Positions 1 through 64,000 of a stretch of DNA of 64,000 nt are shown here, in pieces. The notes beneath the pieces were generated by a model. That model had not been told where the DNA came from. It did not search any database and saw only the letters and a list, made by a program, of their open reading frames with translations. Both the position numbers and the translations under genes were made by a program. The DNA comes from Sorghum bicolor (lineage: Eukaryota; Streptophyta; Magnoliopsida; Poales; Poaceae): NCBI RefSeq assembly GCF_000003195.3, contig NC_012878.2, positions 20,834,131 to 20,898,130 on the forward strand, given 5' to 3'. Position 1 is the first letter of the stretch; every line of letters starts with the position of its first letter.

Positions 1-1161
1 CCGATGAGCACCAGCACGACACAGCGAAGCTTTTGGGACAAGAACGAGGAGAAAAGGTGGACTACATAGCCCTGGCCACGACACCGGTGACCACGGCGGA
101 GCTCCGGCGAGGTAAGGTCGCGACGGAGAGGACAATGCGGGCTTACCGAGGCTCGGTAGTCACAGCCAACATGACGATGGTGAAGCGGGGAAGCTGGTGG
201 AGCACTAGGTGGAGTTGCTCGGCCGGAGATGGCGAGACGCGAGCGCGCGAGCTCGCCGAAGCAGCGGCGGCGAGGCGGATAAGACAATGAACGCGAGAGA
301 GAGAAAGCCAGCGGGGAAATGGCGCTGTCCACGCGACCGGGGGCGTCATGGCGACCAGGAGGATGCACTGGGAGCTGAAAAGCAGGACCAACAGCGACGT
401 ACGGATGCCACGAGTCCAAACACGCGGCGTCACCGGCGAGCTCCTCCCCACTGACGCTGCCTCCATTCAGTTACAGAGCCGACTGAAACTCGATCTTGGA
501 CTTCGATTATCTCCTAAACTGATCGATGATTTTGATGGCTAATTGCTCCATGCTAGAGAGCTAAATGAGGACTCCAACTTTGCTTACAAGATCAAGACTT
601 GATTTGGCCTGGATTTCAAACTGGAAGCTATCCAAACCACCCTCGAGAAAACTGATGCAATCCCAGACTTAGAAAAATTTCTAAGTGTTGGAAACAGCCT
701 CAAATCTGCCTTGTGGACGACTTTTGAGCTAGATGTGATCATTTTCATGAGATGGCCATAAAACAACTTTTGTTCCTTATAAAATTTGCTACAACTTTGC
801 TATAGAAAGTGTTGACATGCAAACACTTTATGAAGCACGTTTTAAAAGCCTAAACAAAAGAGGTTTTTAGGGCCTATAAGTGAAAGTATGACTTAGGTAC
901 TTAATTTGGAGATGTGACCAACATGAACATTGTTCCAAAAGTTGAGTTAAGCATAGATAAACTAATTACCAAAGCATAGAACACAAACATGAGCATGGCA
1001 CAATCAACCACAAGCATAGGAAGCATATTTAAGCAAGTTAAATCACACTTTTGCATAAAATGACATGACCCAAGGTAATTGATGATCATGATATGCTTAT
1101 GAATATGATGATGCTCATGTTATGCATGTGAATGATGCAACCATAACACTGGGGTGTTACA
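1..1161 (-). repeat. 3' LTR of element I, cut by window start
   Basis: On the minus strand this begins TGTAACACCCCAG at base 1161, directly after a polypurine tract, and runs off the window. It aligns almost base for base with 38760-39920, with scattered substitutions and small indels. Open frames inside it are not conserved between the two copies, so I treat it as non-coding LTR. Confidence 0.85.
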
Positions 1162-1176
1162 GCCCTCCCCCCTTAC
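1162..1176 (-). other. Polypurine tract of element I
   Basis: The minus strand reads GTAAGGGGGGAGGGC immediately before the LTR start TGTAACACC. This is the usual place and composition of the plus-strand primer of an LTR retrotransposon. Confidence 0.75.
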
Positions 1177-1203
1177 AAAAATCTTGTCCCGAGATTTGGA
1201 AGC

Positions 1204-2006
1204 TTACTGATTTTCGAAGAAGGTTTTATAAACTTGTTTTAAATAGTCCTCTGTTTCCCAAGTGGCATCTTCCTCCCCGTGGTTACTCCACAACACCTTG
1301 TAGAACTTAAACACATGATTGCGAGTCACCCGTTCCTTGCGGTCAAGAACCGCTACAGGTTTCTCCTCATACACCAAGTCAGATTTCAACTTGATATCCC
1401 AAACTTCCACTCGTTCTTCCAGAACACGAAGGCATTTCTTTAATTGTGATACGTGAAAGACAGGAAAAATAGCTCGAAGCTCAACTAGTAGTTGAACTTT
1501 GTATGCCATGTTCCCTTTTCTCTCGAGAATCTGATAAGGCCCCACATATCGAGGTGCAAGCTTTTGCTTGACTACGAACCTTTGTACGCCTTTCATCGGA
1601 GACACCTTGATACACACATGGTCACCGACTGCAAACTCAATCGGCTTCCTTCTCTTATCAGCATTACTTTTCTGACGAGCTTGAGCAGCTTCTAGATGTT
1701 GCTGGATGGTATGAACTTGCTGCTCCGCTTCGTTCACGAAATCGATGCCATAATACCTTCGTTCCCCGGGTTCCACCCAATTCAACAGGGTTCGACACTT
1801 TCGACCATACAGGGCCTCAAATGGAGCCATCTTGATGCTCTCTTGGTAACTATTGTTATAAGACAACTCAGCTAACGGCAACTACTTTACCCAAGAACCT
1901 TTTGAAGAGAGAGAACATGCCCTCAACATGTCTTCTAGGATTTGGTTAACACGTTCAGTTTGGCCGGCCGTTTGAGGATGATACGCAGAACTACGAACCA
2001 AGTGAG
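1204..2006 (-). pseudogene. Element I integrase C-terminal half with chromodomain
   Basis: The minus-strand product has the end of the integrase core (SSAYHPQTAGQTERVNQ, holding the third catalytic residue E), then LAELSYNNSYQ, a GPYQILER region and a C-terminal chromodomain-like stretch with GEEDATWE. A TAG near 1881 interrupts the frame. The integrase is cut at base 2006 by the solo LTR; the N-terminal half resumes at 29993 and ends ...EQIGTH, which joins directly to LVRSSAYHPQ here. In family members the core inserts DNA and the chromodomain targets heterochromatin. This copy cannot be functional. Confidence 0.88.
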
Positions 2007-2335
2007 TGTTGACACTTGCTAACACCACTTGAATACTAGGTTGTCATCCCCAGCATGGCACTAGAGTGTACTATGGTATTTATATGCACATAGATAATCC
2101 GCAAGCACACGGATACCGTTGTAGCTTTTACCCGGTTAAAGGTTTTATCGTATCCAAAGGAAAATGGGAGAACTGATCTACACTCTAACTTAACCTAGAT
2201 AGATAAGTAGGTGTAAATAGGAAAGATGATAGAATTAAATAAGAACAATATTAAAGGTTAGATAACAATAGGTGGTAATATGGGAATAGAAAGTAGAGCA
2301 ATTCTAGTATATGGGCGATGGTAGGAGAATAGAGA

Positions 2336-3369
2336 TGTCGGTGTTTTCCCCCGAGGGGGTCACACCAACAAGTAAATTTGTATGCGTGCTCCCTTTCCCA
2401 GATGGTGATGCAAGAAGACACATAGATTTATCCTGGTTCGGGCAAGAGAAGGCCCTACGTCCAGCGGGGGGGAGAAGTTTGTATTATCTTGCACCTAAGT
2501 GCTTGTATAGGGGCGAATCCAAGCGTTGTATGGAGTGTATGTGTGCTACTGCATATGGGTGTAGTGTCTCTCGTATTCTATTCCTGAGTCCCTCCTTTTA
2601 TAGTTCCAAGGAGAGACCCAGGGTACATGTATAGGTGTCAGAATAGGAGTTGATAGCAGTATGGAGCGCTGACCTACTCGAGGCTCCTGTACCGGCATGG
2701 CCTCGAGCTGTCCCGTCTTACTAGCTTGGTGATGATTACGCGTTCCCCTGCATTCGGCTCTGCGCGCCGTCTTGTACTGGTTCAGCGGTCGCACGCTCGT
2801 ACGGTTCGGCGGCAAATCCGGCGGAGTGGTTGCGGCGTGGCTAGTCAACGTCTGTCCCGTCCTCAGGAAGGAACCATGTTTAGTCGAGGGTCAGACGCCG
2901 TACGATGTCCTGATGTCGGAGCGCTGACCCTGGATACCTCGAGGGGGCCTTGATTAGACGTGCCATCTCTGTTTCCCACGTCCTGACACGCCCTGGGCTA
3001 TTCGGTGGGGAAGGCTGCAAAAAGATCGATGGGACGGATGCCTGTTCCCTATCACGCCTCCCGTGACCCGTGTGTTAGGTGGGGAAGCATCAGGCGCATT
3101 TAATGCCCCGGCTCGCGTGCGCGCGTCAGGCGGCGGGCGGCGTCCTTGCGCTCGACGCCTCCCGGTTCGCGTGAGCCTGTTCCGTATTCGACGGTAACCA
3201 GAGCTCGACGCCTGATTGATTCGCTCGACGCTGCTTCCGTCTTCGAGGCCGTGGCCGTCGATGGCTGCGCATACATACGGATGGAGCGTCGAATCGAGGG
3301 CCTCCCCTTACGTATGGATAACCTTGTTATATGCCTTGGTGAGGGTACCCCTTGTTGATACCCTCGACA
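2336..3369 (-). repeat. Element II 3' LTR
   Basis: In plus orientation it starts TGTCGGTGTTTTCC and ends GATACCCTCGACA; its partner is 27945-28976 and a third copy is the solo LTR at 53218-54253. The part from about 2660 onward is rich in TCGA (14 copies in the LTR by my count, about 4 expected). It is flanked by AGAGA on the outside and by the polypurine tract on the inside. Confidence 0.93.
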
Positions 3370-3382
3370 GTAGCCCCCGAGT
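3370..3382 (-). other. Polypurine tract of element II
   Basis: The minus strand reads ACTCGGGGGCTAC immediately before the LTR terminus TGTCGAGGG. This fixes the element's orientation as minus. Confidence 0.75.
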
Positions 3383-4156
3383 CTCCATTCGAGCGCTGGC
3401 GCTCGAGTGGAGACTTTAGCCTTTACGGTCGATCTTCCGTGGGGGCGCGCGAGCGACCCCGCGGGGGTAGCCCCTGAACCCTCGAGGGTGTTTTTAACTC
3501 CTTCGGGGGTTATTTTGACAAATTCACAGAAAACGCTGTCGACACCAGTGGTGGAAGGTTCTGATCGGCTTTGCCTTACGTGGAGGTTTCGACGTACTCT
3601 CGATAGAGCGAGCGTCTTCCCCCCCAGATTGAGTTCCTAGCGGGTAGTCCAAGTGAGAACCTGTGCCCTTTTCGAGGGGGTCAGCTGTAGCCCGGAGGCG
3701 TTCTCATAAAGCTGGGTTGACATGGTCGGGGATACCGGTCTCATTCGATAGAGTCCAGCGGCTCGATGCCTCCCGTCGGGGGATTCCTCTCGACTGTCTC
3801 GACCCTACCTTGGACATCGCGAGCGAGACTTCGAGGCGGACCCCGATCTTCGACCGCTCGCTGGAGATCCCTGACTCTGGTGCTCGAGATCGGCTGTCGA
3901 ACCCTTTTGGTGGGCCAGCCTGCGACCTCTCGAGGCTTTCGCGGGTATGCCCCTTGGCTTACAAGGGAAGGAAGTGGCCGTGTTGGTTCGCCTTTTCGCC
4001 CGTTGGGCGCACCTTTTTAGGCGGGTGACGTTATGACATCGTATCGGCGTGGAATTCGGAGCGCCCGGCCTGTGAAGGGGGAAAGACTGTTAGGTAGCGC
4101 ATTTATGGGGGGACGTTACCTCATTTCTCGGATTTGTCCATTGGCGGATCTTGGCT
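3383..4156. other. Non-coding stretch between 3' LTR and antisense promoter (element II)
   Basis: I find no convincing protein here. The stretch is very rich in TCGA, mostly as CTCGAG, TTCGA or CTCGA (17 copies in 3370-4140 by eye, about 3 expected). It sits just upstream of the antisense TATA box, so it is the natural place for regulatory sites of that gene. Confidence 0.5.
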
Positions 4157-4164
4157 TATAAATA
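4157..4164 (+). promoter_or_regulatory. TATA box of the element II antisense gene
   Basis: TATAAATA lies 141-148 bp upstream of the ATG at 4305. The leader between them is CT-rich and contains no ATG, so 4305 is the first start codon after the expected transcription start. The element III antisense gene has the same arrangement. Confidence 0.65.
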
Positions 4165-4304
4165 CGCCGCGGCACCGCCGCCATTCTTTCTTCCGCCTTC
4201 CATCTTCACTCTTGCCTTAGCCTTCTTGCCTCCCTAGCTCTCTCGCCGTCTTACGCGCACACGACTCCTCGAGCAGTAGCGGGTCCACCGTTCCTCCGGT
4301 CGTA

Positions 4305-7300
4305 ATGCCTGTAAGACTCGTCGCCGCCGAAGACTGGCGCTCGTCGTCGATGACGGAGCGCCGGTTGTTAGAGCTCGAGAAAGAGGGACTGCTGCGCCGC
4401 CGCACCTCGTTATCATCGCCAGAGTGGATCGCGCCGCCGGCGAGTCACCGGGAGCCCCAGCCGCCCGAGGGCTATGTGGTGTCGTTCGCCAAGTTCCACC
4501 GCCATGGCCTGGGTGCGCCCCCTAGCTGCTTCATGCGGGCCCTCTGCTTCCACTATGGGGTGGAGCTCCAGCACTTCTCCCCGAACGCCATCACCGTCGC
4601 GGCGGTCTTCGCCGCCGTGTGTGAGGGCTACTTGGGGATGATGCCGCACTGGGAGCTGTGGCTCCACCTCTACAGGGGCGAGCTTTTCCATGCCCCCACC
4701 GGAACCACGGGCGTAAGGAAGCCCGTGCGGGCAGGGTGACTCAACCTTGTGCAGAAGACGGGGAAGACGGACAGACCGCGGGAGTACATCCCGGTAGGGT
4801 TATCGACCAACCACGCAGGCTGGGACTCCCAGTGGTTTTACCTTCGGAATGACGACAACCTTCTGCCTTCCTACTCGGGCCGCCTGATCATGGAGCGTCC
4901 AGCGGACTGGACGTACGGCGTCGTCCAAGCTCATCAATCTCGGCTCAACCCCCTCCTCGACGCCATGAAGAAGCTGCGCTCGGAGGGCTTGACTGCCGCC
5001 CTCGTCCTCTCGGCCGTCCATCACCGGAGAGTTCTCCCTTTGATGTCTCGGCCGTTGAGGATGGATGAGATGGGCCCTGGCGTCTCATCTCGGGACCTCG
5101 AGGCATGCCGGATGTCCAACGAGGCTCCGGCGGATGACGAAGTCACGGCCCGAGTCAGGGCTGCAATTGCCGGCGATTTTCAGCCGGAGCATGTTAACGG
5201 CTTCCCCATGAGGCCAGACGTTGGCTCGATCGATCTGGTATGTTTTCTCCATGCGCGCAGCCTCGATTCTGGGTTTCTTTTCTTTCCCTCTCTTTCTCCT
5301 TTCTAAGTCTGCCTTTATTTCGACAGGGACGGATTGACGTTCGGTCCTCGAGGCCTCCGGTAAAGGAGGACGAGGTCGATCGCGACAAACGGCGCCAATC
5401 CGCCGAAAAGCTAAAGTCCGCCAAGGACTCTGCCAAGAAGGGGGAGAAGAAGAAGAACCTCGACCGTCAAGCGTTAGAGGAGCGTCGAGCCAAATCCAGG
5501 CAGAGGGGGGAGCCTAAGGAAGAATCCCCCAACAATGATGACGACGACGACGACAGCGATGATTCCGAGGGGATGGCGTCACGCCTTGACCGAATCCTCG
5601 AGGGTCCATCTCGAGGTGATGTCGACGCTCCTCGGACGGAAGTTCCGACGGGTGGTCCAGGCGGATCCCGCCGTCCGCGCGCCGACACCCCTCCTGCGCC
5701 CGCGGCTGGTCAGGTCGCCCCGCGCCCTCCTCCCGTGCCCAAGACGGGTGGCCACGCTAGGTCCCAGGCGATGGGGCCATTGACTCGTGGTCGCGCCGCG
5801 GCCTCCGACAAAGGAGAGGCCGGTCGTAGGAGCGCCAGTCCCGGCGCCCGCCAGGCGGGAACTGACGCGCCTGGGCCAGCGCCTGCCCTCGAGGGGTCTG
5901 GTGCCCCGACGCGGGGTGGCTCGAGGCCCACCGGTCGGGGCGGCGGGAGGTGAGCTGTTCTCCCTATGGGGTAAGCCTTTTCGAAGTCGTGGCTTTTGTT
6001 TCCCGCCTTTTCTCATATGTTGATCTTTTTCGCGCTCATTTCTTTCTTTTCTCAGGCTAAAGCTGACCCTCGAGCAGGCCCAGCCGTCCATGGCGAAGAG
6101 GCTCAAAGCGGGTGCCGCCTCCAAGGAGCCAGGTTTGTGGCTTACTTTTGGGATCTGTGATGCTCTTGCGTTAACCATCGTAGTTACCGGTCTTTATTCT
6201 TTATTTTGTAGGCTCCTCCGACTTCCAACCTCCAGTAGGCGCTGGGAGTGCTCCGCCTCGTTCCGAGCCCACCACGTCGCTGCCGGCGTGTGGTGAGGCG
6301 CCCCAGACGCAAGTGCCGGAGGGAGCCCCCGAGCCTCCTCGATTGGGGGTCGAGGGGGAACCCATCACCATCAGTGATACATCTGATGGTAACGAAACAA
6401 CTGGAGGCGCCCGCCCTATGGAGGAGGAAACGTCGACCTCTCACGTCGCGGGACCGACTCCCTGGCCCGCCGGCCTCCGAGCCCTCGAGGAGCTGAAGAA
6501 GAAGAGGGAGGAAGATGAAGAACGCGAGCATGAGGCGGCGCGGCAACCGCAGGAGCAGGGCCATAGGCGAGAGCCGCAGGAGCATGAGGCGCAACAACAG
6601 CAACAGCAGCAGCAGGGGGGCCAAGAGGAGGGACTGCTCGAGCCCCCGCCCCAAGGTCCGGCCCAGCCAGTACCGCCGGAGCCGCAAGCGCCCGGTGAGC
6701 AGGAAGAGGATCTGCCGGTGTACGGCCCCCCGACCCCAGCGTGGCTCCTCCCGGGGGCACCTGCCGCGATCCGGGCGGAGCCGGGGCGAGCGGATGGAGT
6801 GGTGGCGCTCGCCTGCATGATGCGCACCCCCACCGACCCCGAGTCCGAGATCAAGAGGACGATCTATGGCATGGATGGGATCGCTCCAGGGTTCCTCCGG
6901 GAGCGTCGGGCATGGGAGGAACACTTTCCCTCCGAGGAGGACGAGATCGGGACGTCGGGGACCAAGGACGGGACCTGGAAGACGGTAGACGACGACGGGC
7001 GGTTCCCGTGCCTCGTCGACCTGTTCCTGCACCATGGGGGCTCCCTCGAGACCGTCGAGGACCTCATCCACGGCGTCAAGGCACAGGCCGACCGGGAGAT
7101 GGAGCACTGGTGCCCCGATCGGATCCGCATCCGGGCTTCCCACGACCCGTCTGAGCCTAACATCTTCCTGGACGATAGGAAGGAGGCGGAGAAGTGGGAA
7201 CACATCGAGGAGCTCCGCCTTTGGATGAAGCATGTGGTGGGGCTCCTCGCAGACGTTATTAACAACAGGCTCGGGCCGGCTTATTTTGTAAGTGTTTTTC

Positions 7301-8581
7301 GATCTTCGATCCTCATGGAGACTTTCGGTTTTGTGCTCTAACCGTTCGATCCTTGGTTCGCAGGATATGAAAGAGACCTCCCGCATCAAGTCTAGTTTCA
7401 TCCATGCCACGAGAGGTGGCTGGGAGCAACTCCCCCTCCTTAAGGATCAACTCCTCGAGTCGCAGGAGAAACTCCTCAAGACTTATAAAGAGCTCATAGC
7501 GCTCGGGGAGGAGAAGAAGGCGAAGGAGGCTGCTTTGGCTGAGGCCCAGGAGGCCTCGAGGAAGGCGGAGGAGGAGACGATGATGCTGCGGGAGTGGGCT
7601 CTTACGGTCGAGGAGGCCGCGTCCAAAGCCTAGGAGGAGGCCCTGTCCTACAAGAGCGTCATTGCAGACCTGGACAAGGAGAAGGGCCTTCTCAAGTCCG
7701 ACCTGGACTCCCTCCGTGACTCCTTCCAGAAGATGAAGGTGGTGTACGTGGACAGTGAGGTCGCCAGGGGTGCCGCCGAGGACGTAAAGAAAAAAGCCCT
7801 CGAAGACCTCGAGGCAGAGCGGGCTCGATCCCGCAGTCTCTCTGACGACGTCGAGCGTCTGAAGGGAGAATTGCTGGAGAAGAGTGGAGCCATTGCTCAG
7901 GCTGGCAAGGTGATCGAAGATCTCCGCGTTGCCAATACTGAGCTGGCACGCTCCAATAGAGAGATCGAGCGTGCCAACACCAGATTGGTCGGCGAGAACA
8001 CGGCCCTGGAGGAGAGCATCAGAGGTATGTTTCCTTTGTCGAATTTCTTTTTCGAGGTGTGCTTGAGTTTTTCCTCAAGCTTCCTTGTATTGGCGTTTAC
8101 AGGGCTCAAGGACGAACTCCTAGCCACCCAAGCCGAGGCCCGTAATGCTAAGACCCAGCTCGAGGCGGAGGTCACTTTGAACCGTCGCGTGCGGATGGTG
8201 ATAAGCGACCTTTCGGCCTCGTGGGAGGTCGAGCCTATGGACGAGTCGAGGGAGGGAGCTCGAGGCGACGCACTGGTCGACCAGCTGTGCTACTTGGGCG
8301 CGACGCTGAGAGACCGAGTGCGGGACGCCCTCCACATCGGGGTGAAGCGGGCGATGGCAGTTATCTGCTCGGGCTTCTCCTATGACATGGAGGTGGTGTC
8401 CCACGGCTTCGTCACCAACATCTCCAAGACCGACGCGGAGAACGAAGAGAGGCTCCACGCCTTGATCGACGACGCGGAGGCTCCTGGAGAGAGGCTGGCC
8501 AAGCTTTTTGAGCCTGAGGTGCTTCCTCCTGAAGCTGGCTCGGGCGGAGGCGAGGGTGGTGAGGGTCGTACCGCGGACTGA
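4305..8581 (+). pseudogene. Antisense six-exon gene of element II (putative gypsy-type-transposon domain plus coiled coil)
   Basis: Exons are 4305-5237, 5327-5949, 6056-6132, 6212-7287, 7364-8024 and 8103-8581. Each intron is 76-106 bp, starts GT and ends AG, and phases match throughout, giving 1282 codons. Residues about 50-125 (GYVVSFAKFHRHGLGAPPS through WELWLHLYRGELF) match the plant domain annotated as 'putative gypsy type transposon' (PF04195-like). Next come a charged K/E/D-rich and P/R-rich linker, a second conserved block in exon 4, and a long heptad-like E/K/L-rich coiled coil in exons 5-6. TGA at 4737 and TAG at 7631 interrupt the frame; both look like point mutations. Transcription would converge on integrase, whose stop is at 9135. 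The biochemical role is unknown. Recognition is from memory of the family. Confidence 0.8.
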
Positions 8582-9134
8582 GGCCTGCGAGCCTGCTCAG
8601 GGCGCCTGGGGCCCTTTGTATGATACTTTATTAATTCTGCTGTTAGGTGATATAGTATCTTTTGTGATTGTTAAATGCTTATTTGTCTTTCCGCTCGAGG
8701 TTCTTTTGTTTCTCTTTGTTCCTACGTTTGTATCCCTTGCTCAATCTTTCGTCAAAAACAACCTCGATCACCTCAAGGGTGAGGAAGTGAGTAGAGTTTC
8801 CGTAGCCCGGGGGCGTGGGAGTTCTCCGGCTCGTTATCCCTCGGCCTTTGAGGGGCTCGAGGTGCCTTAGCTACTCGAACCGTGCAAGGTTTTTTAAGTA
8901 AGAAAAGAAAATTTCTTGGCTTTTTCGACGCTTGGGGGGGTCGTCCCCTGGTAGCCCCCGAGGGGGTGTTGACTATGATGGGTCATAGTCGGCATCCCCT
9001 ACTAACGTCGAGATTATGACTTGTAAATCTTTCGGCGCAAAAAGACGTTGCTCGAGGGAAAGACTTTATTTATTTATTCATTCGTTTACAAAGTCTTGGT
9101 ACAAAATGTACGTAGGAACATAAGTTTGGAACTT
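8582..9134. other. Convergent spacer between antisense gene and integrase (element II)
   Basis: This spacer lies between the antisense gene stop and the integrase stop, which face each other. I see no protein. T-rich runs around 8630-8760 could serve as 3' end signals for the plus-strand gene. CTCGAG-type motifs are still present. Confidence 0.45.
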
Positions 9135-10169
9135 CTAGGGGTAGAATCGACGTAGCTGTTCGATGTTCCATGCGTTGGTGAAGACTGCCCCCTTCTCGTT
9201 CGCCAACTTGTACGTTCCTGGCTTCAGGACCTCGGCCACCACATACGGACCTTCCCAAGGTGGAGTCAGCTTGTGGCATCCTTGATTGCTTTGCCGGCGT
9301 CGTAGGACAAGGTCGCCCACGTTGAGGTCCCTCTTGCGCACGTGCTTGTCGTGGTAGAGTCGAAGTTTCTGCTGATATCTGGCGGAGTTGAGGAGGGCCA
9401 TGTCTCGAGCCTCCTCGAGTTGATCGACCGTGTTTTCTTGAGTCTCCTTATTGGATTGCTCATTGTATGCCTTGAGTCGAGGTGACCCATACTCGAGGTC
9501 TGTGGGGAGGACAGCCTCGGAGCCGTAGACCATGAAGAATGGGGTGTACTTTGTGGCCCTGCTTGGTGTTGTCCTTAGACTCCATAGGACCGAGGAAAGC
9601 TCCTCGACCCATTTCTTGCCGAATTTCTTCAAACGATTGTAGATTCTTGGCTTGAGTCCCTGCAAAATCATGCCGTTGGCACGCTCGACCTGGCCGTTGG
9701 TTCGAGGGTGGGCTACTGCAGACCAGTTCACACGGATGTGATGCTGATCGCAGAAGTCCAAGAACTTTTTGCCGGTGAACTGAGTGCCGTTGCCGGTGAT
9801 GATGACGTTGGGAATCCCAAATCGGTGGATTATGTGGTGAAGAAAAGGACGGCCTGCTCGGAGCGGATGTTGGTGATGGGTCGAGCCTCGATCCATTTGG
9901 AGAATTTGTCAATGGCCACCAGCAAGTGGGTGTACCCTCCTTTCGCCTTTTGTAGAGGTCCTACCAAATCGAGCCCCCACACTGCAAACGGCCAGGTGAT
10001 GGGGATCATCTGAAGAGCGTGGGCGGGCAGGTGCGTCTGCTTGGCGTAGAACTGGCATCCATGGCACGAGCGCACGAGCTCGATGGCGTCCGCCACGGCA
10101 GTTGGCCAGTAGAAACCTTGTCGAAAAGCGTTTCCTACGAGGGTCCGTGGAGCAGCATGGTGGCCGCAA
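9135..10169 (-). pseudogene. Element II integrase
   Basis: Reading down from about 10169 the product has the zinc-binding end (SCHGCQFYAK), the core start WGLDLVGPL with the first catalytic Asp, then IITGNGTQFTG and GQVERANG with the catalytic Glu, then the GPYVVAEVLKPGTYKL region and the end QLRRFYP. The second catalytic Asp, normally in TDNGTQF, is Gly here (codon 9792-9794). A frameshift near 9850 separates the first Asp from the rest, and another near 10165 separates it from RNase H. Integrase joins cDNA to the genome; this copy is inactive. No chromodomain follows, as expected for the Tat lineage. Confidence 0.85.
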
Positions 10170-11300
10170 GTCCCCCGAGTGTAGGTCCTCGATGAGTTTT
10201 CGGCCCTCTTCCATGGTGACACAACGCTGTAAGACCCCCGTCGGGCTTCGTCGATATAGCTCGTTGTCTTCGCCATAGATCACATATGACTTGGCCCGTC
10301 GAGCGATACGACGGGCCTCTGACCAATCTTCCGGCAGTTCGCCGTGTATTAGGCAGTCGAGGTATGGCGTACGCCAGTCGACTGGTCGACCAGGTTGCCA
10401 TTCTACCTCCATTACTTCAGCCACCATCAAGAGTGTGTCATCGGTGTTGGTTGGCTGGGCAGGAGCTGCGTCGATGCCAGGCCCCAAGCCTAAGTTGACG
10501 GATGGCTCGTGGAGATCTCTCGAGAACGCGTCAGGCGGCACCGTGCCCCGAGTTGATGCGATCTTGGCGAGTTCGTCGGCTGCCTCATTGTAGCGTCGGG
10601 CGACATGGACAAGCTCGAGACCATGGAATTTGTCCTCGAGTCGATGGACTTCTTTGCAGTATGCCTCCATTTTCGGGTTGTGGCAGCTCGAGGTTTTCAT
10701 TACTTGGTCGATGACGAGTTGGGAGTCACCTCGGACGTCGAGGCGTCGGACTCCTAACTCGATGGCAATCTTGAGACCATTGACGAGGGCCTCGTATTCT
10801 GCGATATTGTTAGACGCGGCAAAGTGGATCCTGATTATGTACCTCATGTGGATGCCCAAGGGTGAGATGAACAGCAGGCCGGCCCCGGCCCCTGTTTTCA
10901 TGAGTGACCCATCAAAATACATCGTCCACAGCTCCGCCTGGACCTGAGTCGGGGGAAGCTGGGAGTCTGTCCATTCCGCGACGAAGTCTACCAGGGCCTG
11001 CGATTTGATGGCCTTGCGAGGCGCGTAAGTGAGAGTCTCACTCATGAGCTCGACTGACCACTTTGCTATTCTTCCCGTGGCCTCTTTGCTCTGGATTATT
11101 TCGCCTAAGGGGAAAGACGAGACCACCGTGATGGGGTGGCCAAGAAAGTAGTGTCGCAGCTTACGGCGGGCAAGGATGACGGCATAGATTAGCTTCTGGA
11201 TTTGGGGATAACTTGCCTTGGTCTCTGAAAGCACCTCGCTGACGAAGTAGACTGGCCTCTGGACTGGTAGCGCGTGTCCCTCCTCCTGCCTTTCGACCAC
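10170..11300 (-). pseudogene. Element II RNase H and second (archaeal-type) RNase H
   Basis: The first part (YFVSEVLSETKASYPQIQKL, then LRHYFLGHPITVV) is the end of the usual Ty3 RNase H. A second RNase H follows with MYFDGSLMKTGAGAG, NNIAEYEALVNGL and VRGDSQLVIDQV, carrying the D-E-D catalytic pattern, then a NEAADELAKIAS end. A tandem second RNase H is a hallmark of Tat-lineage elements. It removes RNA from the RNA-DNA hybrid during reverse transcription. The piece is out of frame with RT (shift near 11300) and with integrase (shift near 10165). Confidence 0.85.
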
Positions 11301-12355
11301 CACCGCGCGCTGACAACCTGGGTCGTCGACGCAACGTAGAGGAGCAGCGGTTCTGCAGGCTGAGGTGGGACCAGGACTGGTGCTGAGGTCAGCATCTTCT
11401 TCAGCTTTTCGAGCGCTTCCTCGGCCTCGAGGGTCCAAGAAAAATGCTCGACCTTCTTCAGAAGTCGATACAATGGTAACGCCTTTTCTCCTAGTCTCGA
11501 GATGAAGCGGCTTAGAGCCGCCAGGCATCCCGTGACTCTCTGCACACCCTTGATGTCCCAGATCGGCCCCATTCTCGTGATGGCCGAGACTTTCTCGGGG
11601 TTGGCCTCGATGCCACGCTGCGAAACAATATAGCGCAAGAGCATGCCTCGAGGCACGCCGAAAACGCACTTCTCAGGATTGAGCTTGATCTGGTTGGCGC
11701 GTAAACAGCTAAAAGCGATCTTGAGGTCCTGGATCAGGTCCCCTCGCCGCTTTGTCTTGACGACAATGTCGTCGACATAGGCCTCGACTGTCGACCCTAT
11801 GTGTTCACCAAAAACATGGAGCATGCAACGTTGGTATGTTGCTCCCGCGTTTCGAAGCCCGAACGGCATAGTCACATAGCAATACATCCCAAAAGGCGTG
11901 ATGAAAGAAGTCGCGAGCTGGTCGGACTCCTTCATTTTTATTTGGTGGTAACCGGAATACGCATCAAGGAAAGAAAGGGTTTCACATCCCGCAGTAGAAT
12001 CGACAATCTGATCAATACGTGGTAATGGAAAAGGAACTTTTGGACATGCTTTATTTAGACTAGTATAATCGACACACATCCTCATTTTCCCATTCTTTTT
12101 CTTAACTAATACAGGGTTTGCTAACCAGTCGGGACGATGAACCTCCTTGATGAATCCAGCCGTCAAAAGCTTGTGGACTTCCTCGCCAATGATCTTGCGC
12201 TTCTCCTCGTCGAATCGGCGCAACCGCTGCTTCACCGGCTTGGAACCGGCTCGAATCTCCAAGGAGTGCTCGGCGACTTCCCTCGGTATGCCTGGCATGT
12301 CTGAGGGACTCCATGAAAACATGTCGGCGTTTGCACGGAGAAAGTCGACGAGCAC
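11285..12355 (-). pseudogene. Element II reverse transcriptase
   Basis: The product has all RT landmarks in order: ANPVLVKKKNGKMRMCVDY, SFLDAYSGYHQI, TMPFGLRNAGATYQ, the active site YVDDIVVK and LRYIVSQRGIEANPEK, then the connection to RNase H. An in-frame TAG at 12362-12364 separates it from protease, and a frameshift near 11300 separates it from RNase H. It copies the element RNA into DNA. Confidence 0.9.
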
Positions 12356-12361
12356 AGCTTC

Positions 12362-13069
12362 CTATTTGGGGTCGAGATCAGCGCTGATCGTCAGCACCTT
12401 GCCTTCGGAGTTGTTGGGGTCGAGTGGGATCTTCTTGGTTCCTTCTGCCGCCTCGAAGCTGCCCGCGTGGCGCTTGGGTTCTGGAGCCTCAGCTGCCAGG
12501 GCCTCGAGCTTCGCGACGAGCTCGGTGGAGTTTTCGACCGCCTCCCCATACTCGACGCACTCGACGTCGCACTCGTACGCGTGCTCGAAGGAGGAGCTGA
12601 CGGTGATGACGCCTTTGGGACCGGGCATCTTTAGCTTCAAGTAGGTGTAGTTGGGTATAGCCATGAACTTGGCGTAGCCCGGGCGTCCGATGATGGCGTG
12701 GTACGTGCCTCGGAATCCAACCACTTCAAAGGTGAGGGTCTCCTTCCTGAAGTTGGCCGCTGTGCCAAAGCAGACCGGTAAGTCGATTCGACCTACTGGT
12801 AGCGCCTTTTTCCCTGGTACGACGCCATGAAAACCACCGGCGCTTGGTTGGAGCTTCCCTCTATCTATGCCGAGGAGGTCGAGGGTCTTGAGGTAGATGA
12901 TGTTGAGGCTGCTGCCACCATCCATCAGCACTTTTGAGAGCCGGGTGTTGACGATGATCGGGTCGACGACGAGCGGGTAGACACCTGGGGCGACTACCTT
13001 GTCGGGGTGGTCCTCTTGATCGAAAGTGATGGGAGTGCTTGACCAGCTGAGGTACTGGGGCATCGCCAT
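12362..13069 (-). pseudogene. Element II aspartic protease
   Basis: The retropepsin-type active site appears as VLMDGGSSLNIIY (D-G-G-S, a common Tat variant of D-T/S-G), with a C-terminal hydrophobic-Gly motif in AIIGRPGYAKF. It would cut the Gag-Pol polyprotein. It shares a frame with the gag tail upstream and RT downstream, broken only by TAG codons (13121-13123 and 12362-12364). This suggests the parent had one long gag-pol frame here. Confidence 0.85.
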
Positions 13070-13397
13070 TCTTGCCGCGAAGACCTCGCGACGCTCCGTT
13101 TTGCGCTGCCTCGTGGTTAACTAAGTCGAGGGGCCGCCGTAGATCATGTAGCAGTCGTGGACGGCGGGGAAGCCGTCGTCGTCTTTGTTGTCCTCCTTGT
13201 TGCCGCCCTTCTCTTTCTTGGAGTCGTCACGCGCATCCTTCTAGAACCCTAGACCGTCGAAATGCTTTTTCAGCATACGACAGTCCTTGAGCTTGTGGTT
13301 GGCGCCTCCCTTATGGTAAGGGCACGGCTCTTCTAGCATCTTGTCGAAGACGCCTCCCTCCGGGGGGCCTCGAGGCTTCTTTCGTTCCATGGCGGCG
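13070..13397 (-). pseudogene. Element II gag C-terminal part (zinc-knuckle-like)
   Basis: On the minus strand this continues gag after the element III insertion. The product holds CPYHKGGANHKLKDC, a degenerate zinc-knuckle-like motif, then a K/D-rich segment and MIYGGPST. TAG codons at 13241-13243 and 13121-13123 are in frame. The rest of gag lies at 25770-27918. The target duplication CGGCG (13393-13397 and 25765-25769) marks the join. Confidence 0.8.
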
Positions 13398-14091
13398 TGT
13401 TGACACCATTTTTGGGCACGTGTCTAGGATGGCAGGACAGGGTGGCAGTACGATGCGGGTTGCTGGTAAGGATGGTTGCCGATGAGGGAAAGGTTGAATG
13501 TGACTAAGTCCTCAGACAGTAATATGGTGCCGATGACCAAGTAAAAGGGTCTGCCGATGACTATGGCAAGGGGATTGCCGATGACGCGAAGGAGGAGTCC
13601 GGAAGCTGCCAGTTGTCATGTGGAGGAATTTCGGTTTGTCACGAAGGATGGTTTTATTATTTCCTTATGTTATTCGTATCGTTTTGTATACGGGTTCCGT
13701 GTAATTTGGAATTCGAATTCTAATCGTGTCTGGTCGTAGCTCTTTGAGCAGGGTATAAATATAAGCCCTAAGACCTTGTAATCAGGATATCTATCAATCA
13801 ATCAAACACACGTTTTTTTTTACTCATATTCCAGCATCTACTTTTCGACGACTTCGTCATACGTTTTCTTTTTGTTACGAGTTCTTAGGAATTCGTCGAC
13901 TCAAGCTCGGCGTATCCTCAAGTTCCGCGTGAGTACCTCTTAGCCGTGACATCCGGGCGTATCGCTGTTGTCAGGACTAAAGTATTCGAGTTATCACCTT
14001 TGCCGATAGTAAGGTCAAATCGGCTGGCACGCCTTAACGTTTGGATCGGGTATTAGCCCTTTGTGTTTGCAGACTAGTTTTTGCATCAACA
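13398..14091 (+). repeat. Element III 5' LTR
   Basis: It begins TGTTGACACC and ends GCATCAACA. It contains six GCCGAT/ATCGGC hexamers (about 0.3 expected), four of them in 13475-13580. It has a TATA box at 13754 and a CAATCAATCAA stretch just after. It is identical to the right LTR at all but five places. Confidence 0.95.
13754..13763 (+). promoter_or_regulatory. LTR promoter TATA box (element III)
   Basis: TATAAATATA sits mid-LTR, so the genomic RNA should start about 30 bp downstream, near 13785-13795. The right LTR has the same box at 25428-25437. Confidence 0.6.
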
Positions 14092-14098
14092 CATCTTC

Positions 14099-14116
14099 TG
14101 GCACGCCCAGTGGGAC
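14099..14116 (+). other. Primer binding site candidate (element III)
   Basis: TGGCACGCCCAGTGGGAC starts 7 bp after the LTR. It begins TGG as a tRNA 3' CCA complement should, but it is not the initiator-Met site TGGTATCAGAG used by the chromovirus and copia elements in this window. Which tRNA matches cannot be decided by eye. Confidence 0.5.
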
Positions 14117-14137
14117 AGATTCAAGATCAAGATCAAC

Positions 14138-16837
14138 ATGTCGATCTCTGACCTCGATCAAGACAACGTCATCCCCGTGACGGAAGCTAACCTCAAGGAT
14201 GAGCAGAAGCAAGCTATTGCCCAAGCTATGGAAGAGTTCAAGCAGCAATGCCTGAAGTCTTTCAGCATAAATAGGAGCGGCGAAGTGGTCCAGAAAGATG
14301 CACTGCCGGCACCACGGCAGGTCACCTTTGACGCCAATCCTGGCAAGCTTCAAGACATGGTTGATAATGCCATCAATCGAGCGTTGATTAACCAAGCTGG
14401 TGTACTGTCTAATACGGTTTTCAACGCCGTGGCAAGAACCTTCAAGGAAGGACAAATCCCGCCGGATTATGTGGGCCCTTCCCATCATCAACCCACGGCA
14501 CCAGAGGTCACGGCTCCATCGGCTGCCTTGACAAGTGTGAGTGCACAGTCTGCCGTTCCTCCGAGTACATTGGGGACTACTGGTGCACTATCTATGCCGA
14601 TGGTAACCAACCCACAAATTTCAGTTGGGCAGCATAAACTGACAACAGATATGTTGGCATCGGCAATGTCGGGGTTAACTCTTCCTCCTAACTGGTGGGG
14701 TTATGGTATGCCTCCAGAGTTGACGCCGGGAACATCACAGATAACTGACATGAGGGGCAAAACTCCTATGACATCGGTACCTTCCAATGTGCCGGTGAAC
14801 CAGAGTCCTCGGTATACCACAACTACTACTGCAAGGCCTCACACCGGAAATCCTCAAGATCCAATGTTCCAGATGCCTAACGCATCGGCAGAATCAATGC
14901 TGGTGCAACAGAGGCCTATGGCCCAGTCAGGGTATGTCAATTCAACGACGGTACCCAATTACCAATCATCGGCAGCACCTATGCCGATGAACGCTAATAA
15001 TGGATGGCTTGGACAGCAAGCCTTTCCACAGTCGCCCCAGCAGGGTTATCACACTACAGGGTTCCAGCAAGGGCAGGTTTATCCCGGGTTCCAAGGTCAG
15101 GGAATTCCCAACCAGCCAATAAATTTTGGACAGCAACTCGGAGGACAGCCAATCGGTGGACAGCAGTTTGGTAGTCCGCAGATTGGAGGACAGGTGACCA
15201 ATACGATGTTCCATACAGGTCACGTCCCGAACAGACACGTGGAGGTTCGCCACCAAATGCCAGATCCGCAGCCGCCTCATCGGCAAGATGCCGATGCGTA
15301 TTGGGCCGATAAGATTGCCGAAGTAATGAGGGAACAATTTGGGATAAAACCCAAAGTCAACACCTATTCTTATCGGACACCGTATCCTCCAGCGTATGAT
15401 TTGATCCCGCTTCCACATCGGTACAAAGTACCGGATTTTACAAAGTTTTCCGGACAGGACGACACGTCAACCATGGAGCATGTCAACAGGTTCATTATTC
15501 AATGTGGAGAGGCTGGTAACAGGGACGAATTGAGGGTTCGCCTGTTTTCATCATCATTGTCTGGATCGGCCTTTACTTGGTTCATATCATTGCCTCCCAA
15601 TTCAGTAATTACTTGGGCCGATCTAGAGAAGCAATTCCACAGATACTTCTTCTCGGGGGTTCATGAGAAGAAGATCACCGACTTGGTCAAGTTGAGGCAA
15701 CGTAATGATGAGTCGGTTGAGGGATTTGTGCAGAGGATACGAGAGGTCAAAAATAAATGCTATAGCCTGGTTCTGGATGATCGGCAGCTAGCCGATTTGG
15801 CTTTCCAGGGTTTGTTGCCACACATCAGGGATAAATATGCTTCTCAGGAGTTTGAAAGTTTAAGTCACTTGGTGCAGAGGATATCTGATCAAGACATCAA
15901 GCCTTTCGAGCCTAAGAGGGCATGGAATAAGAAAGTCTCATTTGTTGATGAAGCAACAAGCTCAGATTCCGATGAAGAACCAGTAATCGGTTTGGCAGAA
16001 TGGGTAAAAAACAAGAAGCCGATGTCTTGTCCTTTTGGGCAGAAGGAACCAGAGAAGTTTGCATTTGACACCGCCAAGGCCGATAGGATATTTGACTTTC
16101 TACTTCAGGAAGGTCAAATCAAATTGTCACCTAACCACGTGATCCCGTCGGCAGAAGAGTTGAAGAGGATGAGGTATTGCAAGTGGCATAATGCAACTTC
16201 ACATGATACCAATGAGTGCAAAGTATTCAGACAACAGCTGCAATCGGCCATAGAGTCAGGGAGAATCAAGTTTGATAGTTCCAAAGCCCAGAAGCCGATG
16301 AAGATAGACCAACATCCTTTCCCGACGAACATGTTGGATGCTAAGGGGAAGGCTAAGGTCTTAACGTCGGAGACAGCTGAGAAGAGTGCATCGGTAGATC
16401 CTCAGCATCAAGTTACTACCGCCGATGCAAGAAGTAAGGGCTTGGTCCAGGAAGGAGCTAGCTCAGGAAGAATTCCTCGATCTGGTATTGTCATAACTCA
16501 TAGAAGGCCTCGAGAGAGATGGCAACAACGGGAAGATCGGTACCGGCGCCAGCAGGAAGATTATCAACGGGAAGAAGAGAGACGCCGACAGGAGTGGAAT
16601 CGGCACAGGGATCATTGGAATTGCCCATTCTTCATCCATTGTTGGGAGGAAAATATCAAGCTTCCTACTGTCAGAGACTGCCCTGAATGCAACGGTTATG
16701 ATCGGTACGACAGGAACGATCGGCGTTATCATGATGATGAACGACGATTTAATGGGCCGATCAGAGGAAGGGCGTCAGTTCATGATCGGCTGGGGGGCAG
16801 GCTTAGCGTTCACGATCGGCTCGGTGACCGTGTCTAG
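14138..16837 (+). CDS. Element III Gag
   Basis: ATG 14138 follows the primer site; the frame is open for 900 codons. Residues about 1-400 are low-complexity P/Q/G/M-rich. About 410-620 form the retrotransposon Gag domain (KFSGQDDTSTMEHVNRFI, SGSAFTWFISLPPNS, VEGFVQRIREVKNKCYSL). Then comes a zinc-finger-like YCKWHNATSHDTNEC, an R/E/Q-rich charged region and a C-terminal CPFF...CPECNGY cysteine cluster. Gag builds the particle and binds RNA. The frame ends at TAG 16835-16837, but the same frame continues into protease, so this may be a mutation within a gag-pro polyprotein. Confidence 0.88.
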   Translation: MSISDLDQDNVIPVTEANLKDEQKQAIAQAMEEFKQQCLKSFSINRSGEVVQKDALPAPRQVTFDANPGKLQDMVDNAINRALINQAGVLSNTVFNAVARTFKEGQIPPDYVGPSHHQPTAPEVTAPSAALTSVSAQSAVPPSTLGTTGALSMPMVTNPQISVGQHKLTTDMLASAMSGLTLPPNWWGYGMPPELTPGTSQITDMRGKTPMTSVPSNVPVNQSPRYTTTTTARPHTGNPQDPMFQMPNASAESMLVQQRPMAQSGYVNSTTVPNYQSSAAPMPMNANNGWLGQQAFPQSPQQGYHTTGFQQGQVYPGFQGQGIPNQPINFGQQLGGQPIGGQQFGSPQIGGQVTNTMFHTGHVPNRHVEVRHQMPDPQPPHRQDADAYWADKIAEVMREQFGIKPKVNTYSYRTPYPPAYDLIPLPHRYKVPDFTKFSGQDDTSTMEHVNRFIIQCGEAGNRDELRVRLFSSSLSGSAFTWFISLPPNSVITWADLEKQFHRYFFSGVHEKKITDLVKLRQRNDESVEGFVQRIREVKNKCYSLVLDDRQLADLAFQGLLPHIRDKYASQEFESLSHLVQRISDQDIKPFEPKRAWNKKVSFVDEATSSDSDEEPVIGLAEWVKNKKPMSCPFGQKEPEKFAFDTAKADRIFDFLLQEGQIKLSPNHVIPSAEELKRMRYCKWHNATSHDTNECKVFRQQLQSAIESGRIKFDSSKAQKPMKIDQHPFPTNMLDAKGKAKVLTSETAEKSASVDPQHQVTTADARSKGLVQEGASSGRIPRSGIVITHRRPRERWQQREDRYRRQQEDYQREEERRRQEWNRHRDHWNCPFFIHCWEENIKLPTVRDCPECNGYDRYDRNDRRYHDDERRFNGPIRGRASVHDRLGGRLSVHDRLGDRV

Positions 16838-17785
16838 TATTTTCCCAGGAACCAAGAGGAGCTTGAAAGAATGGCTGATGCGCGGGTTCCCGATGAATTC
16901 ATATTTTGCAGGGATACTAACACGCATCGCATGGAGTCAAGAGAGAACCAACGCCCGACGGCAAGACAAAGGCCACTTCCTCCATGGTGCCCTCAAGGAT
17001 TAACCAAGACATAGAAAAGGAGATTGCAACGTGAAAGGCAGGAAGAGCTAAATAAAGGAGAGAACTCTGGGAGTCGGCAGCCGTCAGACGCTAAGAAAGA
17101 AGGTCCATCGGCAGGCGTCAACATGGTATTCATGTTGCCGATGGAGTTTCTTGCACCGGCCAGTGACGATGAGTTGGGATTTTCTGATCAGATAGCTCAG
17201 TTGGCTCTGGATCCAATGACGGCTATCTTTGAGAAACCTGCCGATAACAAGAGGCAGCATCTTAAAGCTTTGTTCCTCAAAGGAAGGGTTGATGGGCAGC
17301 CAATGACTAAGATCCTAGTTGATGGTGGGGCTGCTATTAATATTATGCCATATGCAGTATATCGGAAGCTTGGGAAAGGGGATCAAGATTTGACCAAGAC
17401 CGATATGATGCTCAAAGACTTCGAGGGAAACGTGTCTCCGGTCAAGGGGGCGATATGTGCGGAGTTAACCATCGGCAGCAAAACCTTGCCGACAACCTTT
17501 TTCGTGATCAGCGGAAAAGGTGCCTACAATTTATTATTGGGGAGAGATTGGATTCATGCCAATTGTTGTGTCCCATCTACAATGCATCAGTGCTTGGTTC
17601 AGTGGGTAGGTGACAAGATTGAGATCGTCCCAGGGGATTCTTCTTATGTTATCGCATCGGCAGAAGCGGATACTTATGAAAAGACTAGGTGCATTTCAGG
17701 AGAAGTTTGGGAGAAAGATTTTCTCAAAGTTGCCGATTATGAGATTCCACCGATCCAAGCAGTCGGTTCTGACGACGATTTTTAA
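16838..17785 (+). CDS. Element III protease region, same frame as gag
   Basis: After the TAG the frame continues YFPRNQEELERMADARV, meets a second TAG at 17012-17014, then runs open from 17024 to TAA 17783-17785. The retropepsin site is ILVDGGAAINIMPY, with LLLGRDWIHANC as the C-terminal motif. The TAA overlaps the ATG of pol (TAATG at 17783-17787), which lies in a different frame. This implies reinitiation or a frame change for Pol expression. Both TAGs look like CAG-type mutations, although stop read-through cannot be excluded. Confidence 0.8.
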
Positions 17786-20700
17786 TGGATAGATTCGCCG
17801 ATGATGGAAAATTAGGCCAGGGATTCACATCGGCCGATGATTTGGTAGAAGTGGATATAGGTAGTGGTGATAAGCCTAGGCCTACTTTTATTAGCGCTAA
17901 ACTAGATCCTGAGTGTAAACGGCAATTAACTAGTTTGTTAAAGGAATATAAAGATTGCTTTGCTTGGGATTATACAGAGATGCCTGGTTTAGACCGATCA
18001 ATTGTTGAACATCGGTTACCCATTAAGTCTGGATTTCGGCCACATCAGCAACCAGCCCGCCGATGTAATCCTAACATTCTACCTGATATTAAGGCCGAAA
18101 TCACTAAACTTATTGAAGCTAAGTTTATTCGGCAGTGTCGGTATGCTGAATGGATTTCCAATGTCGTCCCGGTTTACAAGAAGAACGGGAAGCTTCGGGT
18201 GTGCATTGATTTCAGGAATCTCAATAAAGCTACGCCGATGGATGGATATCCAATGCCTGTCGCCGATCTACTGGTTGATGCTGCGGCTGGCCATCGGGTC
18301 ATCAGCTTCATGGATGGTAATGCGGGTTACAATCAAATATTCATGGCAGAAGAGGATATTCCAAAAACCGCATTCAGGTGTCCTGGTCATGTTGGACTAT
18401 TTGAATGGATAGTCATGACTTTTGGGTTAAGGAATGCCGGTGCTACTTATCAAAGGGCTATGAATTTTATATTTCATGAGTTCATCGGCAAGATCGTAGA
18501 AATTTATATTGATGATGTGGTGGTCAAGTCTGGAGATTTCTCAAAGCATCTTGCCGATTTACGAAGAGTGTTGGAGTGCACAAGGAAGCATGGATTGAAG
18601 ATGAATCCCAACAAGTGTGCATTTGGTGTATCGGCAGGGCAGTTTCTTGGTTTCATGGTACATCAGAGGGGTATTGAAATTAGTCGAAGATCTATTGATG
18701 CTATCAATAAAATAGTGGCCCCTACCAATAAAACCGAGCTCCAATCTTTGATCGGCAAAGTGAATTTTATCAGAAGATTTATATCGAATTTATCTGGGAG
18801 AATTCGTGCTTTCAGTCCTCTTCTTAAATTGAAAGCCGATCAGGAGTTTGTTTGGGGAAAAGAACAGCAGTTGGCTCTAGATGAAATCAAAAGGTATCTA
18901 GTAAACCCTCCAGTTTTAGTTCCACCTCAACAAGGGAAACCCTTCAAATTATATTTATCTACCGATGGATCGGTTATCGGTTCAGCTTTAGTTCAAGAAT
19001 TTGAAGGGAAAGAGAGGGTAATTTATTATTTGAGTAGGAGGTTAATTGATGCTGAAACCAGGTATTCGGCCATTGAGAAGCTGTGCTTATGCTTATATTT
19101 TTCATGTATCAAGCTAAGACATTACCTGTTGTCGGCCGAATGTGCTGTTGTTTGCAAAGATGACGTGGTCCGATACATGCTATCTTTGCCGATTATGAGT
19201 GGTAGAATCGGTAAATGGATTTTGGCGCTGTCGGAGTTCGATTTGCGTTACGAATCGGCTAAGGCGGTCAAAGGGCAGGTTATGGCCGACTTTGTGACTC
19301 AGCATTGCAGTCTAGTGGAAACCTTGGAAATTGCACCCTGGACGCTCTTCTTTGATGGATCTACCTGTGACCGGGGAGCAGGAATCGGCATTGTATTAGT
19401 TTCTCCCAAGGGGAGGAAGTATGAATTTTCCTTGTCGATTGTTGCTACATCAACAAATAATCAGGCTGAGTATCAAGCTCTGATCAAGGGATTGGAGTTG
19501 TTAAGAGAAGTTCGTGCTGATGCTGTTGAAGTATTCGGAGATTCTATGTTGGTTATAAATCAATTGACCGGAAGCTATGAATGCCGGAGTGAAGTTCTCA
19601 TAACCTATTTCGAGAGAAGTATACAACTGTTAAAGGAATTCAAGAACTTCCGATTGGAGCATATTCCCCGATTGCATAATGAAGACGCTAATCGGTTAGC
19701 CCAGCATGCCTCGGGATATCAGCCAATGATTAATGCGACATCGGTAGTCAGTGCCGGTGATTGGAGGGAAGAAATTATTGATTATCTAAAAGATCCATCC
19801 AAAAAGGTTGAAAGACGGGTTCGATTTCAAGCAACCAAGTATGTGCTCCTTGAAAATGAATTGTATTATCGAACTATCGACGGAATTCTTCTCCGATGCT
19901 TGGGTGATGATGAAGCCATAAGTTTGATGGGAGAAATCCATGAAGGAGTGTGTGGAGCGCATCAGTCAGCTTTTAAGATGAAGTGGATGATTCGAAGGAA
20001 TGGATATTTTTGGCCAACCATACTTGAAGATTGTTTTAAATATTTCAAGGGATGTCAAGGTTGTCAAAAGTTCGGTAATATCCAGAGAGCACCCGCATCG
20101 GCTATGAATCCTATAATAAAACCTTGGCCGTTCCGGGGGTGGGCCATCGATCTGATCGGCCAGATTTATCCACCATCTAGCAAAGGGCATAAATTCATTC
20201 TAGTTGCCACTGACTATTTCACCAAGTGGGTCGAAGCTATTCCTTTGAAGAAAGTCACATCGGCCAATATGATTGATTTTGTGAAGGAGCATATTATTTA
20301 CCGATTTGGGATTCCCCAAACGATTACTACCGATCAGGGCACCATGTTCACGTCGGGGGAGTTCGATGAATTCGCAATCGGTATGGGAATTAAAGTGTTG
20401 AATTCTTCTCCTTACTATGCTCAAGCCAATGGGCAGGCCGAAGCGTCTAACAAGGGAATTATCAAGCTTATTAAACGAAAGATTGAAGAAAATCCTAGGC
20501 GGTGGCATACATTGTTGAATGAAGCACTGTGGTCTTATCGGATGGCTTGTCATGGATCAACCAAGGTGTCACCTTATCAATTGGTGTATGGACATGATGC
20601 AGTTTTGCCTTGGGAGATTAAGGCTGGATCTAGGCGATTATCTTTTCAAGATCAATTGGCTGCCGATGATTATGCCACTTTAATGACCGATGAGTTAGAT

Positions 20701-21018
20701 GATTTAGCAGGGCATCGGTTAAAGGCTTTAATGAGTATAGAAGAAAATAAGAAGAGAGTTGCCAGATGGTATGATAAAAAAGTGAAGGCCAAGGAGTTTG
20801 CCGATGGGGATTTGGTATGGAAGTTGATTTTGCCAGTCGGGACTAAAAGTTCAAAGTTTGGGAAGTGGTCTCCTAATTGGGAAGGTCCTTATCGGATAAA
20901 ACGCTCAGCTCCTGGTAATGCCTATATTCTAGAAACTCTCGAAGGAGTTGAATTTCCCAGAGCGTTAAATGGCAAATATTTGAAGAAGTACTACCCCAGC
21001 ATATGGATCGATGCATAA
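17785..21018 (+). CDS. Element III Pol: RT, RNase H, second RNase H, integrase (1077 aa)
   Basis: The frame is fully open. Approximate order: RT at residues 100-300 (SNVVPVYKKNGKLRVCIDF, SFMDGNAGYNQIF, MTFGLRNAGATYQ, active site YIDDVVVK), RNase H at 390-500 (STDGSVIGSALVQEF, RLIDAETRYSAIEKL), second RNase H at 520-650 (LFFDGSTCDRGAGIG, NNQAEYQALIKGL, GDSMLVINQL), integrase at 710-1077 with GAHQSAFKMKW...CQGCQKF zinc site, catalytic D in AIDLIGQIY, D in TTDQGTMFTS and E in GQAEASNKG. No chromodomain follows. All catalytic residues I can check are present, so Pol could be functional. The stop is only 146 bp from the stop of the antisense gene on the other strand. Confidence 0.93.
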   Translation: MDRFADDGKLGQGFTSADDLVEVDIGSGDKPRPTFISAKLDPECKRQLTSLLKEYKDCFAWDYTEMPGLDRSIVEHRLPIKSGFRPHQQPARRCNPNILPDIKAEITKLIEAKFIRQCRYAEWISNVVPVYKKNGKLRVCIDFRNLNKATPMDGYPMPVADLLVDAAAGHRVISFMDGNAGYNQIFMAEEDIPKTAFRCPGHVGLFEWIVMTFGLRNAGATYQRAMNFIFHEFIGKIVEIYIDDVVVKSGDFSKHLADLRRVLECTRKHGLKMNPNKCAFGVSAGQFLGFMVHQRGIEISRRSIDAINKIVAPTNKTELQSLIGKVNFIRRFISNLSGRIRAFSPLLKLKADQEFVWGKEQQLALDEIKRYLVNPPVLVPPQQGKPFKLYLSTDGSVIGSALVQEFEGKERVIYYLSRRLIDAETRYSAIEKLCLCLYFSCIKLRHYLLSAECAVVCKDDVVRYMLSLPIMSGRIGKWILALSEFDLRYESAKAVKGQVMADFVTQHCSLVETLEIAPWTLFFDGSTCDRGAGIGIVLVSPKGRKYEFSLSIVATSTNNQAEYQALIKGLELLREVRADAVEVFGDSMLVINQLTGSYECRSEVLITYFERSIQLLKEFKNFRLEHIPRLHNEDANRLAQHASGYQPMINATSVVSAGDWREEIIDYLKDPSKKVERRVRFQATKYVLLENELYYRTIDGILLRCLGDDEAISLMGEIHEGVCGAHQSAFKMKWMIRRNGYFWPTILEDCFKYFKGCQGCQKFGNIQRAPASAMNPIIKPWPFRGWAIDLIGQIYPPSSKGHKFILVATDYFTKWVEAIPLKKVTSANMIDFVKEHIIYRFGIPQTITTDQGTMFTSGEFDEFAIGMGIKVLNSSPYYAQANGQAEASNKGIIKLIKRKIEENPRRWHTLLNEALWSYRMACHGSTKVSPYQLVYGHDAVLPWEIKAGSRRLSFQDQLAADDYATLMTDELDDLAGHRLKALMSIEENKKRVARWYDKKVKAKEFADGDLVWKLILPVGTKSSKFGKWSPNWEGPYRIKRSAPGNAYILETLEGVEFPRALNGKYLKKYYPSIWIDA

Positions 21019-21164
21019 AAGGTTAAGTGCCGATAACACTCCTATCGGCTGAATTTAAATGTTCAAGGGGCAGACTTAATGTTTCAAAAGATGCCGATAA
21101 CAGTCTTATCGGCTAGACTAAAAGCTAAAAGCGGAGAAACAAAGGTGTGTCGCCGATGAAAGCT

Positions 21165-24100
21165 TCAGATGTTCAGCAGCGCTTGGATTGCGGATATGGC
21201 GCGCAGCCGAATCTGGTTGGCTGTCTCTATCTCTTTGATATCGTCATCGGCAGAACCTTCAATCGGCTTCAGCTTCCTCTTCAGTTGCAGCGCTTTACGA
21301 CCATGGACGTTTCGTTCCTGTTCAAGATGCTTGATGGTCTCCGGCAGTTGACTATCTTCTTGCTGGGCTTGGGACAGGGCGTCTTCTACTTGCTTGAGTT
21401 CAGCCAGCAGAGCTTCTCTTTTTGCCGATAGATCAGACATTTTCTGCTTCAGTGCATCACCTGAGGACTTTAAGATGCCGATGTTCTTATGTTTCTCATC
21501 GGCTAAGAGTTTTTCTTTCATCATCTCCTCAGAGAGCTGGATTTGAGCAGCTCTGTCGGCAAGGCGTCGAGTAGCTCTCTGGTACTGTAGCTGGCGGCTT
21601 TCTAGATGTGCAGCGTGGAAGAGTGCTTCTTCGGCATCGGCAGGAATTTGGCCTCTAAGAGTCTTGAACAGGGCCTTGGCTGGGTCAGAATCGTCGACCA
21701 GTTGGGTTGTGTCTTGATGAAGTATGGCCGATAGCTCCTCCAGCCTAGCTCTGGTTTCTGCCGATACAATTCCAACTGCCCGAGAGGAGCTTACTTCCTC
21801 GCCTTCTTCTTCGAAGATATCAATAGCGAAGGAGAACAAGCTGTCGGGAGAATCTTGTTCCTGAAAATGAAAATGAAATAGGTCAATTTTATGGTCAAAA
21901 CTTCGGCAGATGATACCGATGGAAAAGTGGATGACTTACTTGCTTCAAGGCGATTTCCTGCCTTTGACTCAGAAAGGCCGATGGAGCTGCAGGTTGATCG
22001 GCAAATGTTGCCGATAGAACAATATCGCCTGAAAGAAGACAGGAAGGATTATAAGAATAAATGAAAATAAGTTTATCGGTAGGAGTATTGTTGGGATATG
22101 TTACCCGGAAGAGGAACAACAGTTGTTTGAATTGAGGAAACCGCCGATGATATAACTGGACCTGCCGGGCCAGTTGTTTGTTCACCTACGTCAGCTGACG
22201 TACCTGCCGTTTGAGGTTCTTCTTGCTGAGGTTCTTCCATCTGTGGTGCTTCCTGTATTGATTGAGGAGATGGTGCTTGCTGTGCCTGGACTTCTCGAGG
22301 AGAGGGGGAAGATTCCACCGGGATTGGAGACACCGGAGGAGGAGGAGGAGTTGCCACTTTCTGACGCTTTGTTCCAGTCTTAGCACCTTGGACGCCTTTC
22401 CTCTTTGGCTGGCTAGACTGGGGGGGATCGGCACCTTGGCGTTTGGCTTTTGCCGATGCACCAGTTTGCTGCAACAACGATAAAGAGTTTATGAGCACAG
22501 ATAACCGATATAAAGATAGTCAGCATAAATAAAAAAGGGTTTTAACAGATTGCCTTGAAAGCTTGCGCCAGAGTGGAAGCAGTTACCGTTGGTGATGTCT
22601 GAGTTTTCCTGGTAGTAACTTTCTTGAGACGCGCACCCCGGTGCACGATGGAAGCCAGAGTGGGAGCATTGTGGCCGATTGAGGAGATCGGGCCTGATGG
22701 GAATAAGTCGATCGGCTTGCCACTCCTGCTAACCGATGGGGGGGTGTTGTCAATCTGCAAAAAGAATACAGGGGTAAGTTACCGATGGGAATAGTATTGG
22801 AAAATGAGACATCGGTTTAAAATACTTACAGTGTCGTCAGGGACTTCGTATTCGGGGTCGATCATGCCGCGGTATGAGAGGGCCGATCTGCAGAATAGAT
22901 TCTCCTTCCATTCTGCCCACCATAGCTTGTATGCTTGAGTGATAAAGGCAGCTGGAACCCATTCTGACAGATCTACATCTGTATCGGCATTTGGTGGTAG
23001 CTGGGCTACTCGAGTCCACTCGAGGAAGTTAGCGATGGGTTCTCTGGGCTTTATTACATCGGCATAAGGAAGTGCGATCGGCAATTGGCCGAAAGCTAGC
23101 TGGCGAGCTAATGCCGATGGATTATAAAATTCATAGGTTTGGGGAGAGGTTTTCGTGCTGCCGAAGAAGTTCACTGGTATGGCTCTGGGAGTCACGATTG
23201 CCATCATCACCTCATTGTCCCTATCAAGAGCTTCGTCGAACGGATTGAAGGTCAGAGGGAGCATGCTATCTGGGTCGTCATAAGCCAGCCATGGTCGTTC
23301 ATCTCTGGCCAAACCCTCATACAGCGTTTCGAAGAATCGGCCGATCTGATCCGGAGTGTTCCCTGAACCGGGTAAAACTATAACAGCTTCGCCAAAGTTC
23401 AGGGGGGCACGTGTTGCCGATTCCTCTTCACCCAACACATGGTTCTCGGCTATATCTCTTGGGAAGTGCTGAGAGAACAAGTTGAGATCGAGGCGCTTGT
23501 GCAGGTGCAGATTGAGCCACATATTAATAAACCACCAAGGACCTCCCAAGTTGCCGATAGGTTGGCCGAGAAGGAGTTTCTGGACTACTTGATGAAGAAG
23601 GTGATAAACAGCGCCGAGCAAATAACGGCCGAGAGGAAATTGACCACCGCTAGCCAGTCTTTCTGCTGCCGATAGATAGACAGAAGTCGGTCCTGCCGAT
23701 CGACCACAGAATACAAACTTGTCTAGCCACATGTTCAGAAAAGTGGTTTGTTCCTTTATGGTGACAGGCCCTCTCCCGCGGTACTTCTGGATGTACCCTG
23801 ACCAGCCGCCGATAGCGCGAGTCTCCACTTTGGCACTGGGGGCGGTATCAAAAAAGTGGGTGCTATCGGCAGAAGATATGTCTAACCCAGTAAGCATGGC
23901 TACATCGGCAAGGGTAGGAGAAGCAGGGCCGTGGCCAAAAACAAAAGCGTTGAGAGTGTCTGACCAAAAGTAAGATGCGGCTATCAGCAATGACTCGTTC
24001 CTGTGCATATCGGCAATGGACAGCCTAATGCATTGAGCTAATTTCCTCTCACCCCATTGAACTTCATAAGAGTTGCTGACCCTCAAGAACCAGTCTTTCC

Positions 24101-24432
24101 ACCCTACAGTAGGGCTAGGCCAAGAGCGAAAGGTGTCCTTCCATAGATCTAGAGCAAAGTTTTCAGCTCTAAAGGGAATCCTGTTGGTTTCTGCGTTGAT
24201 AAGGTCGGTTGGATCTGGATCCCCTAGAGGGCCGAGGCATTGAAGATGTGGTTGATCGGTAGGAATGACAATTTTATTGGATAACTCCTGGTGTTTTGGG
24301 GAATAAAGATACAAAGAAAAAGGAGAAGGAAAATATTCGGTAAGGTAAATCGCAGATGAACAGGAATGCAGGAAAAAGGTACAGCAGATGAGATGGAAGT
24401 CTGACCTCAGGGACGACGAAGCCAACGGCCAT
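21165..24432 (-). CDS. Antisense six-exon gene of element III: plant-mobile-domain-like protein (944 aa)
   Basis: Minus-strand exons are 24432-24406, 24287-22830, 22754-22554, 22468-22105, 22028-21940 and 21860-21165. All phases agree and there is no internal stop. Donors are GT except intron 3, which fits a GC-AG intron; a nearby GT there would break the frame. ATG 24432 is the first ATG after the TATA box. Exon 2 (residues 10-495) resembles the 'aminotransferase-like, plant mobile domain' family: WPSPTVGWKDWFLRV, AFVFGHGPASPTLADVAML, FLNMWLDKFVF. Exons 3-5 are P/Q/S-rich with basic patches (PKRKG, KRQK) that could be nuclear signals. Exon 6 is a long E/Q/K/L-rich predicted coiled coil. Mobile-domain proteins such as Arabidopsis MAIN act in gene silencing; that this one has a chromatin role is inference. 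Confidence 0.85.
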
Positions 24433-24581
24433 CTTGTCGTGAAGGGGACGCTGGAAGACGCCGGAGTTGATGAAGAAGAATGCTTGTCGGAGATCTTGAG
24501 GATTGAGAATGGCGCCGCCGCTGGAAAAGTGAAGTTGGATGGCAGAATGATGTAATGGGGGAGGAGTACCCAAGAAGGAAC

Positions 24582-24589
24582 TATTTATA
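24582..24589 (-). promoter_or_regulatory. TATA box of the element III antisense gene
   Basis: The minus strand reads TATAAATA, 150 bp before the ATG at 24432, with no ATG between. It lies about 480 bp inside the 3' LTR, so the gene has an internal promoter separate from the LTR and reads back toward pol. Confidence 0.65.
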
Positions 24590-25059
24590 GGGCAAGATGG
24601 ACAAGGGCAAATCTGACTTATTTCTTTGCCGCATCCGAGAAACCCGAGGGTACTCAAGTGGATATGGTAACTGTTCGCACGATAATCCAGGGATTGTGCA
24701 GGTGATTTGACAGGAAGCGGTCATTATCTAAAGATATTTTACTGTGCGCGATCTCCTGGTCGGTCCATCGGTGATATTCTATAACGGTCGTCCTGCCGAT
24801 GGGCGGATAGAGGGGAAGTAACCGTTTTTGCGAATATCCTGGGCAGAGCATCGGCAGATCTTTGTAACGGTATTGTTGCCGATGTACGACTAAGAGAGAT
24901 GCCCGTTTGGGAAGTTGTGGATTTCGAGGGATCTGCGGAGGATTAGGATCAGAGTTGCCCAGATTGAGGTTGTCGGTTACCAGATTAGGAGCATTAATTG
25001 CGGAGAAGACATCATTACTGCAGAGAATTTCGGAGCATTAATAGTTTTATACTCCGAAA
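24590..25059. other. Putative upstream regulatory region of the antisense gene (element III)
   Basis: I see no protein. The stretch separates the antisense TATA box from the polypurine tract and contains several GCCGAT/ATCGGC hexamers (for example near 24797, 24850 and 24879). Confidence 0.4.
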
Positions 25060-25071
25060 CTGGGGGGCATG
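25060..25071 (+). other. Polypurine tract of element III
   Basis: CTGGGGGGCATG lies immediately before the LTR start TGTTGACACC. It confirms plus-strand orientation. Confidence 0.75.
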
Positions 25072-25764
25072 TGTTGACACCATTTTTGGGCACGTGTCCA
25101 GGATGGCAGGACAGGGTGGCAGTACGATGCGGGTTGCTGGTAAGGATGGTTGCCGATGAGGGAAAGGTTGAATGTGACTAAGTCCTCAGACAGTAATATG
25201 GTGCCGATGACCAAGTAAAAGGGTCTGCCGATGACTATGGCAAGGGGATTGCCGATGACGCGAAGGAGGAGTCCGGAAGCTGCCAGTTGTCATGTGGAGG
25301 AATTTCGGTTTGTCACGATGGATGGTTTTATTATTTCCTTATGTTATTCGTATCGTTTTGTATACGGGTTCCGTGTAATTTGGAATTCGAATTCTAATCG
25401 TGTCTGGTCGTAGCTCTTTGAACAGGGTATAAATATAAGCCCTAAGACCTTGTAATCAGGATATCTATCAATCAATCAAACACACATTTTTTTTACTCAT
25501 ATTCCAGCATCTACTTTTCGACGACTTCGTCATACGTTTTCTTTTTGTTACGAGTTCTTAGGAATTCGTCGACTCAAGCTCGGCGTATCCTCAAGTTCCG
25601 CGTGAGTACCTCTTAGCCGTGACATCCGGGCGTATCGCTGTTGTCAGGACTAAAGTATTCGAGTTATCACCTTTGCCGATAGTAAGGTCAAATCGGCTGG
25701 CACGCCTTAACGTTTGGATCGGGTATTAGCCCTTTGTGTTTGCAGACTAGTTTTTGCATCAACA
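25072..25764 (+). repeat. Element III 3' LTR
   Basis: This is the partner of 13398-14091. Differences I see are T/C near the start, A/T and G/A further in, G/A before the T run, and one fewer T in that run. It is followed by the duplicated target CGGCG, then element II gag resumes. Confidence 0.95.
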
Positions 25765-25769
25765 CGGCG

Positions 25770-27918
25770 ACAAGGTTGTCGTCGGAATCCTCCCGCTGGA
25801 ACTGCCGTGCTTTCTGCTTCTTTTTATTCTTCTTGAGGCCTCGACTGGGGGTTCCATCTTCATCGGCAGGTCGCTTGCCTTTCCCCCCTTCACAGCTGAA
25901 GAAGGCGCCGACTGCCTCCTCCCCTGCCGCGTAGTTTGCCACTACGTCCATCAATTCATCGATGGTCTGAGGGCGATTTCGGCCCAGTTCCCGCACTAAG
26001 TCTCGACTGGTGGTACCAGAGACGAAAGCCAGGATGACGTCATGGTCGGGGATGTGCGGCAGCTCAGTGCGCTGCTTCAAGAAGCGTCGAGCGTACTCTC
26101 GAAGAGTTTCTCCTCACTTCTGTTTGCACTTGCTGAGGTCCCATGAATTCCCGGGCCGTATGTAGGTCCCTTTGAAGTTACCCTCGAAAACCCTGACCAG
26201 ATCAACCGAGTTGTGGATCTGCCCAGCGGGAAGTTCCTCGAGCCATCGACGGGCGGTGTCGGAGAGGAAGAGCGGTAGCTGCCTGATGATGGCTCGATCG
26301 TCCCCTCGAGCTCCCCCCAACTGACAGGCCAACCTAAAATCAGCTAACCACAATTCTGGTTTGGTTTTGCCGTTGTATTTCGCGATGCTGGTCGGGGGTC
26401 GGAACGGACTGGGTAGGGGCATGCTGCAGATCGCCCTACTGAATACTCGTGGGCCCGGTGGCTCGGGGGCCACCCGATCTTCGTCGCTGTCGTACCTCCC
26501 ACCGCGATGTGCGCTGTAACTGCGTTCTTCCGCGTCTCCGTGCCGGCGGCGTCGATTCTCTTCGATGTCATGCCGTGCATCGTGTCGACGTTGATTGTCG
26601 ACGGGGAGAACGAGAGTGGTCTTTCTACCTCAAGGTGGTGGTTGTTGATGGACTGACACCTCCTTTTCATTTTGAGGCTGCTCGTCGCGCTTTTCAGTGG
26701 CAGCTCCTCGACGTCGAGAAGCTGAGCTTTCGGCTTGTTGAACTGCCGCCACCTGGAGTAGGGTCTGTACTTCGTCTCGAATGCGTCGAGCCTGGGAGTT
26801 CGACGGCTCTGGCATGTTGCGTAGCAGCATCGTTGCCGCCACTACGTTTTGGCCCGCTCGAGGAAAGCGGCTGACGGGCTGCTCTGGCTCTGCGTCTCCG
26901 ACGATTTGTCGATGTACCTCTCGAGCACGCCTGCGTACACTTCCGCCCGGCGGATATGACAAATCTTGCTCAAGGATTTGCTCAAGCAGGACGAGGCGCT
27001 CTCGGTCTTCGTCAAGCTTCATCTTGAGCTCTCGCAGCTGCGCTAGCTGTGCAGCCTTGTCTTCTTGTGGAGGGGGGTCGACCTGCCCGTCGTTCCCAGG
27101 CGTCCTGGGGTCTTCTCGTGCCGCGGGAGCCCGACCACCTGCAGCATCATCTCGCGTCTCGTCGGTAGTTTCTACCGCCCCGTCGATGTGATAGCATTCC
27201 CTTGTAGGGTCGTAGCTATCGGTTTCGGAGTCGGAGTCTGGTTCGGCGGCGTAGAAACATCCATGTCCCTCCTCTAGCAGTCGCTGCCTGAGTGAGGTGA
27301 TCGTGTATCGTCCGGGGCCTAGACGATGGAGCCTCGTACCCAGGAAAGATCCGGCAGCTCGGACGCCGGTCGCTGCGCTTCAGTGTCATGTGGGAGGACC
27401 ATTGGTCTTTCCACGTACGTCTGGGCGTTTGGGCATATCCCCCTGGCGAGCGACGCCGCGGCGTTGTCCAATCCGAATGGCAGCGCCCTTCTTGTAGTGA
27501 ACAACCCGTGTGGAAGCAGCCTAGTAGCGGTGGGGGAGAGTCCGTGGGATGCGTCCCCTCTCGTTATCACGCGGTACTGAGCCGTCGCGCTCGTTGCTTC
27601 GACACATGGTGCTACCGACTTGTGGCCCGCTTCCTGCTTCACACGAGTTGTTGGTCGTGATGAAGCAGAGGGGCCGCGGTGGTGCTGTCCGCGCCTCTTC
27701 TTAGGCGGGGAGGCGTGGTGGTGAGGGCGTCTCGGGGCCCTCAACCGTGCTGGCGCAATGCGGGCTCCTCCTGGTCCTCTGACTGAGAGCAAGATCATGT
27801 CGTAGCCGGAGCCCGTAGACATGAACTCGAGACTCCCAAACCAAATCACCGTGGAGCGCGGAATCGGCGAGGCGAGTGTAGCCATCTGGAAAGGAGTGGG
27901 AAATCGATGAAAAAACAC
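25770..27918 (-). pseudogene. Element II gag, N-terminal and central parts
   Basis: The minus-strand reading starts near 27918, just after the primer site. A low-complexity R/P/H-rich start (27918-27319) is followed after a frameshift by a helical E/R/Q-rich segment (27022-26630). The Gag domain comes next, with IAKYNGKTKPELWLADF, DTARRWLEELPAGQ and NFKGTYIRPGNSWDLSKC, then REYARRF-type and GKRPADEDGT...KKNKKKQKAR parts. TAA/TGA-type breaks occur at about 26630 and 26114 within one frame. Gag continues across element III at 13397. The product would form the particle core. Confidence 0.82.
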
Positions 27919-27924
27919 GCAGGA

Positions 27925-27942
27925 CCCCTACCTGGCGCGCCA
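27925..27942 (-). other. Primer binding site candidate (element II)
   Basis: The minus strand reads TGGCGCGCCAGGTAGGGG, 2 bp inside the 5' LTR. Like that of element III it starts TGGC and is not the initiator-Met type; the exact tRNA is undetermined. Confidence 0.55.
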
Positions 27943-27944
27943 AC

Positions 27945-28976
27945 TGTCGGTGTTTTCCCCCGGGGGGTCACACCAACAAGTAAATTTGTATGCGTAGTCC
28001 CTTTCCCAGATGGTGATGCAAGAAGACACAGAGATTTATCCTGGTTCAGGCAAGAGAAGGCCTTACGTCCAGCGGGGGGAGAAGTTTGTATTATCTTGCA
28101 CCTAAGTGCTTGTACAGGGGCGAATCCAAGCGTTGTATGGAGTGTATGTGTGCTACTGCGTATGGGTGTAGTGTCTCTCGTGTTCTATTCCTGAGTCCCT
28201 CCTTTTATAGTTCCAAGGAGAGACCCAGGGTACATGTATAGGTGTCAGAATAGGAGTTGATAGCAGTATGGAGCGCTGACCTACTCGAGGCTCCTGTACC
28301 GGCATGGCCTCGAGCTATCCCGTCTTACTAGCTTGGTGATGATTACGCGTGCCCCTGCATTCGGCTCTGCGCGCCGTCTTGTACTGGTTCAGCGGTCGCA
28401 CGCTCGTACGGTTCGGCGGCAAATCCGGCGGAGTGGTTGCGGTGTGGCTAGTCGACGTCTGTCCCGTCCTCAGGAAGGAACCATGTTTAGTCGAGGGTCA
28501 GACGTCGTACGACGTCCTGATGTCGGAGCGCTGACCCTGGATACCTCGAGGGGGCCTTGATTAGACGTGCCATCTTTGTTTCCCACGTCCTGACACGCCC
28601 TGGGCCGTTCGGTGGGGAAGGCTGCAAAAAGATCGATGGGACGGATGCCTGTTCCCTATCACGCCTCCCGTGACCCGTGTGTTAGGTGGGGAAGCATCAG
28701 GCGCATTTAATGCCCCGGCTCGCGTGCGCGCGTCAGGCGGCGGGCGGCGTCCTTGCGCTCGACGCCTCCCGGTTCGCGTGAGCCTGTTTCGTATTCGACG
28801 GTAACCAGAGCTCGACGCCTGATTGATTCGCTCAACGCTGCTTCCGTCTTCGAGGCCGTGGCCGTCGATGGCTGCGCATACGTACGGATGGAGCGTCGAA
28901 TCGAGGGCCTCCCCTTACGTACGGATAACCTTGTTATATGCCTTGGTGAGGGTACCCCTTGTTGATACCCTCAACA
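27945..28976 (-). repeat. Element II 5' LTR
   Basis: This is the minus-strand 5' LTR, partner of 2336-3369, flanked outside by AGAGA (28977-28981). It ends CCTCAACA where the other copy has CCTCGACA. Most differences between the two are C/T or G/A transitions, as expected from cytosine methylation and deamination. Confidence 0.93.
28202..28209 (-). promoter_or_regulatory. LTR promoter TATA box (element II)
   Basis: The minus strand reads TATAAAAG in the last quarter of the 5' LTR, a plausible promoter for the genomic RNA. The same sequence occurs in the 3' LTR near 2594 and in the solo LTR near 53477. Confidence 0.5.
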
Positions 28977-29992
28977 AGAGAGGATAACTATGGTTTCTCT
29001 ACTTCAAAGGGGTATGTCTATGTCTGGGACAAACCACGTGATAAGAATACACCACAAAGGATGCTTATCCATAGGCCGATAAACCCTACCCATCCTGCTA
29101 ACAAGAGGTGGACTACAGGGGACCAACGTAACTGTCACCTACGCGGCCTACCACATGATCCAGCTAGACAGGGGATATCCACAAGTAATCTAGGTCTAAG
29201 CACCACGCTTACACCTATACTACAACTCTCACCTATAGCGTCCTATAGATTAAAGTACTCAAAAGAGTTGTGAACCAGAACATACATGATTAGTAATTGC
29301 ATAGTGAATTAGAAGTAGATTGCCAGAGTCATCCCATGAGCAAGCTTGATTAGAGCATGATCATGACGAAGTACAACCGGAGGAAGAACTGAGAGGCCAG
29401 CCTCTCCTCCAATCCTCCCTCGCTCTCCATCTCGCTACTATCTAGATCTAGTCTAGTTTAGAGATGAGAGGAGAGCTCTCATCTCCAAACCCTAGCTTTT
29501 GCTCTGTCTATGAATAATGAATAGGGATCAAGGGATTACTCCTCTAGGGGCCAGGGGGTCTGCTTATATAGTCCCTTCAAGTGAATCTAGGTCGTCGGAT
29601 CAAACCGGCATTGATTGAACAGTTATCCTTGATTATTTAGGTCGGTGGAACATAATCCACGAGACAGGTCCTGTTTGGACTCTGTAGCTGGGCGGGTGCC
29701 CAAGGGGGGAGGGCAGGCACCCTGCCCACGAGCCCGCTCAGCTTCCCATTCGTTCCTGTGGCTTCTGAAGTCTTCTAGATGATAGAAAAATGCGCGGCAC
29801 GTTAATATCTCTATGTAAACCCGACGTGTCGGCCTTTCCTCCATATTTCCTGATAACCCCCTGCAGAAATAGACAAACACCAAAACTCGTGGAATTCTGT
29901 CATATAAAACCCTAAGTCTAGGTGTTGGTTGCATTTGGATCCCTTTCTTTATTTATTTGATGATTAAATTTGATACTTAAGGACCGTCAAGA

Positions 29993-30811
29993 GTGAGTAC
30001 CAATTTGCTCATGAAGACACTCCCAAAAACAGGCAGTGAACTGTGGTCCACGATCTGATATGATAGTCCGAGGCACACCATACTGACGGACAATGTGCTC
30101 GAAGTACAACTCTGCATACTAATGTGGACGATAATCAGTTCGAACTGGAATAAAACGAGCAACCTTGGTCAAACAATCTACAATCACCCAGATAGAGTCA
30201 TAACCCTTAACAGAAGTCGGGAGTCTAGAGATAAAATCCATACTAACTTCTTTCCATTTCCAACCAGGAATTGACAAGGGTTGAAGTAAGCCTGCTTTCA
30301 TGTGAACTGCCTTCACACGACAACAGTTATCACAACGAGCAACAAAAGCAGCAATCTCCTTTTTCATCTTTGTCCACCAAAACAGAGGTTTCAGATCCTG
30401 ATACATCTTGCTACTACCAGGATGGATAAACAACTTGGATGAATGAGCTTCAGATAGAATCTGGTTTCGTAGCTCACGGTCCTTTGGTACCACCAGCCGA
30501 TCTTTGAACCATAGAATTCCGTTCTCATCGACTCGGAAATGCTTGGTTTCTTCTTATTTTATTTTCCTCTTTATATGGTGGATGCCTACATCCGTTTGCT
30601 GCAATTCGATGACTCAATTGCGAAGAGAACTCTCCAGAGCAATCTGGTGGAGCACAAGCGGGTGCATAAGACGTGACAACGATGGATCTTCCATCTGAAC
30701 TGAATGACAGTGCGCTTTCCGACTCAAGGCATCCGCGACCAAGTTTGCCTTGCCAGGATCATAGTGCACTTGAAGATTATAATCTTTAATCAACTCAAGC
30801 CACCTTCGCTG
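29993..30811 (-). pseudogene. Element I integrase N-terminal half
   Basis: Reading down: HSSKLFIHPGSSKMYQDL and CDNCCRVKAVH (HHCC zinc site), then WKEVSMDFISRLP with the first catalytic Asp and IISDRGPQFTACFW with the second, ending EQIGTH at the insertion point. The third catalytic residue is 28 kb away at 1204-2006. TAA/TAG breaks occur near 30118 and in 30494-30811, which carries the RNase H to integrase linker. Confidence 0.85.
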
Positions 30812-31270
30812 TCACATGTTCAATTCAGGTTGGGTGAAGATGTACTTGAGACTCTTATGATCAGTGTAGATATTGCACAGATTACCCAGCAAATAGTGCC
30901 TCCAGATCTTTAAAGCATGAACAACTGCAGCCAATTCTAAGTCATGAGTAGGGTAATTGACCTCCTGCTTTCGAAGTTGGCACGAGGCATAAGCGATAAC
31001 ACGACCTTCTTGCATCAACACACAGCCCAGTCCGATACTAGACGCGTCACAAAAGACATCGAAAGGCTTCTCGATATCAGGTTGAGCTAGGACCGGAGCT
31101 GATGTCAACAATGTCCTCAACTTGTGGAATGCCTCTTCACACTCAGGCGTCCACACAAACTTCTCATATTTTTGAAGTAGGTGAGTCATAGGCTTGGATA
31201 TTTTTGAGAACTCCGGAATGAAACAACGGTAATACCCAGCCAGACCAAGAAAACTCCGAACCTTGTGCAC
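30812..31270 (-). pseudogene. Element I RNase H and RT thumb
   Basis: The product begins [20 protein letters not shown] (end of RT), then [18 protein letters not shown] with the first RNase H Asp, [18 protein letters not shown] with the Glu, and [12 protein letters not shown]. It is the usual Ty3 arrangement with one RNase H only, unlike elements II and III. Confidence 0.87.
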
Positions 31271-31890
31271 CGAAGTTGGAACTTTTCAATCCAGCACTTC
31301 TTGCACCTTAGCCGGATCCACCGATATACCTTCTTCGGATAAGACATGGCTCAAGAAAGGTACTTTCTTTAGCCAAAACTCGCATTTGCTGAACTTAGCA
31401 TAAAGCTGATGCTCACGCAAACGCGTCAATACTACACGCAGATGCTCTGCATGCTCTTCTTCATTGCGAGAATATACCAAGATATCATCAATGAAGACCA
31501 CCACAAACTTGTCCAATTCGGGCATGAACACCGAATTCATGAGATACATGAAGTGAGCAGGTGCATTCGTAAGACCGAAGGACATGACGAGATACTCATA
31601 CAACCCATACCTCGTCGAGAAAGTTGTCTTAGGTACATCTTCAGGACAGATCTTGATCTGATGATACCTAGATCGCAAATCAATCTTAGAGAATACCTTG
31701 GCTTTGGACAACTAATCAAACAAGATATCAATGCGAGGAAGAGGGTACTTATTCTTGATGGTCACCGCATTCAGAGGACGATAGTCCACACACATGCGCA
31801 AGGACTGGTCCTTCTTCTTCACAAAGATAGCCGGACAACCCCAAGGAGAAGAACTAGGACGGATAAGACCCTTCTTTAAAAACTCATTTA
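31271..31890 (-). pseudogene. Element I reverse transcriptase
   Basis: Landmarks are [44 protein letters not shown] and the active site FIDDILVYS. In-frame stops at 31712-31714 and near 31286 break it. It would have copied the element RNA. Confidence 0.88.
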
Positions 31891-31891
31891 G

Positions 31892-32512
31892 CTAGGTCTT
31901 AAGCTCAGCTAGCTCATTTGGCGGCATTCTATATGGTCTTCTAGAGATAGGAGCAGTACCTAGAAGCAATTCAATTTTGAACTCCACATCCCGATCTAGA
32001 GGAAGCCCGGGCAAATCATCAGGGAATACATCCGGGAACTCACACACTACAGGAATATCCTTGATGGCCCTAGATGTAACTGCATTCATCGTGCTACGGA
32101 TATGAATATCCCGAGGAAGTTGCACTAAGAACGCCTCTTTGGTATTCGGGTCTCTCAACATCACTACACGAGTGGTGGTGTCGATAAGAACTCCGTTGCC
32201 ACTCATCTATTTCAAACCCAGAATTACATCTATACCCACACCGGGTAGAACAACTAGATCAGCAAGAAACTGATGGTCTCCTATTTCCAGAGTTGCCACA
32301 AAAACCACTTGATTTGTAGAAATATTATTCCTAGCAGCACTAATGCAATAACTGCCTTTATCAAGTGTAACTGCCTTGAGATTATGCTTAGACACAAAGT
32401 TTGAACTTACAAAAGAATGCAATGTTCCTGAATCAAAAAGCACAAGTGCATCACATTGGTTAACCAGAAACTTACCAGCTGTAACTACCTCACCAGTAGG
32501 GATTGCTTCCAT
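31892..32512 (-). pseudogene. Element I protease region
   Basis: The retropepsin motif is LVLFDSGTLHSFVSSNFV and the second hydrophobic-Gly motif is GVGIDVILG. A TAG at about 32207 splits it from the protease-to-RT linker ([20 protein letters not shown]). The general order matches chromoviruses. Confidence 0.82.
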
Positions 32513-33235
32513 AGTCGTATAGTGAACACGCCCCTGGCGGACGTTCCCTTGGTTGCCCTTCTTTGGCGGGTAAGGACAGTTGCTTTGCCAGTGCTCGGTC
32601 TGATTATAGTTCCAGCACGGACGGTTGGAAGGTGGAGTCTTGGCATAGCTGGGACCAGTGTTTTTCCCCTAGGAAGAGCAATGGAGTACCCCTTGCAGAA
32701 CCCCGTCTTCGCCTGATTCTTCTTTGCTGGAGGGCGATATCGCTGGTTAGGAGTTGGAGCACGATACTGGGGCCTAGCTGCCACTGGAGCCTTGGACTGA
32801 GATGCCCTTGCCCCGGCCTCAAAGGCTCACTTGCGAGTCTTGGTCGCAGTGTACACAGCGTTGTAGTTCTCTTGGGTAAGAGCATCTGACAAACTCATTG
32901 AAAGTTGCACACTTAGTGCGGCCCATAGTCTTCAGCAGCTTGGGGCCAAGACCCCTCTTGAAGCTAGCAATCTTCTTCGAACTATCCGTCAGCCAAAGTA
33001 AGCGGAACTTTTGTTCCACCGTGTTCAGCCACTCCTCAGCCTGAAGGGGTTCTTCAGCCTCTCTGAAAGATGGGGGCTTAGTATCCATGAAATCCTTGAA
33101 GCTACTATACTGATTAGGTGCTGGCCCATTTGGTGCATTCCGACCACCCTGGTTTGCCATCTGATTGATGGTTTCAGTGAGCAGCCTCTGATTTTCCACC
33201 ATCATTTGCATCAGCTCAGCTGGATTTGGTGGTAG
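32513..33235 (-). pseudogene. Element I gag, internally deleted
   Basis: The N-terminal part reads MQMMVENQRLLTETINQMA and AEEWLNTVEQKFRLLWLTD. The usual following Gag segment is missing; it jumps to CATFNEFVRCSYPRE, so an internal deletion is likely. The tail has a degenerate zinc knuckle, CWNYNQTEHWQSNC, with one Cys replaced by Tyr, out of frame with the start. Confidence 0.75.
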
Positions 33236-33663
33236 AGGAGGAGGGGGGTGGGTTCATGTTCGCATGTTGTTCCGCACCTCGAGTGCCACGAGACATCTGT
33301 AAAGACACAGTCGGTGAGCATTGATGATGACAAGATTTGTCGCAGAAGAACTTATAGTCATGCTTGAAATTATTCGAGAGAATAACTTTACAGAAAAAGG
33401 TACAATAATTCAATTCCACAAAACAACATCACCAATCCCAACACATGACACAGATATCCGCAAAATGCACAACAACAGAAAGTATCGTCACAGCCGTTCG
33501 AACATGATAAAGTTAACAACATTGGGTCCATGAAATTATTACACCATCACAGTACAGGCCATAAGTCTAAGATCAAGGTTCTGGATTACAACATGATTAC
33601 AAAAGCATAACTGCCGACAGTCGTTCTACAAAAGATCCTCACAGGGTGACTACCAACTACCCA
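33236..33663. other. Spacer between gag and the extra ORF of element I
   Basis: I see no protein; the stretch is AT-rich on the minus strand. Confidence 0.4.
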
Positions 33664-34747
33664 CTACACTCTAGGCTCGTCGTCCGAGTCAGCGTCGAAG
33701 ATCGCCTCTCCGTCCTCGTCGTTAACCGGCTCAAGCTCCTCGTCCTCCACGTCCTCGTGCAAAGGTGGTGCAGCCGCGGCCGGTCCATCTACCTCCATAC
33801 CATCATCATCGGCCATAATCACCTGAGGTCCCACCTCTAGATACACTGGTACAGGGCGAGGAATAGGGTGTAGCAAGTTGTTGAGATGGTGAATCTCCAC
33901 AAGACCAGCCTCAATCTGATCCTGCAGATAGTTATCCCGCTCAAGTGACTGGATCCGGTGCATCTCCCATGCCCGGCGCCTGTTCTCCGACACGCGGAGT
34001 GCAGTATCCCTCTCACGAGTGATCTGCACCAAGCGCTCCTGCACGGTCTCCTTTTCTCTAGCCAACTGACTCATCTGGTCCTGCTTATGATCTCTCTCTA
34101 ATGGCCTTCACCCACTGCTGCCTGCGATACTCTGCAATGTCTTTCCAGTCATTGCGGTCCTTTTGGGCTTGCTCCAAGAGTCTAGCTTGCTTGCGAAACT
34201 TGCGAGCACGCTTTTCAGCCTTCTGTTGCATCTCCTAAGCACAGCGAATAGCCACCATCACCTGTGCATAGGTGTCCTCTCGCTGACTGAATAGCTTGAG
34301 CACAGCCATCATAGCACTCATAGCAGGACTGGAACTCTCAGCTCGCTCTCCTCGACCTCGGACCAACGCACATCCATCAGCCTGCTTCCACTCCGCTGCT
34401 GCTGGGTCAGCATGGGGAATGGAGGCCGCTGGCCCTCGTGTCAGCTCATCACCAAACCTCTGACAGATGTTGAGCAACATAGCATGGGCTGCAACCTGAG
34501 CTGCTTCCCATGGAGTCTGCCCATCTGAGTTGTAGGTCCACCCAGTCCATGCAGGCCTGCCCCCATGTGCTGGGACAACTCCCTGCACAGCGAACCACTG
34601 CAAGTCTCCTATCATATCCACCTCCCACGAAGAGTACTGAGGTGGCTCAGTATATCCCACAGACTGTAGCACCCTCCAGAGCAGAGTAGGAGTGCCAAAC
34701 TCACTCAGAAAGGTGTCACTAGGGAGAGGTGAAGCGGGCACATCCAT
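33664..34747 (-). pseudogene. Extra sense-strand ORF upstream of gag in element I
   Basis: The first part (34747-34235, 170 aa) starts MDVPASPLPSD and contains YSSWEVDMIGDLQWFAV and GRPAWTGWTYNSDGQTPWE. I recognise this as an uncharacterised protein common in long-LTR grass chromoviruses. It ends with a stop, and the frame shifts near 34100 into a helical segment and an acidic tail (VEDEELEPVNDEDGEAIFD) ending at 33664. The function is unknown. The arrangement (globular part, coiled coil, acidic tail) suggests a structural or binding role, which is inference. Confidence 0.7.
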
Positions 34748-35543
34748 CTGTGGAAAGGAATAACCGTGGGTAAGAGAGGATTAATTTTAAGCAACATTTA
34801 TTCACTTAAAAGGAACGATTTTGTAATGGAAGGAGTAGACAGAATGTATGTATGAATGCGATATGATGCATGTACGAACCGTACGTCCTCACAAACTTAG
34901 AAAAGAATATTCTATCAGATATACGGTGGCATACATTCGTCTCTCGATATGGTAACTACCGATGTACACGTTCTCTGTTAGAGTACCTGCAGAAAACTTC
35001 ATTGCAGCCCAACAATTCCCAATATTTCACCTAAGAAAGCGGTAAACTAAGTGCACATTGCTTATACATGCCCAACATGCACAAACAATGACACCACAGC
35101 TACCCGAGAAATTAAATGCTCCCTAATTAAGTTTCTTTTATGGTTCCATGGTTTGACATGTAACCATTCCAGAAAACCACCGCGAACACTCCCCTAGACC
35201 GCCGTTTGGACGATCATGCTCTCACAGCTCACACTTACCAAAGCGTAGGTGCGACGTTGCATAATTTAAATCTAGCGACATATGTGGCTAATTCACATAT
35301 GAAGGCTACCTCTACCATTAGACCATAGGGTAGCATAGTGCGGTCATCACACATCCATACCTGAGTACTGCCGGAGATGCATAAATAAAACCCCCCAAGT
35401 CAGTACTTAAATAGCCACCTAAAGTCCTTATATGGGCAAGGAGGATTCGACCACTAGCATAACTTAGGTATTGATTTTTACAGTTTATTTAAAAACTCTT
35501 TTGTTTTTAAATACACAAACACTGCATTTAAAATGCTGAACTT
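34748..35543 (-). other. 5' untranslated leader of element I
   Basis: This is the region between the primer site and the extra ORF on the minus strand. I see no protein; it is AT-rich and fits the long leader typical of this type. Confidence 0.5.
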
Positions 35544-35555
35544 GCTCCGATGCCA
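35544..35555 (-). other. Primer binding site of element I
   Basis: The minus strand reads TGGCATCGGAGC, close to the initiator-Met tRNA complement TGGTATCAGAGC, two bases inside the LTR end. Two mismatches fit mutational decay. Confidence 0.7.
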
Positions 35556-35557
35556 GC

Positions 35558-38500
35558 TGTCACAGAAGCAACCAAATTATAAGAGTTCAAGTGTAGAAAC
35601 GATCAACTAGCAATCAAGTTTCCAGACTTGAGCCCATATAATCCCGATAGTCAACTGAAATCACAAAGGACTTCAAACCAACTTGTAGCAAACCAAGATC
35701 GTAATAGTTCAACATAACACAGCGAATGTTACATAGTCATTCATTGCCGTCAAAGCGGCACCACATCGGAGTTACTTAGTTATTACAACACAAGTTCACA
35801 GTAGTGGAAGCAAAATAGTTTACAACACATATCCAAAGTTCTTGTTATTGCCAGAGTCTCATCACGTCCATCAAAAGCAACGAGGTACGAAGTCGTTAGA
35901 GAACCGTGCCCACCCAGCGGGATGGAGACAGGTCTTGCAGAAGCCATCATAAAAGATATCATCTACAACAGGTGGGAATAAACCCTGAGTACAAGGATGT
36001 ACTCAGCTAGACTTACTCGTCTAGTAAAACATAAAAGACACCAAGGACCATGCAAGTCTGAGTATAAAGTGTAGCTAGCTTGACTCAACATTTGTAAAAG
36101 CATCATATTAGTCATCATTAGCCTACCACTAGATTAGCACCTAGACTAAGCACTTCACTTGATTATTACAAACAATAATAACCATATCCAGTTCATCATA
36201 TGTTCTTCCTTGCTATCATCAACATCATTATCAAGAACCATTGTACTTAGTGGATGCTACGTTTGCCGCTGCTCTGTCAAGTTCTCACTATTCGGGAGAG
36301 ACGGCGATTCGAATCAATTCCTATCCAGCTGGAGGGTTATTCCTAGCACTCACCCAAGCATCCCCCGTCGGAGAGCAAGCGGGTCACCTTTGGTACGACT
36401 CAGGAATCGCGGCTCCGATCAGCGCCGCACTCCCAAGGCTACCACTCTGCCAGGAAGGTCAGGACTTTTAACTCACCTGCCTTTGGTCTTACGCCAATGG
36501 TCCCCCGCACACCGCACTTCCTCCGGTAGTGCGCACTTTATACTTGCCGGTCTTCCGGCCTGAGTCATACTACTAGGCTTCGGGGTCGGAACGAGTTATC
36601 CGGCCAACTAAGTGTTAGGCATGCGTTCAACATGACAAGAGGACATACAACAATCGGTCCTTAGCTGCCATAGACGGAGTTACTACAACCTTGCAAAACT
36701 TCGCCTGGCTTAAGTCATTTTAATCAGGTTCTTTCCACGATAGCACATATAGACAATCGTGATCCGACACAACCCTATTTCACGCAGGTGACAGGATATC
36801 ACCCGACTTCTACCGATTAAAGCATGGCTAAGCTGCTACTCGATCCTAACTCTACAACCAGGTAGTGTTATGATCTGGACAAGGAATGAGTATAATGCAT
36901 CAAGGGTTTCATCACAACTCCTATACGTAATGCATCAATAGATATAATATAATCAAGATTGCTTTCGAAATTAAAGTGGGAGACTTAAGATGCTCTGGGG
37001 CTTGCCTTTCACGAACGAGGCTGGCTCATGATTAGGGCACTCGACCTCCTCTTCGGGCTCCTCTTGTCCGGCTGGCTGGACCTCCAATTCCGTACTGATC
37101 TCCTGGCCTTCGTGGTTCACGTGGAGCTCGAACGAAGCTGTCGTTTCCGGTGCACCTATTGCATGCACGATAAGTGAGACATGTGTGCATACTAGATGAG
37201 GATGAATGCTTGGTAACATAATTAGAACTTCACTGGACACTTATTTACGGAGTAACTCCCAAAACAAACTCACACAAGATAACTATAACTAACTTAGCAA
37301 GATTTAGCAAGTCAAACCATAAACAGCAATAACCAAGTAACAGTGCAGCTCAGTAAACAAATCATAACTAATGCTTTACAGATCCAACAAACATGAATGA
37401 GGACATTCTGGAAAGCTTATGAAATTGTTTACATTTCATCTTTAAACACCACAGAAAGATTCACAAATTAAACAGGTCAAATAAACAAAGTTCCAGGTTC
37501 TGTCCCAGAAAAACAGAGAACACCTACTTGTGGAACCCAACTTGGAAGAGCCATAACTTTTTAACTACTGGACCACATGATCCCAAAATTAAACTACAGC
37601 TAGATCATAAAGTTTACAATATCTTTGATTTAGACAAGCCTCTCAGAAAACCAAGTTATCATCAAGCAAAGGTCAGATTACTCCCTTGCTGTCCAGAACA
37701 GCTAAAAACCTTTAATTAATTATTTGATGACATAGCCAAAACATATTTAGTGCCAACCAAATGGCTTACAAGCACAAGCATAGCCTAAGATTACCAGAAC
37801 ATCACATGTTGACCACTAAACATTCAATAACAAGGTATTTATTAATTTAATTCCATAAAAGGACATAATTACAAGATACTAGCAAGAGTACTCAGAAAAA
37901 TCTACAACAATTACAGATGCACAAGCATAGCATCTTGACATTACCATAAAATTTTCTGAACAATTGCACATGCCAAACTTAAGATAAGTATTTAACATGT
38001 AAAAAGGTGCTTATTTCATAAATTAAGAAACATGACTTAGATAGTGTTAAACAACAGATTTCAGATTATTTACATGTTACTATTGATATAAACAAGCTTG
38101 AAACCAAAGGAAAACACCAGCACAAGCTTCAAACATTTATTATGATTTAAATATGAAAACAAGCCATAGTATTAACATAAATTACATATCAAAGATACAG
38201 TACTCCAAAAATCATGAAATATTTATCAGAGCATTTTAATATCACTCAGAGCCTACCATATAAATTTTACAACAAAAGGAGCAGTATATCAAAAGATATG
38301 AATTTATATTCAAATAACAAGATTAAATCCTAACAATTATTTTTCCCAGAAAACATGGTGCATATTATATTTTTATTAAAAACTAGCCATCTCATGGATC
38401 ATCACAAAATTTGTTTCACAATTTTTGAAGCTTAGAAACTGGAGATATGATTTTTGCAAAAACAGCACAAACCCTAATTTCAAACATAAGGGAGAGAGAG

Positions 38501-39920
38501 AGAGACTGACAGGGGACCCCGCAGGTCAACGGACCCCACCCGTCAGTGACCCGAGAGCAGAGGCGAGGCTTGACCGCAGGAGATCTCGTCGACGGCGAGG
38601 TCTCGGAGACGGCCAAGAGCACCATCGTGCCCCTCACTCTACTCCGCGACGATTGGTACTAGAAACCCTAACTCTACCGCACCCTAGAGACCTTGCCCTC
38701 GCGAATAGCGGCACAGCGGTGGTGTGCGGCCGACTGCCGGCGTCTCTGGTCAGAGACCGGGCGAAAGAAGATCCTGATGAGCACCAGCATTACACAACGA
38801 AGTTTTTGGGACAAGAACGAGGAGAAATGGTGGACTACAGAGCCCTGGCCACGACACTGGTGACCACGGCGGAGCTCCGGCGAGGTAAGCTCGCGACGGA
38901 GAGGACAATGCGGGCTTACCGAGGCTCGGCAGCCGCAGCCGACATGACGACGGTGAAGCGGGGAAGCTAGCGGAGCACTGGGTGGAGTCGCTCGGCCGGA
39001 GATGCCGAGACGCAAGCGCACGAGCTCACCGAAGCAGTGGCGGCGACGCGGAGAAGACGATGAACGCGAGAGAGAGAAAGCCAGCGGGGAAATGGCGCTG
39101 TCCACGCGACCGTGGGCGTCATGGCGACCTGGAGGACGCGCTGGGAGCTGACAAGGGGGACCAACGGTGACGTACGGACGCCACGAGTCCAAACACGCGG
39201 CGTCACCGGCGAGCTCCTCCCCACTGATGCTGCCTCCATTCAGTTAGAGCCTACTGAAACTCGATCTTGGACTTCGATTATCTCCTAAACCGATCAATGA
39301 TTTTGCTGGCTAATTGCTACATGCTGTAGAGCTAGACGAGGACTCCAACTTTGCTTACAAGATCAAGACTTGATTCGGCGTGGATTTCAAACTGGAAGCT
39401 ATCCAAACCACCCTCGAGCAAACTGATGCAATCCCAGACTTAGAAAAATTTCTAAGTGTTGGAAACAACCCAAATCTGCCTTGTGGACCACTTTTGAACT
39501 AGATGTGATCATTTTCATGAGATGGCCATAAAACAACTTTTGTTCCTTATAAAATTTGCTACAACTTTGCTGTAGAAAGTTTTGACATGTAAACATTTTA
39601 TGAAGCACTTTTTAAAAAGCCTAAACAAAAGAGGTTTTTAGAGCCTATAAGTGAAAGTACTTAATTGGAGATGTGACCAACATGAACATTGTTCCAAAAG
39701 TTAAGTTAAGCATAGATAAACTAATTACCAAAGCATAGAACACAAACATGAGCATGGCACAATCAACCACAAGCATAAGAAGCATATTTAAGCAAGTTAA
39801 ATCACACTTTTGCATAAAATGACATGACCCAAGGTAATTGATGATCATGATATGCTTATGAATATGATGATGCTCATGTTATGTATGTGAATGATGCAAC
39901 CATAACACTGGGCTGTTACA
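35558..39920 (-). repeat. 5' LTR of element I (4.36 kb)
   Basis: On the minus strand it starts TGTAACAGCCC at 39920 and ends CTGTGACA at 35558, next to the primer site. Its first 1.16 kb (38760-39920) matches window bases 1-1161. The interior is AT-rich and without convincing protein. The inner boundary rests on the primer site and the CA end, because the partner LTR is cut by the window. Confidence 0.75.
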
Positions 39921-40079
39921 CGGCATCCCCCGCTCCTCCTTGTGCAACAGCACGACGACTTGCCGCCGCAGCTCATCTTTGCACGGGCGTGGAGACCCGA
40001 TGTCTGTCCCGTCGCTCTCCACAAGTCCAGAAAATTGTACTAATATTGTGCTAGGTTCGTGCAACTGATTTAGGTGGAG
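39921..40079. other. Flank of element I insertion
   Basis: This unique-looking sequence begins CGGCA, the expected right copy of the element I target duplication. No gene is recognised. Confidence 0.4.
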
Positions 40080-40268
40080 ATGGAGGCGGCGGCGGCCTCA
40101 GATGAAACCCTAGCCGCCGTCTTCGCCCAGCTCATGCTCCACACCATCACTCTCCTCGACCTCCTCCGTAGTCGTCGCCTCGCCTCCAGCTCCACCTCCT
40201 CCCTCCGTGAAATGGCCGCCATCCTCCACACCGCCCTGGCCCCGGCGCTGCAGCTTTGCTTTGAGTAA
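40080..40268 (+). CDS. Short hypothetical ORF (62 aa)
   Basis: The ORF starts ATGGAGGCGG and encodes an Ala/Leu-rich product with RSRRLASSSTSS in the middle. GC-rich third positions and a good ATG context make it look like a plant first exon, but I recognise no family and no clear splice donor follows. It may be a gene fragment broken by element I, or chance. Confidence 0.25.
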   Translation: MEAAAASDETLAAVFAQLMLHTITLLDLLRSRRLASSSTSSLREMAAILHTALAPALQLCFE

Positions 40269-40670
40269 TCTTCACTTCTCGTGCACTTGTTTTTACTATT
40301 TTGGGTTTTGGTTTGGGTCTGTTAATTTTGTGTTTCGTCCTCTTCCGTCTCAGTTATACAGTGTTTCCACTTCTCTTGCTCCTGGATACGGCGGTGCAGT
40401 GTAGGAAGCAAAAGCAATGCACAGGATCTGGTAATTACCTCAGCCTGGCGCCGGCAGGGCACATGCACAACCACTGGTTAAGGGGGTTCTCGACAAGAGG
40501 TTGGAGCACGTTCGAGCACGTCTCAATCGTTGACTGCACAACCTGTCTCGTTGTCTAGCATTGCCATGGCGAGCAGCCGCACCATTGCCGCCGTGCCGCC
40601 GCACCAGACCTGCCATGCCATCGCACCGCTGTGGCAGAACGTGGCCGCGTCGCGATGGCACACCTGGTGG

Positions 40671-41522
40671 CAGGGGCGGATTTGGGCCTAGGGCAACTAG
40701 AGCCATGGCTCTCGGCGTGGTCCAAAACTCTCTTACAGTATACTATTACTATGTGCTTCTCTAGCCCAAGTTTAGAAGTTGGTCGAATAAGGTATAGCTT
40801 TCTAGCTCAGCATAGAGAGGAGGCACAACATCTGGTGATTCATGAGCGTGGTGTCTGTCGGACGCCTCGATGCTCTGACCCCGTTCCTACTCTCCGTAGT
40901 CTGAACTCTGCTGGGCACCGCCGGACCTCCACCCCGCAGGGCTCATGGCGTACCTTCAGTGGCCAAATGGGTGCGGCGACCCAATGGTCGGTGCCGGCAG
41001 CGGCATGTGCAGGCCAGCATCTTATCTCCGCTTTTGGCTGCCCATGCACGCCGCAACCAGGTTGTCAAGCAGGCGGTCTGTTGTGCCTAATTGCCTTTGT
41101 TCCTTACAGTTGCCTGCCGATTGTCTTGACATTGGACTATTGATAATTCCCATTCTCGTTCTCAAATCTAAGTTATTGGTACCAGCCTCTATTTCTTGCC
41201 AAGTAGATGACTGAATATGGTGAATTAATTATGCCAATTTTTTTGTAGACTTGCACAATGAAATGAAGTGATCAAGACACTAAAATCCTTTTTCTTCTGC
41301 TCGTATGACAATTAACATTAGACACATATTTTTTTAATCACTTTACTATTTCCATCAATGACGTTGTAGATTTAAAGTGGAACTAAGTATCATCTAAAAC
41401 TACATATTTATGAGCTAGTTTTGTTATCTATCGATATTAGATCTCGTGTGAGCGGTATTTTGACCTGATATACGTGATTTGATAGTGGCCCTAGGCTTGA
41501 AAATTGATGAGCTCCGCCACTG
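40671..41522. mobile_element. Non-autonomous hAT-like DNA transposon (852 bp)
   Basis: Ends are CAGGGGCGGA (left) and TCCGCCACTG (right), inverted repeats with one mismatch in ten. It is flanked by a perfect 8-bp duplication CCTGGTGG at 40663-40670 and 41523-41530. The 8-bp duplication and CA(G/T)-type ends fit the hAT superfamily. No transposase is visible; the GC-rich middle (about 40830-41100) may be captured sequence. Confidence 0.75.
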
Positions 41523-41530
41523 CCTGGTGG

Positions 41531-41877
41531 TGCTAGTCGCAGGAGCCGAGAATGGAAGAAGACAACAGCGGTGGAGACGGAGAGCAAAACCTGCGGCGCG
41601 GATACATCATCGGGGGAGCGAGAAATGAACGGGGAGGGAGCGCGGATACGTGCTTCCTGATATGTTGTTTCATTTGTTAGGTGGTATAAAATTGATAATC
41701 TTTTAAGTAGGTCCACAAGAAGTGGCGTTTTGAGGGAGACATATTTGGGACCGCCCACACACTGTGGTATTTTTAGGGAGAAACCGCTTGCCGTGTGTGG
41801 GTTGCAAGTAGACGGACGGACGAAACGAAAAGAAAGTCATACGAGATGAAATAGTCTTACTTTTATTCTTTATATAT
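41531..41877. other. Flank after the hAT-like element
   Basis: This continues the GC-rich sequence that precedes the hAT insertion, then turns AT-rich. No protein is recognised. Confidence 0.4.
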
Positions 41878-42107
41878 ATAAGTGTTATTCTACACCCTAG
41901 GTGTAGAATACTATTCTACACCGAAGTGTTATACTGAACAAAATCCAGTATCGTTCACGTTTCAGTATTATTCAGTATTTTGTAGTCCTGAGTGTACTAC
42001 TAGATAATACTGAACATTGTTCAGTACTACTCAGTATTTTTTTACCTCAATTTTGATTTTTGGTGTAAAATAATATTGTACACCTTAGGTGTAGAAATAG
42101 CGCTGCC

Positions 42108-42163
<56 letters not shown>

Positions 42164-42317
42164 TGAGCCAAAAAAATACTAAGTAAAACTGAACAACGTT
42201 CAGTATCATCTTAGTACTATACCTAGGGCCACAAAATACAAAAAAATATTGAAACACAAAAATACTGAACGATAGAATAGTATTCTCCTTTAGGGTGCAG
42301 AATAATAACACTTATAT
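41878..42317. mobile_element. MITE-like element with long imperfect inverted repeats
   Basis: The left end reads TATAAGTGTTATTCTACACC and the reverse complement of the right end reads TATAAGTGTTATTATTCTGC, each followed by CCTA.. and GAATACTATTC, giving inverted repeats of about 45 bp. Inside are repeated CAGTAT/ACTGAAC motifs and a TA microsatellite. TA at both edges would fit a Tc1/mariner-type target, but TA runs make the exact ends ambiguous. Confidence 0.55.
42109..42162. repeat. (TA)n microsatellite
   Basis: About 27 uninterrupted TA units lie inside the MITE-like element. Confidence 0.95.
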
Positions 42318-43205
42318 ACATGTAACTCTAGCTGGAAAGATAGTAAATGCCGAAAGGTCTGGTACCAAATCTCTACAACTAAAAGGTATTGTTATACCTC
42401 CATCGGCCTGCCTCCCCCGCTCGATGCGCCCTCCTCTCGACCAACCGCTGCAGCTCCCCACGCACGTCCTCCTATCGCAGGTCCTCTCTGCGCGCTGACT
42501 CCTCCGCCCTTCGTCACGACCAACCGCCGCAGCTCCCCCACGCACGTCCTTCCATCGCAGGTCCGCGCCATCAGCTCGCGGCCGCCTCTCTGCGCGCGTC
42601 TCGGCCGCTTCTCTGCGTGTGCTGCCGTCGCCGCCGACTCTCTGCGCGCGCTGCCGTCGCGACAGCCGGACGCACGCCATGCTCGGCTCCGCCCGCTCCA
42701 TCACTGCGCTCACCCATGCCCTCACGCCGCCGCACCACCTGGAGGGCGCCATGGGTGCGGGAAGGGCAGCGGTGTGGTGGTTGTCGTCGACGCGGCGGCG
42801 CCCATCCTTCTCCTCTACAGCCCCTCGCAACGACGGTCTGCTCGGCTCCAGATTCACGCCTGAGTGACATCAGCCAGCCGCCGGACGACCGAGCCGCAAG
42901 TGGACGAGGACTAGGTTGTCGCGGAACCCGGCTTCTACAACGTCCAGCTCCAAGCTCGTGTCGCCTGCCGTCGGAGGAACTCACCAGTTCCAAGCTCGTC
43001 TCGTCCGCCGCCGGGACGCCCGCAACCCCTACGCCGGCCTGTGGAGCTGGTCCATATCCGTTTCTTACTTCCCTCCCCTTACTAATTTGTTTAGTTTCAG
43101 CATTTGATTTTGGTAGTGATTCCCTTACTCCCCTCCCCTTACTGATTTCAGCACCTGATTTAAGAACCTGCTCGGCGGAGTTATTGCAATAATCGGTCGC
43201 AATTT
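42318..43205. other. CpG-rich leader-like region before the FYVE pseudogene
   Basis: This is a C-rich sequence with imperfect direct repeats: a unit with CCAACCGC..GCAGCTCCCC at about 42440 and 42519, another with CCAGCTCCAAGCTCGT near 42950 and 42990, and a pyrimidine-rich repeat near 43070 and 43130. Long open frames here have arginine/serine/proline-rich low-complexity products in several frames, so I do not call a protein. It resembles a plant 5' UTR or CpG-rich first exon. Confidence 0.4.
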
Positions 43206-44730
43206 GGGAAATACTGAAGTTGAACGGCCAAATGACACTAAGACCAATGTCTCATTCCTTGGGTCAAGTGATGATGGTAACACATTCTTGCATTCTACAT
43301 GCCAAGTGCTCCACCAGTGCTTGATGGAGAAGCCTTGAATTATAACATTTATAGGGCCGTACTGGAAGCCCATCAGAATGGCTTCCTGACTCCTTTCATT
43401 GCCCTTACCCGTGGAAGGCATCATTGTCGGTTCTGTGGAGGGATATTTTGCAGGGCCTGCTCAAAAAGACGATCCCTGTTGCCTGCCAAGTTCCGTGAGC
43501 GGAATCCGCAAAGAGTCTGTGATGCCTGTTATGATAAGCTTGATCCATTGCAGAACTTATTGATTAATTCTGTCAGCAATGCCTCACAAACTGCAAAGCA
43601 TGATGTTATGGATTGGACTTGTGCAAGAGGGTGGTTAAATTTGCCCGTCGCATTAACCATGGAGCATGAGATTTACAAGGCAGCAAATACCTCGTCAAGT
43701 TATATCCAGGTTCATAAAAAAATCTTAATGCAGGTGGCAAGAATAAACCCTGAGAAGTCTATTCCCCATGCAGTGGAGCAAGTGGGCTTGCCATATTGAC
43801 AGTTGCAAAAGCTGGTGCTATTCTTACTTACAAACTTGGAACTGGCCTGGTAGTTGCTTGAAGATCTGATGGATCATGGTCTGCACCATCTGCTATAGTT
43901 TATGTTGGTTTTGGATGGGGAGCACATGTTTGTATGGTCAACTTCTAATTCTTCACTTCATAAATAGTAAATGGCACCACCTTCTGTTGTATTGCAAATG
44001 CAGTGTTGCGGTTTTTTATTTCCATGGCTCGTTGTGTGGTATTTTCTTAGGAACTACGCACCTCACTTGTTATTTGCTTATGAGAGGTTCAGTGTGGTAT
44101 ATTTTGGTTAAAACCCAGTGGTTTGAATGAAAAATTATGATCACATGAATTATGCAGACAATGATTCGTCACTCTGTTTGCTTCTTATAAGTTCTGTTTA
44201 GCGGTCACAAATGATATGATGTTCTTTAATTGATTATATAACTATTTTGCCTATGCCCTTCCGAATTTAGGGGAAGGAATGAACATGAATGAATCCACCT
44301 TGTCAGGCTAATTTAAATTTTGGTATTCAATCGTGACTTATTGTGCTGCCTGGGGTTCATTGAGAAACATGTGTCTGAAACTTGCTACTTTTTGTAGAAA
44401 ATGGTACAGCTCTGATATCTTATTTGGCTAGCCTCATGAGTTTTATGACAATACATTTTTATGCTGATTGCTCTTTTTTAGATAAATTCAGGTTCCATTT
44501 TATGTACTTGTCTTTGCACATACAAGTTAGTGGTGAGCTTATGGATTTCATCATAGTGCTTCGTGGCCCAGAAGCTGTCCAAACTTCCTGCAGTCGGATG
44601 CATTTTTCACTTGGAGCAGGTGTAAGTGCTGCAGCAGGACCTGTGGGCAGAGTACTAGAAGCGGACCTGAGAACTGGTGATAAAGAATCAGGAGTTTGCT
44701 ATACATATAGCTGCAGCAAAGGTAACTGTT
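43206..44730 (+). pseudogene. FYVE-SYLF (Ysc84-type) protein pseudogene
   Basis: ATG 43299 starts MPSAPPVLDGEALNYNIYR. The zinc-finger core reads GRHHCRFCGGIFCRACS and RVCDACYDKLDP, the R+HHCR signature and Cys pairs of a FYVE domain, which in family members binds PtdIns3P on endosomes. It continues DVMDWTCARGWLNLPV and the start of the SYLF lipid-binding domain (LAILTVAKAGAILTYKLG), with a later exon near 44521-44723 (GELMDFIIVLRGPEAVQT, HFSLGAGVSAAAGPVG, YTYSCSK then GTAACT donor). Defects: the first Cys pair is lost by deletion after VLEA, an intron-like 24 bp is retained near 43710, a frameshift lies near 43785, and TGA follows GLVVA. Introns are kept, so this is not a retrocopy. Confidence 0.8.
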
Positions 44731-45056
44731 GTCTTCGTAACCTTCAACCTTTTGATGTCATGTTCAAGCTACCACTGCTTTGGGCTTGTCACTATTGGAA
44801 AAACAAATAAATGTGCAATGACCATATAGTTTATCAAAAAATGTAGCCTACAAAAGCTTATTTACTTCTGCCAAATCATAAGTCTAATGCATCGTCGGAT
44901 TGAATATTTTATTTATTTAGATTGTAGCACATTTGTTAACATCTTTCCTGATTAAGCGCTAACATGGATATTCTTTTGACTTAATTCTCAACTTTTGAGA
45001 ATTAATCATTGGGAACATTTGTTTGGGTACATGTCCTTTAGGAAAAATGCTCCATC
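44731..45056. other. Spacer, nothing recognised
   Basis: The stretch is AT-rich; it could hold an intron or the decayed end of the SYLF gene. Confidence 0.3.
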
Positions 45057-45729
45057 ATGGACGAATCTATCTGCTCTGGTTATCCACAGCCAAAACTAAT
45101 TTCACTTTTTTCACTTACAACATGCGGTACTTATAATCTTTTTGTTCTAGACATGTCTAGAAGAGCTCTCTACATTCCTAAACCTGATTTTTACAAGATT
45201 CAACCACTAAAAATATATACAAACAAAATTCAAAAGGTTTCCACTGTCCTAAATGAAGTCATGAAAGTTTCATACCCTTGGTGGCGAGATGATTTAATCC
45301 TCTTTGACCATAGAGTTGCAGAAGTCGACCAATTTAAGTTAAATGGGTGAAACTATTCCTTCTTATATTCTACTATATAAATTTAATGCTTCCTCAGGGA
45401 CTTATCTGGTTATAATGTTTTACTTGCCATGCGTGCGTGGAATGGTAAAAGGATAGAAACATCCATTTGCAATAATGTGAGTATTATTCTTTGTAAATAA
45501 TAATTAATTTTTACCTTATATATTTGTTTAACTATAACTATATATGTGTATAAAAATCTGACAGGATAATTATGAAGTAAGGAAGCATATATTGCTATAC
45601 CTACTTACATATATGGGGAACAAAAATATAGTCAACATACCTAAAGGTGTAGAGATCACCTTGAACGCTATATTATTCTCACAAGCAAAAAACAATGAAT
45701 TGTTGCTTATTTTTTCTCTATCTGTGTGA
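45057..45729 (+). pseudogene. C-terminal exons of a Ulp1-protease-like gene
   Basis: Exons are 45057(or earlier)-45346, 45398-45476 and 45565-45729, with GT-AG introns of 51 and 88 bp and matching phases. The product has NLFVLDMSRRALYI, then SGYNVLLAMRAWNGKRIE and NYEVRKHILLYLLTY. This pattern resembles the C-terminal part of Ulp1-like proteins found in many copies in grass genomes, often carried by Mutator-like elements. The His-Trp that should start the catalytic motif is not seen. Assignment is by resemblance only. Confidence 0.45.
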
Positions 45730-47528
45730 AGTTAATAACGTTGTACTTGTTTCAAATTCAAATATAAGTAGATTGAGTTATGTGTTTTAATGTTAATTAT
45801 TATTATATTATTTGTGATGATATAGAATTTTATGTATAATTTGTTATGCGATGGGATATCTGTAGCAACGCTCGGTCACTCTAGGTCACTCTACTAGTAA
45901 TATCGCAAATCGCAAAAAGTCTAATGTGCAACCGGTCGCGCTCGGCGTCGAGCACGCGACACTAGGCCGTGATGGGCCGGCCCAGCAGATGCGCGCCCCT
46001 TGCCCAACTGGTTGCGGTCCCTTCCGTTTCCCGAGTCCGTCTCCCTTCCGTTTCCCGAGTCCGTTGCGATTCCTTTCAGCAGTGCCATTGCCGGGGGCGA
46101 CGGTCCTTGTCGAAACCGTCTCCCTGTTAGAACCCTAGCTTGCGCACACCAATCCGGCGAGCGGTGGTCCAGTCCGCTGCTTTTTCCTTCAGGCAGCCCA
46201 GTCGCTAGGGGCGATGGTTCCGCCTCCTTGCGGAACCCCATTCGACGGAACCCAATCCGGCGAGCGGTGATTGGTAGGTTGTTGCGTTGGTTGACTGAAC
46301 AAATGATTCGCTCACTCTACCGCACATCCAATCCTTTTTCTTCTGTCTGCATCTGATTTGACATGTTTTATTCGCTCCTGCAGCTGGCATCTGCGGCTTC
46401 TTCGGGGAGTTTGACGAGCGACTATGGGCCGGGGAGGAGCAGTAGGTCGTCCATCTAGCTCAGTACGTAGCAGGTCCTTGTTTCCTCCATCGGATCTGCT
46501 GTCCGCTGCAGTTCATTGAGTACTACTTTTATTTTTGTAGCAATTTACATTCTCTAGTTTTACTCAATTGCTAGATTTCTAAATTTCAATTATTTCATGC
46601 TACGACTATATTAAGTCGTGCATCTATCCATTAGTTAAAGATGTTTGTTAAACTAGCGGTGGCACTGACACTGGCACTGGCACTTGACAAGTCCAACCTG
46701 AGTAGTTTGATGCACTAGAGCTAGGTGATCAGCACGTAGCTAGTACTTGCACCACTGGCCGTGATCTATTGGCGATTGCATGACAGAAAGCTGACGATAT
46801 CATGCCATTGAGATAGTTCACTGCATATGTACACGGAAATAGTTTTGGGTTTGGACCCAAAACCTGCTCCTAGCCTAGCTAGCAGCCTAACTCCAACCGT
46901 ACCTGTACGTAGCACAACAACATGATTTGGATGGCTCAACAAAATGTCGCATTTCATATAGTCATACTGCTTTGCCCCACTAAGCTCACTCAGCTACTCC
47001 TTGACTACAGAATTTTAGTATTAACTTTTCATTATCAGGGAATCAATTTATTCGATGCCATGTTTATTTTATACTTATATATGTATATAATCATATGATA
47101 TACACATACGCTATTCTATTGTATTAAAGTGCATGCCTTAGCCCTCTCGTAGCCAAGTTATTTTTTGTAGCAATTTACATTATCTTTTTGTGTCAAGTTA
47201 CTTAATAATGAAAGTTCATTGAGTTTTCTTTGTTGTAGCAAGCTACTCAATTTGCTATTGACATCACAGCTTTGCTAGATTTGTAATTTCAATTATTTCA
47301 TGCTAGCATTATATGAGGTTGTGCATATATCCATTAGTTTAACCAAAGACATTGTTTTGCTGCAGTTTGTTGCACTTTGTTGGATTTCACATCGAGCAGT
47401 AGCAGCAGGGTTGGTCTGTGCTTCTTCCACCTGTTCACCAGGTATCCATTTGGATTCAATTCGTTATGCCTTGGTGTATATTTTGAATATTTTTTTAGCT
47501 TTCTAAGCATTATTTTCCTTGTTTTAGT
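45730..47528. other. Spacer and possible promoter/5' region of the following gene
   Basis: Bases 45900-46300 are GC-rich with the repeated phrase AATCCGGCGAGCGGTG (about 46150 and 46252); the rest is AT-rich. No protein is recognised. The GC-rich block followed by TTTTAG just before ATG 47529 could be a 5' UTR with an intron. Confidence 0.35.
46533..47350 (+). repeat. Diverged direct repeat pair (about 46533-46650 and 47160-47350)
   Basis: Both copies contain TTTGTAGCAATTTACATT, a TTTCAATTATTTCATGCTA block and a GTGCAT..ATCCATTAGTT block in the same order, about 630-700 bp apart. They look like an old local duplication. Confidence 0.55.
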
Positions 47529-47599
47529 ATGGGAAGAAAGCGTAAATCTGATGAGGTTGATGTCACTCCACCAAGGAGGTTCACAAGGGCTATTGTGAA

Positions 47600-48513
47600 A
47601 CATGGAATAGACGACGTCTCCTGAATGTACTAGATTGGGAGCATATGTTGATTTGTCTGCAAGCTCCGATGACGAAGAAGTGTTTAGCAAAGAAAAGAAG
47701 TAGGCAAAGGTAAGTAATGCAACAGAAACTTTTGCAGAAAAATATTATTAGTGATCTTGTTTGTAGTACCATCTCGCCAGTTGTACTTGACTGTGATAAA
47801 GTACAAACAATTTGCAGCATGAAAAGGTTGAAGCACCAGATACATCACTAAACATATATCTAGCTATATCAGAGTTCCAATTATAAAAGAGTGCCAACTT
47901 TTTTCAGAGTAGGTGTTTGATTGGTGTTTGAACTTTCCCAACTTGGATATGCTCAACCCTTAGTTTAGTTTTTAGTTTCTGTTTTTTCTTCCCATTGCAT
48001 GCATGTGTCAAGATGCCAATTATAAGATGCTTTTTTGGAAAGCTTCAGAAACGAATGTGCCATTGCCATGTCATGTCTTTAAAGATATGTTGTAGTGCTT
48101 CATGTTTTCTTTTTTCTATTGTGATCAAATATTATTCTTCATTTTCTTTTGGGATCAAATATTTGATGATCTTGCATTTACCATAGACTGACTCTATTAG
48201 TTTCTAGCAAAGACATGCTATTTAGTTTTTTTAATCCGTTTCCAATGTCTGATAATTGGTTTAGGTAATGCATAAGTTGCATATCTTTTGAACTGATACA
48301 GTGTGCGGCCTACACAAGTTTCATGCATTCTGTTTCAGTTTAAAGCAACGTTTAGATGATATGTAGCATGCTCAGCTCAAATGCATGCTAATAAATGCTT
48401 CGTATATTCATGTCATAGCAGAGACTATATATTCACTCGTATTCAATTTTTTTTCTAATCATTGCTTATCTAAAGATCATGCATTTGCCATAGACTGGTA
48501 TCTAATTTTGTAT
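47600..48513. other. AT-rich decayed intron-like sequence
   Basis: This lies between the first exon remnant and the copia insertion. An exon remnant with SSDDEEVFSKEKK sits near 47665-47700, followed by a GTAAGT donor. Nothing else is recognised. Confidence 0.35.
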
Positions 48514-48837
48514 TGATAGCAGTTGGTCATGTATCTAGTTTAGCAGGGCCTAAGTATTGCCCATTACAGTTTTTCTGTTTTCTTTACCTTGGTTGTTTGT
48601 GTGGCTGTAATAGTCTTGCTTGGGGGTCAAGAAGATAAGACCCTTGGTAGCCAAGTAATTAGGGCATCTACTTTAGAATATGCTTAGTCCTAGGGGTGGC
48701 TCTCAGCCTATAAGAGCTGGAGTTAGGACAAGGGTTTTCTGTAACCAAGACTTCCATTTTCCAATTCAATCAAAAGGCCATAGCAGGCAAACTGCCCTCT
48801 GGCTGTTACCCAGAAAATTGTCTTGTGTTCACCAACA
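48514..48837 (+). repeat. Copia 5' LTR
   Basis: It begins TGATAGCAGTTGG and ends CACCAACA. TATAAGAG at 48709 is a likely promoter box. The right LTR lacks 13 bp present here after 48720. Confidence 0.92.
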
Positions 48838-48839
48838 AT

Positions 48840-48851
48840 TGGTATCGGAGC
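48840..48851 (+). other. Copia primer binding site
   Basis: TGGTATCGGAGC lies two bases after the LTR and is nearly identical to the initiator-Met tRNA complement TGGTATCAGAGC. Confidence 0.8.
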
Positions 48852-48873
48852 CTGTTCTTGATCCTGGGAGAGA

Positions 48874-50130
48874 TGGCCAACCGCCGCCACAGTAGCCGCC
48901 GGACAGCGCGCGCAGCGTTTGGCAGCGGCAGAGGCCGCAGCCGCGCAGGCGCAGCAAGCCGCGGAGGCTGCAGCGGCCGCAGCCCGGCAGGCCGCTACCA
49001 CGGCCGCCGCTCTGCGTCGAGAGCTCTGGGATGAGCAGCCACTTGAGGACGAGGAGGAGCCGCGCGATCGCCGCCGCCCGCCTCGGGGGAGCCCGGAGCA
49101 GATGCGCAGGCAATCGCGGTCGCGGACGTGGCGGCAGGGGCCGCTCGCCGGTGATCCAGGCCGTGTACAAGGACTCCGGGGGCTCCACCACATGGCCGAT
49201 GCTGTCCAAGACCAACTACCACGAGTGGGTGTCGATCATGAAGCTGAAGCTTCAAGCTCGCCAGCTTTGGGACGCGATCGAGTATAGCGATCTTCCCTAC
49301 CATGAAGACCGCCGCACTGTCGAAGCGCTCATCGCCGCCGTCCCTCAGGAGGCATGGGACTCCCTCGCCACTGCACGCATCAGAGGGGAACGAGCTCGAC
49401 GCACCGCTCTGCAACGCCTGCACCGCGAGTGCGAGTTGCTGTCCTTCCGCCCAGGTGAGCAGGCTGAGGATTTTACTCTGCGCCTGATTGCCCTGAAGCA
49501 GCAGCTCGCCCTCCATGGCGACACGGACATCAACGAGGAGCGCGCGGTGGAGAAGCTCCTACGTGCTGCACCGGCCAAGTACGCGCAGCTCTGCATCGCC
49601 ATCGAGACCCTCCTCGACTTTCAAGATCTCACCATCGAGGAGGTGTCGGGTCGATTGAAGGCGGTGGGCGATCTGTAGGAGGTCCCGGGGGAGCCCCTCA
49701 TCATCGTCGGCAAGCTGATGCTCTCGAAAGAGCAGTGGCACGCCCGGCAGAAGGAGAAGAAGAAGGGCGTCTAGGACTCTGCTTCGGCCAGTGGCAAGGA
49801 GCCGCGGCGTCGTCCCCGTGGCGGAAAGAAGCAGAGGGCCAAGAACGAGCGCTGCGAAGACGACGGTGAGCGCAAGGCCAACCGCGACGACATCTGCCTG
49901 AACTGCAAGCGGCCGGGTAACTGGGCACGTGACTGCCGTGATCCTCCGCGACAAGGCGGTGGCGACGGAAGAGATCGTGGCGGCCAGCAGCAGGGAGGCC
50001 GCGGCGGTGGCGGCGGAAGAGATCGAGGCGCAGCACGTCGCCGAGGCGGATTCGGATGACGGCGCACTCTTCTTCGCCCACGGCGTGATACAACTAGAGG
50101 AGAAGTCGCCTGAAGTCCTCTGCACCAAGG
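48874..50130 (+). pseudogene. Copia gag
   Basis: ATG 48874 follows the leader; an Ala-rich N-terminus shifts frame, then the core runs 49031-49678 (WPMLSKTNYHEWVSIMKLKL, EAWDSLATARIRGE, LRAAPAKYAQLCIAIETLL). In-frame TAG codons at 49676 and 49771 follow. The zinc knuckle reads CLNCKRPGNWARDC, where the His of CX2CX4HX4C is Asn, so RNA binding would be impaired. Gag forms the particle. Confidence 0.82.
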
Positions 50131-50199
50131 CCGCCGCGTTCCTAGACTTCGCTGAGCCGCGCGCATGCGTCTTCCATGGTGACGCCAGCGACGAGGTCA

Positions 50200-50520
50200 A
50201 GCTCGACGGTTGGTACCTCGACAGCGGTGCCACCCACCACATGTCCGGGCGTCGTGAGATCTTCGAGCTCGACACGACCGTCCGTGGCACGGTGAAGTTC
50301 AGCGATGCATCACGCATGGAGATCCAGGGCGTGGGCTCGGTCGTGTTCCAGGCGAAGAATGGCGAGTACCGCGTTCTCCACGGCGTCTACTTCATCCCGG
50401 CGCTTCGCAACTCCATCATGTCCCTGGGTCAGCTCGATGAAGCGGGCTCGAAGGTGGAGATCGAGCACGGCGTCTTGCGTATCTGGGATGAGTGCAAGCG
50501 CCTCCTCGCCAAGGTAAAAA
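50200..50520 (+). pseudogene. Copia protease
   Basis: The active site WYLDSGATHHMSG is intact, followed by FIPALRNSIMSLGQL, a typical copia protease end. The frame is broken near 50517 before the GAG-pre-integrase segment. It would cleave the polyprotein. Confidence 0.85.
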
Positions 50521-51340
50521 GCGCGGCAGCAACCGCCTTTACATTCTTCATCTCGACGCCGTGCAACCTATTTGTCTTGCTGCGTGGAAGGACGACGATG
50601 CCTGCTGCTGGCACGAGAGGCTTGGACATCTGCACTTCGACGCTCTCCATCGGCTCGGGAAGGAGGAGATGGCCTGAGGCATTCCGGTGATCGAGCACGC
50701 GGCACAAGTCTGCGACACCTGCGTCACCACCAAGATGCGCCGCCAGTCGTTCCCACAGAAGGGTTCGTACCGCGCCGTGCAGCCGTTGGAGCTCGTCCAC
50801 GGCGACCTGTGCGGACCCATCACACCGGTGACTCCAGGAGGCCGGCGCTACTTCCTCCTCATGGTGGACGATGCCACGCGCTTCATGTTTGTGGCGCTGC
50901 TCGCAACCAAGGACGAGGCGGCACAGGCGGTGAAGAAGATCATGGCTTGGGCTGAGGAGACCGACCGCGAACTCAAGGTGCTGCGGACCGACAATGGTGG
51001 AGAGTTCACCTGCTCCGAGCTCACCGAGTACTTCGCCATGGAGGGAGTCAAGCGTCACTTCTCCGCGCCGCATTCGCCGCAGCAGAATGGCATTGTGGAA
51101 TGGCGGAACCAAACTGTGGTGGCCACGGCGCGGGCTCTGCTCAAGCAGCGCGGCATGCCGGCTCGGTTTTTGGGGGAGGCAGTGGTGACCGCAGTTCATC
51201 TGCTGAACCGCTCGCCCACCAAGTCATTACAGGGCATGACACCCTACGAGGCCTGGCATGGGCGCGCGCCGTCCGTGGCGCACCTGCGCGTCTTCGGCTG
51301 CGTTGCCTCCACGCACGACTTGGTGCAGCTGCACAAAGTC
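50521..51340 (+). pseudogene. Copia integrase
   Basis: The zinc region is WHERLGHLHFDALHRL...CDTCVTTK, with a TGA at about 50677 between His and Cys pairs. The core has VHGDLCGPITPV (D), LRTDNGGEFTCSE (D) and NGIVEWRNQTVV (E), then NRSPTKSLQGMTPYEAWHG and HLRVFGC. The catalytic triad is complete in one frame from about 50687 to about 51310, where the frame shifts. Confidence 0.87.
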
Positions 51341-51857
51341 ACAAACTCGACGACCGTGGCGTCCCTGGCATCTTCATCGGCTACGCTGAGGGCGCCAAGG
51401 CCTATCGGGTGTATGATCCGGAGTCTAGGCGCGTCAAGACTTCCCGCGATGTCATCTTCGACGAAGGGCGCGGGTGGAACTGGACGACGCCGGCGGCCGG
51501 TTCTTCTGCAACGGCATCAATCGACTTCGACATCGAGTGGCCCGCCGAAGCATAGGAGGCACCTGCGTCAGTGCCAACCTCACCGAGCCCACCTCGGGCG
51601 CTGTCTTTTGCTCCGGGGGATCACGACAGAGACGGCGCAAATAGACCGAAGACTCTTGTTGCTGGCTTTGCTCCACCAGCTGCGGCAGTTGAGATCGGTG
51701 ACCCGGTGGAGTTCGCCTCGCCGCTAGAGGGAGATGAGGACCGGGTTGATGCCTGACATGGTGACGAGCCCCTACGCTATCGCACGGTGGCCAACATCAT
51801 CGGCAACACTTCTACGCCGCCACCGCCACCGCGTCTTTGATGAGGTCCATCTGACTC
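51341..51857 (+). pseudogene. Copia integrase-RT linker
   Basis: Pieces such as GIFIGYAEGAKAYRVYDPES and KTSRDVIFDEGRGWNW are seen in shifted frames, the normal C-terminal integrase and linker sequence. TAG at 51553-51555 and other stops follow. Confidence 0.7.
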
Positions 51858-53010
51858 ATGCTGGTGACTCATGCGGGAGAACTGGCAAGCTTCGACCAGG
51901 CGAAGGATGATCTTGCCTGGCGCACGACCATGGAGCAGGAGCTCAAGTCCGTGCAGAACCGCACCTGGGAGCTGGCGACGCTCCCGGCTGGCCACCGGCC
52001 CAACACCCTTAAATGGGTGTTCAAGCTCAAGAAGGATGAGCGGGGCGCGGTGATCAAGCACAAGGCGCGTCTGGTGGCGCGCGGGTTCGTCCAGCAAGAG
52101 GGGATCGACTACGATGATTCCTTTGCGCCAGTGGCGCGCATGGAGTCGGTCAGGGTTCTCCTCGCGTTGGCAGCTCAGGAGGGATGGCCTGTCCACCACA
52201 TGGACGTGAAGTCCGCCTTCCTCAACGGCGACCTCAAGGAGGAAGTCTACGTTCGGCAGCCGCGGGGATTCGCCATCGCCGGGGAAGAAGACAAGGTGTA
52301 CCGCCTGCACAAGGCTTTGTACGGTCTGCGCCAGGCGCCTCGGGCTTGGAACGAGAAGCTGGACGCAACACTCAAGGAGATGGGATTCCAGCAGAGCTCT
52401 CACGAGGCTACCATGTACCGGCGGAGCAGCGGGCGGGCAATCCTGCTCGTTGGCGTCTATGTCGACGACCTGATCATCACCGGCACCGACGAGAAGGAAG
52501 TGGCGGCGTTCAAGGCTCAGATGATGAAGGCAATTGAGATGAGCGACCTCGGGCTGCTGAGCTTCTACATCGGTGTCGAAGTCCGCCAGTCAGCTTCTGG
52601 AGTCAATCTCCGGCAAACACACTACGCCGAGAGGATAATGGAGCTTGGAGGCATGGAGGGCTGCAATCCTGCAGCAACTCGCATGGAAGAAAGACTGAAG
52701 CTCAGCCGTTTCAGCACTGCCGAAGCAGTGGATCCTACCCACTACCGGCGGTTGATTGGCAGTCTGCGCTATCAGGTTCACACCAGGCCAGACATTGCCT
52801 TCACCGTCTGCTTCGTCAGCAGATTCATGGAGAAGCCCACCATGGAGCACCTCGCAGCTGTGAAGCGCATCCTGAGGTATCTCGCCGGGACGCTGGACTA
52901 CAGGTTGCAGTTCACCAGAGACCCCGACAGCGCTCGCTTCGTCGGCTACTGCGACAGTGACCTTGGTGGTGACATTGATACAAGCAAGAGCACCACTGGA
53001 GTTCTCTTCT
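51858..53010 (+). pseudogene. Copia reverse transcriptase
   Basis: The open frame carries TLKWVFKLKKDERGAVIKHK, DYDDSFAPVARMESVR, HHMDVKSAFLNGDLKEEVY, LHKALYGLRQAPRAWNEKL and the active site LVGVYVDDLIITG, then RHYRRLIGSLRYQ-type connection (here DPTHYRRLIGSLRYQVH). The frame breaks near 53010 inside RNase H. RT itself looks complete. Confidence 0.9.
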
Positions 53011-53217
53011 TGGTCAGTGTCTGGTGTCCTGGCAGTCCATCAAGCAGAAAGTAGTGGCACTCTCCAGTTGTGAGGCAGAGTATGTGGCTGCTACTACTGC
53101 TGCTACACAAGCCATGTGGCTGTCAAGATTGCTGGCTGAGCTACTTGGAAGACCTGTAGACATTGTTGAGCTGAAGGTCGACAGCAAGTCTGCACTGGCT
53201 TTAGCAAAGAACCCTGT

Positions 53218-54253
53218 TGTGGGTGTTTTCCCCCACGGGTGTCACACCAACGAGTAAATTTGTATGCGTGCTCCCTTTCCCAGATGGTGATGCAAGAAGA
53301 CACAAAGATTTATCCTGGTTCGGGCAAGAGAAGGCTCTACGTCCAGCGGGGGAGGGAAGTCTGTATTATCTTGCACCTAAGTGCTTGTACAGGGGTGAAT
53401 ACAAGCGTGGTATGAAGTATGGGAGTTCTACCGCGTATGGGTGTAGTGTTGTCCCCTGTTCTATTCCTGAGTCCCTCCTTTTATAGCACCAAGGAGAGAC
53501 CTAGGGTACACGTGTAGGTGTCAGGTCAGGGGTCGATAGCAGCATGGAGCGCTGACCTACTCGAGGCTTCCGTACCGGCATAGTCTCGAGCCGTCCTGTC
53601 TTGGTAGCCTGATGATGATTACGCGTGCCCCTGTATCCCGCTCTGCGCGCCGTCTTGGGCTGGTTCACCGGTCGCACGCTTGTACGATATGGTGGCAGAT
53701 CTGGCGGAGTGGTTGCGGTGTTGTCAGTCGACGCCCAACTTGTCTCCAGGATGGATCCCTGTCGGTCGAGGGTCAGACGCCGTGTAGTGCTCTGATATCC
53801 GGAGCGTTGACCTTGGATGTCTCGAGGGGGTCCTGATTAGATGCTCCATCCCTGTTTCCTGCATCCTGAGACGCCCTGGGTCGTTTGGTGGGGAAGGCTG
53901 CAAAAAGAATGACGGGACGGGTGCCTGTTCCCTATCACGCTTCCCGTGACCAGCGCGTTAGGTGGGAAAGTGGCAGGCGTATTTAATGCCTCGGCTCGCG
54001 TGCGCGCGTCAGGCGGCGGGCAGTACCCTTGCGCTCGACGCTTCCAGATTCGCACGAGCCTGTTTCCGTATTCGACGGTAGCTGGCGCTCGACCCCTGAT
54101 CGATTCGCTCGACGTCATTTCCGTCTTCGAGGTTGCGGTCGTCGATGGCTGCGCATATGTATGATCAGAGCGTCGAGTTGAGGGCCTCGACCTGCGTACG
54201 GATAATCTTGTTATGTGCATCGGTGAGGGTACCCCTTATTGATACCCTCGACA
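53218..54253. mobile_element. Solo LTR of the element II family (1036 bp)
   Basis: It starts TGTGGGTGTTTTCC and ends CCCTCGACA, aligned full-length with 2336-3369. It is flanked by CCTGT at 53213-53217 and 54254-54258. No internal element sequence is present, so it arose by LTR-LTR recombination after insertion. It is clearly more diverged from the two element II LTRs than they are from each other, and so belongs to an older copy. Confidence 0.93.
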
Positions 54254-54460
54254 CCTGTCTTCCATGAGCGCAGCAAACATATCAAAATCAAGTATCATTT
54301 CATCCGAAGCTGTTTGGAGGATGGCAGCATTAAGGCAGAACACATTTCAACAGGTGATCAGCTGGCTGACATTCTCACCAAGGCACTGGGCAAGACCAAG
54401 TTTGAAGAGCTCAGGGGAAGGATCGTTCTGGAGGCAATCTCAGCAAAGGGGAACAAGACC

Positions 54461-54472
54461 AAGGGGGAGAAT
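54461..54472 (+). other. Copia polypurine tract
   Basis: AAGGGGGAGAAT lies directly before the right LTR start TGATAGCAG. Confidence 0.75.
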
Positions 54473-54783
54473 TGATAGCAGTTGGTCATGTATCTAGTTT
54501 AGCAGGGCCTAAGTATTGCCCGTTGCAGTTTTTCTGTTTTCTTTACCTTGGTTGTTTATGTGGCTGTAATAAGCTTGCTTGGGGGTCAAGAAGATAAGAC
54601 CCTTGGCAGCCAAGTAATCATGGCATCTACTTTAGAATATGCTTAGTCCTAGGGGTGGCTCTCAGCCTATAAGAGCTGGGTTTTCTGTAACCAAGACTTC
54701 CATTTTCCACTTCAATCAAAAGGCCATAGCAGGCGAACTGCCCTCTGGCTGTTACCCAGAAAATTGTCTTGTGTTCACCAACA
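54473..54783 (+). repeat. Copia 3' LTR
   Basis: This is the partner of 48514-48837, with about 11 substitutions and a 13-bp deletion by eye. It is followed by TGTAT. Confidence 0.92.
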
Positions 54784-54980
54784 TGTATTTTGTGTTCTTT
54801 TTATGAATGTGTATGGTATTTCCATTTTAACTTACTTTTATAACAGCATCTTATATATATTGTCATTGTTATTTTGTTTAGGATTTAAGGAAAAAAAGGG
54901 TCCACAAATAGGTTAATGCTCATCAATTCAACACTTGATGTTTACCAGACACATCAGATTTCTAAGGTTGGGTTTGGTGG

Positions 54981-55336
54981 TGTTATGACCGGCATCCAGT
55001 ACCAGCGCCGCAGGGCCAATAGTGGCTAAGGGGTGCTGGCGGCTGGTGGGGCACAAGGCCCATATTTATCATATTTATTAGAGACAAATTAGAGTTATTT
55101 TCATATTATATTCCAGAGACCTATATATATTTTAAGAACTATTCAGATTGGATTAAGCAAAAACATATTATTGTTTCCGACTTCCCCTGGGGAGAAACCG
55201 TAGCCGCCTCTTGCCCTAGTTGCTCACGCCTACAGCACGGCGCCCTCGCGCCGCCGCCGAGGGTTTAGGCCTCGGCCTTCGGTCTTCCATCCCTACAACT
55301 TACGCAACAACTCCGGTAGGGCTTCTAGTCCTATCA
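54981..55336 (+). repeat. Element E 5' LTR
   Basis: It starts TGTTATGACCGGCATCC and ends AGTCCTATCA. It differs from the right LTR at roughly 17 sites plus short indels (about 5%). Confidence 0.9.
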
Positions 55337-55339
55337 ACC

Positions 55340-55351
55340 TGGTATCAGAGA
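55340..55351 (+). other. Element E primer binding site
   Basis: TGGTATCAGAGA lies 3 bp after the LTR and matches initiator-Met tRNA at 11 of 12 positions. Confidence 0.8.
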
Positions 55352-55362
55352 CCTTGCCGATA

Positions 55363-56780
55363 ATGGAGCCGCCCGCTGCCACCTCTGGCGCGCCGGAATC
55401 ACCGATCCTGCCAAATTCCAGTGCGCCCCCGGCGACCTCGGGTGCGTTGGTGATCCCCCCTCCTAGCCGCTGACTGACCCCGTTCGTCCGCGACCGGTCT
55501 TCACGCCGGAGGAGGTCACGACCTCCATCGTCCACCTCAGCCACAGCGTCAAGGAGCTGCAGGACATGATGAAGGCGTTCCTCAGCGCCCAGCATGGGGC
55601 GCCACCATCCCAGCCGCCGTCGTCGTCGGTTCCGCTCATCACCTACTCGTATGGGATGCCCTCTAACCCCATGCCATCGTCGTCAACCTCTGTCCAGCCG
55701 GTGGGGACACAAGTGCCGATCCACCTGCTGCAATTTCCGCCATCACCTTCTCCGATCCCGACTTGGGCGTATGGATCGTCGGCGGCACCCTACCCCGGAG
55801 CTGCGCCGGTCTACTCCTCGTCGCCGCTGCGGACATCCATCTCGTCGGCGCCCTCGACGGGCGCCCTCGTCGCCCATGGGGGTCCTTATGCATCGGGAAC
55901 CATGTACGACGGCGTGGATGGGCTGCTGTTCCATGCCGCCACTGCCGCATCGACCGCTACCGCAACGGCGGTGCCCGCTTACCACGACGGACCCCCAGGA
56001 CCCGACTGGGGGTGCTTCTACGACCACCATCCGCTAGGACGCGGGAGCGGCCTCGATCGGCCGCCTGGACGTTGAGACGTATGACGGTTCTGAGGACCCC
56101 CTAAATTGGCTCAATCACTGCGAGCAGTTTTTCAGGGGCCAACTTTGGTCGGCCTCCGACAGGACATGGATGGCGTCCTATCACCTCCGTGGGCTGGCTC
56201 AGACGTGGTACTACAGCCTCGAGCAGGACGAGGGCATGCCTTCGTGGGAGCGCTTCGTCGACCTGTGCCGCCAGCGCTTCGGTCCTCCCCTTAGTGGCAC
56301 CAGAGCGGTGGAGTTGGGGCGCTTGCCGTTCCACTCTATCGTCCAGGAGTTCGCCGACCGTTTCCAGGCGGTGTCCTGTCACGCCCACGGCCTCTCCACC
56401 AAGCTAAAGGCCGACGTCTTCGTTGGCGGCCTCCGTGAGTACATCCGGGTGGACGTGGAGATGCACGACCCACAAGACATCCAGACGACCATCTACTTGG
56501 CGCGGGCGTTCGAGCGACGGCCAGCGGCCATACCTACTGCACCACCGCCGTGAGCCGCCCGGCCTCCGCCGCGCACTGGTCTGCCTCCATGCGCCTCGCT
56601 AACACCAGTTGGGGCCTCGGCGCCGGGGGCTGTTGCCTCCGCGGGAGCCCAGGGGCGCCACCAGCCCAACATTTCCGCCGCCTGTCGCCGTCTGAACAGG
56701 CGGAGCACTGCCGCCAGGGGTTGTGCTTCAACTGTGATGAGCCCTACGTCGCGGCCACGTATGCCCTCGACTGTTCTACT
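55363..56780 (+). pseudogene. Element E gag
   Basis: ATG 55363 starts MEPPAATSGAPES but stops early; a second frame runs 55566-56075. The Gag core follows at about 56070-56553: DPLNWLNHCEQFF-type sequence in broken frames, then WMASYHLRGLAQTWYYSLE, WERFVDLCRQRFGPPL and VDVEMHDPQDIQTTI. A zinc-knuckle remnant, CFNCDEPYV, is near 56730 and lacks its last residues in frame. Confidence 0.8.
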
Positions 56781-57304
56781 TGGAGTCCACCGACTATGTC
56801 GATGAGGAAAAGGAAGTGGCTGTGGCAGACTTCGACGCCGCAGCCTACCCGGAGGAGCAGGCTGGCGGCCATGTTTATGCACTTGTCGTCTCTCTCCATG
56901 CTGTTGTAGGAATTCACCCGCCCAACGCCATGCTCCTTCCCGTCACCGTCAAGGGCGAGCGCTTCCTCACCCTACTCAACTCCGGCTCCACGCACACTTT
57001 CATCAAGGGGGCCGCGATGCATCGCATCGGGTTGGCCCCTGCTGGAGGCGAGCACCTTCGGATCCAGGTGGCCAACGGGGACCACATGACGTGCGAAGGT
57101 GTTGCCCGGAACGTGCCCATCTACATCGGCGACAAGGACTTCACTGTCACGGGGGTGGGCATCAACTTGGGAGCCTTCGACGTCATCCTGGGCTTCGACT
57201 TCATCCGCACGCTGGGGCCGGTGCTGTGGGACTGCGACGCCCTCACCATGGAGTTCATGCGCGAGGGACGCTGTGTCACCTGGCAAGGCGTGCTAGGGCC
57301 CTAG
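56780..57304 (+). pseudogene. Element E protease
   Basis: The frame is open through HPPNAMLLPVTVKGERFLTL, the active-site region LLNSGSTHTFIKGAAM and GAFDVILGFDFIRTLGP. The catalytic Asp of D-S-G is replaced by Asn (codon AAC at 56978-56980, from GAC by one transition), so the enzyme would be inactive. It ends with TAG at 57302. Confidence 0.85.
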
Positions 57305-57325
57305 GCAGTCGATCCACAGCATGGG

Positions 57326-58138
57326 GTGGCCACGGTCAGGGCAGACCCGCAGCTACTCCTCCTGGACCGTCTTCTGGAGCAACATGCGGACATCTTCGAC
57401 GAGCCTAAGGGGCTGCCGCCTTTCTCCGCGCCCTTCCTCTTGGTGCGGAAGGCGAACTCCTCGTGGTGCTTCTGCATCGACTACCGCGCCCTCAACGCCA
57501 AGACCTCCAAGGACAAATTTCTGATCCTAGTCGTTGACGAGCTCTTGGATGAGCTTCACGGGGCGCGCTTCTTCACCAAGCTTGACCTACGTTTCGGCTA
57601 CCACCAGGTGCGCATGCACCCTGAGGACATCGCCAAGACGGCGTTGGGGACACATCACGGCCACTTCGAGTTCTTGGTGATGCCGTTCGGGCTATCCAAC
57701 GCCCTGGCAACCTTCCAGGCTTTGATGAACGACGTACTGCGGCCCTACCTGCAGCGGTTTGTGCTCGTATTTTTTGATGACATCTTGATTTACAGCTCCT
57801 CGTGGTCCGAGCATTTGCAGCACGTCAACATCGTCCTCAATGCACTATGGGCGCACCACCTCCACCTCAAGCGCTCCAAGTGCTCCTTTGGGGCGTCGTT
57901 TGTGGCCTATCTGGGCCATATCATCGCGGAAGGAGGAGTAGCCATGGACGCCGACAAGGTGGCCGCGGTGGCGGCTTGGCCACCATCACGCTCGGCGCGC
58001 GGGCTGCATGGCTTCCTTGGCCGTGCAGACTACTACCGGAAGTCTATCCGGGACTTCGGCACCATCGCGGCTTCGCTAACGTGTCTCTTGCGGCGAGACG
58101 CGTTTGCGTGGGACGACGACAACATTTTAGGCGCTTAA
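57326..58138 (+). pseudogene. Element E reverse transcriptase, N-terminal deletion
   Basis: The product runs DIFDEPKGLPP directly into FSAPFLLVRKANSSWCFCID. The roughly 45 residues that normally separate these parts are missing. The rest is FFTKLDLRFGYHQVRM, MPFGLSNALATFQALM, the active site VFFDDILIYS and YLGHIIAEGGVAMD, ending ADYYRKSIRDFG. The RT core is readable, but the enzyme is probably dead. Confidence 0.87.
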
Positions 58139-58700
58139 GTGCGCCTTGATCACGGGCCCAGTTCTCCAGATGCCCAACTTCGACGAAACCCTTCATGGTG
58201 GACTGCGACGCGCCGGGTGCGGTGTTTGGTGCCGTTCTGCATCAGGGTGCTGGACGCCTCGCCTACTTGAGTCGCCCCTTTGCTACTTGCCACCTCAAGT
58301 TGGCAGCGTATGAACGCGAGCTCATTGGGTTGGTGAAATTTTTGCTTGATCAGCGTTTGTCTACAGTTCCCCAGCATTAGTGGATCAGCAAACTTTTCGG
58401 CTTCGACTTCTCGGTGGAGTACCGGCCGGGGCGCTACAATACTGTGGCGGATGCTGGCCTTGTCGACGCGGCTGCCCTACCGCCTGATTGTGCCGCAGCG
58501 GTGCTGGCCTTGTCCGGGCCGATGTTTGCCCTCCTGGACGAGGTCCGACGCGCCACGCCGACTGCACCGGACTGCCGCGCGCTACTGGACCAGTTGCAGG
58601 CCGGCGAGCTAGGCGACCCCTGGCACGTTGTCGATGGCGTGCTCCTCCATGGTTCCCGTGTCTTTGCACCCGACCATGGCGACCTACGCCAGCAGGTGCT
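58139..58700 (+). pseudogene. Element E RNase H and connection
   Basis: VDCDAPGAVFGAVLHQG (first Asp) and YERELIGLVKFL are visible in one frame, then FDFSVEYRPGRYNTVADA in another, the usual end of RNase H. Frameshifts lie near 58140, 58190 and 58385. Its RNA-strand cleavage function is lost. Confidence 0.82.
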
Positions 58701-58710
58701 CCTCTTGGCG

Positions 58711-58846
58711 CACTCGGCTGGCCATGAGGGCATCCAAAAGACGCTCCATCGACTCCGCGCTCACTTCTTCTTTCCATGCACTCGGCTGGCCATGAGGGCA
58801 TCAAAAGACGCTCCATCGACTCCGCGCTCACTTCTTCATTCCACGG
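58711..58846 (+). repeat. 68-bp tandem duplication in element E integrase
   Basis: CACTCGGCTGGCCATGAGGG occurs at 58711 and again at 58779, with the following CTCCATCGACTCCGCGCTC also repeated. The copies differ by a few bases. Confidence 0.9.
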
Positions 58847-58893
58847 GACCATGTGCTGGTCCAGGACTTGGTACGCTCCCGTACTACATGCTA

Positions 58894-58951
58894 GCACAAC
58901 AAAACGGAGACGGTGCCATGCCAGCGCAACAAAACGGAGACGATGCAGCCT
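58894..58951 (+). repeat. 30-bp tandem duplication in element E integrase
   Basis: GCACAACAAAACGGAGAC at 58894 and GCGCAACAAAACGGAGAC at 58924 are two copies of a 30-bp unit. The second matches the expected Reina-type sequence. Confidence 0.85.
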
Positions 58952-59600
58952 GCTGGTTTGTTGCAGCCCGTTGATGTACCCACCCAAGTGTGGGCGGATA
59001 TTTCGATGGACTTCATCGAGGGGCTGCCCAAGGTTGCGGGAAAATCGGTCATCTTGACGGTGGTGGATCGCTTCTCCAAGTACGCCCATTTCATCGTGCT
59101 TAGTCACCCCTACACCGCCATGACCGTCGCTCGCGCCTTCTTCGACGGCATAGTCCGACTACATGGGTTCCCCCTCTCCATTGTCAGCGACTGGGACCCC
59201 GTGTTTACAGGCCATGTGTGGCGTGATCTCTTCGAGATGGCTGGTGTCAAGCTACGCATGAGTACAGCCTTTCATCCGCAGATGGACGGCCAGTCGGAGG
59301 TGGTCAACAAGGTGATTGCCATGTATTTACGTTGTGTAACAGGTGATCGTCCCCAGGCATGGGTGGATTGGCTCTCGTGGGTGGAATATTGCTACAACAC
59401 GTCATTCCACACCGCCCTTCGTGCCACTCCGTTCGAGGTTGTCTACGGTCGTTCCCCACTGCCTCTGCTGCCTTATACACCGGGCACAGCTCGTGAAGAG
59501 GCTGCAGATGCCTTCTTTGAGCTCGGGACGAGATTCTGGCAGAGGTGCGCCAGCGTCTGCTCCAGGCGCAGCAGTTGTCCAAAAAATACTATGATGCCGG

Positions 59601-60052
59601 CCACCGCGACGTCGAGTTCTAGGTGGGCGACTGGGTCTGGCTACGGCTGCTCAACCGCACGACCCAGTCTCTGGTGCCGGGCGCAAAAGGGAAGCTCGGT
59701 CCCCGGTATGCCGGATCGTTCTACATCCTGGAGCGCATCGACAACGTCGCCTACCGTCTTCAACTTCAGGAGGGCACGCGTCTTCATGATGTCTTCCACG
59801 TGGGCTTGCTCAAGCGCCACCGTGGGGATCCCCGTCTGCTCCAGGCGCTCTTGCACCAACATTAGATGGCCGGTTGGCTCCAGCTCCGGCCAAGGCGCTT
59901 CGTGCACATCAACGTCGCGGCTCTTGGCAGGTGCTCATCCAGTGGCGAGGTTTTCCTGAAGAGGATGCGACGTGGGAGCTCGTCGACGAGTTCAAGACCT
60001 TCTACCCCGACTTCCAGCTCGAGGACGAGCTGTTTGCGCAGGCGGGGAGAGA
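59601..60052 (+). pseudogene. Element E integrase C-terminus and chromodomain
   Basis: [39 protein letters not shown] and [12 protein letters not shown] are the integrase tail. After a TAG, VLIQWRGFPEEDATWELVDE and YPDFQLEDELF form a chromodomain-like end, which in active relatives targets insertion. Confidence 0.8.
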
Positions 60053-60401
60053 TGTTATGACCGGCATCCAGTACCCAATAGTGGCTAAGGGGTGCTGGCG
60101 GCTGGTGGGGCACAAGGCCCATATTTGTCATATTTATTAGAGATAAATTAGAGTTATTTTCATATTATATTCCAGAGACCTACATATATTGTAAGTACTA
60201 TTCAGATTGGATTAAGCAGAAACATATTATTGTTTCCGGCTTCCCCTGGGAGCCGGGAGAAACCCTAGCCGCCTCTTGCCCTAGCTGCTCACGCCTACAG
60301 CACGGCGCGCTCGCGCCGCCGCCGAGGGTTTAGGCCTTGGCCTCCGGTCTTCCATCCCTACAGCTTACACAGGAACTCCTGTAGGGCTTCTAGTCCTATC
60401 A
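60053..60401 (+). repeat. Element E 3' LTR
   Basis: This is the partner of 54981-55336, preceded by the purine tract GGCGGGGAGAGA and followed by GGTGG. It lacks 14 bp near its start and carries a 7-bp addition near 60250 relative to the left copy. Confidence 0.9.
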
Positions 60402-61531
60402 GGTGGTCGTGGTCTGTTAGAAATCAAACATTCTTCAATCCATGAGAAACTTTCCTTCTTGTTGGTTAGGGTGTTTGATACTAACAAATCAGAACTAGTT
60501 ATCCCCTTTAGAGGTTCCATCAAGGTTGACTCACATGCTGCCTTTAGAGTCTTTGGCATTTCAATGGGTAATAAGGGTGTTAAGTATAAGAAGGAAAACG
60601 GCGGCATCAGTTTCTTTGAGTCCTATAAACTGTTGGCCGTGAAAATAATCAAAAGGCACCAACATTCGAAGAAGCTAAAAGGTTGTTGCTTGAGGATTAT
60701 AAGGGAACGTTTGATCACAAGTGGTTGCAGATTTGGCTTTTATTTGCCATCAGTTCTCTGCTTTGTCCAACTTCTTCTACTAGTCTTTGCGTCCTCAGAT
60801 TCCATGCAATCTTTAAAGTTAATGAAATAGAAGAATACAACTGGTGCCAACTGGTGGTGGATAGATTGGTTAATGGGATTCAGGACTTTAAGACTGGAAA
60901 GAAGAAATCTATTTGTGGTTGCCTTTTTCCCTCACAGTAAGTGTATCAAATACCAATGTTGCTACAAATACAACTTCAGATAGTGCTGCTGGCAGTACTG
61001 AGATGTTAAAAAATCCTGATGACTCTTATTCTGATCAAAAAGGAAGAATCTGGAATTATCTATGATGAGAAGCAATTAGAGAGGGAGAAAGGTTCTTTTC
61101 TGAATGCTGTTGATGTACCTGGATCATCACAAGCAAGAAGATATGACTGTGAACTCAAGAACAAGCACAGAGATTTATCGCATTTAACTACAGTCCCACC
61201 ACTACATGAGTTGCTTCAATCCCACTCTAAAGAAGATTATCCAAATTATCTTCTTGAAGCAAATGTTATTCTTCAATCACCTCTCAAGTCAAGAGTAAAA
61301 CAAATAATTCACAAAATTGTTGATGATGAGGAGTGTCTAGCCTCTCACAATGGTAATTTGGAATTATGTTTGCCATCAAAAGAGGTATTGGAGTGTGATC
61401 TGCTTGGACCTTTGTTTCAAACAAATGTTTCAGCCGCAGACAAATCTTCAGATGCAGAAGGCCTTGTCACTGCCAAAAGACCAGCAACTAATGTTTATGT
61501 TAGAAGGCCCAAAGACAACACAACACTCTAG

Positions 61532-62046
61532 CAAGCTACTCATGATAAAACTGATGTTAAAGACAACATGTACTTGGCCAATTTAGTTGTACTTTCAGCT
61601 TGTAATTTTAGTCTTATAATTTTATTATTTAATTTTAGTTTGCAATTTTATTTTTAATTTCAGTTTCTAATTTCAATTATTAATTTCTTTTTATAATTTT
61701 AGTCTTGCAATTTTAGTTTGTATTTTTTTTAAAAAATTAGTTTCCAATTCATTTTGTAATTTTAGCTTTAATGTATATAAGTTGCCTCACCTATAATATA
61801 TAAGTTGTTACAAAATGGTAGCTATTACACACATAAGTTGTCACAAAAGAAATTACCCCTAGCTTTACATTTTAGTAATTTTTTAGTTTTTTTCTAGAAA
61901 GTTTTTCTAATTTTTTAGTTTTGGTGTTCAGTCATTTTTAATGTTTTTAGTTAAAATTTTCAGCCTATTTTTTAGTTTCATATTTCATATTTCATATTTT
62001 TTATTTTTTATTTTCAGATTTCAGTCAGTTTTTTCAATGATTTGTA
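61532..62046. other. AT-rich tail, nothing recognised
   Basis: Poly-T/A-rich with many TTTTAGTTT and TTTCA repeats from about 61600. No gene is recognised. Confidence 0.5.
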
Positions 62047-62293
62047 CTCCCTCCATCCTAAATTATAAGTTAATATAAGAATCTTGAAGAGTCAAACTAT
62101 TCTAAATTTGAGTTTGATCAAATTTATATAATAAGATAATAATTATTATGTTACCAACTAAGTATCATTAGATTTTTTTAATTATATATTTATAGTATAC
62201 TCACTTTATGTTACAAATCTTAGTATTTCTCTATAACTCTGGTCAAACTGACTCGAAGATTCTTAAATGACTTTTAATTTGAAATGAAGGGAG
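62047..62293. mobile_element. Stowaway MITE (247 bp)
   Basis: It begins CTCCCTCCATCC and ends GAAGGGAG, the classic Stowaway terminal repeats, flanked by the TA target duplication (62045-62046 and 62294-62295). It is AT-rich with no coding capacity. Confidence 0.85.
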
Positions 62294-62754
62294 TACTATT
62301 GAGCCACTCATGGTAAGATCTATAAATGAGACTATGATACATGTGTTTCAAAATAGTTTATATGTATTGCCAATTTTTATTATGTATGTAATAGCTTTTA
62401 AGTATTAAGCGTGTAGCAACCTATATATTAAATTAAACTTCCAACAAATTATATATACTTGCAAATATATAGCAACTTATGTATTAAGCGTGTAGTAACT
62501 CATGTATTAAGTGTGTAGCAACTTATTTGTTAATATATTAGTTTAAGTTTTTATTTTTATTCTAGTTTTTAGTTTCATTTTTAGGTTTTGTTTTTTTAGT
62601 TTCAAATTTCATTTTTTAGTTTTAGATTTCAATCACCCTTTTTAAGTTTGAATGTGTTTTAAAATAGTTTGTACGTACTGACAATTTATGTTATATATGT
62701 AACATTTATTTATGTATTAAGCGTGTAGCAACATATATATTAACCTTCCAACAA
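62294..62754. other. AT-rich spacer with GTGTAGCAAC phrases
   Basis: The phrase ATTAAGCGTGTAGCAAC or a close variant occurs near 62405, 62483, 62506 and 62718. The spacing is irregular. No gene is recognised. Confidence 0.4.
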
Positions 62755-63715
62755 ATCTCTACAACTAAAAATTATGGACCATCTACCACATTTATGGTGA
62801 AGCCACAACTCCTATACCTTTTAGCCATGATAGGCTATCTTATCAACCTAATGCAAAATTGTTTTAACGAATTTAAAAAAGTCATAACTTTTAAACCAAA
62901 GATATAAATTAAATTCCGATTGCACCATTAAATTTCTCATAACAAATCCTTCAAAACAAGATCACACATGGATATATTTAGACAAAATTTTATTAATTAA
63001 TATTTATCTCTATAACTAAAAATTATAAAGAGGACCCATCCACTACTTTAATCCCTTTGGTGGTCTTTTTTATTGCGCGATGATACACTGTCCCATCAAC
63101 CTAGGCTCCATTCACCTATGCATGCAAAACTGTTTTAGCGAATTAAAAAAAAATCATAACTCCTAAACTAGATCTCTACAACTAAAAATTAGAAAGGACC
63201 CATCTACCACATCCATAGTGAAACCACAACTCCTATCCCTTTTAGTCATGATAGGCTATCTCATCAATGCCCACTCACCCATGTATGCAAAATTGTTTTA
63301 ACGAATTTAAAAAAGTCATAACTTTTAAACCAAAGATATAAATTAAATTCTGATTGCACCATTAAATTTCTCATAACAAATCCTTCAAAACAAGATCACA
63401 CATGAATATATTTAGATAAAATTTTATTAATTAATATTTATCTCTATAACTAAAAATTATGAAGAGGACCCATCCACAACTTTAATCCCTTTGGTGGTCT
63501 TTTTTATTGCGCGATGACACACTATCCCATCAACCTAGGCCCCACTCACCTATGCATGCAAAACTGTTTTAGCGAATTAAAAAAAGTCATAACTCCTAAA
63601 CTAGAGATATAAATTAAATTCTGATTGCACCACTAAATTTCTTATAACAAATCCTTCAAAACAAGATCACACATGGATATATTTAGATAAAATTTTATTA
63701 ATAAATATTTATCTT
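62755..63715 (+). repeat. Tandem repeat with a period of about 430 bp (just over 2 copies)
   Basis: TCTCTACAACTAAAAATTA recurs near 62755 and 63175, and TCTCTATAACTAAAAATTAT near 63008 and 63439. The phrases ACAAATCCTTCAAAACAAGA and GAATTAAAAAA also repeat in order. A similar phrase (AAATCTCTACAACTAAAA) stands at 42369 near the FYVE pseudogene. No protein is seen. Confidence 0.75.
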
Positions 63716-64000
63716 ATAAAGATAAAATATTTTCTTTTATTAAGTAGAAACAATATTCTAGGTTCAACAGACAATGTTCTGTCTTTGTAAAAAAATGTTA
63801 TCGATTTAAAAAATAGTATTTTGGTTTTAGTTTATGAAACTGATATTACAATATACATAAAAATACATAAATACATGACACAGATAAAAATAATAATAAT
63901 AAAATCTAGAGTAAAAAGCATAAGAAAAAAAATAAAAACACAAAATAGAGAAAAAATTCAAATAATGTCAAAGTGTTATTTTTTAAATATCGTAAATATT
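63716..64000. other. AT-rich sequence, nothing recognised
   Basis: A- and T-rich with poly-A runs. No gene or element end is identified. Confidence 0.5.

Follow-up and report, generated by a model that had tools for sequence, protein, structure and literature searches.

Sequence-specific anti-silencing has been described for VANC proteins of the VANDAL elements, which are MULE transposons of Arabidopsis. VANC21 recognises members of its family by short motifs (YAGTATTAY) that occur at high density, the motifs of VANC6 are AGTTGTCC/AGTTGTAC, and VANC motifs, which were shown to bind VANC, lie mainly in non-coding DNA, in tandem and in one orientation (PMC5735166). Regarding the Tat lineage of LTR retrotransposons, additional antisense ORFs have been reported in Ogre, with a plant mobile domain (PMD), and in Retand, RIRE2 and Grande, and the available portions of these reports give their function as unknown (PMC6317226, PMC7264820). 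The antisense protein of Grande is nuclear, and a nuclear role of such ORFs in retrotransposition has been proposed (PMC7264820). Host PMD proteins act in silencing, the PMDs of retrotransposons form separate clades, and an anti-silencing use of PMDs captured by MULEs has been the subject of speculation (PMC5418596). The host PMD proteins MAIN and MAIL1 act in favour of silencing, not against it; expression data tie them, with PP7L, to the 'DOWN' promoter motif, the direct recognition of which has been hypothesised (PMC7156037, PMC5418596).

The window in the present study, the whole stretch of 64 kb that was analysed, contains two Ty3/gypsy LTR retrotransposons of the Tat lineage, one inside the other. 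Element III (13398..25764, + strand; LTR repeats at 13397-14092 and 25071-25765) has TG...CA termini and a 5-bp target duplication (CGGCG), and interrupts element II (2336..28976, - strand; LTRs at 2336-3369 and 27945-28976; target duplication AGAGA). The assignment to the Tat lineage follows from the order of the pol domains, which in III is RT_RNaseH (384-485), RVT_3 (523-642) and then integrase (782), Pfam having detected RT, two RNase H-type domains and integrase; in II, RT_RNaseH and RVT_3 follow in one frame and integrase in the next, with RT and both RNase H-type domains recognised and the integrase match partial and below the cutoff. The integrase, RNase H, RT and protease-region frames of II occupy 9135..13069 (- strand).

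An antisense gene region separates pol from the 3' LTR in both elements. In III, this region comprises a PMD frame (22779..24584, - strand; ORF with start at 22779-24425; PF10536, E 2.6e-15), a proline-rich and basic frame without a match in a Pfam scan, in which a possible nuclear localisation signal was seen by eye (22073..22519, - strand), and a coiled-coil-like frame with weak, below-cutoff Pfam coiled-coil matches only (21165..21935, - strand; ORF with start at 21165-21839); the latter two are probably the middle and last exons of the antisense gene. A PDB sequence search with the PMD frame gave no significant match, and its AlphaFold2 model, made without an alignment, had a mean pLDDT of 34. 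In II, a Transposase_28 frame (4221..4739, + strand; PF04195, E 3.9e-15) is accompanied by further antisense frames in 4740..8581 (+ strand) at 4740-5306, 5198-5953 (basic), 6184-7341 and 7634-8581 (coiled-coil-like), which had no Pfam match above the cutoff and are probably exons of the antisense gene. With the PF10536 and PF04195 ORFs antisense between pol and the 3' LTR, III would be of the Ogre type and II of the Retand type, the clades being assigned from gene content. With a dual RNase H and an antisense PMD (III) or Transposase_28 (II) gene, both resemble the known Tat elements with antisense ORFs and are ordinary Tat members by gene content. They differ in that no saturating, family-specific word is described for those elements in the available portions of the reports (PMC6317226, PMC7264820).

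An earlier note on this DNA had described GCCGAT/ATCGGC as saturating III and TCGA as saturating II, and all the counts it quoted were reproduced, namely, 6 in the LTR, 13 in 14138-15840 and 9 in 17785-18640 for III, and 14 in the LTR at 2336-3369, 17 in 3370-4140 and 14 in 9135-10000 for II. The observation is stronger than first described. In the whole of III with one LTR (11.7 kb), GCCGAT/ATCGGC occurs 93 times against 5.4 expected under an order-1 Markov model (z 37.8), which makes it the top hexamer of all, while the best hexamer in 20 shuffles had a z of at most 5.5. Its copies are found in the LTR, gag, protease, pol, antisense gene and spacers. The 5' LTR (13397..14092, + strand) holds 6 (shuffle mean 0.3, maximum 3), every one of which is present in the 3' LTR (25071..25765, + strand), where the dinucleotide-shuffle analysis also counted 6. 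The enrichment persisted against dinucleotide-matched controls (200 dinucleotide-preserving shuffles per part), with GCCGAT above the shuffle maximum in 9 of the 11 parts of III and TCGA in 8 of the 9 parts of II. In III, the exceptions were the gag-protease gap, which is 186 bp long and has no copy, and the 3'UTR, whose count of 3 ties with the shuffle maximum; in II, the exception was the 327-bp stretch 13070-13396 (TCGA 4, shuffle maximum 5). Dinucleotide bias as the cause in III is ruled out by these shuffles.

The case from coding DNA is decisive for III and moderate for II. The proteins of III permit GCCGAT at 128 places, 71 of which are filled against 9.9 expected, a fill rate that ranks first among 797 six-letter words. 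The filled sites are 23 of 41 (expected 3.2) in the gag ORF (14081..16837, + strand; PF03732), 6 of 9 (0.9) in the protease-region ORF (17024..17785, + strand; its role taken from position and by eye), 19 of 43 (3.1) in the pol ORF (17785..21018, + strand; RT, RNase H, second RNase H and integrase by Pfam), 8 of 12 (1.0) in the coiled-coil-like frame and 15 of 23 (1.7) in the PMD ORF. The enrichment was claimed to span frames and strands, and this is borne out by ORF-wise synonymous shuffles and by the coding DNA of III, which holds 35 copies in sense and 36 in antisense, so that a single-frame or single-strand effect is ruled out; because the strands are balanced, recognition of the word at the RNA level is also rejected. 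The further claim that codon use is insufficient to explain the counts held fully for III, in which 1000 synonymous-codon shuffles per ORF never reached the observed GCCGAT count in any of the five ORFs, and in part for II, two of whose seven ORFs fell within the shuffles for TCGA (protease, 69/1000; antisense ORF 4749-5306, 70/1000). The other II ORFs gave 0/1000 for IN, RT and RH and 3/1000 and 2/1000 for two antisense ORFs; the RT and RH tests are not fully independent because their frames overlap in 11189-11669. The 128 compatible places in the III proteins compare with 64.2 (sd 7.6) in residue-shuffled proteins, the surplus being present in all five ORFs, and the same proteins had no surplus of places for the word of II (81 vs 89.5 in residue-shuffled proteins). 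The word therefore seems to have bent the amino acid sequence of III toward itself.

The view that composition, codon use or repeats yield the counts is, for III, contradicted by the dinucleotide and synonymous shuffles, by the possible-site test and by the absence of duplication: the sequences flanking the copies are flat and unrelated to each other, no tandem or dispersed duplication was found as a source, and the whole 64-kb stretch holds only two short tandem arrays. Codon use is excluded by the same two coding tests. The signal in II is partly compositional, and the GC richness of this element explains part of it (CCTCGA 86 seen vs 15.0 expected at order 1 and 27.7 at order 2); however, 39 of 104 possible CCTCGA sites in eight ORFs are filled against 14.6-16.3 expected, and we regard this explanation as having a negligible chance of being correct. 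A mutational or copying process, such as reverse transcription or gene conversion, would likewise act on either strand, inside as well as outside coding sequence, but to our knowledge no process writes an exact six-base word, and the unrelated flanks also argue against it. In addition, the one-base neighbours of GCCGAT are not generally depleted: ACCGAT is raised (30 vs 4.7 expected), and of the 17 others, which include GCCGAC (7 vs 3.2) and GCCGAA (12 vs 5.3) with a mild surplus, most lie at 0.7-2.3 of expectation, the lowest at 0.43. Such a process is accordingly a highly improbable source.

The motif of II, CTCGA/CCTCGAG, is weaker and looser than the word of III. In the whole of II with one LTR, CCTCGA occurs 78 times against 14.3 expected (z 16.9) and CCTCGAG 46 times against 4.6 under the order-1 Markov model, the best shuffled hexamer having a z of at most 5.7 in 20 shuffles. 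CCTCGA is found 32 times in 4749-8581 (shuffle mean 5.9, maximum 13) and TCGA 50 times in 9135-12355 (shuffle mean 18.3, maximum 27); the second LTR has 13 TCGA. The shift at the protein level is weak, with 104 places against 87.6, a number reached by 22 of 300 shuffles.

Neither element is enriched for the word of the other, as the earlier note had stated: III has 42 TCGA and II has 7 GCCGAT, both below the summed shuffle means (approximately 50 and 9.5, respectively). Within the window, strong saturation is confined to the two Tat elements; the gypsy elements I and IV have no strong word, and the copia-like element V has a mild one (ACCAAG, 13 with one LTR). Since these comparison elements without an antisense gene (I, IV and V) belong to other lineages only, the link to the antisense gene is inseparable from that to the Tat lineage.

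Taken together, the family-specific saturation suggests a reader protein that uses the word to distinguish the DNA of the element from the rest of the genome. In the proposed mechanism, selection would have filled each of the two elements, along its whole length, with numerous copies of a short word of double-stranded DNA. A protein that binds DNA sequence-specifically would recognise this word, the most likely candidate being the element's own antisense product (the PMD, basic and coiled-coil frames in III; the Transposase_28, basic and coiled-coil frames in II). A high local density of the word would mark self DNA, and the bound protein would maintain the element in an open or hypomethylated state, like VANC on VANDAL. 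We consider it very probable that the motif is read by a protein; that the reader is the antisense gene product is slightly favoured, and that the result is anti-silencing, an analogy with VANC, is a little short of an even chance, as is the statement as a whole. This reading is supported by the saturation of III, its independence of strand and codon use and the protein shift toward the word, and also by the different word of II, the antisense frames of which had no tblastn match to those of III, and the lack of a strong word in I and IV. The published observations on VANC21, on the nuclear protein of Grande and on the PMDs of hosts, retrotransposons and MULEs given above also speak in its favour. 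The surplus of ACCGAT may represent a graded variant, which fits the expectation for a binding site.

II and III resemble VANC/VANDAL in that a mobile element combines an extra gene with a dense short motif specific to its family, and in that the motif differs between related families. In contrast to VANDAL carriers, II and III are LTR retrotransposons, and their words occur in coding DNA and in both orientations instead of in tandem, same-orientation, non-coding arrays, which weighs against the proposed mechanism. Pfam scans of the antisense frames of both elements found neither the VANC domain (DUF1985/DUF287) nor any recognised DNA-binding domain, and this, together with the confounding of lineage and antisense gene, the partly compositional and weak protein-level signal in II, the two II ORFs within the synonymous shuffles, the single copy per family and the lack of significant enrichment in the 3'UTR of III, also counts against it. 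MAIN and MAIL1 are similar in being PMD proteins tied to TE silencing and a short DNA motif; they favour silencing, unlike the role proposed for III.

An element protein (the antisense product, integrase or Gag) may instead read the word on double-stranded cDNA for compaction, nuclear import or protection against self-integration, by analogy with target immunity and with bacterial DNA uptake sequences, in which a short word saturates self DNA on both strands and also within genes. The words of II and III similarly saturate self DNA, genes included, although this is an analogy only. Their whole-length, strand-independent spread suits the recognition of any part of a cDNA, and antisense ORFs are proposed to act in the nucleus during retrotransposition (PMC7264820), but such a word is dispensable for chromoviruses and other LTR elements (I and IV), and we consider this alternative unlikely. 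Slightly less likely is a host DNA-binding protein that reads the word, with the element profiting from transcription or chromatin opening. The motif is sharp, with R in first position and the mild surplus of GCCGAC and GCCGAA given above, and RCCGAT resembles RCCGAC, the DREB site of AP2/ERF proteins; however, the saturated form is GCCGAT and not GCCGAC, promoter activation would need sites in the LTR and not in gag, pol and the antisense ORFs, and the word of II is unrelated.

Returning to a reading by the antisense product, Tat elements with antisense genes might tentatively be regarded, with somewhat less confidence than anti-silencing itself, as private DNA-address systems, in which a family word runs through all of the sequence, Gag and Pol are bent to fit, the antisense protein recognises and opens whole copies, and word and reader co-diverge. 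If true, VANC-like anti-silencing also arose in LTR retrotransposons, which make up a large share of plant genomes, the persistence of unlike antisense genes (PMD, Transposase_28) in Tat lineages would be explained, and the readers would provide addressable tools to open chromatin. Such a family-specific word, present at saturation, offers ready-made bait for candidate self-recognition proteins.

The copies analysed were one each of the II and III families and one diverged LTR of the II family (53218..54253, strand unassigned; 84.5% identity; TCGA n=16, 12 shared in place). Against the diverged relative, TCGA was better kept than other NCGN (12 of 14 vs 39 of 72, one-sided p 0.025). Counting against the proposed mechanism, TCGA was conserved no better than other CpGs between the two LTRs of II (12/14 vs 69/71), and in the diverged LTR four other 4-mers with at least 12 occurrences were kept slightly better than TCGA. 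Related Tat elements were not found in the viral contigs scanned, and the scan of genome contigs gave nothing but a contaminating gypsy-like sequence in a bacterial MAG, the 6.4-kb contig of which has 4 GCCGAT and 6 CCTCGA by a plain count without shuffle control. The copies of GCCGAT in III are in mixed orientation with close to random spacing, and a fixed spacing was rejected. The 15-19 bp bin held 7 gaps against 3.1 under uniform placement.

The window opens with 40 kb of nested LTR retrotransposons, three in all. Outermost is element I, of the gypsy type; the end of its integrase gives a match above the curated cut-off to a Tf2-1-like SH3 domain and one just below it to a Chromo domain. 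Element II (2336-28976, minus strand) lies inside I, with 22 substitutions in 1032 columns of its LTR pair and the target duplication AGAGA, and element III (13398-25764, plus strand) lies inside II, with 4 substitutions in 695 and the target duplication CGGCG. Two RNase H-type domains, a trait of the Tat lineage, are present in II and in III, and both carry antisense frames between pol and the 3' LTR, where III has 4.1 kb of space after its last pol frame and II has 5.8 kb. A plant mobile domain (PMD) frame (PF10536, E 2.6e-15) is followed in III by a basic proline-rich frame and then by a coiled-coil-like frame, and a Transposase_28 frame (PF04195, E 3.9e-15) is followed in II by more frames, the last of which is coiled-coil-like. 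We infer that the antisense frames of each element are exons of one gene. A tblastn search between antisense frames of II and III other than the Transposase_28 frame gave no match at E 1e-4.

Regarding the short word GCCGAT/ATCGGC, with which III was described as saturated in the earlier note, the six motif counts quoted there for the two elements were all reproduced. With one LTR, III contains 93 copies against 5.4 expected under an order-1 model (z 37.8), and the best 6-mer z in 20 dinucleotide shuffles of III was at most 5.5; the whole element contains 99 GCCGAT against 11.8 expected under an order-2 model. The enrichment goes beyond dinucleotide-matched controls, with 9 of 11 segments exceeding all 200 shuffles. 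GCCGAT was the top 6-mer in five of the eight segments analysed singly, and in the protease, aRH-integrase, and 3'UTR segments the top 6-mer was TGCCGA or CCGATG (with complements), overlapping the extended word TGCCGATG. The word is sharp, with little flank information beyond (T)GCCGAT(G), and only ACCGAT was strongly raised among its 18 one-base variants (30 vs 4.7). RCCGAT sites contain or touch 132 of the 499 CpGs of III, and the CpG observed/expected ratio was 0.80 with RCCGAT and 0.66 without it.

The claim that codon use alone does not explain the word was confirmed for III: none of 1000 synonymous-codon shuffles reached the count in any of five ORFs, namely, gag (23 vs a shuffle mean of 4.9), protease (6 vs 1.4), pol (19 vs 4.3), and the two antisense ORFs (8 vs 1.8 and 15 vs 2.4). 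GCCGAT occupies 71 of the 128 places in III coding sequence at which some synonymous spelling would give it, whereas 9.9 were expected from codon use outside motifs and 13.4 from all codons. This fill rate of 0.55 exceeded that of every other word in a comparison of the 797 six-letter words that had 60 or more possible places (median 0.06), and ranks 2-4 were held by words overlapping or varying the motif. The number of possible places was also twice that obtained when residues were shuffled within each protein (128 vs a mean of 64.2, sd 7.6; 87 at most in 300 shuffles), and the excess was seen in all five ORFs; the control word CCTCGA showed no excess of possible places in III proteins (81 vs 89.5, residue shuffles). 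Since residue shuffling also erases ordinary local protein structure, the excess supports but does not prove a shaping of the amino-acid sequence of III by the word.

The word was found on both strands of III, as had been noted before, with 35 coding copies running with the gene direction and 36 against it. Motif spacing was near random (CV 1.11 vs 0.98, sd 0.10), every relative orientation occurred among neighbouring motifs, the flanks of the copies were about as alike as those of random sites (mean identity 0.259 vs 0.250), and TRF reported two short arrays only in the 26.6-kb stretch. Most copies thus arose independently, and a reader of the word should see double-stranded DNA. In 13397-25070, gaps of 15-19 bp between neighbouring motifs numbered seven against 3.1 under uniform placement, and paired sites with a preferred spacing are possible.

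The signal in II is real but looser than the word of III. CTCGA was counted 157 times (49.5 expected), CCTCGA 78 times (14.3), and CCTCGAG 46 times (4.6), and each of the seven parts had 9 to 18 CTCGA per kb. Over eight coding frames, CCTCGA stands at 39 of 104 possible sites, against 14.6 expected from codon use outside motifs and 16.3 from all codons, and TCGA at 97 of 293 (44.9 and 55.2, respectively). The claim on codon use held in part for II, TCGA being above synonymous shuffles in five of seven ORFs and not above them in the other two. The protein-level effect was weak (104 vs 87.6, sd 9.7), and 22 of 300 shuffles reached 104. At 53218-54253, inside a copia-like element, lies a lone LTR that belongs to the II family; it is 84.5% identical to the LTR of II and was the sole relative used. 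Of the 14 TCGA in the II LTR it keeps 12, and of the 72 other NCGN words it keeps 39 (one-sided p 0.025); 3 of 56 motif columns differ against 157 of 977 others (p 0.017). In the reverse direction, 12 of 16 TCGA of the lone LTR are kept in II, giving 24 of 30 TCGA and 77 of 138 other NCGN words when both directions are pooled; among the 61 four-letter words seen 12 or more times, 4 were kept slightly better than TCGA in the lone LTR. Within II's own LTR pair, TCGA was kept no better than other CpGs (12/14 vs 69/71).

Selection for sequence-specific protein binding along the whole element DNA is the best explanation for a word that is kept in nearly every part and on either strand, at the expense of codon choice and, it seems, of protein sequence too. 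Because the words of II and III differ, the reader is likely to be specific to the family. The antisense gene was the only non-standard gene seen in the two elements. The antisense protein of Grande is described as nuclear (PMC7264820), silencing is given as the role of host PMD proteins, with retrotransposon PMDs in separate clades, and an anti-silencing use of MULE-captured PMDs has been speculated upon (PMC5418596). For the transposon protein VANC21, recognition and demethylation of its own family are reported to go with the density of a short motif (PMC5735166). The word system of II and III may, by analogy, work like VANC, as the earlier note had suggested; however, neither a recognised DNA-binding domain nor a VANC domain was found in the antisense frames of II and III, and, unlike in VANC, the words lie in coding DNA in mixed orientation, both of which count against this reading. 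The system is not a VANC family member.

The other gypsy elements, I and IV, showed no 6-mer beyond their own shuffles (I, z 4.4 against a shuffle maximum of 4.8; IV, 5.5 against 5.8), and the best 7-mer of IV was slightly above its shuffles (6.3 vs 5.6). Neither has gene-sized room between the last pol frame and the 3' LTR (1204 to 1171 in I; 59959 to 60075 in IV). A tie of the word to the antisense genes agrees with this comparison, which agrees equally with a tie to the Tat lineage. Element V (48512-54783), copia-like by eye from its frames, has the mild word ACCAAG/CTTGGT, with 15 copies against 2.3 with both LTRs (z 8.3 vs 5.7) and 13 with one. TA repeats dominate 38.8-48.5 kb, and a perfect self-complementary stretch of 56 bp lies in this TA-repeat-rich region at 42108-42163. 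In 60.4-62.3 kb, no 5-mer or 6-mer exceeded the shuffles, and the 7-mer z was 7.0 against 6.9. At 62755-63719, segments of about 165 to 435 bp are directly duplicated with 92% identity. A gypsy-like reverse transcriptase (33% identity) was also found at 2374-3465 of contig L001, which is catalogued as a Nitrospinota MAG and perhaps represents eukaryotic contamination.
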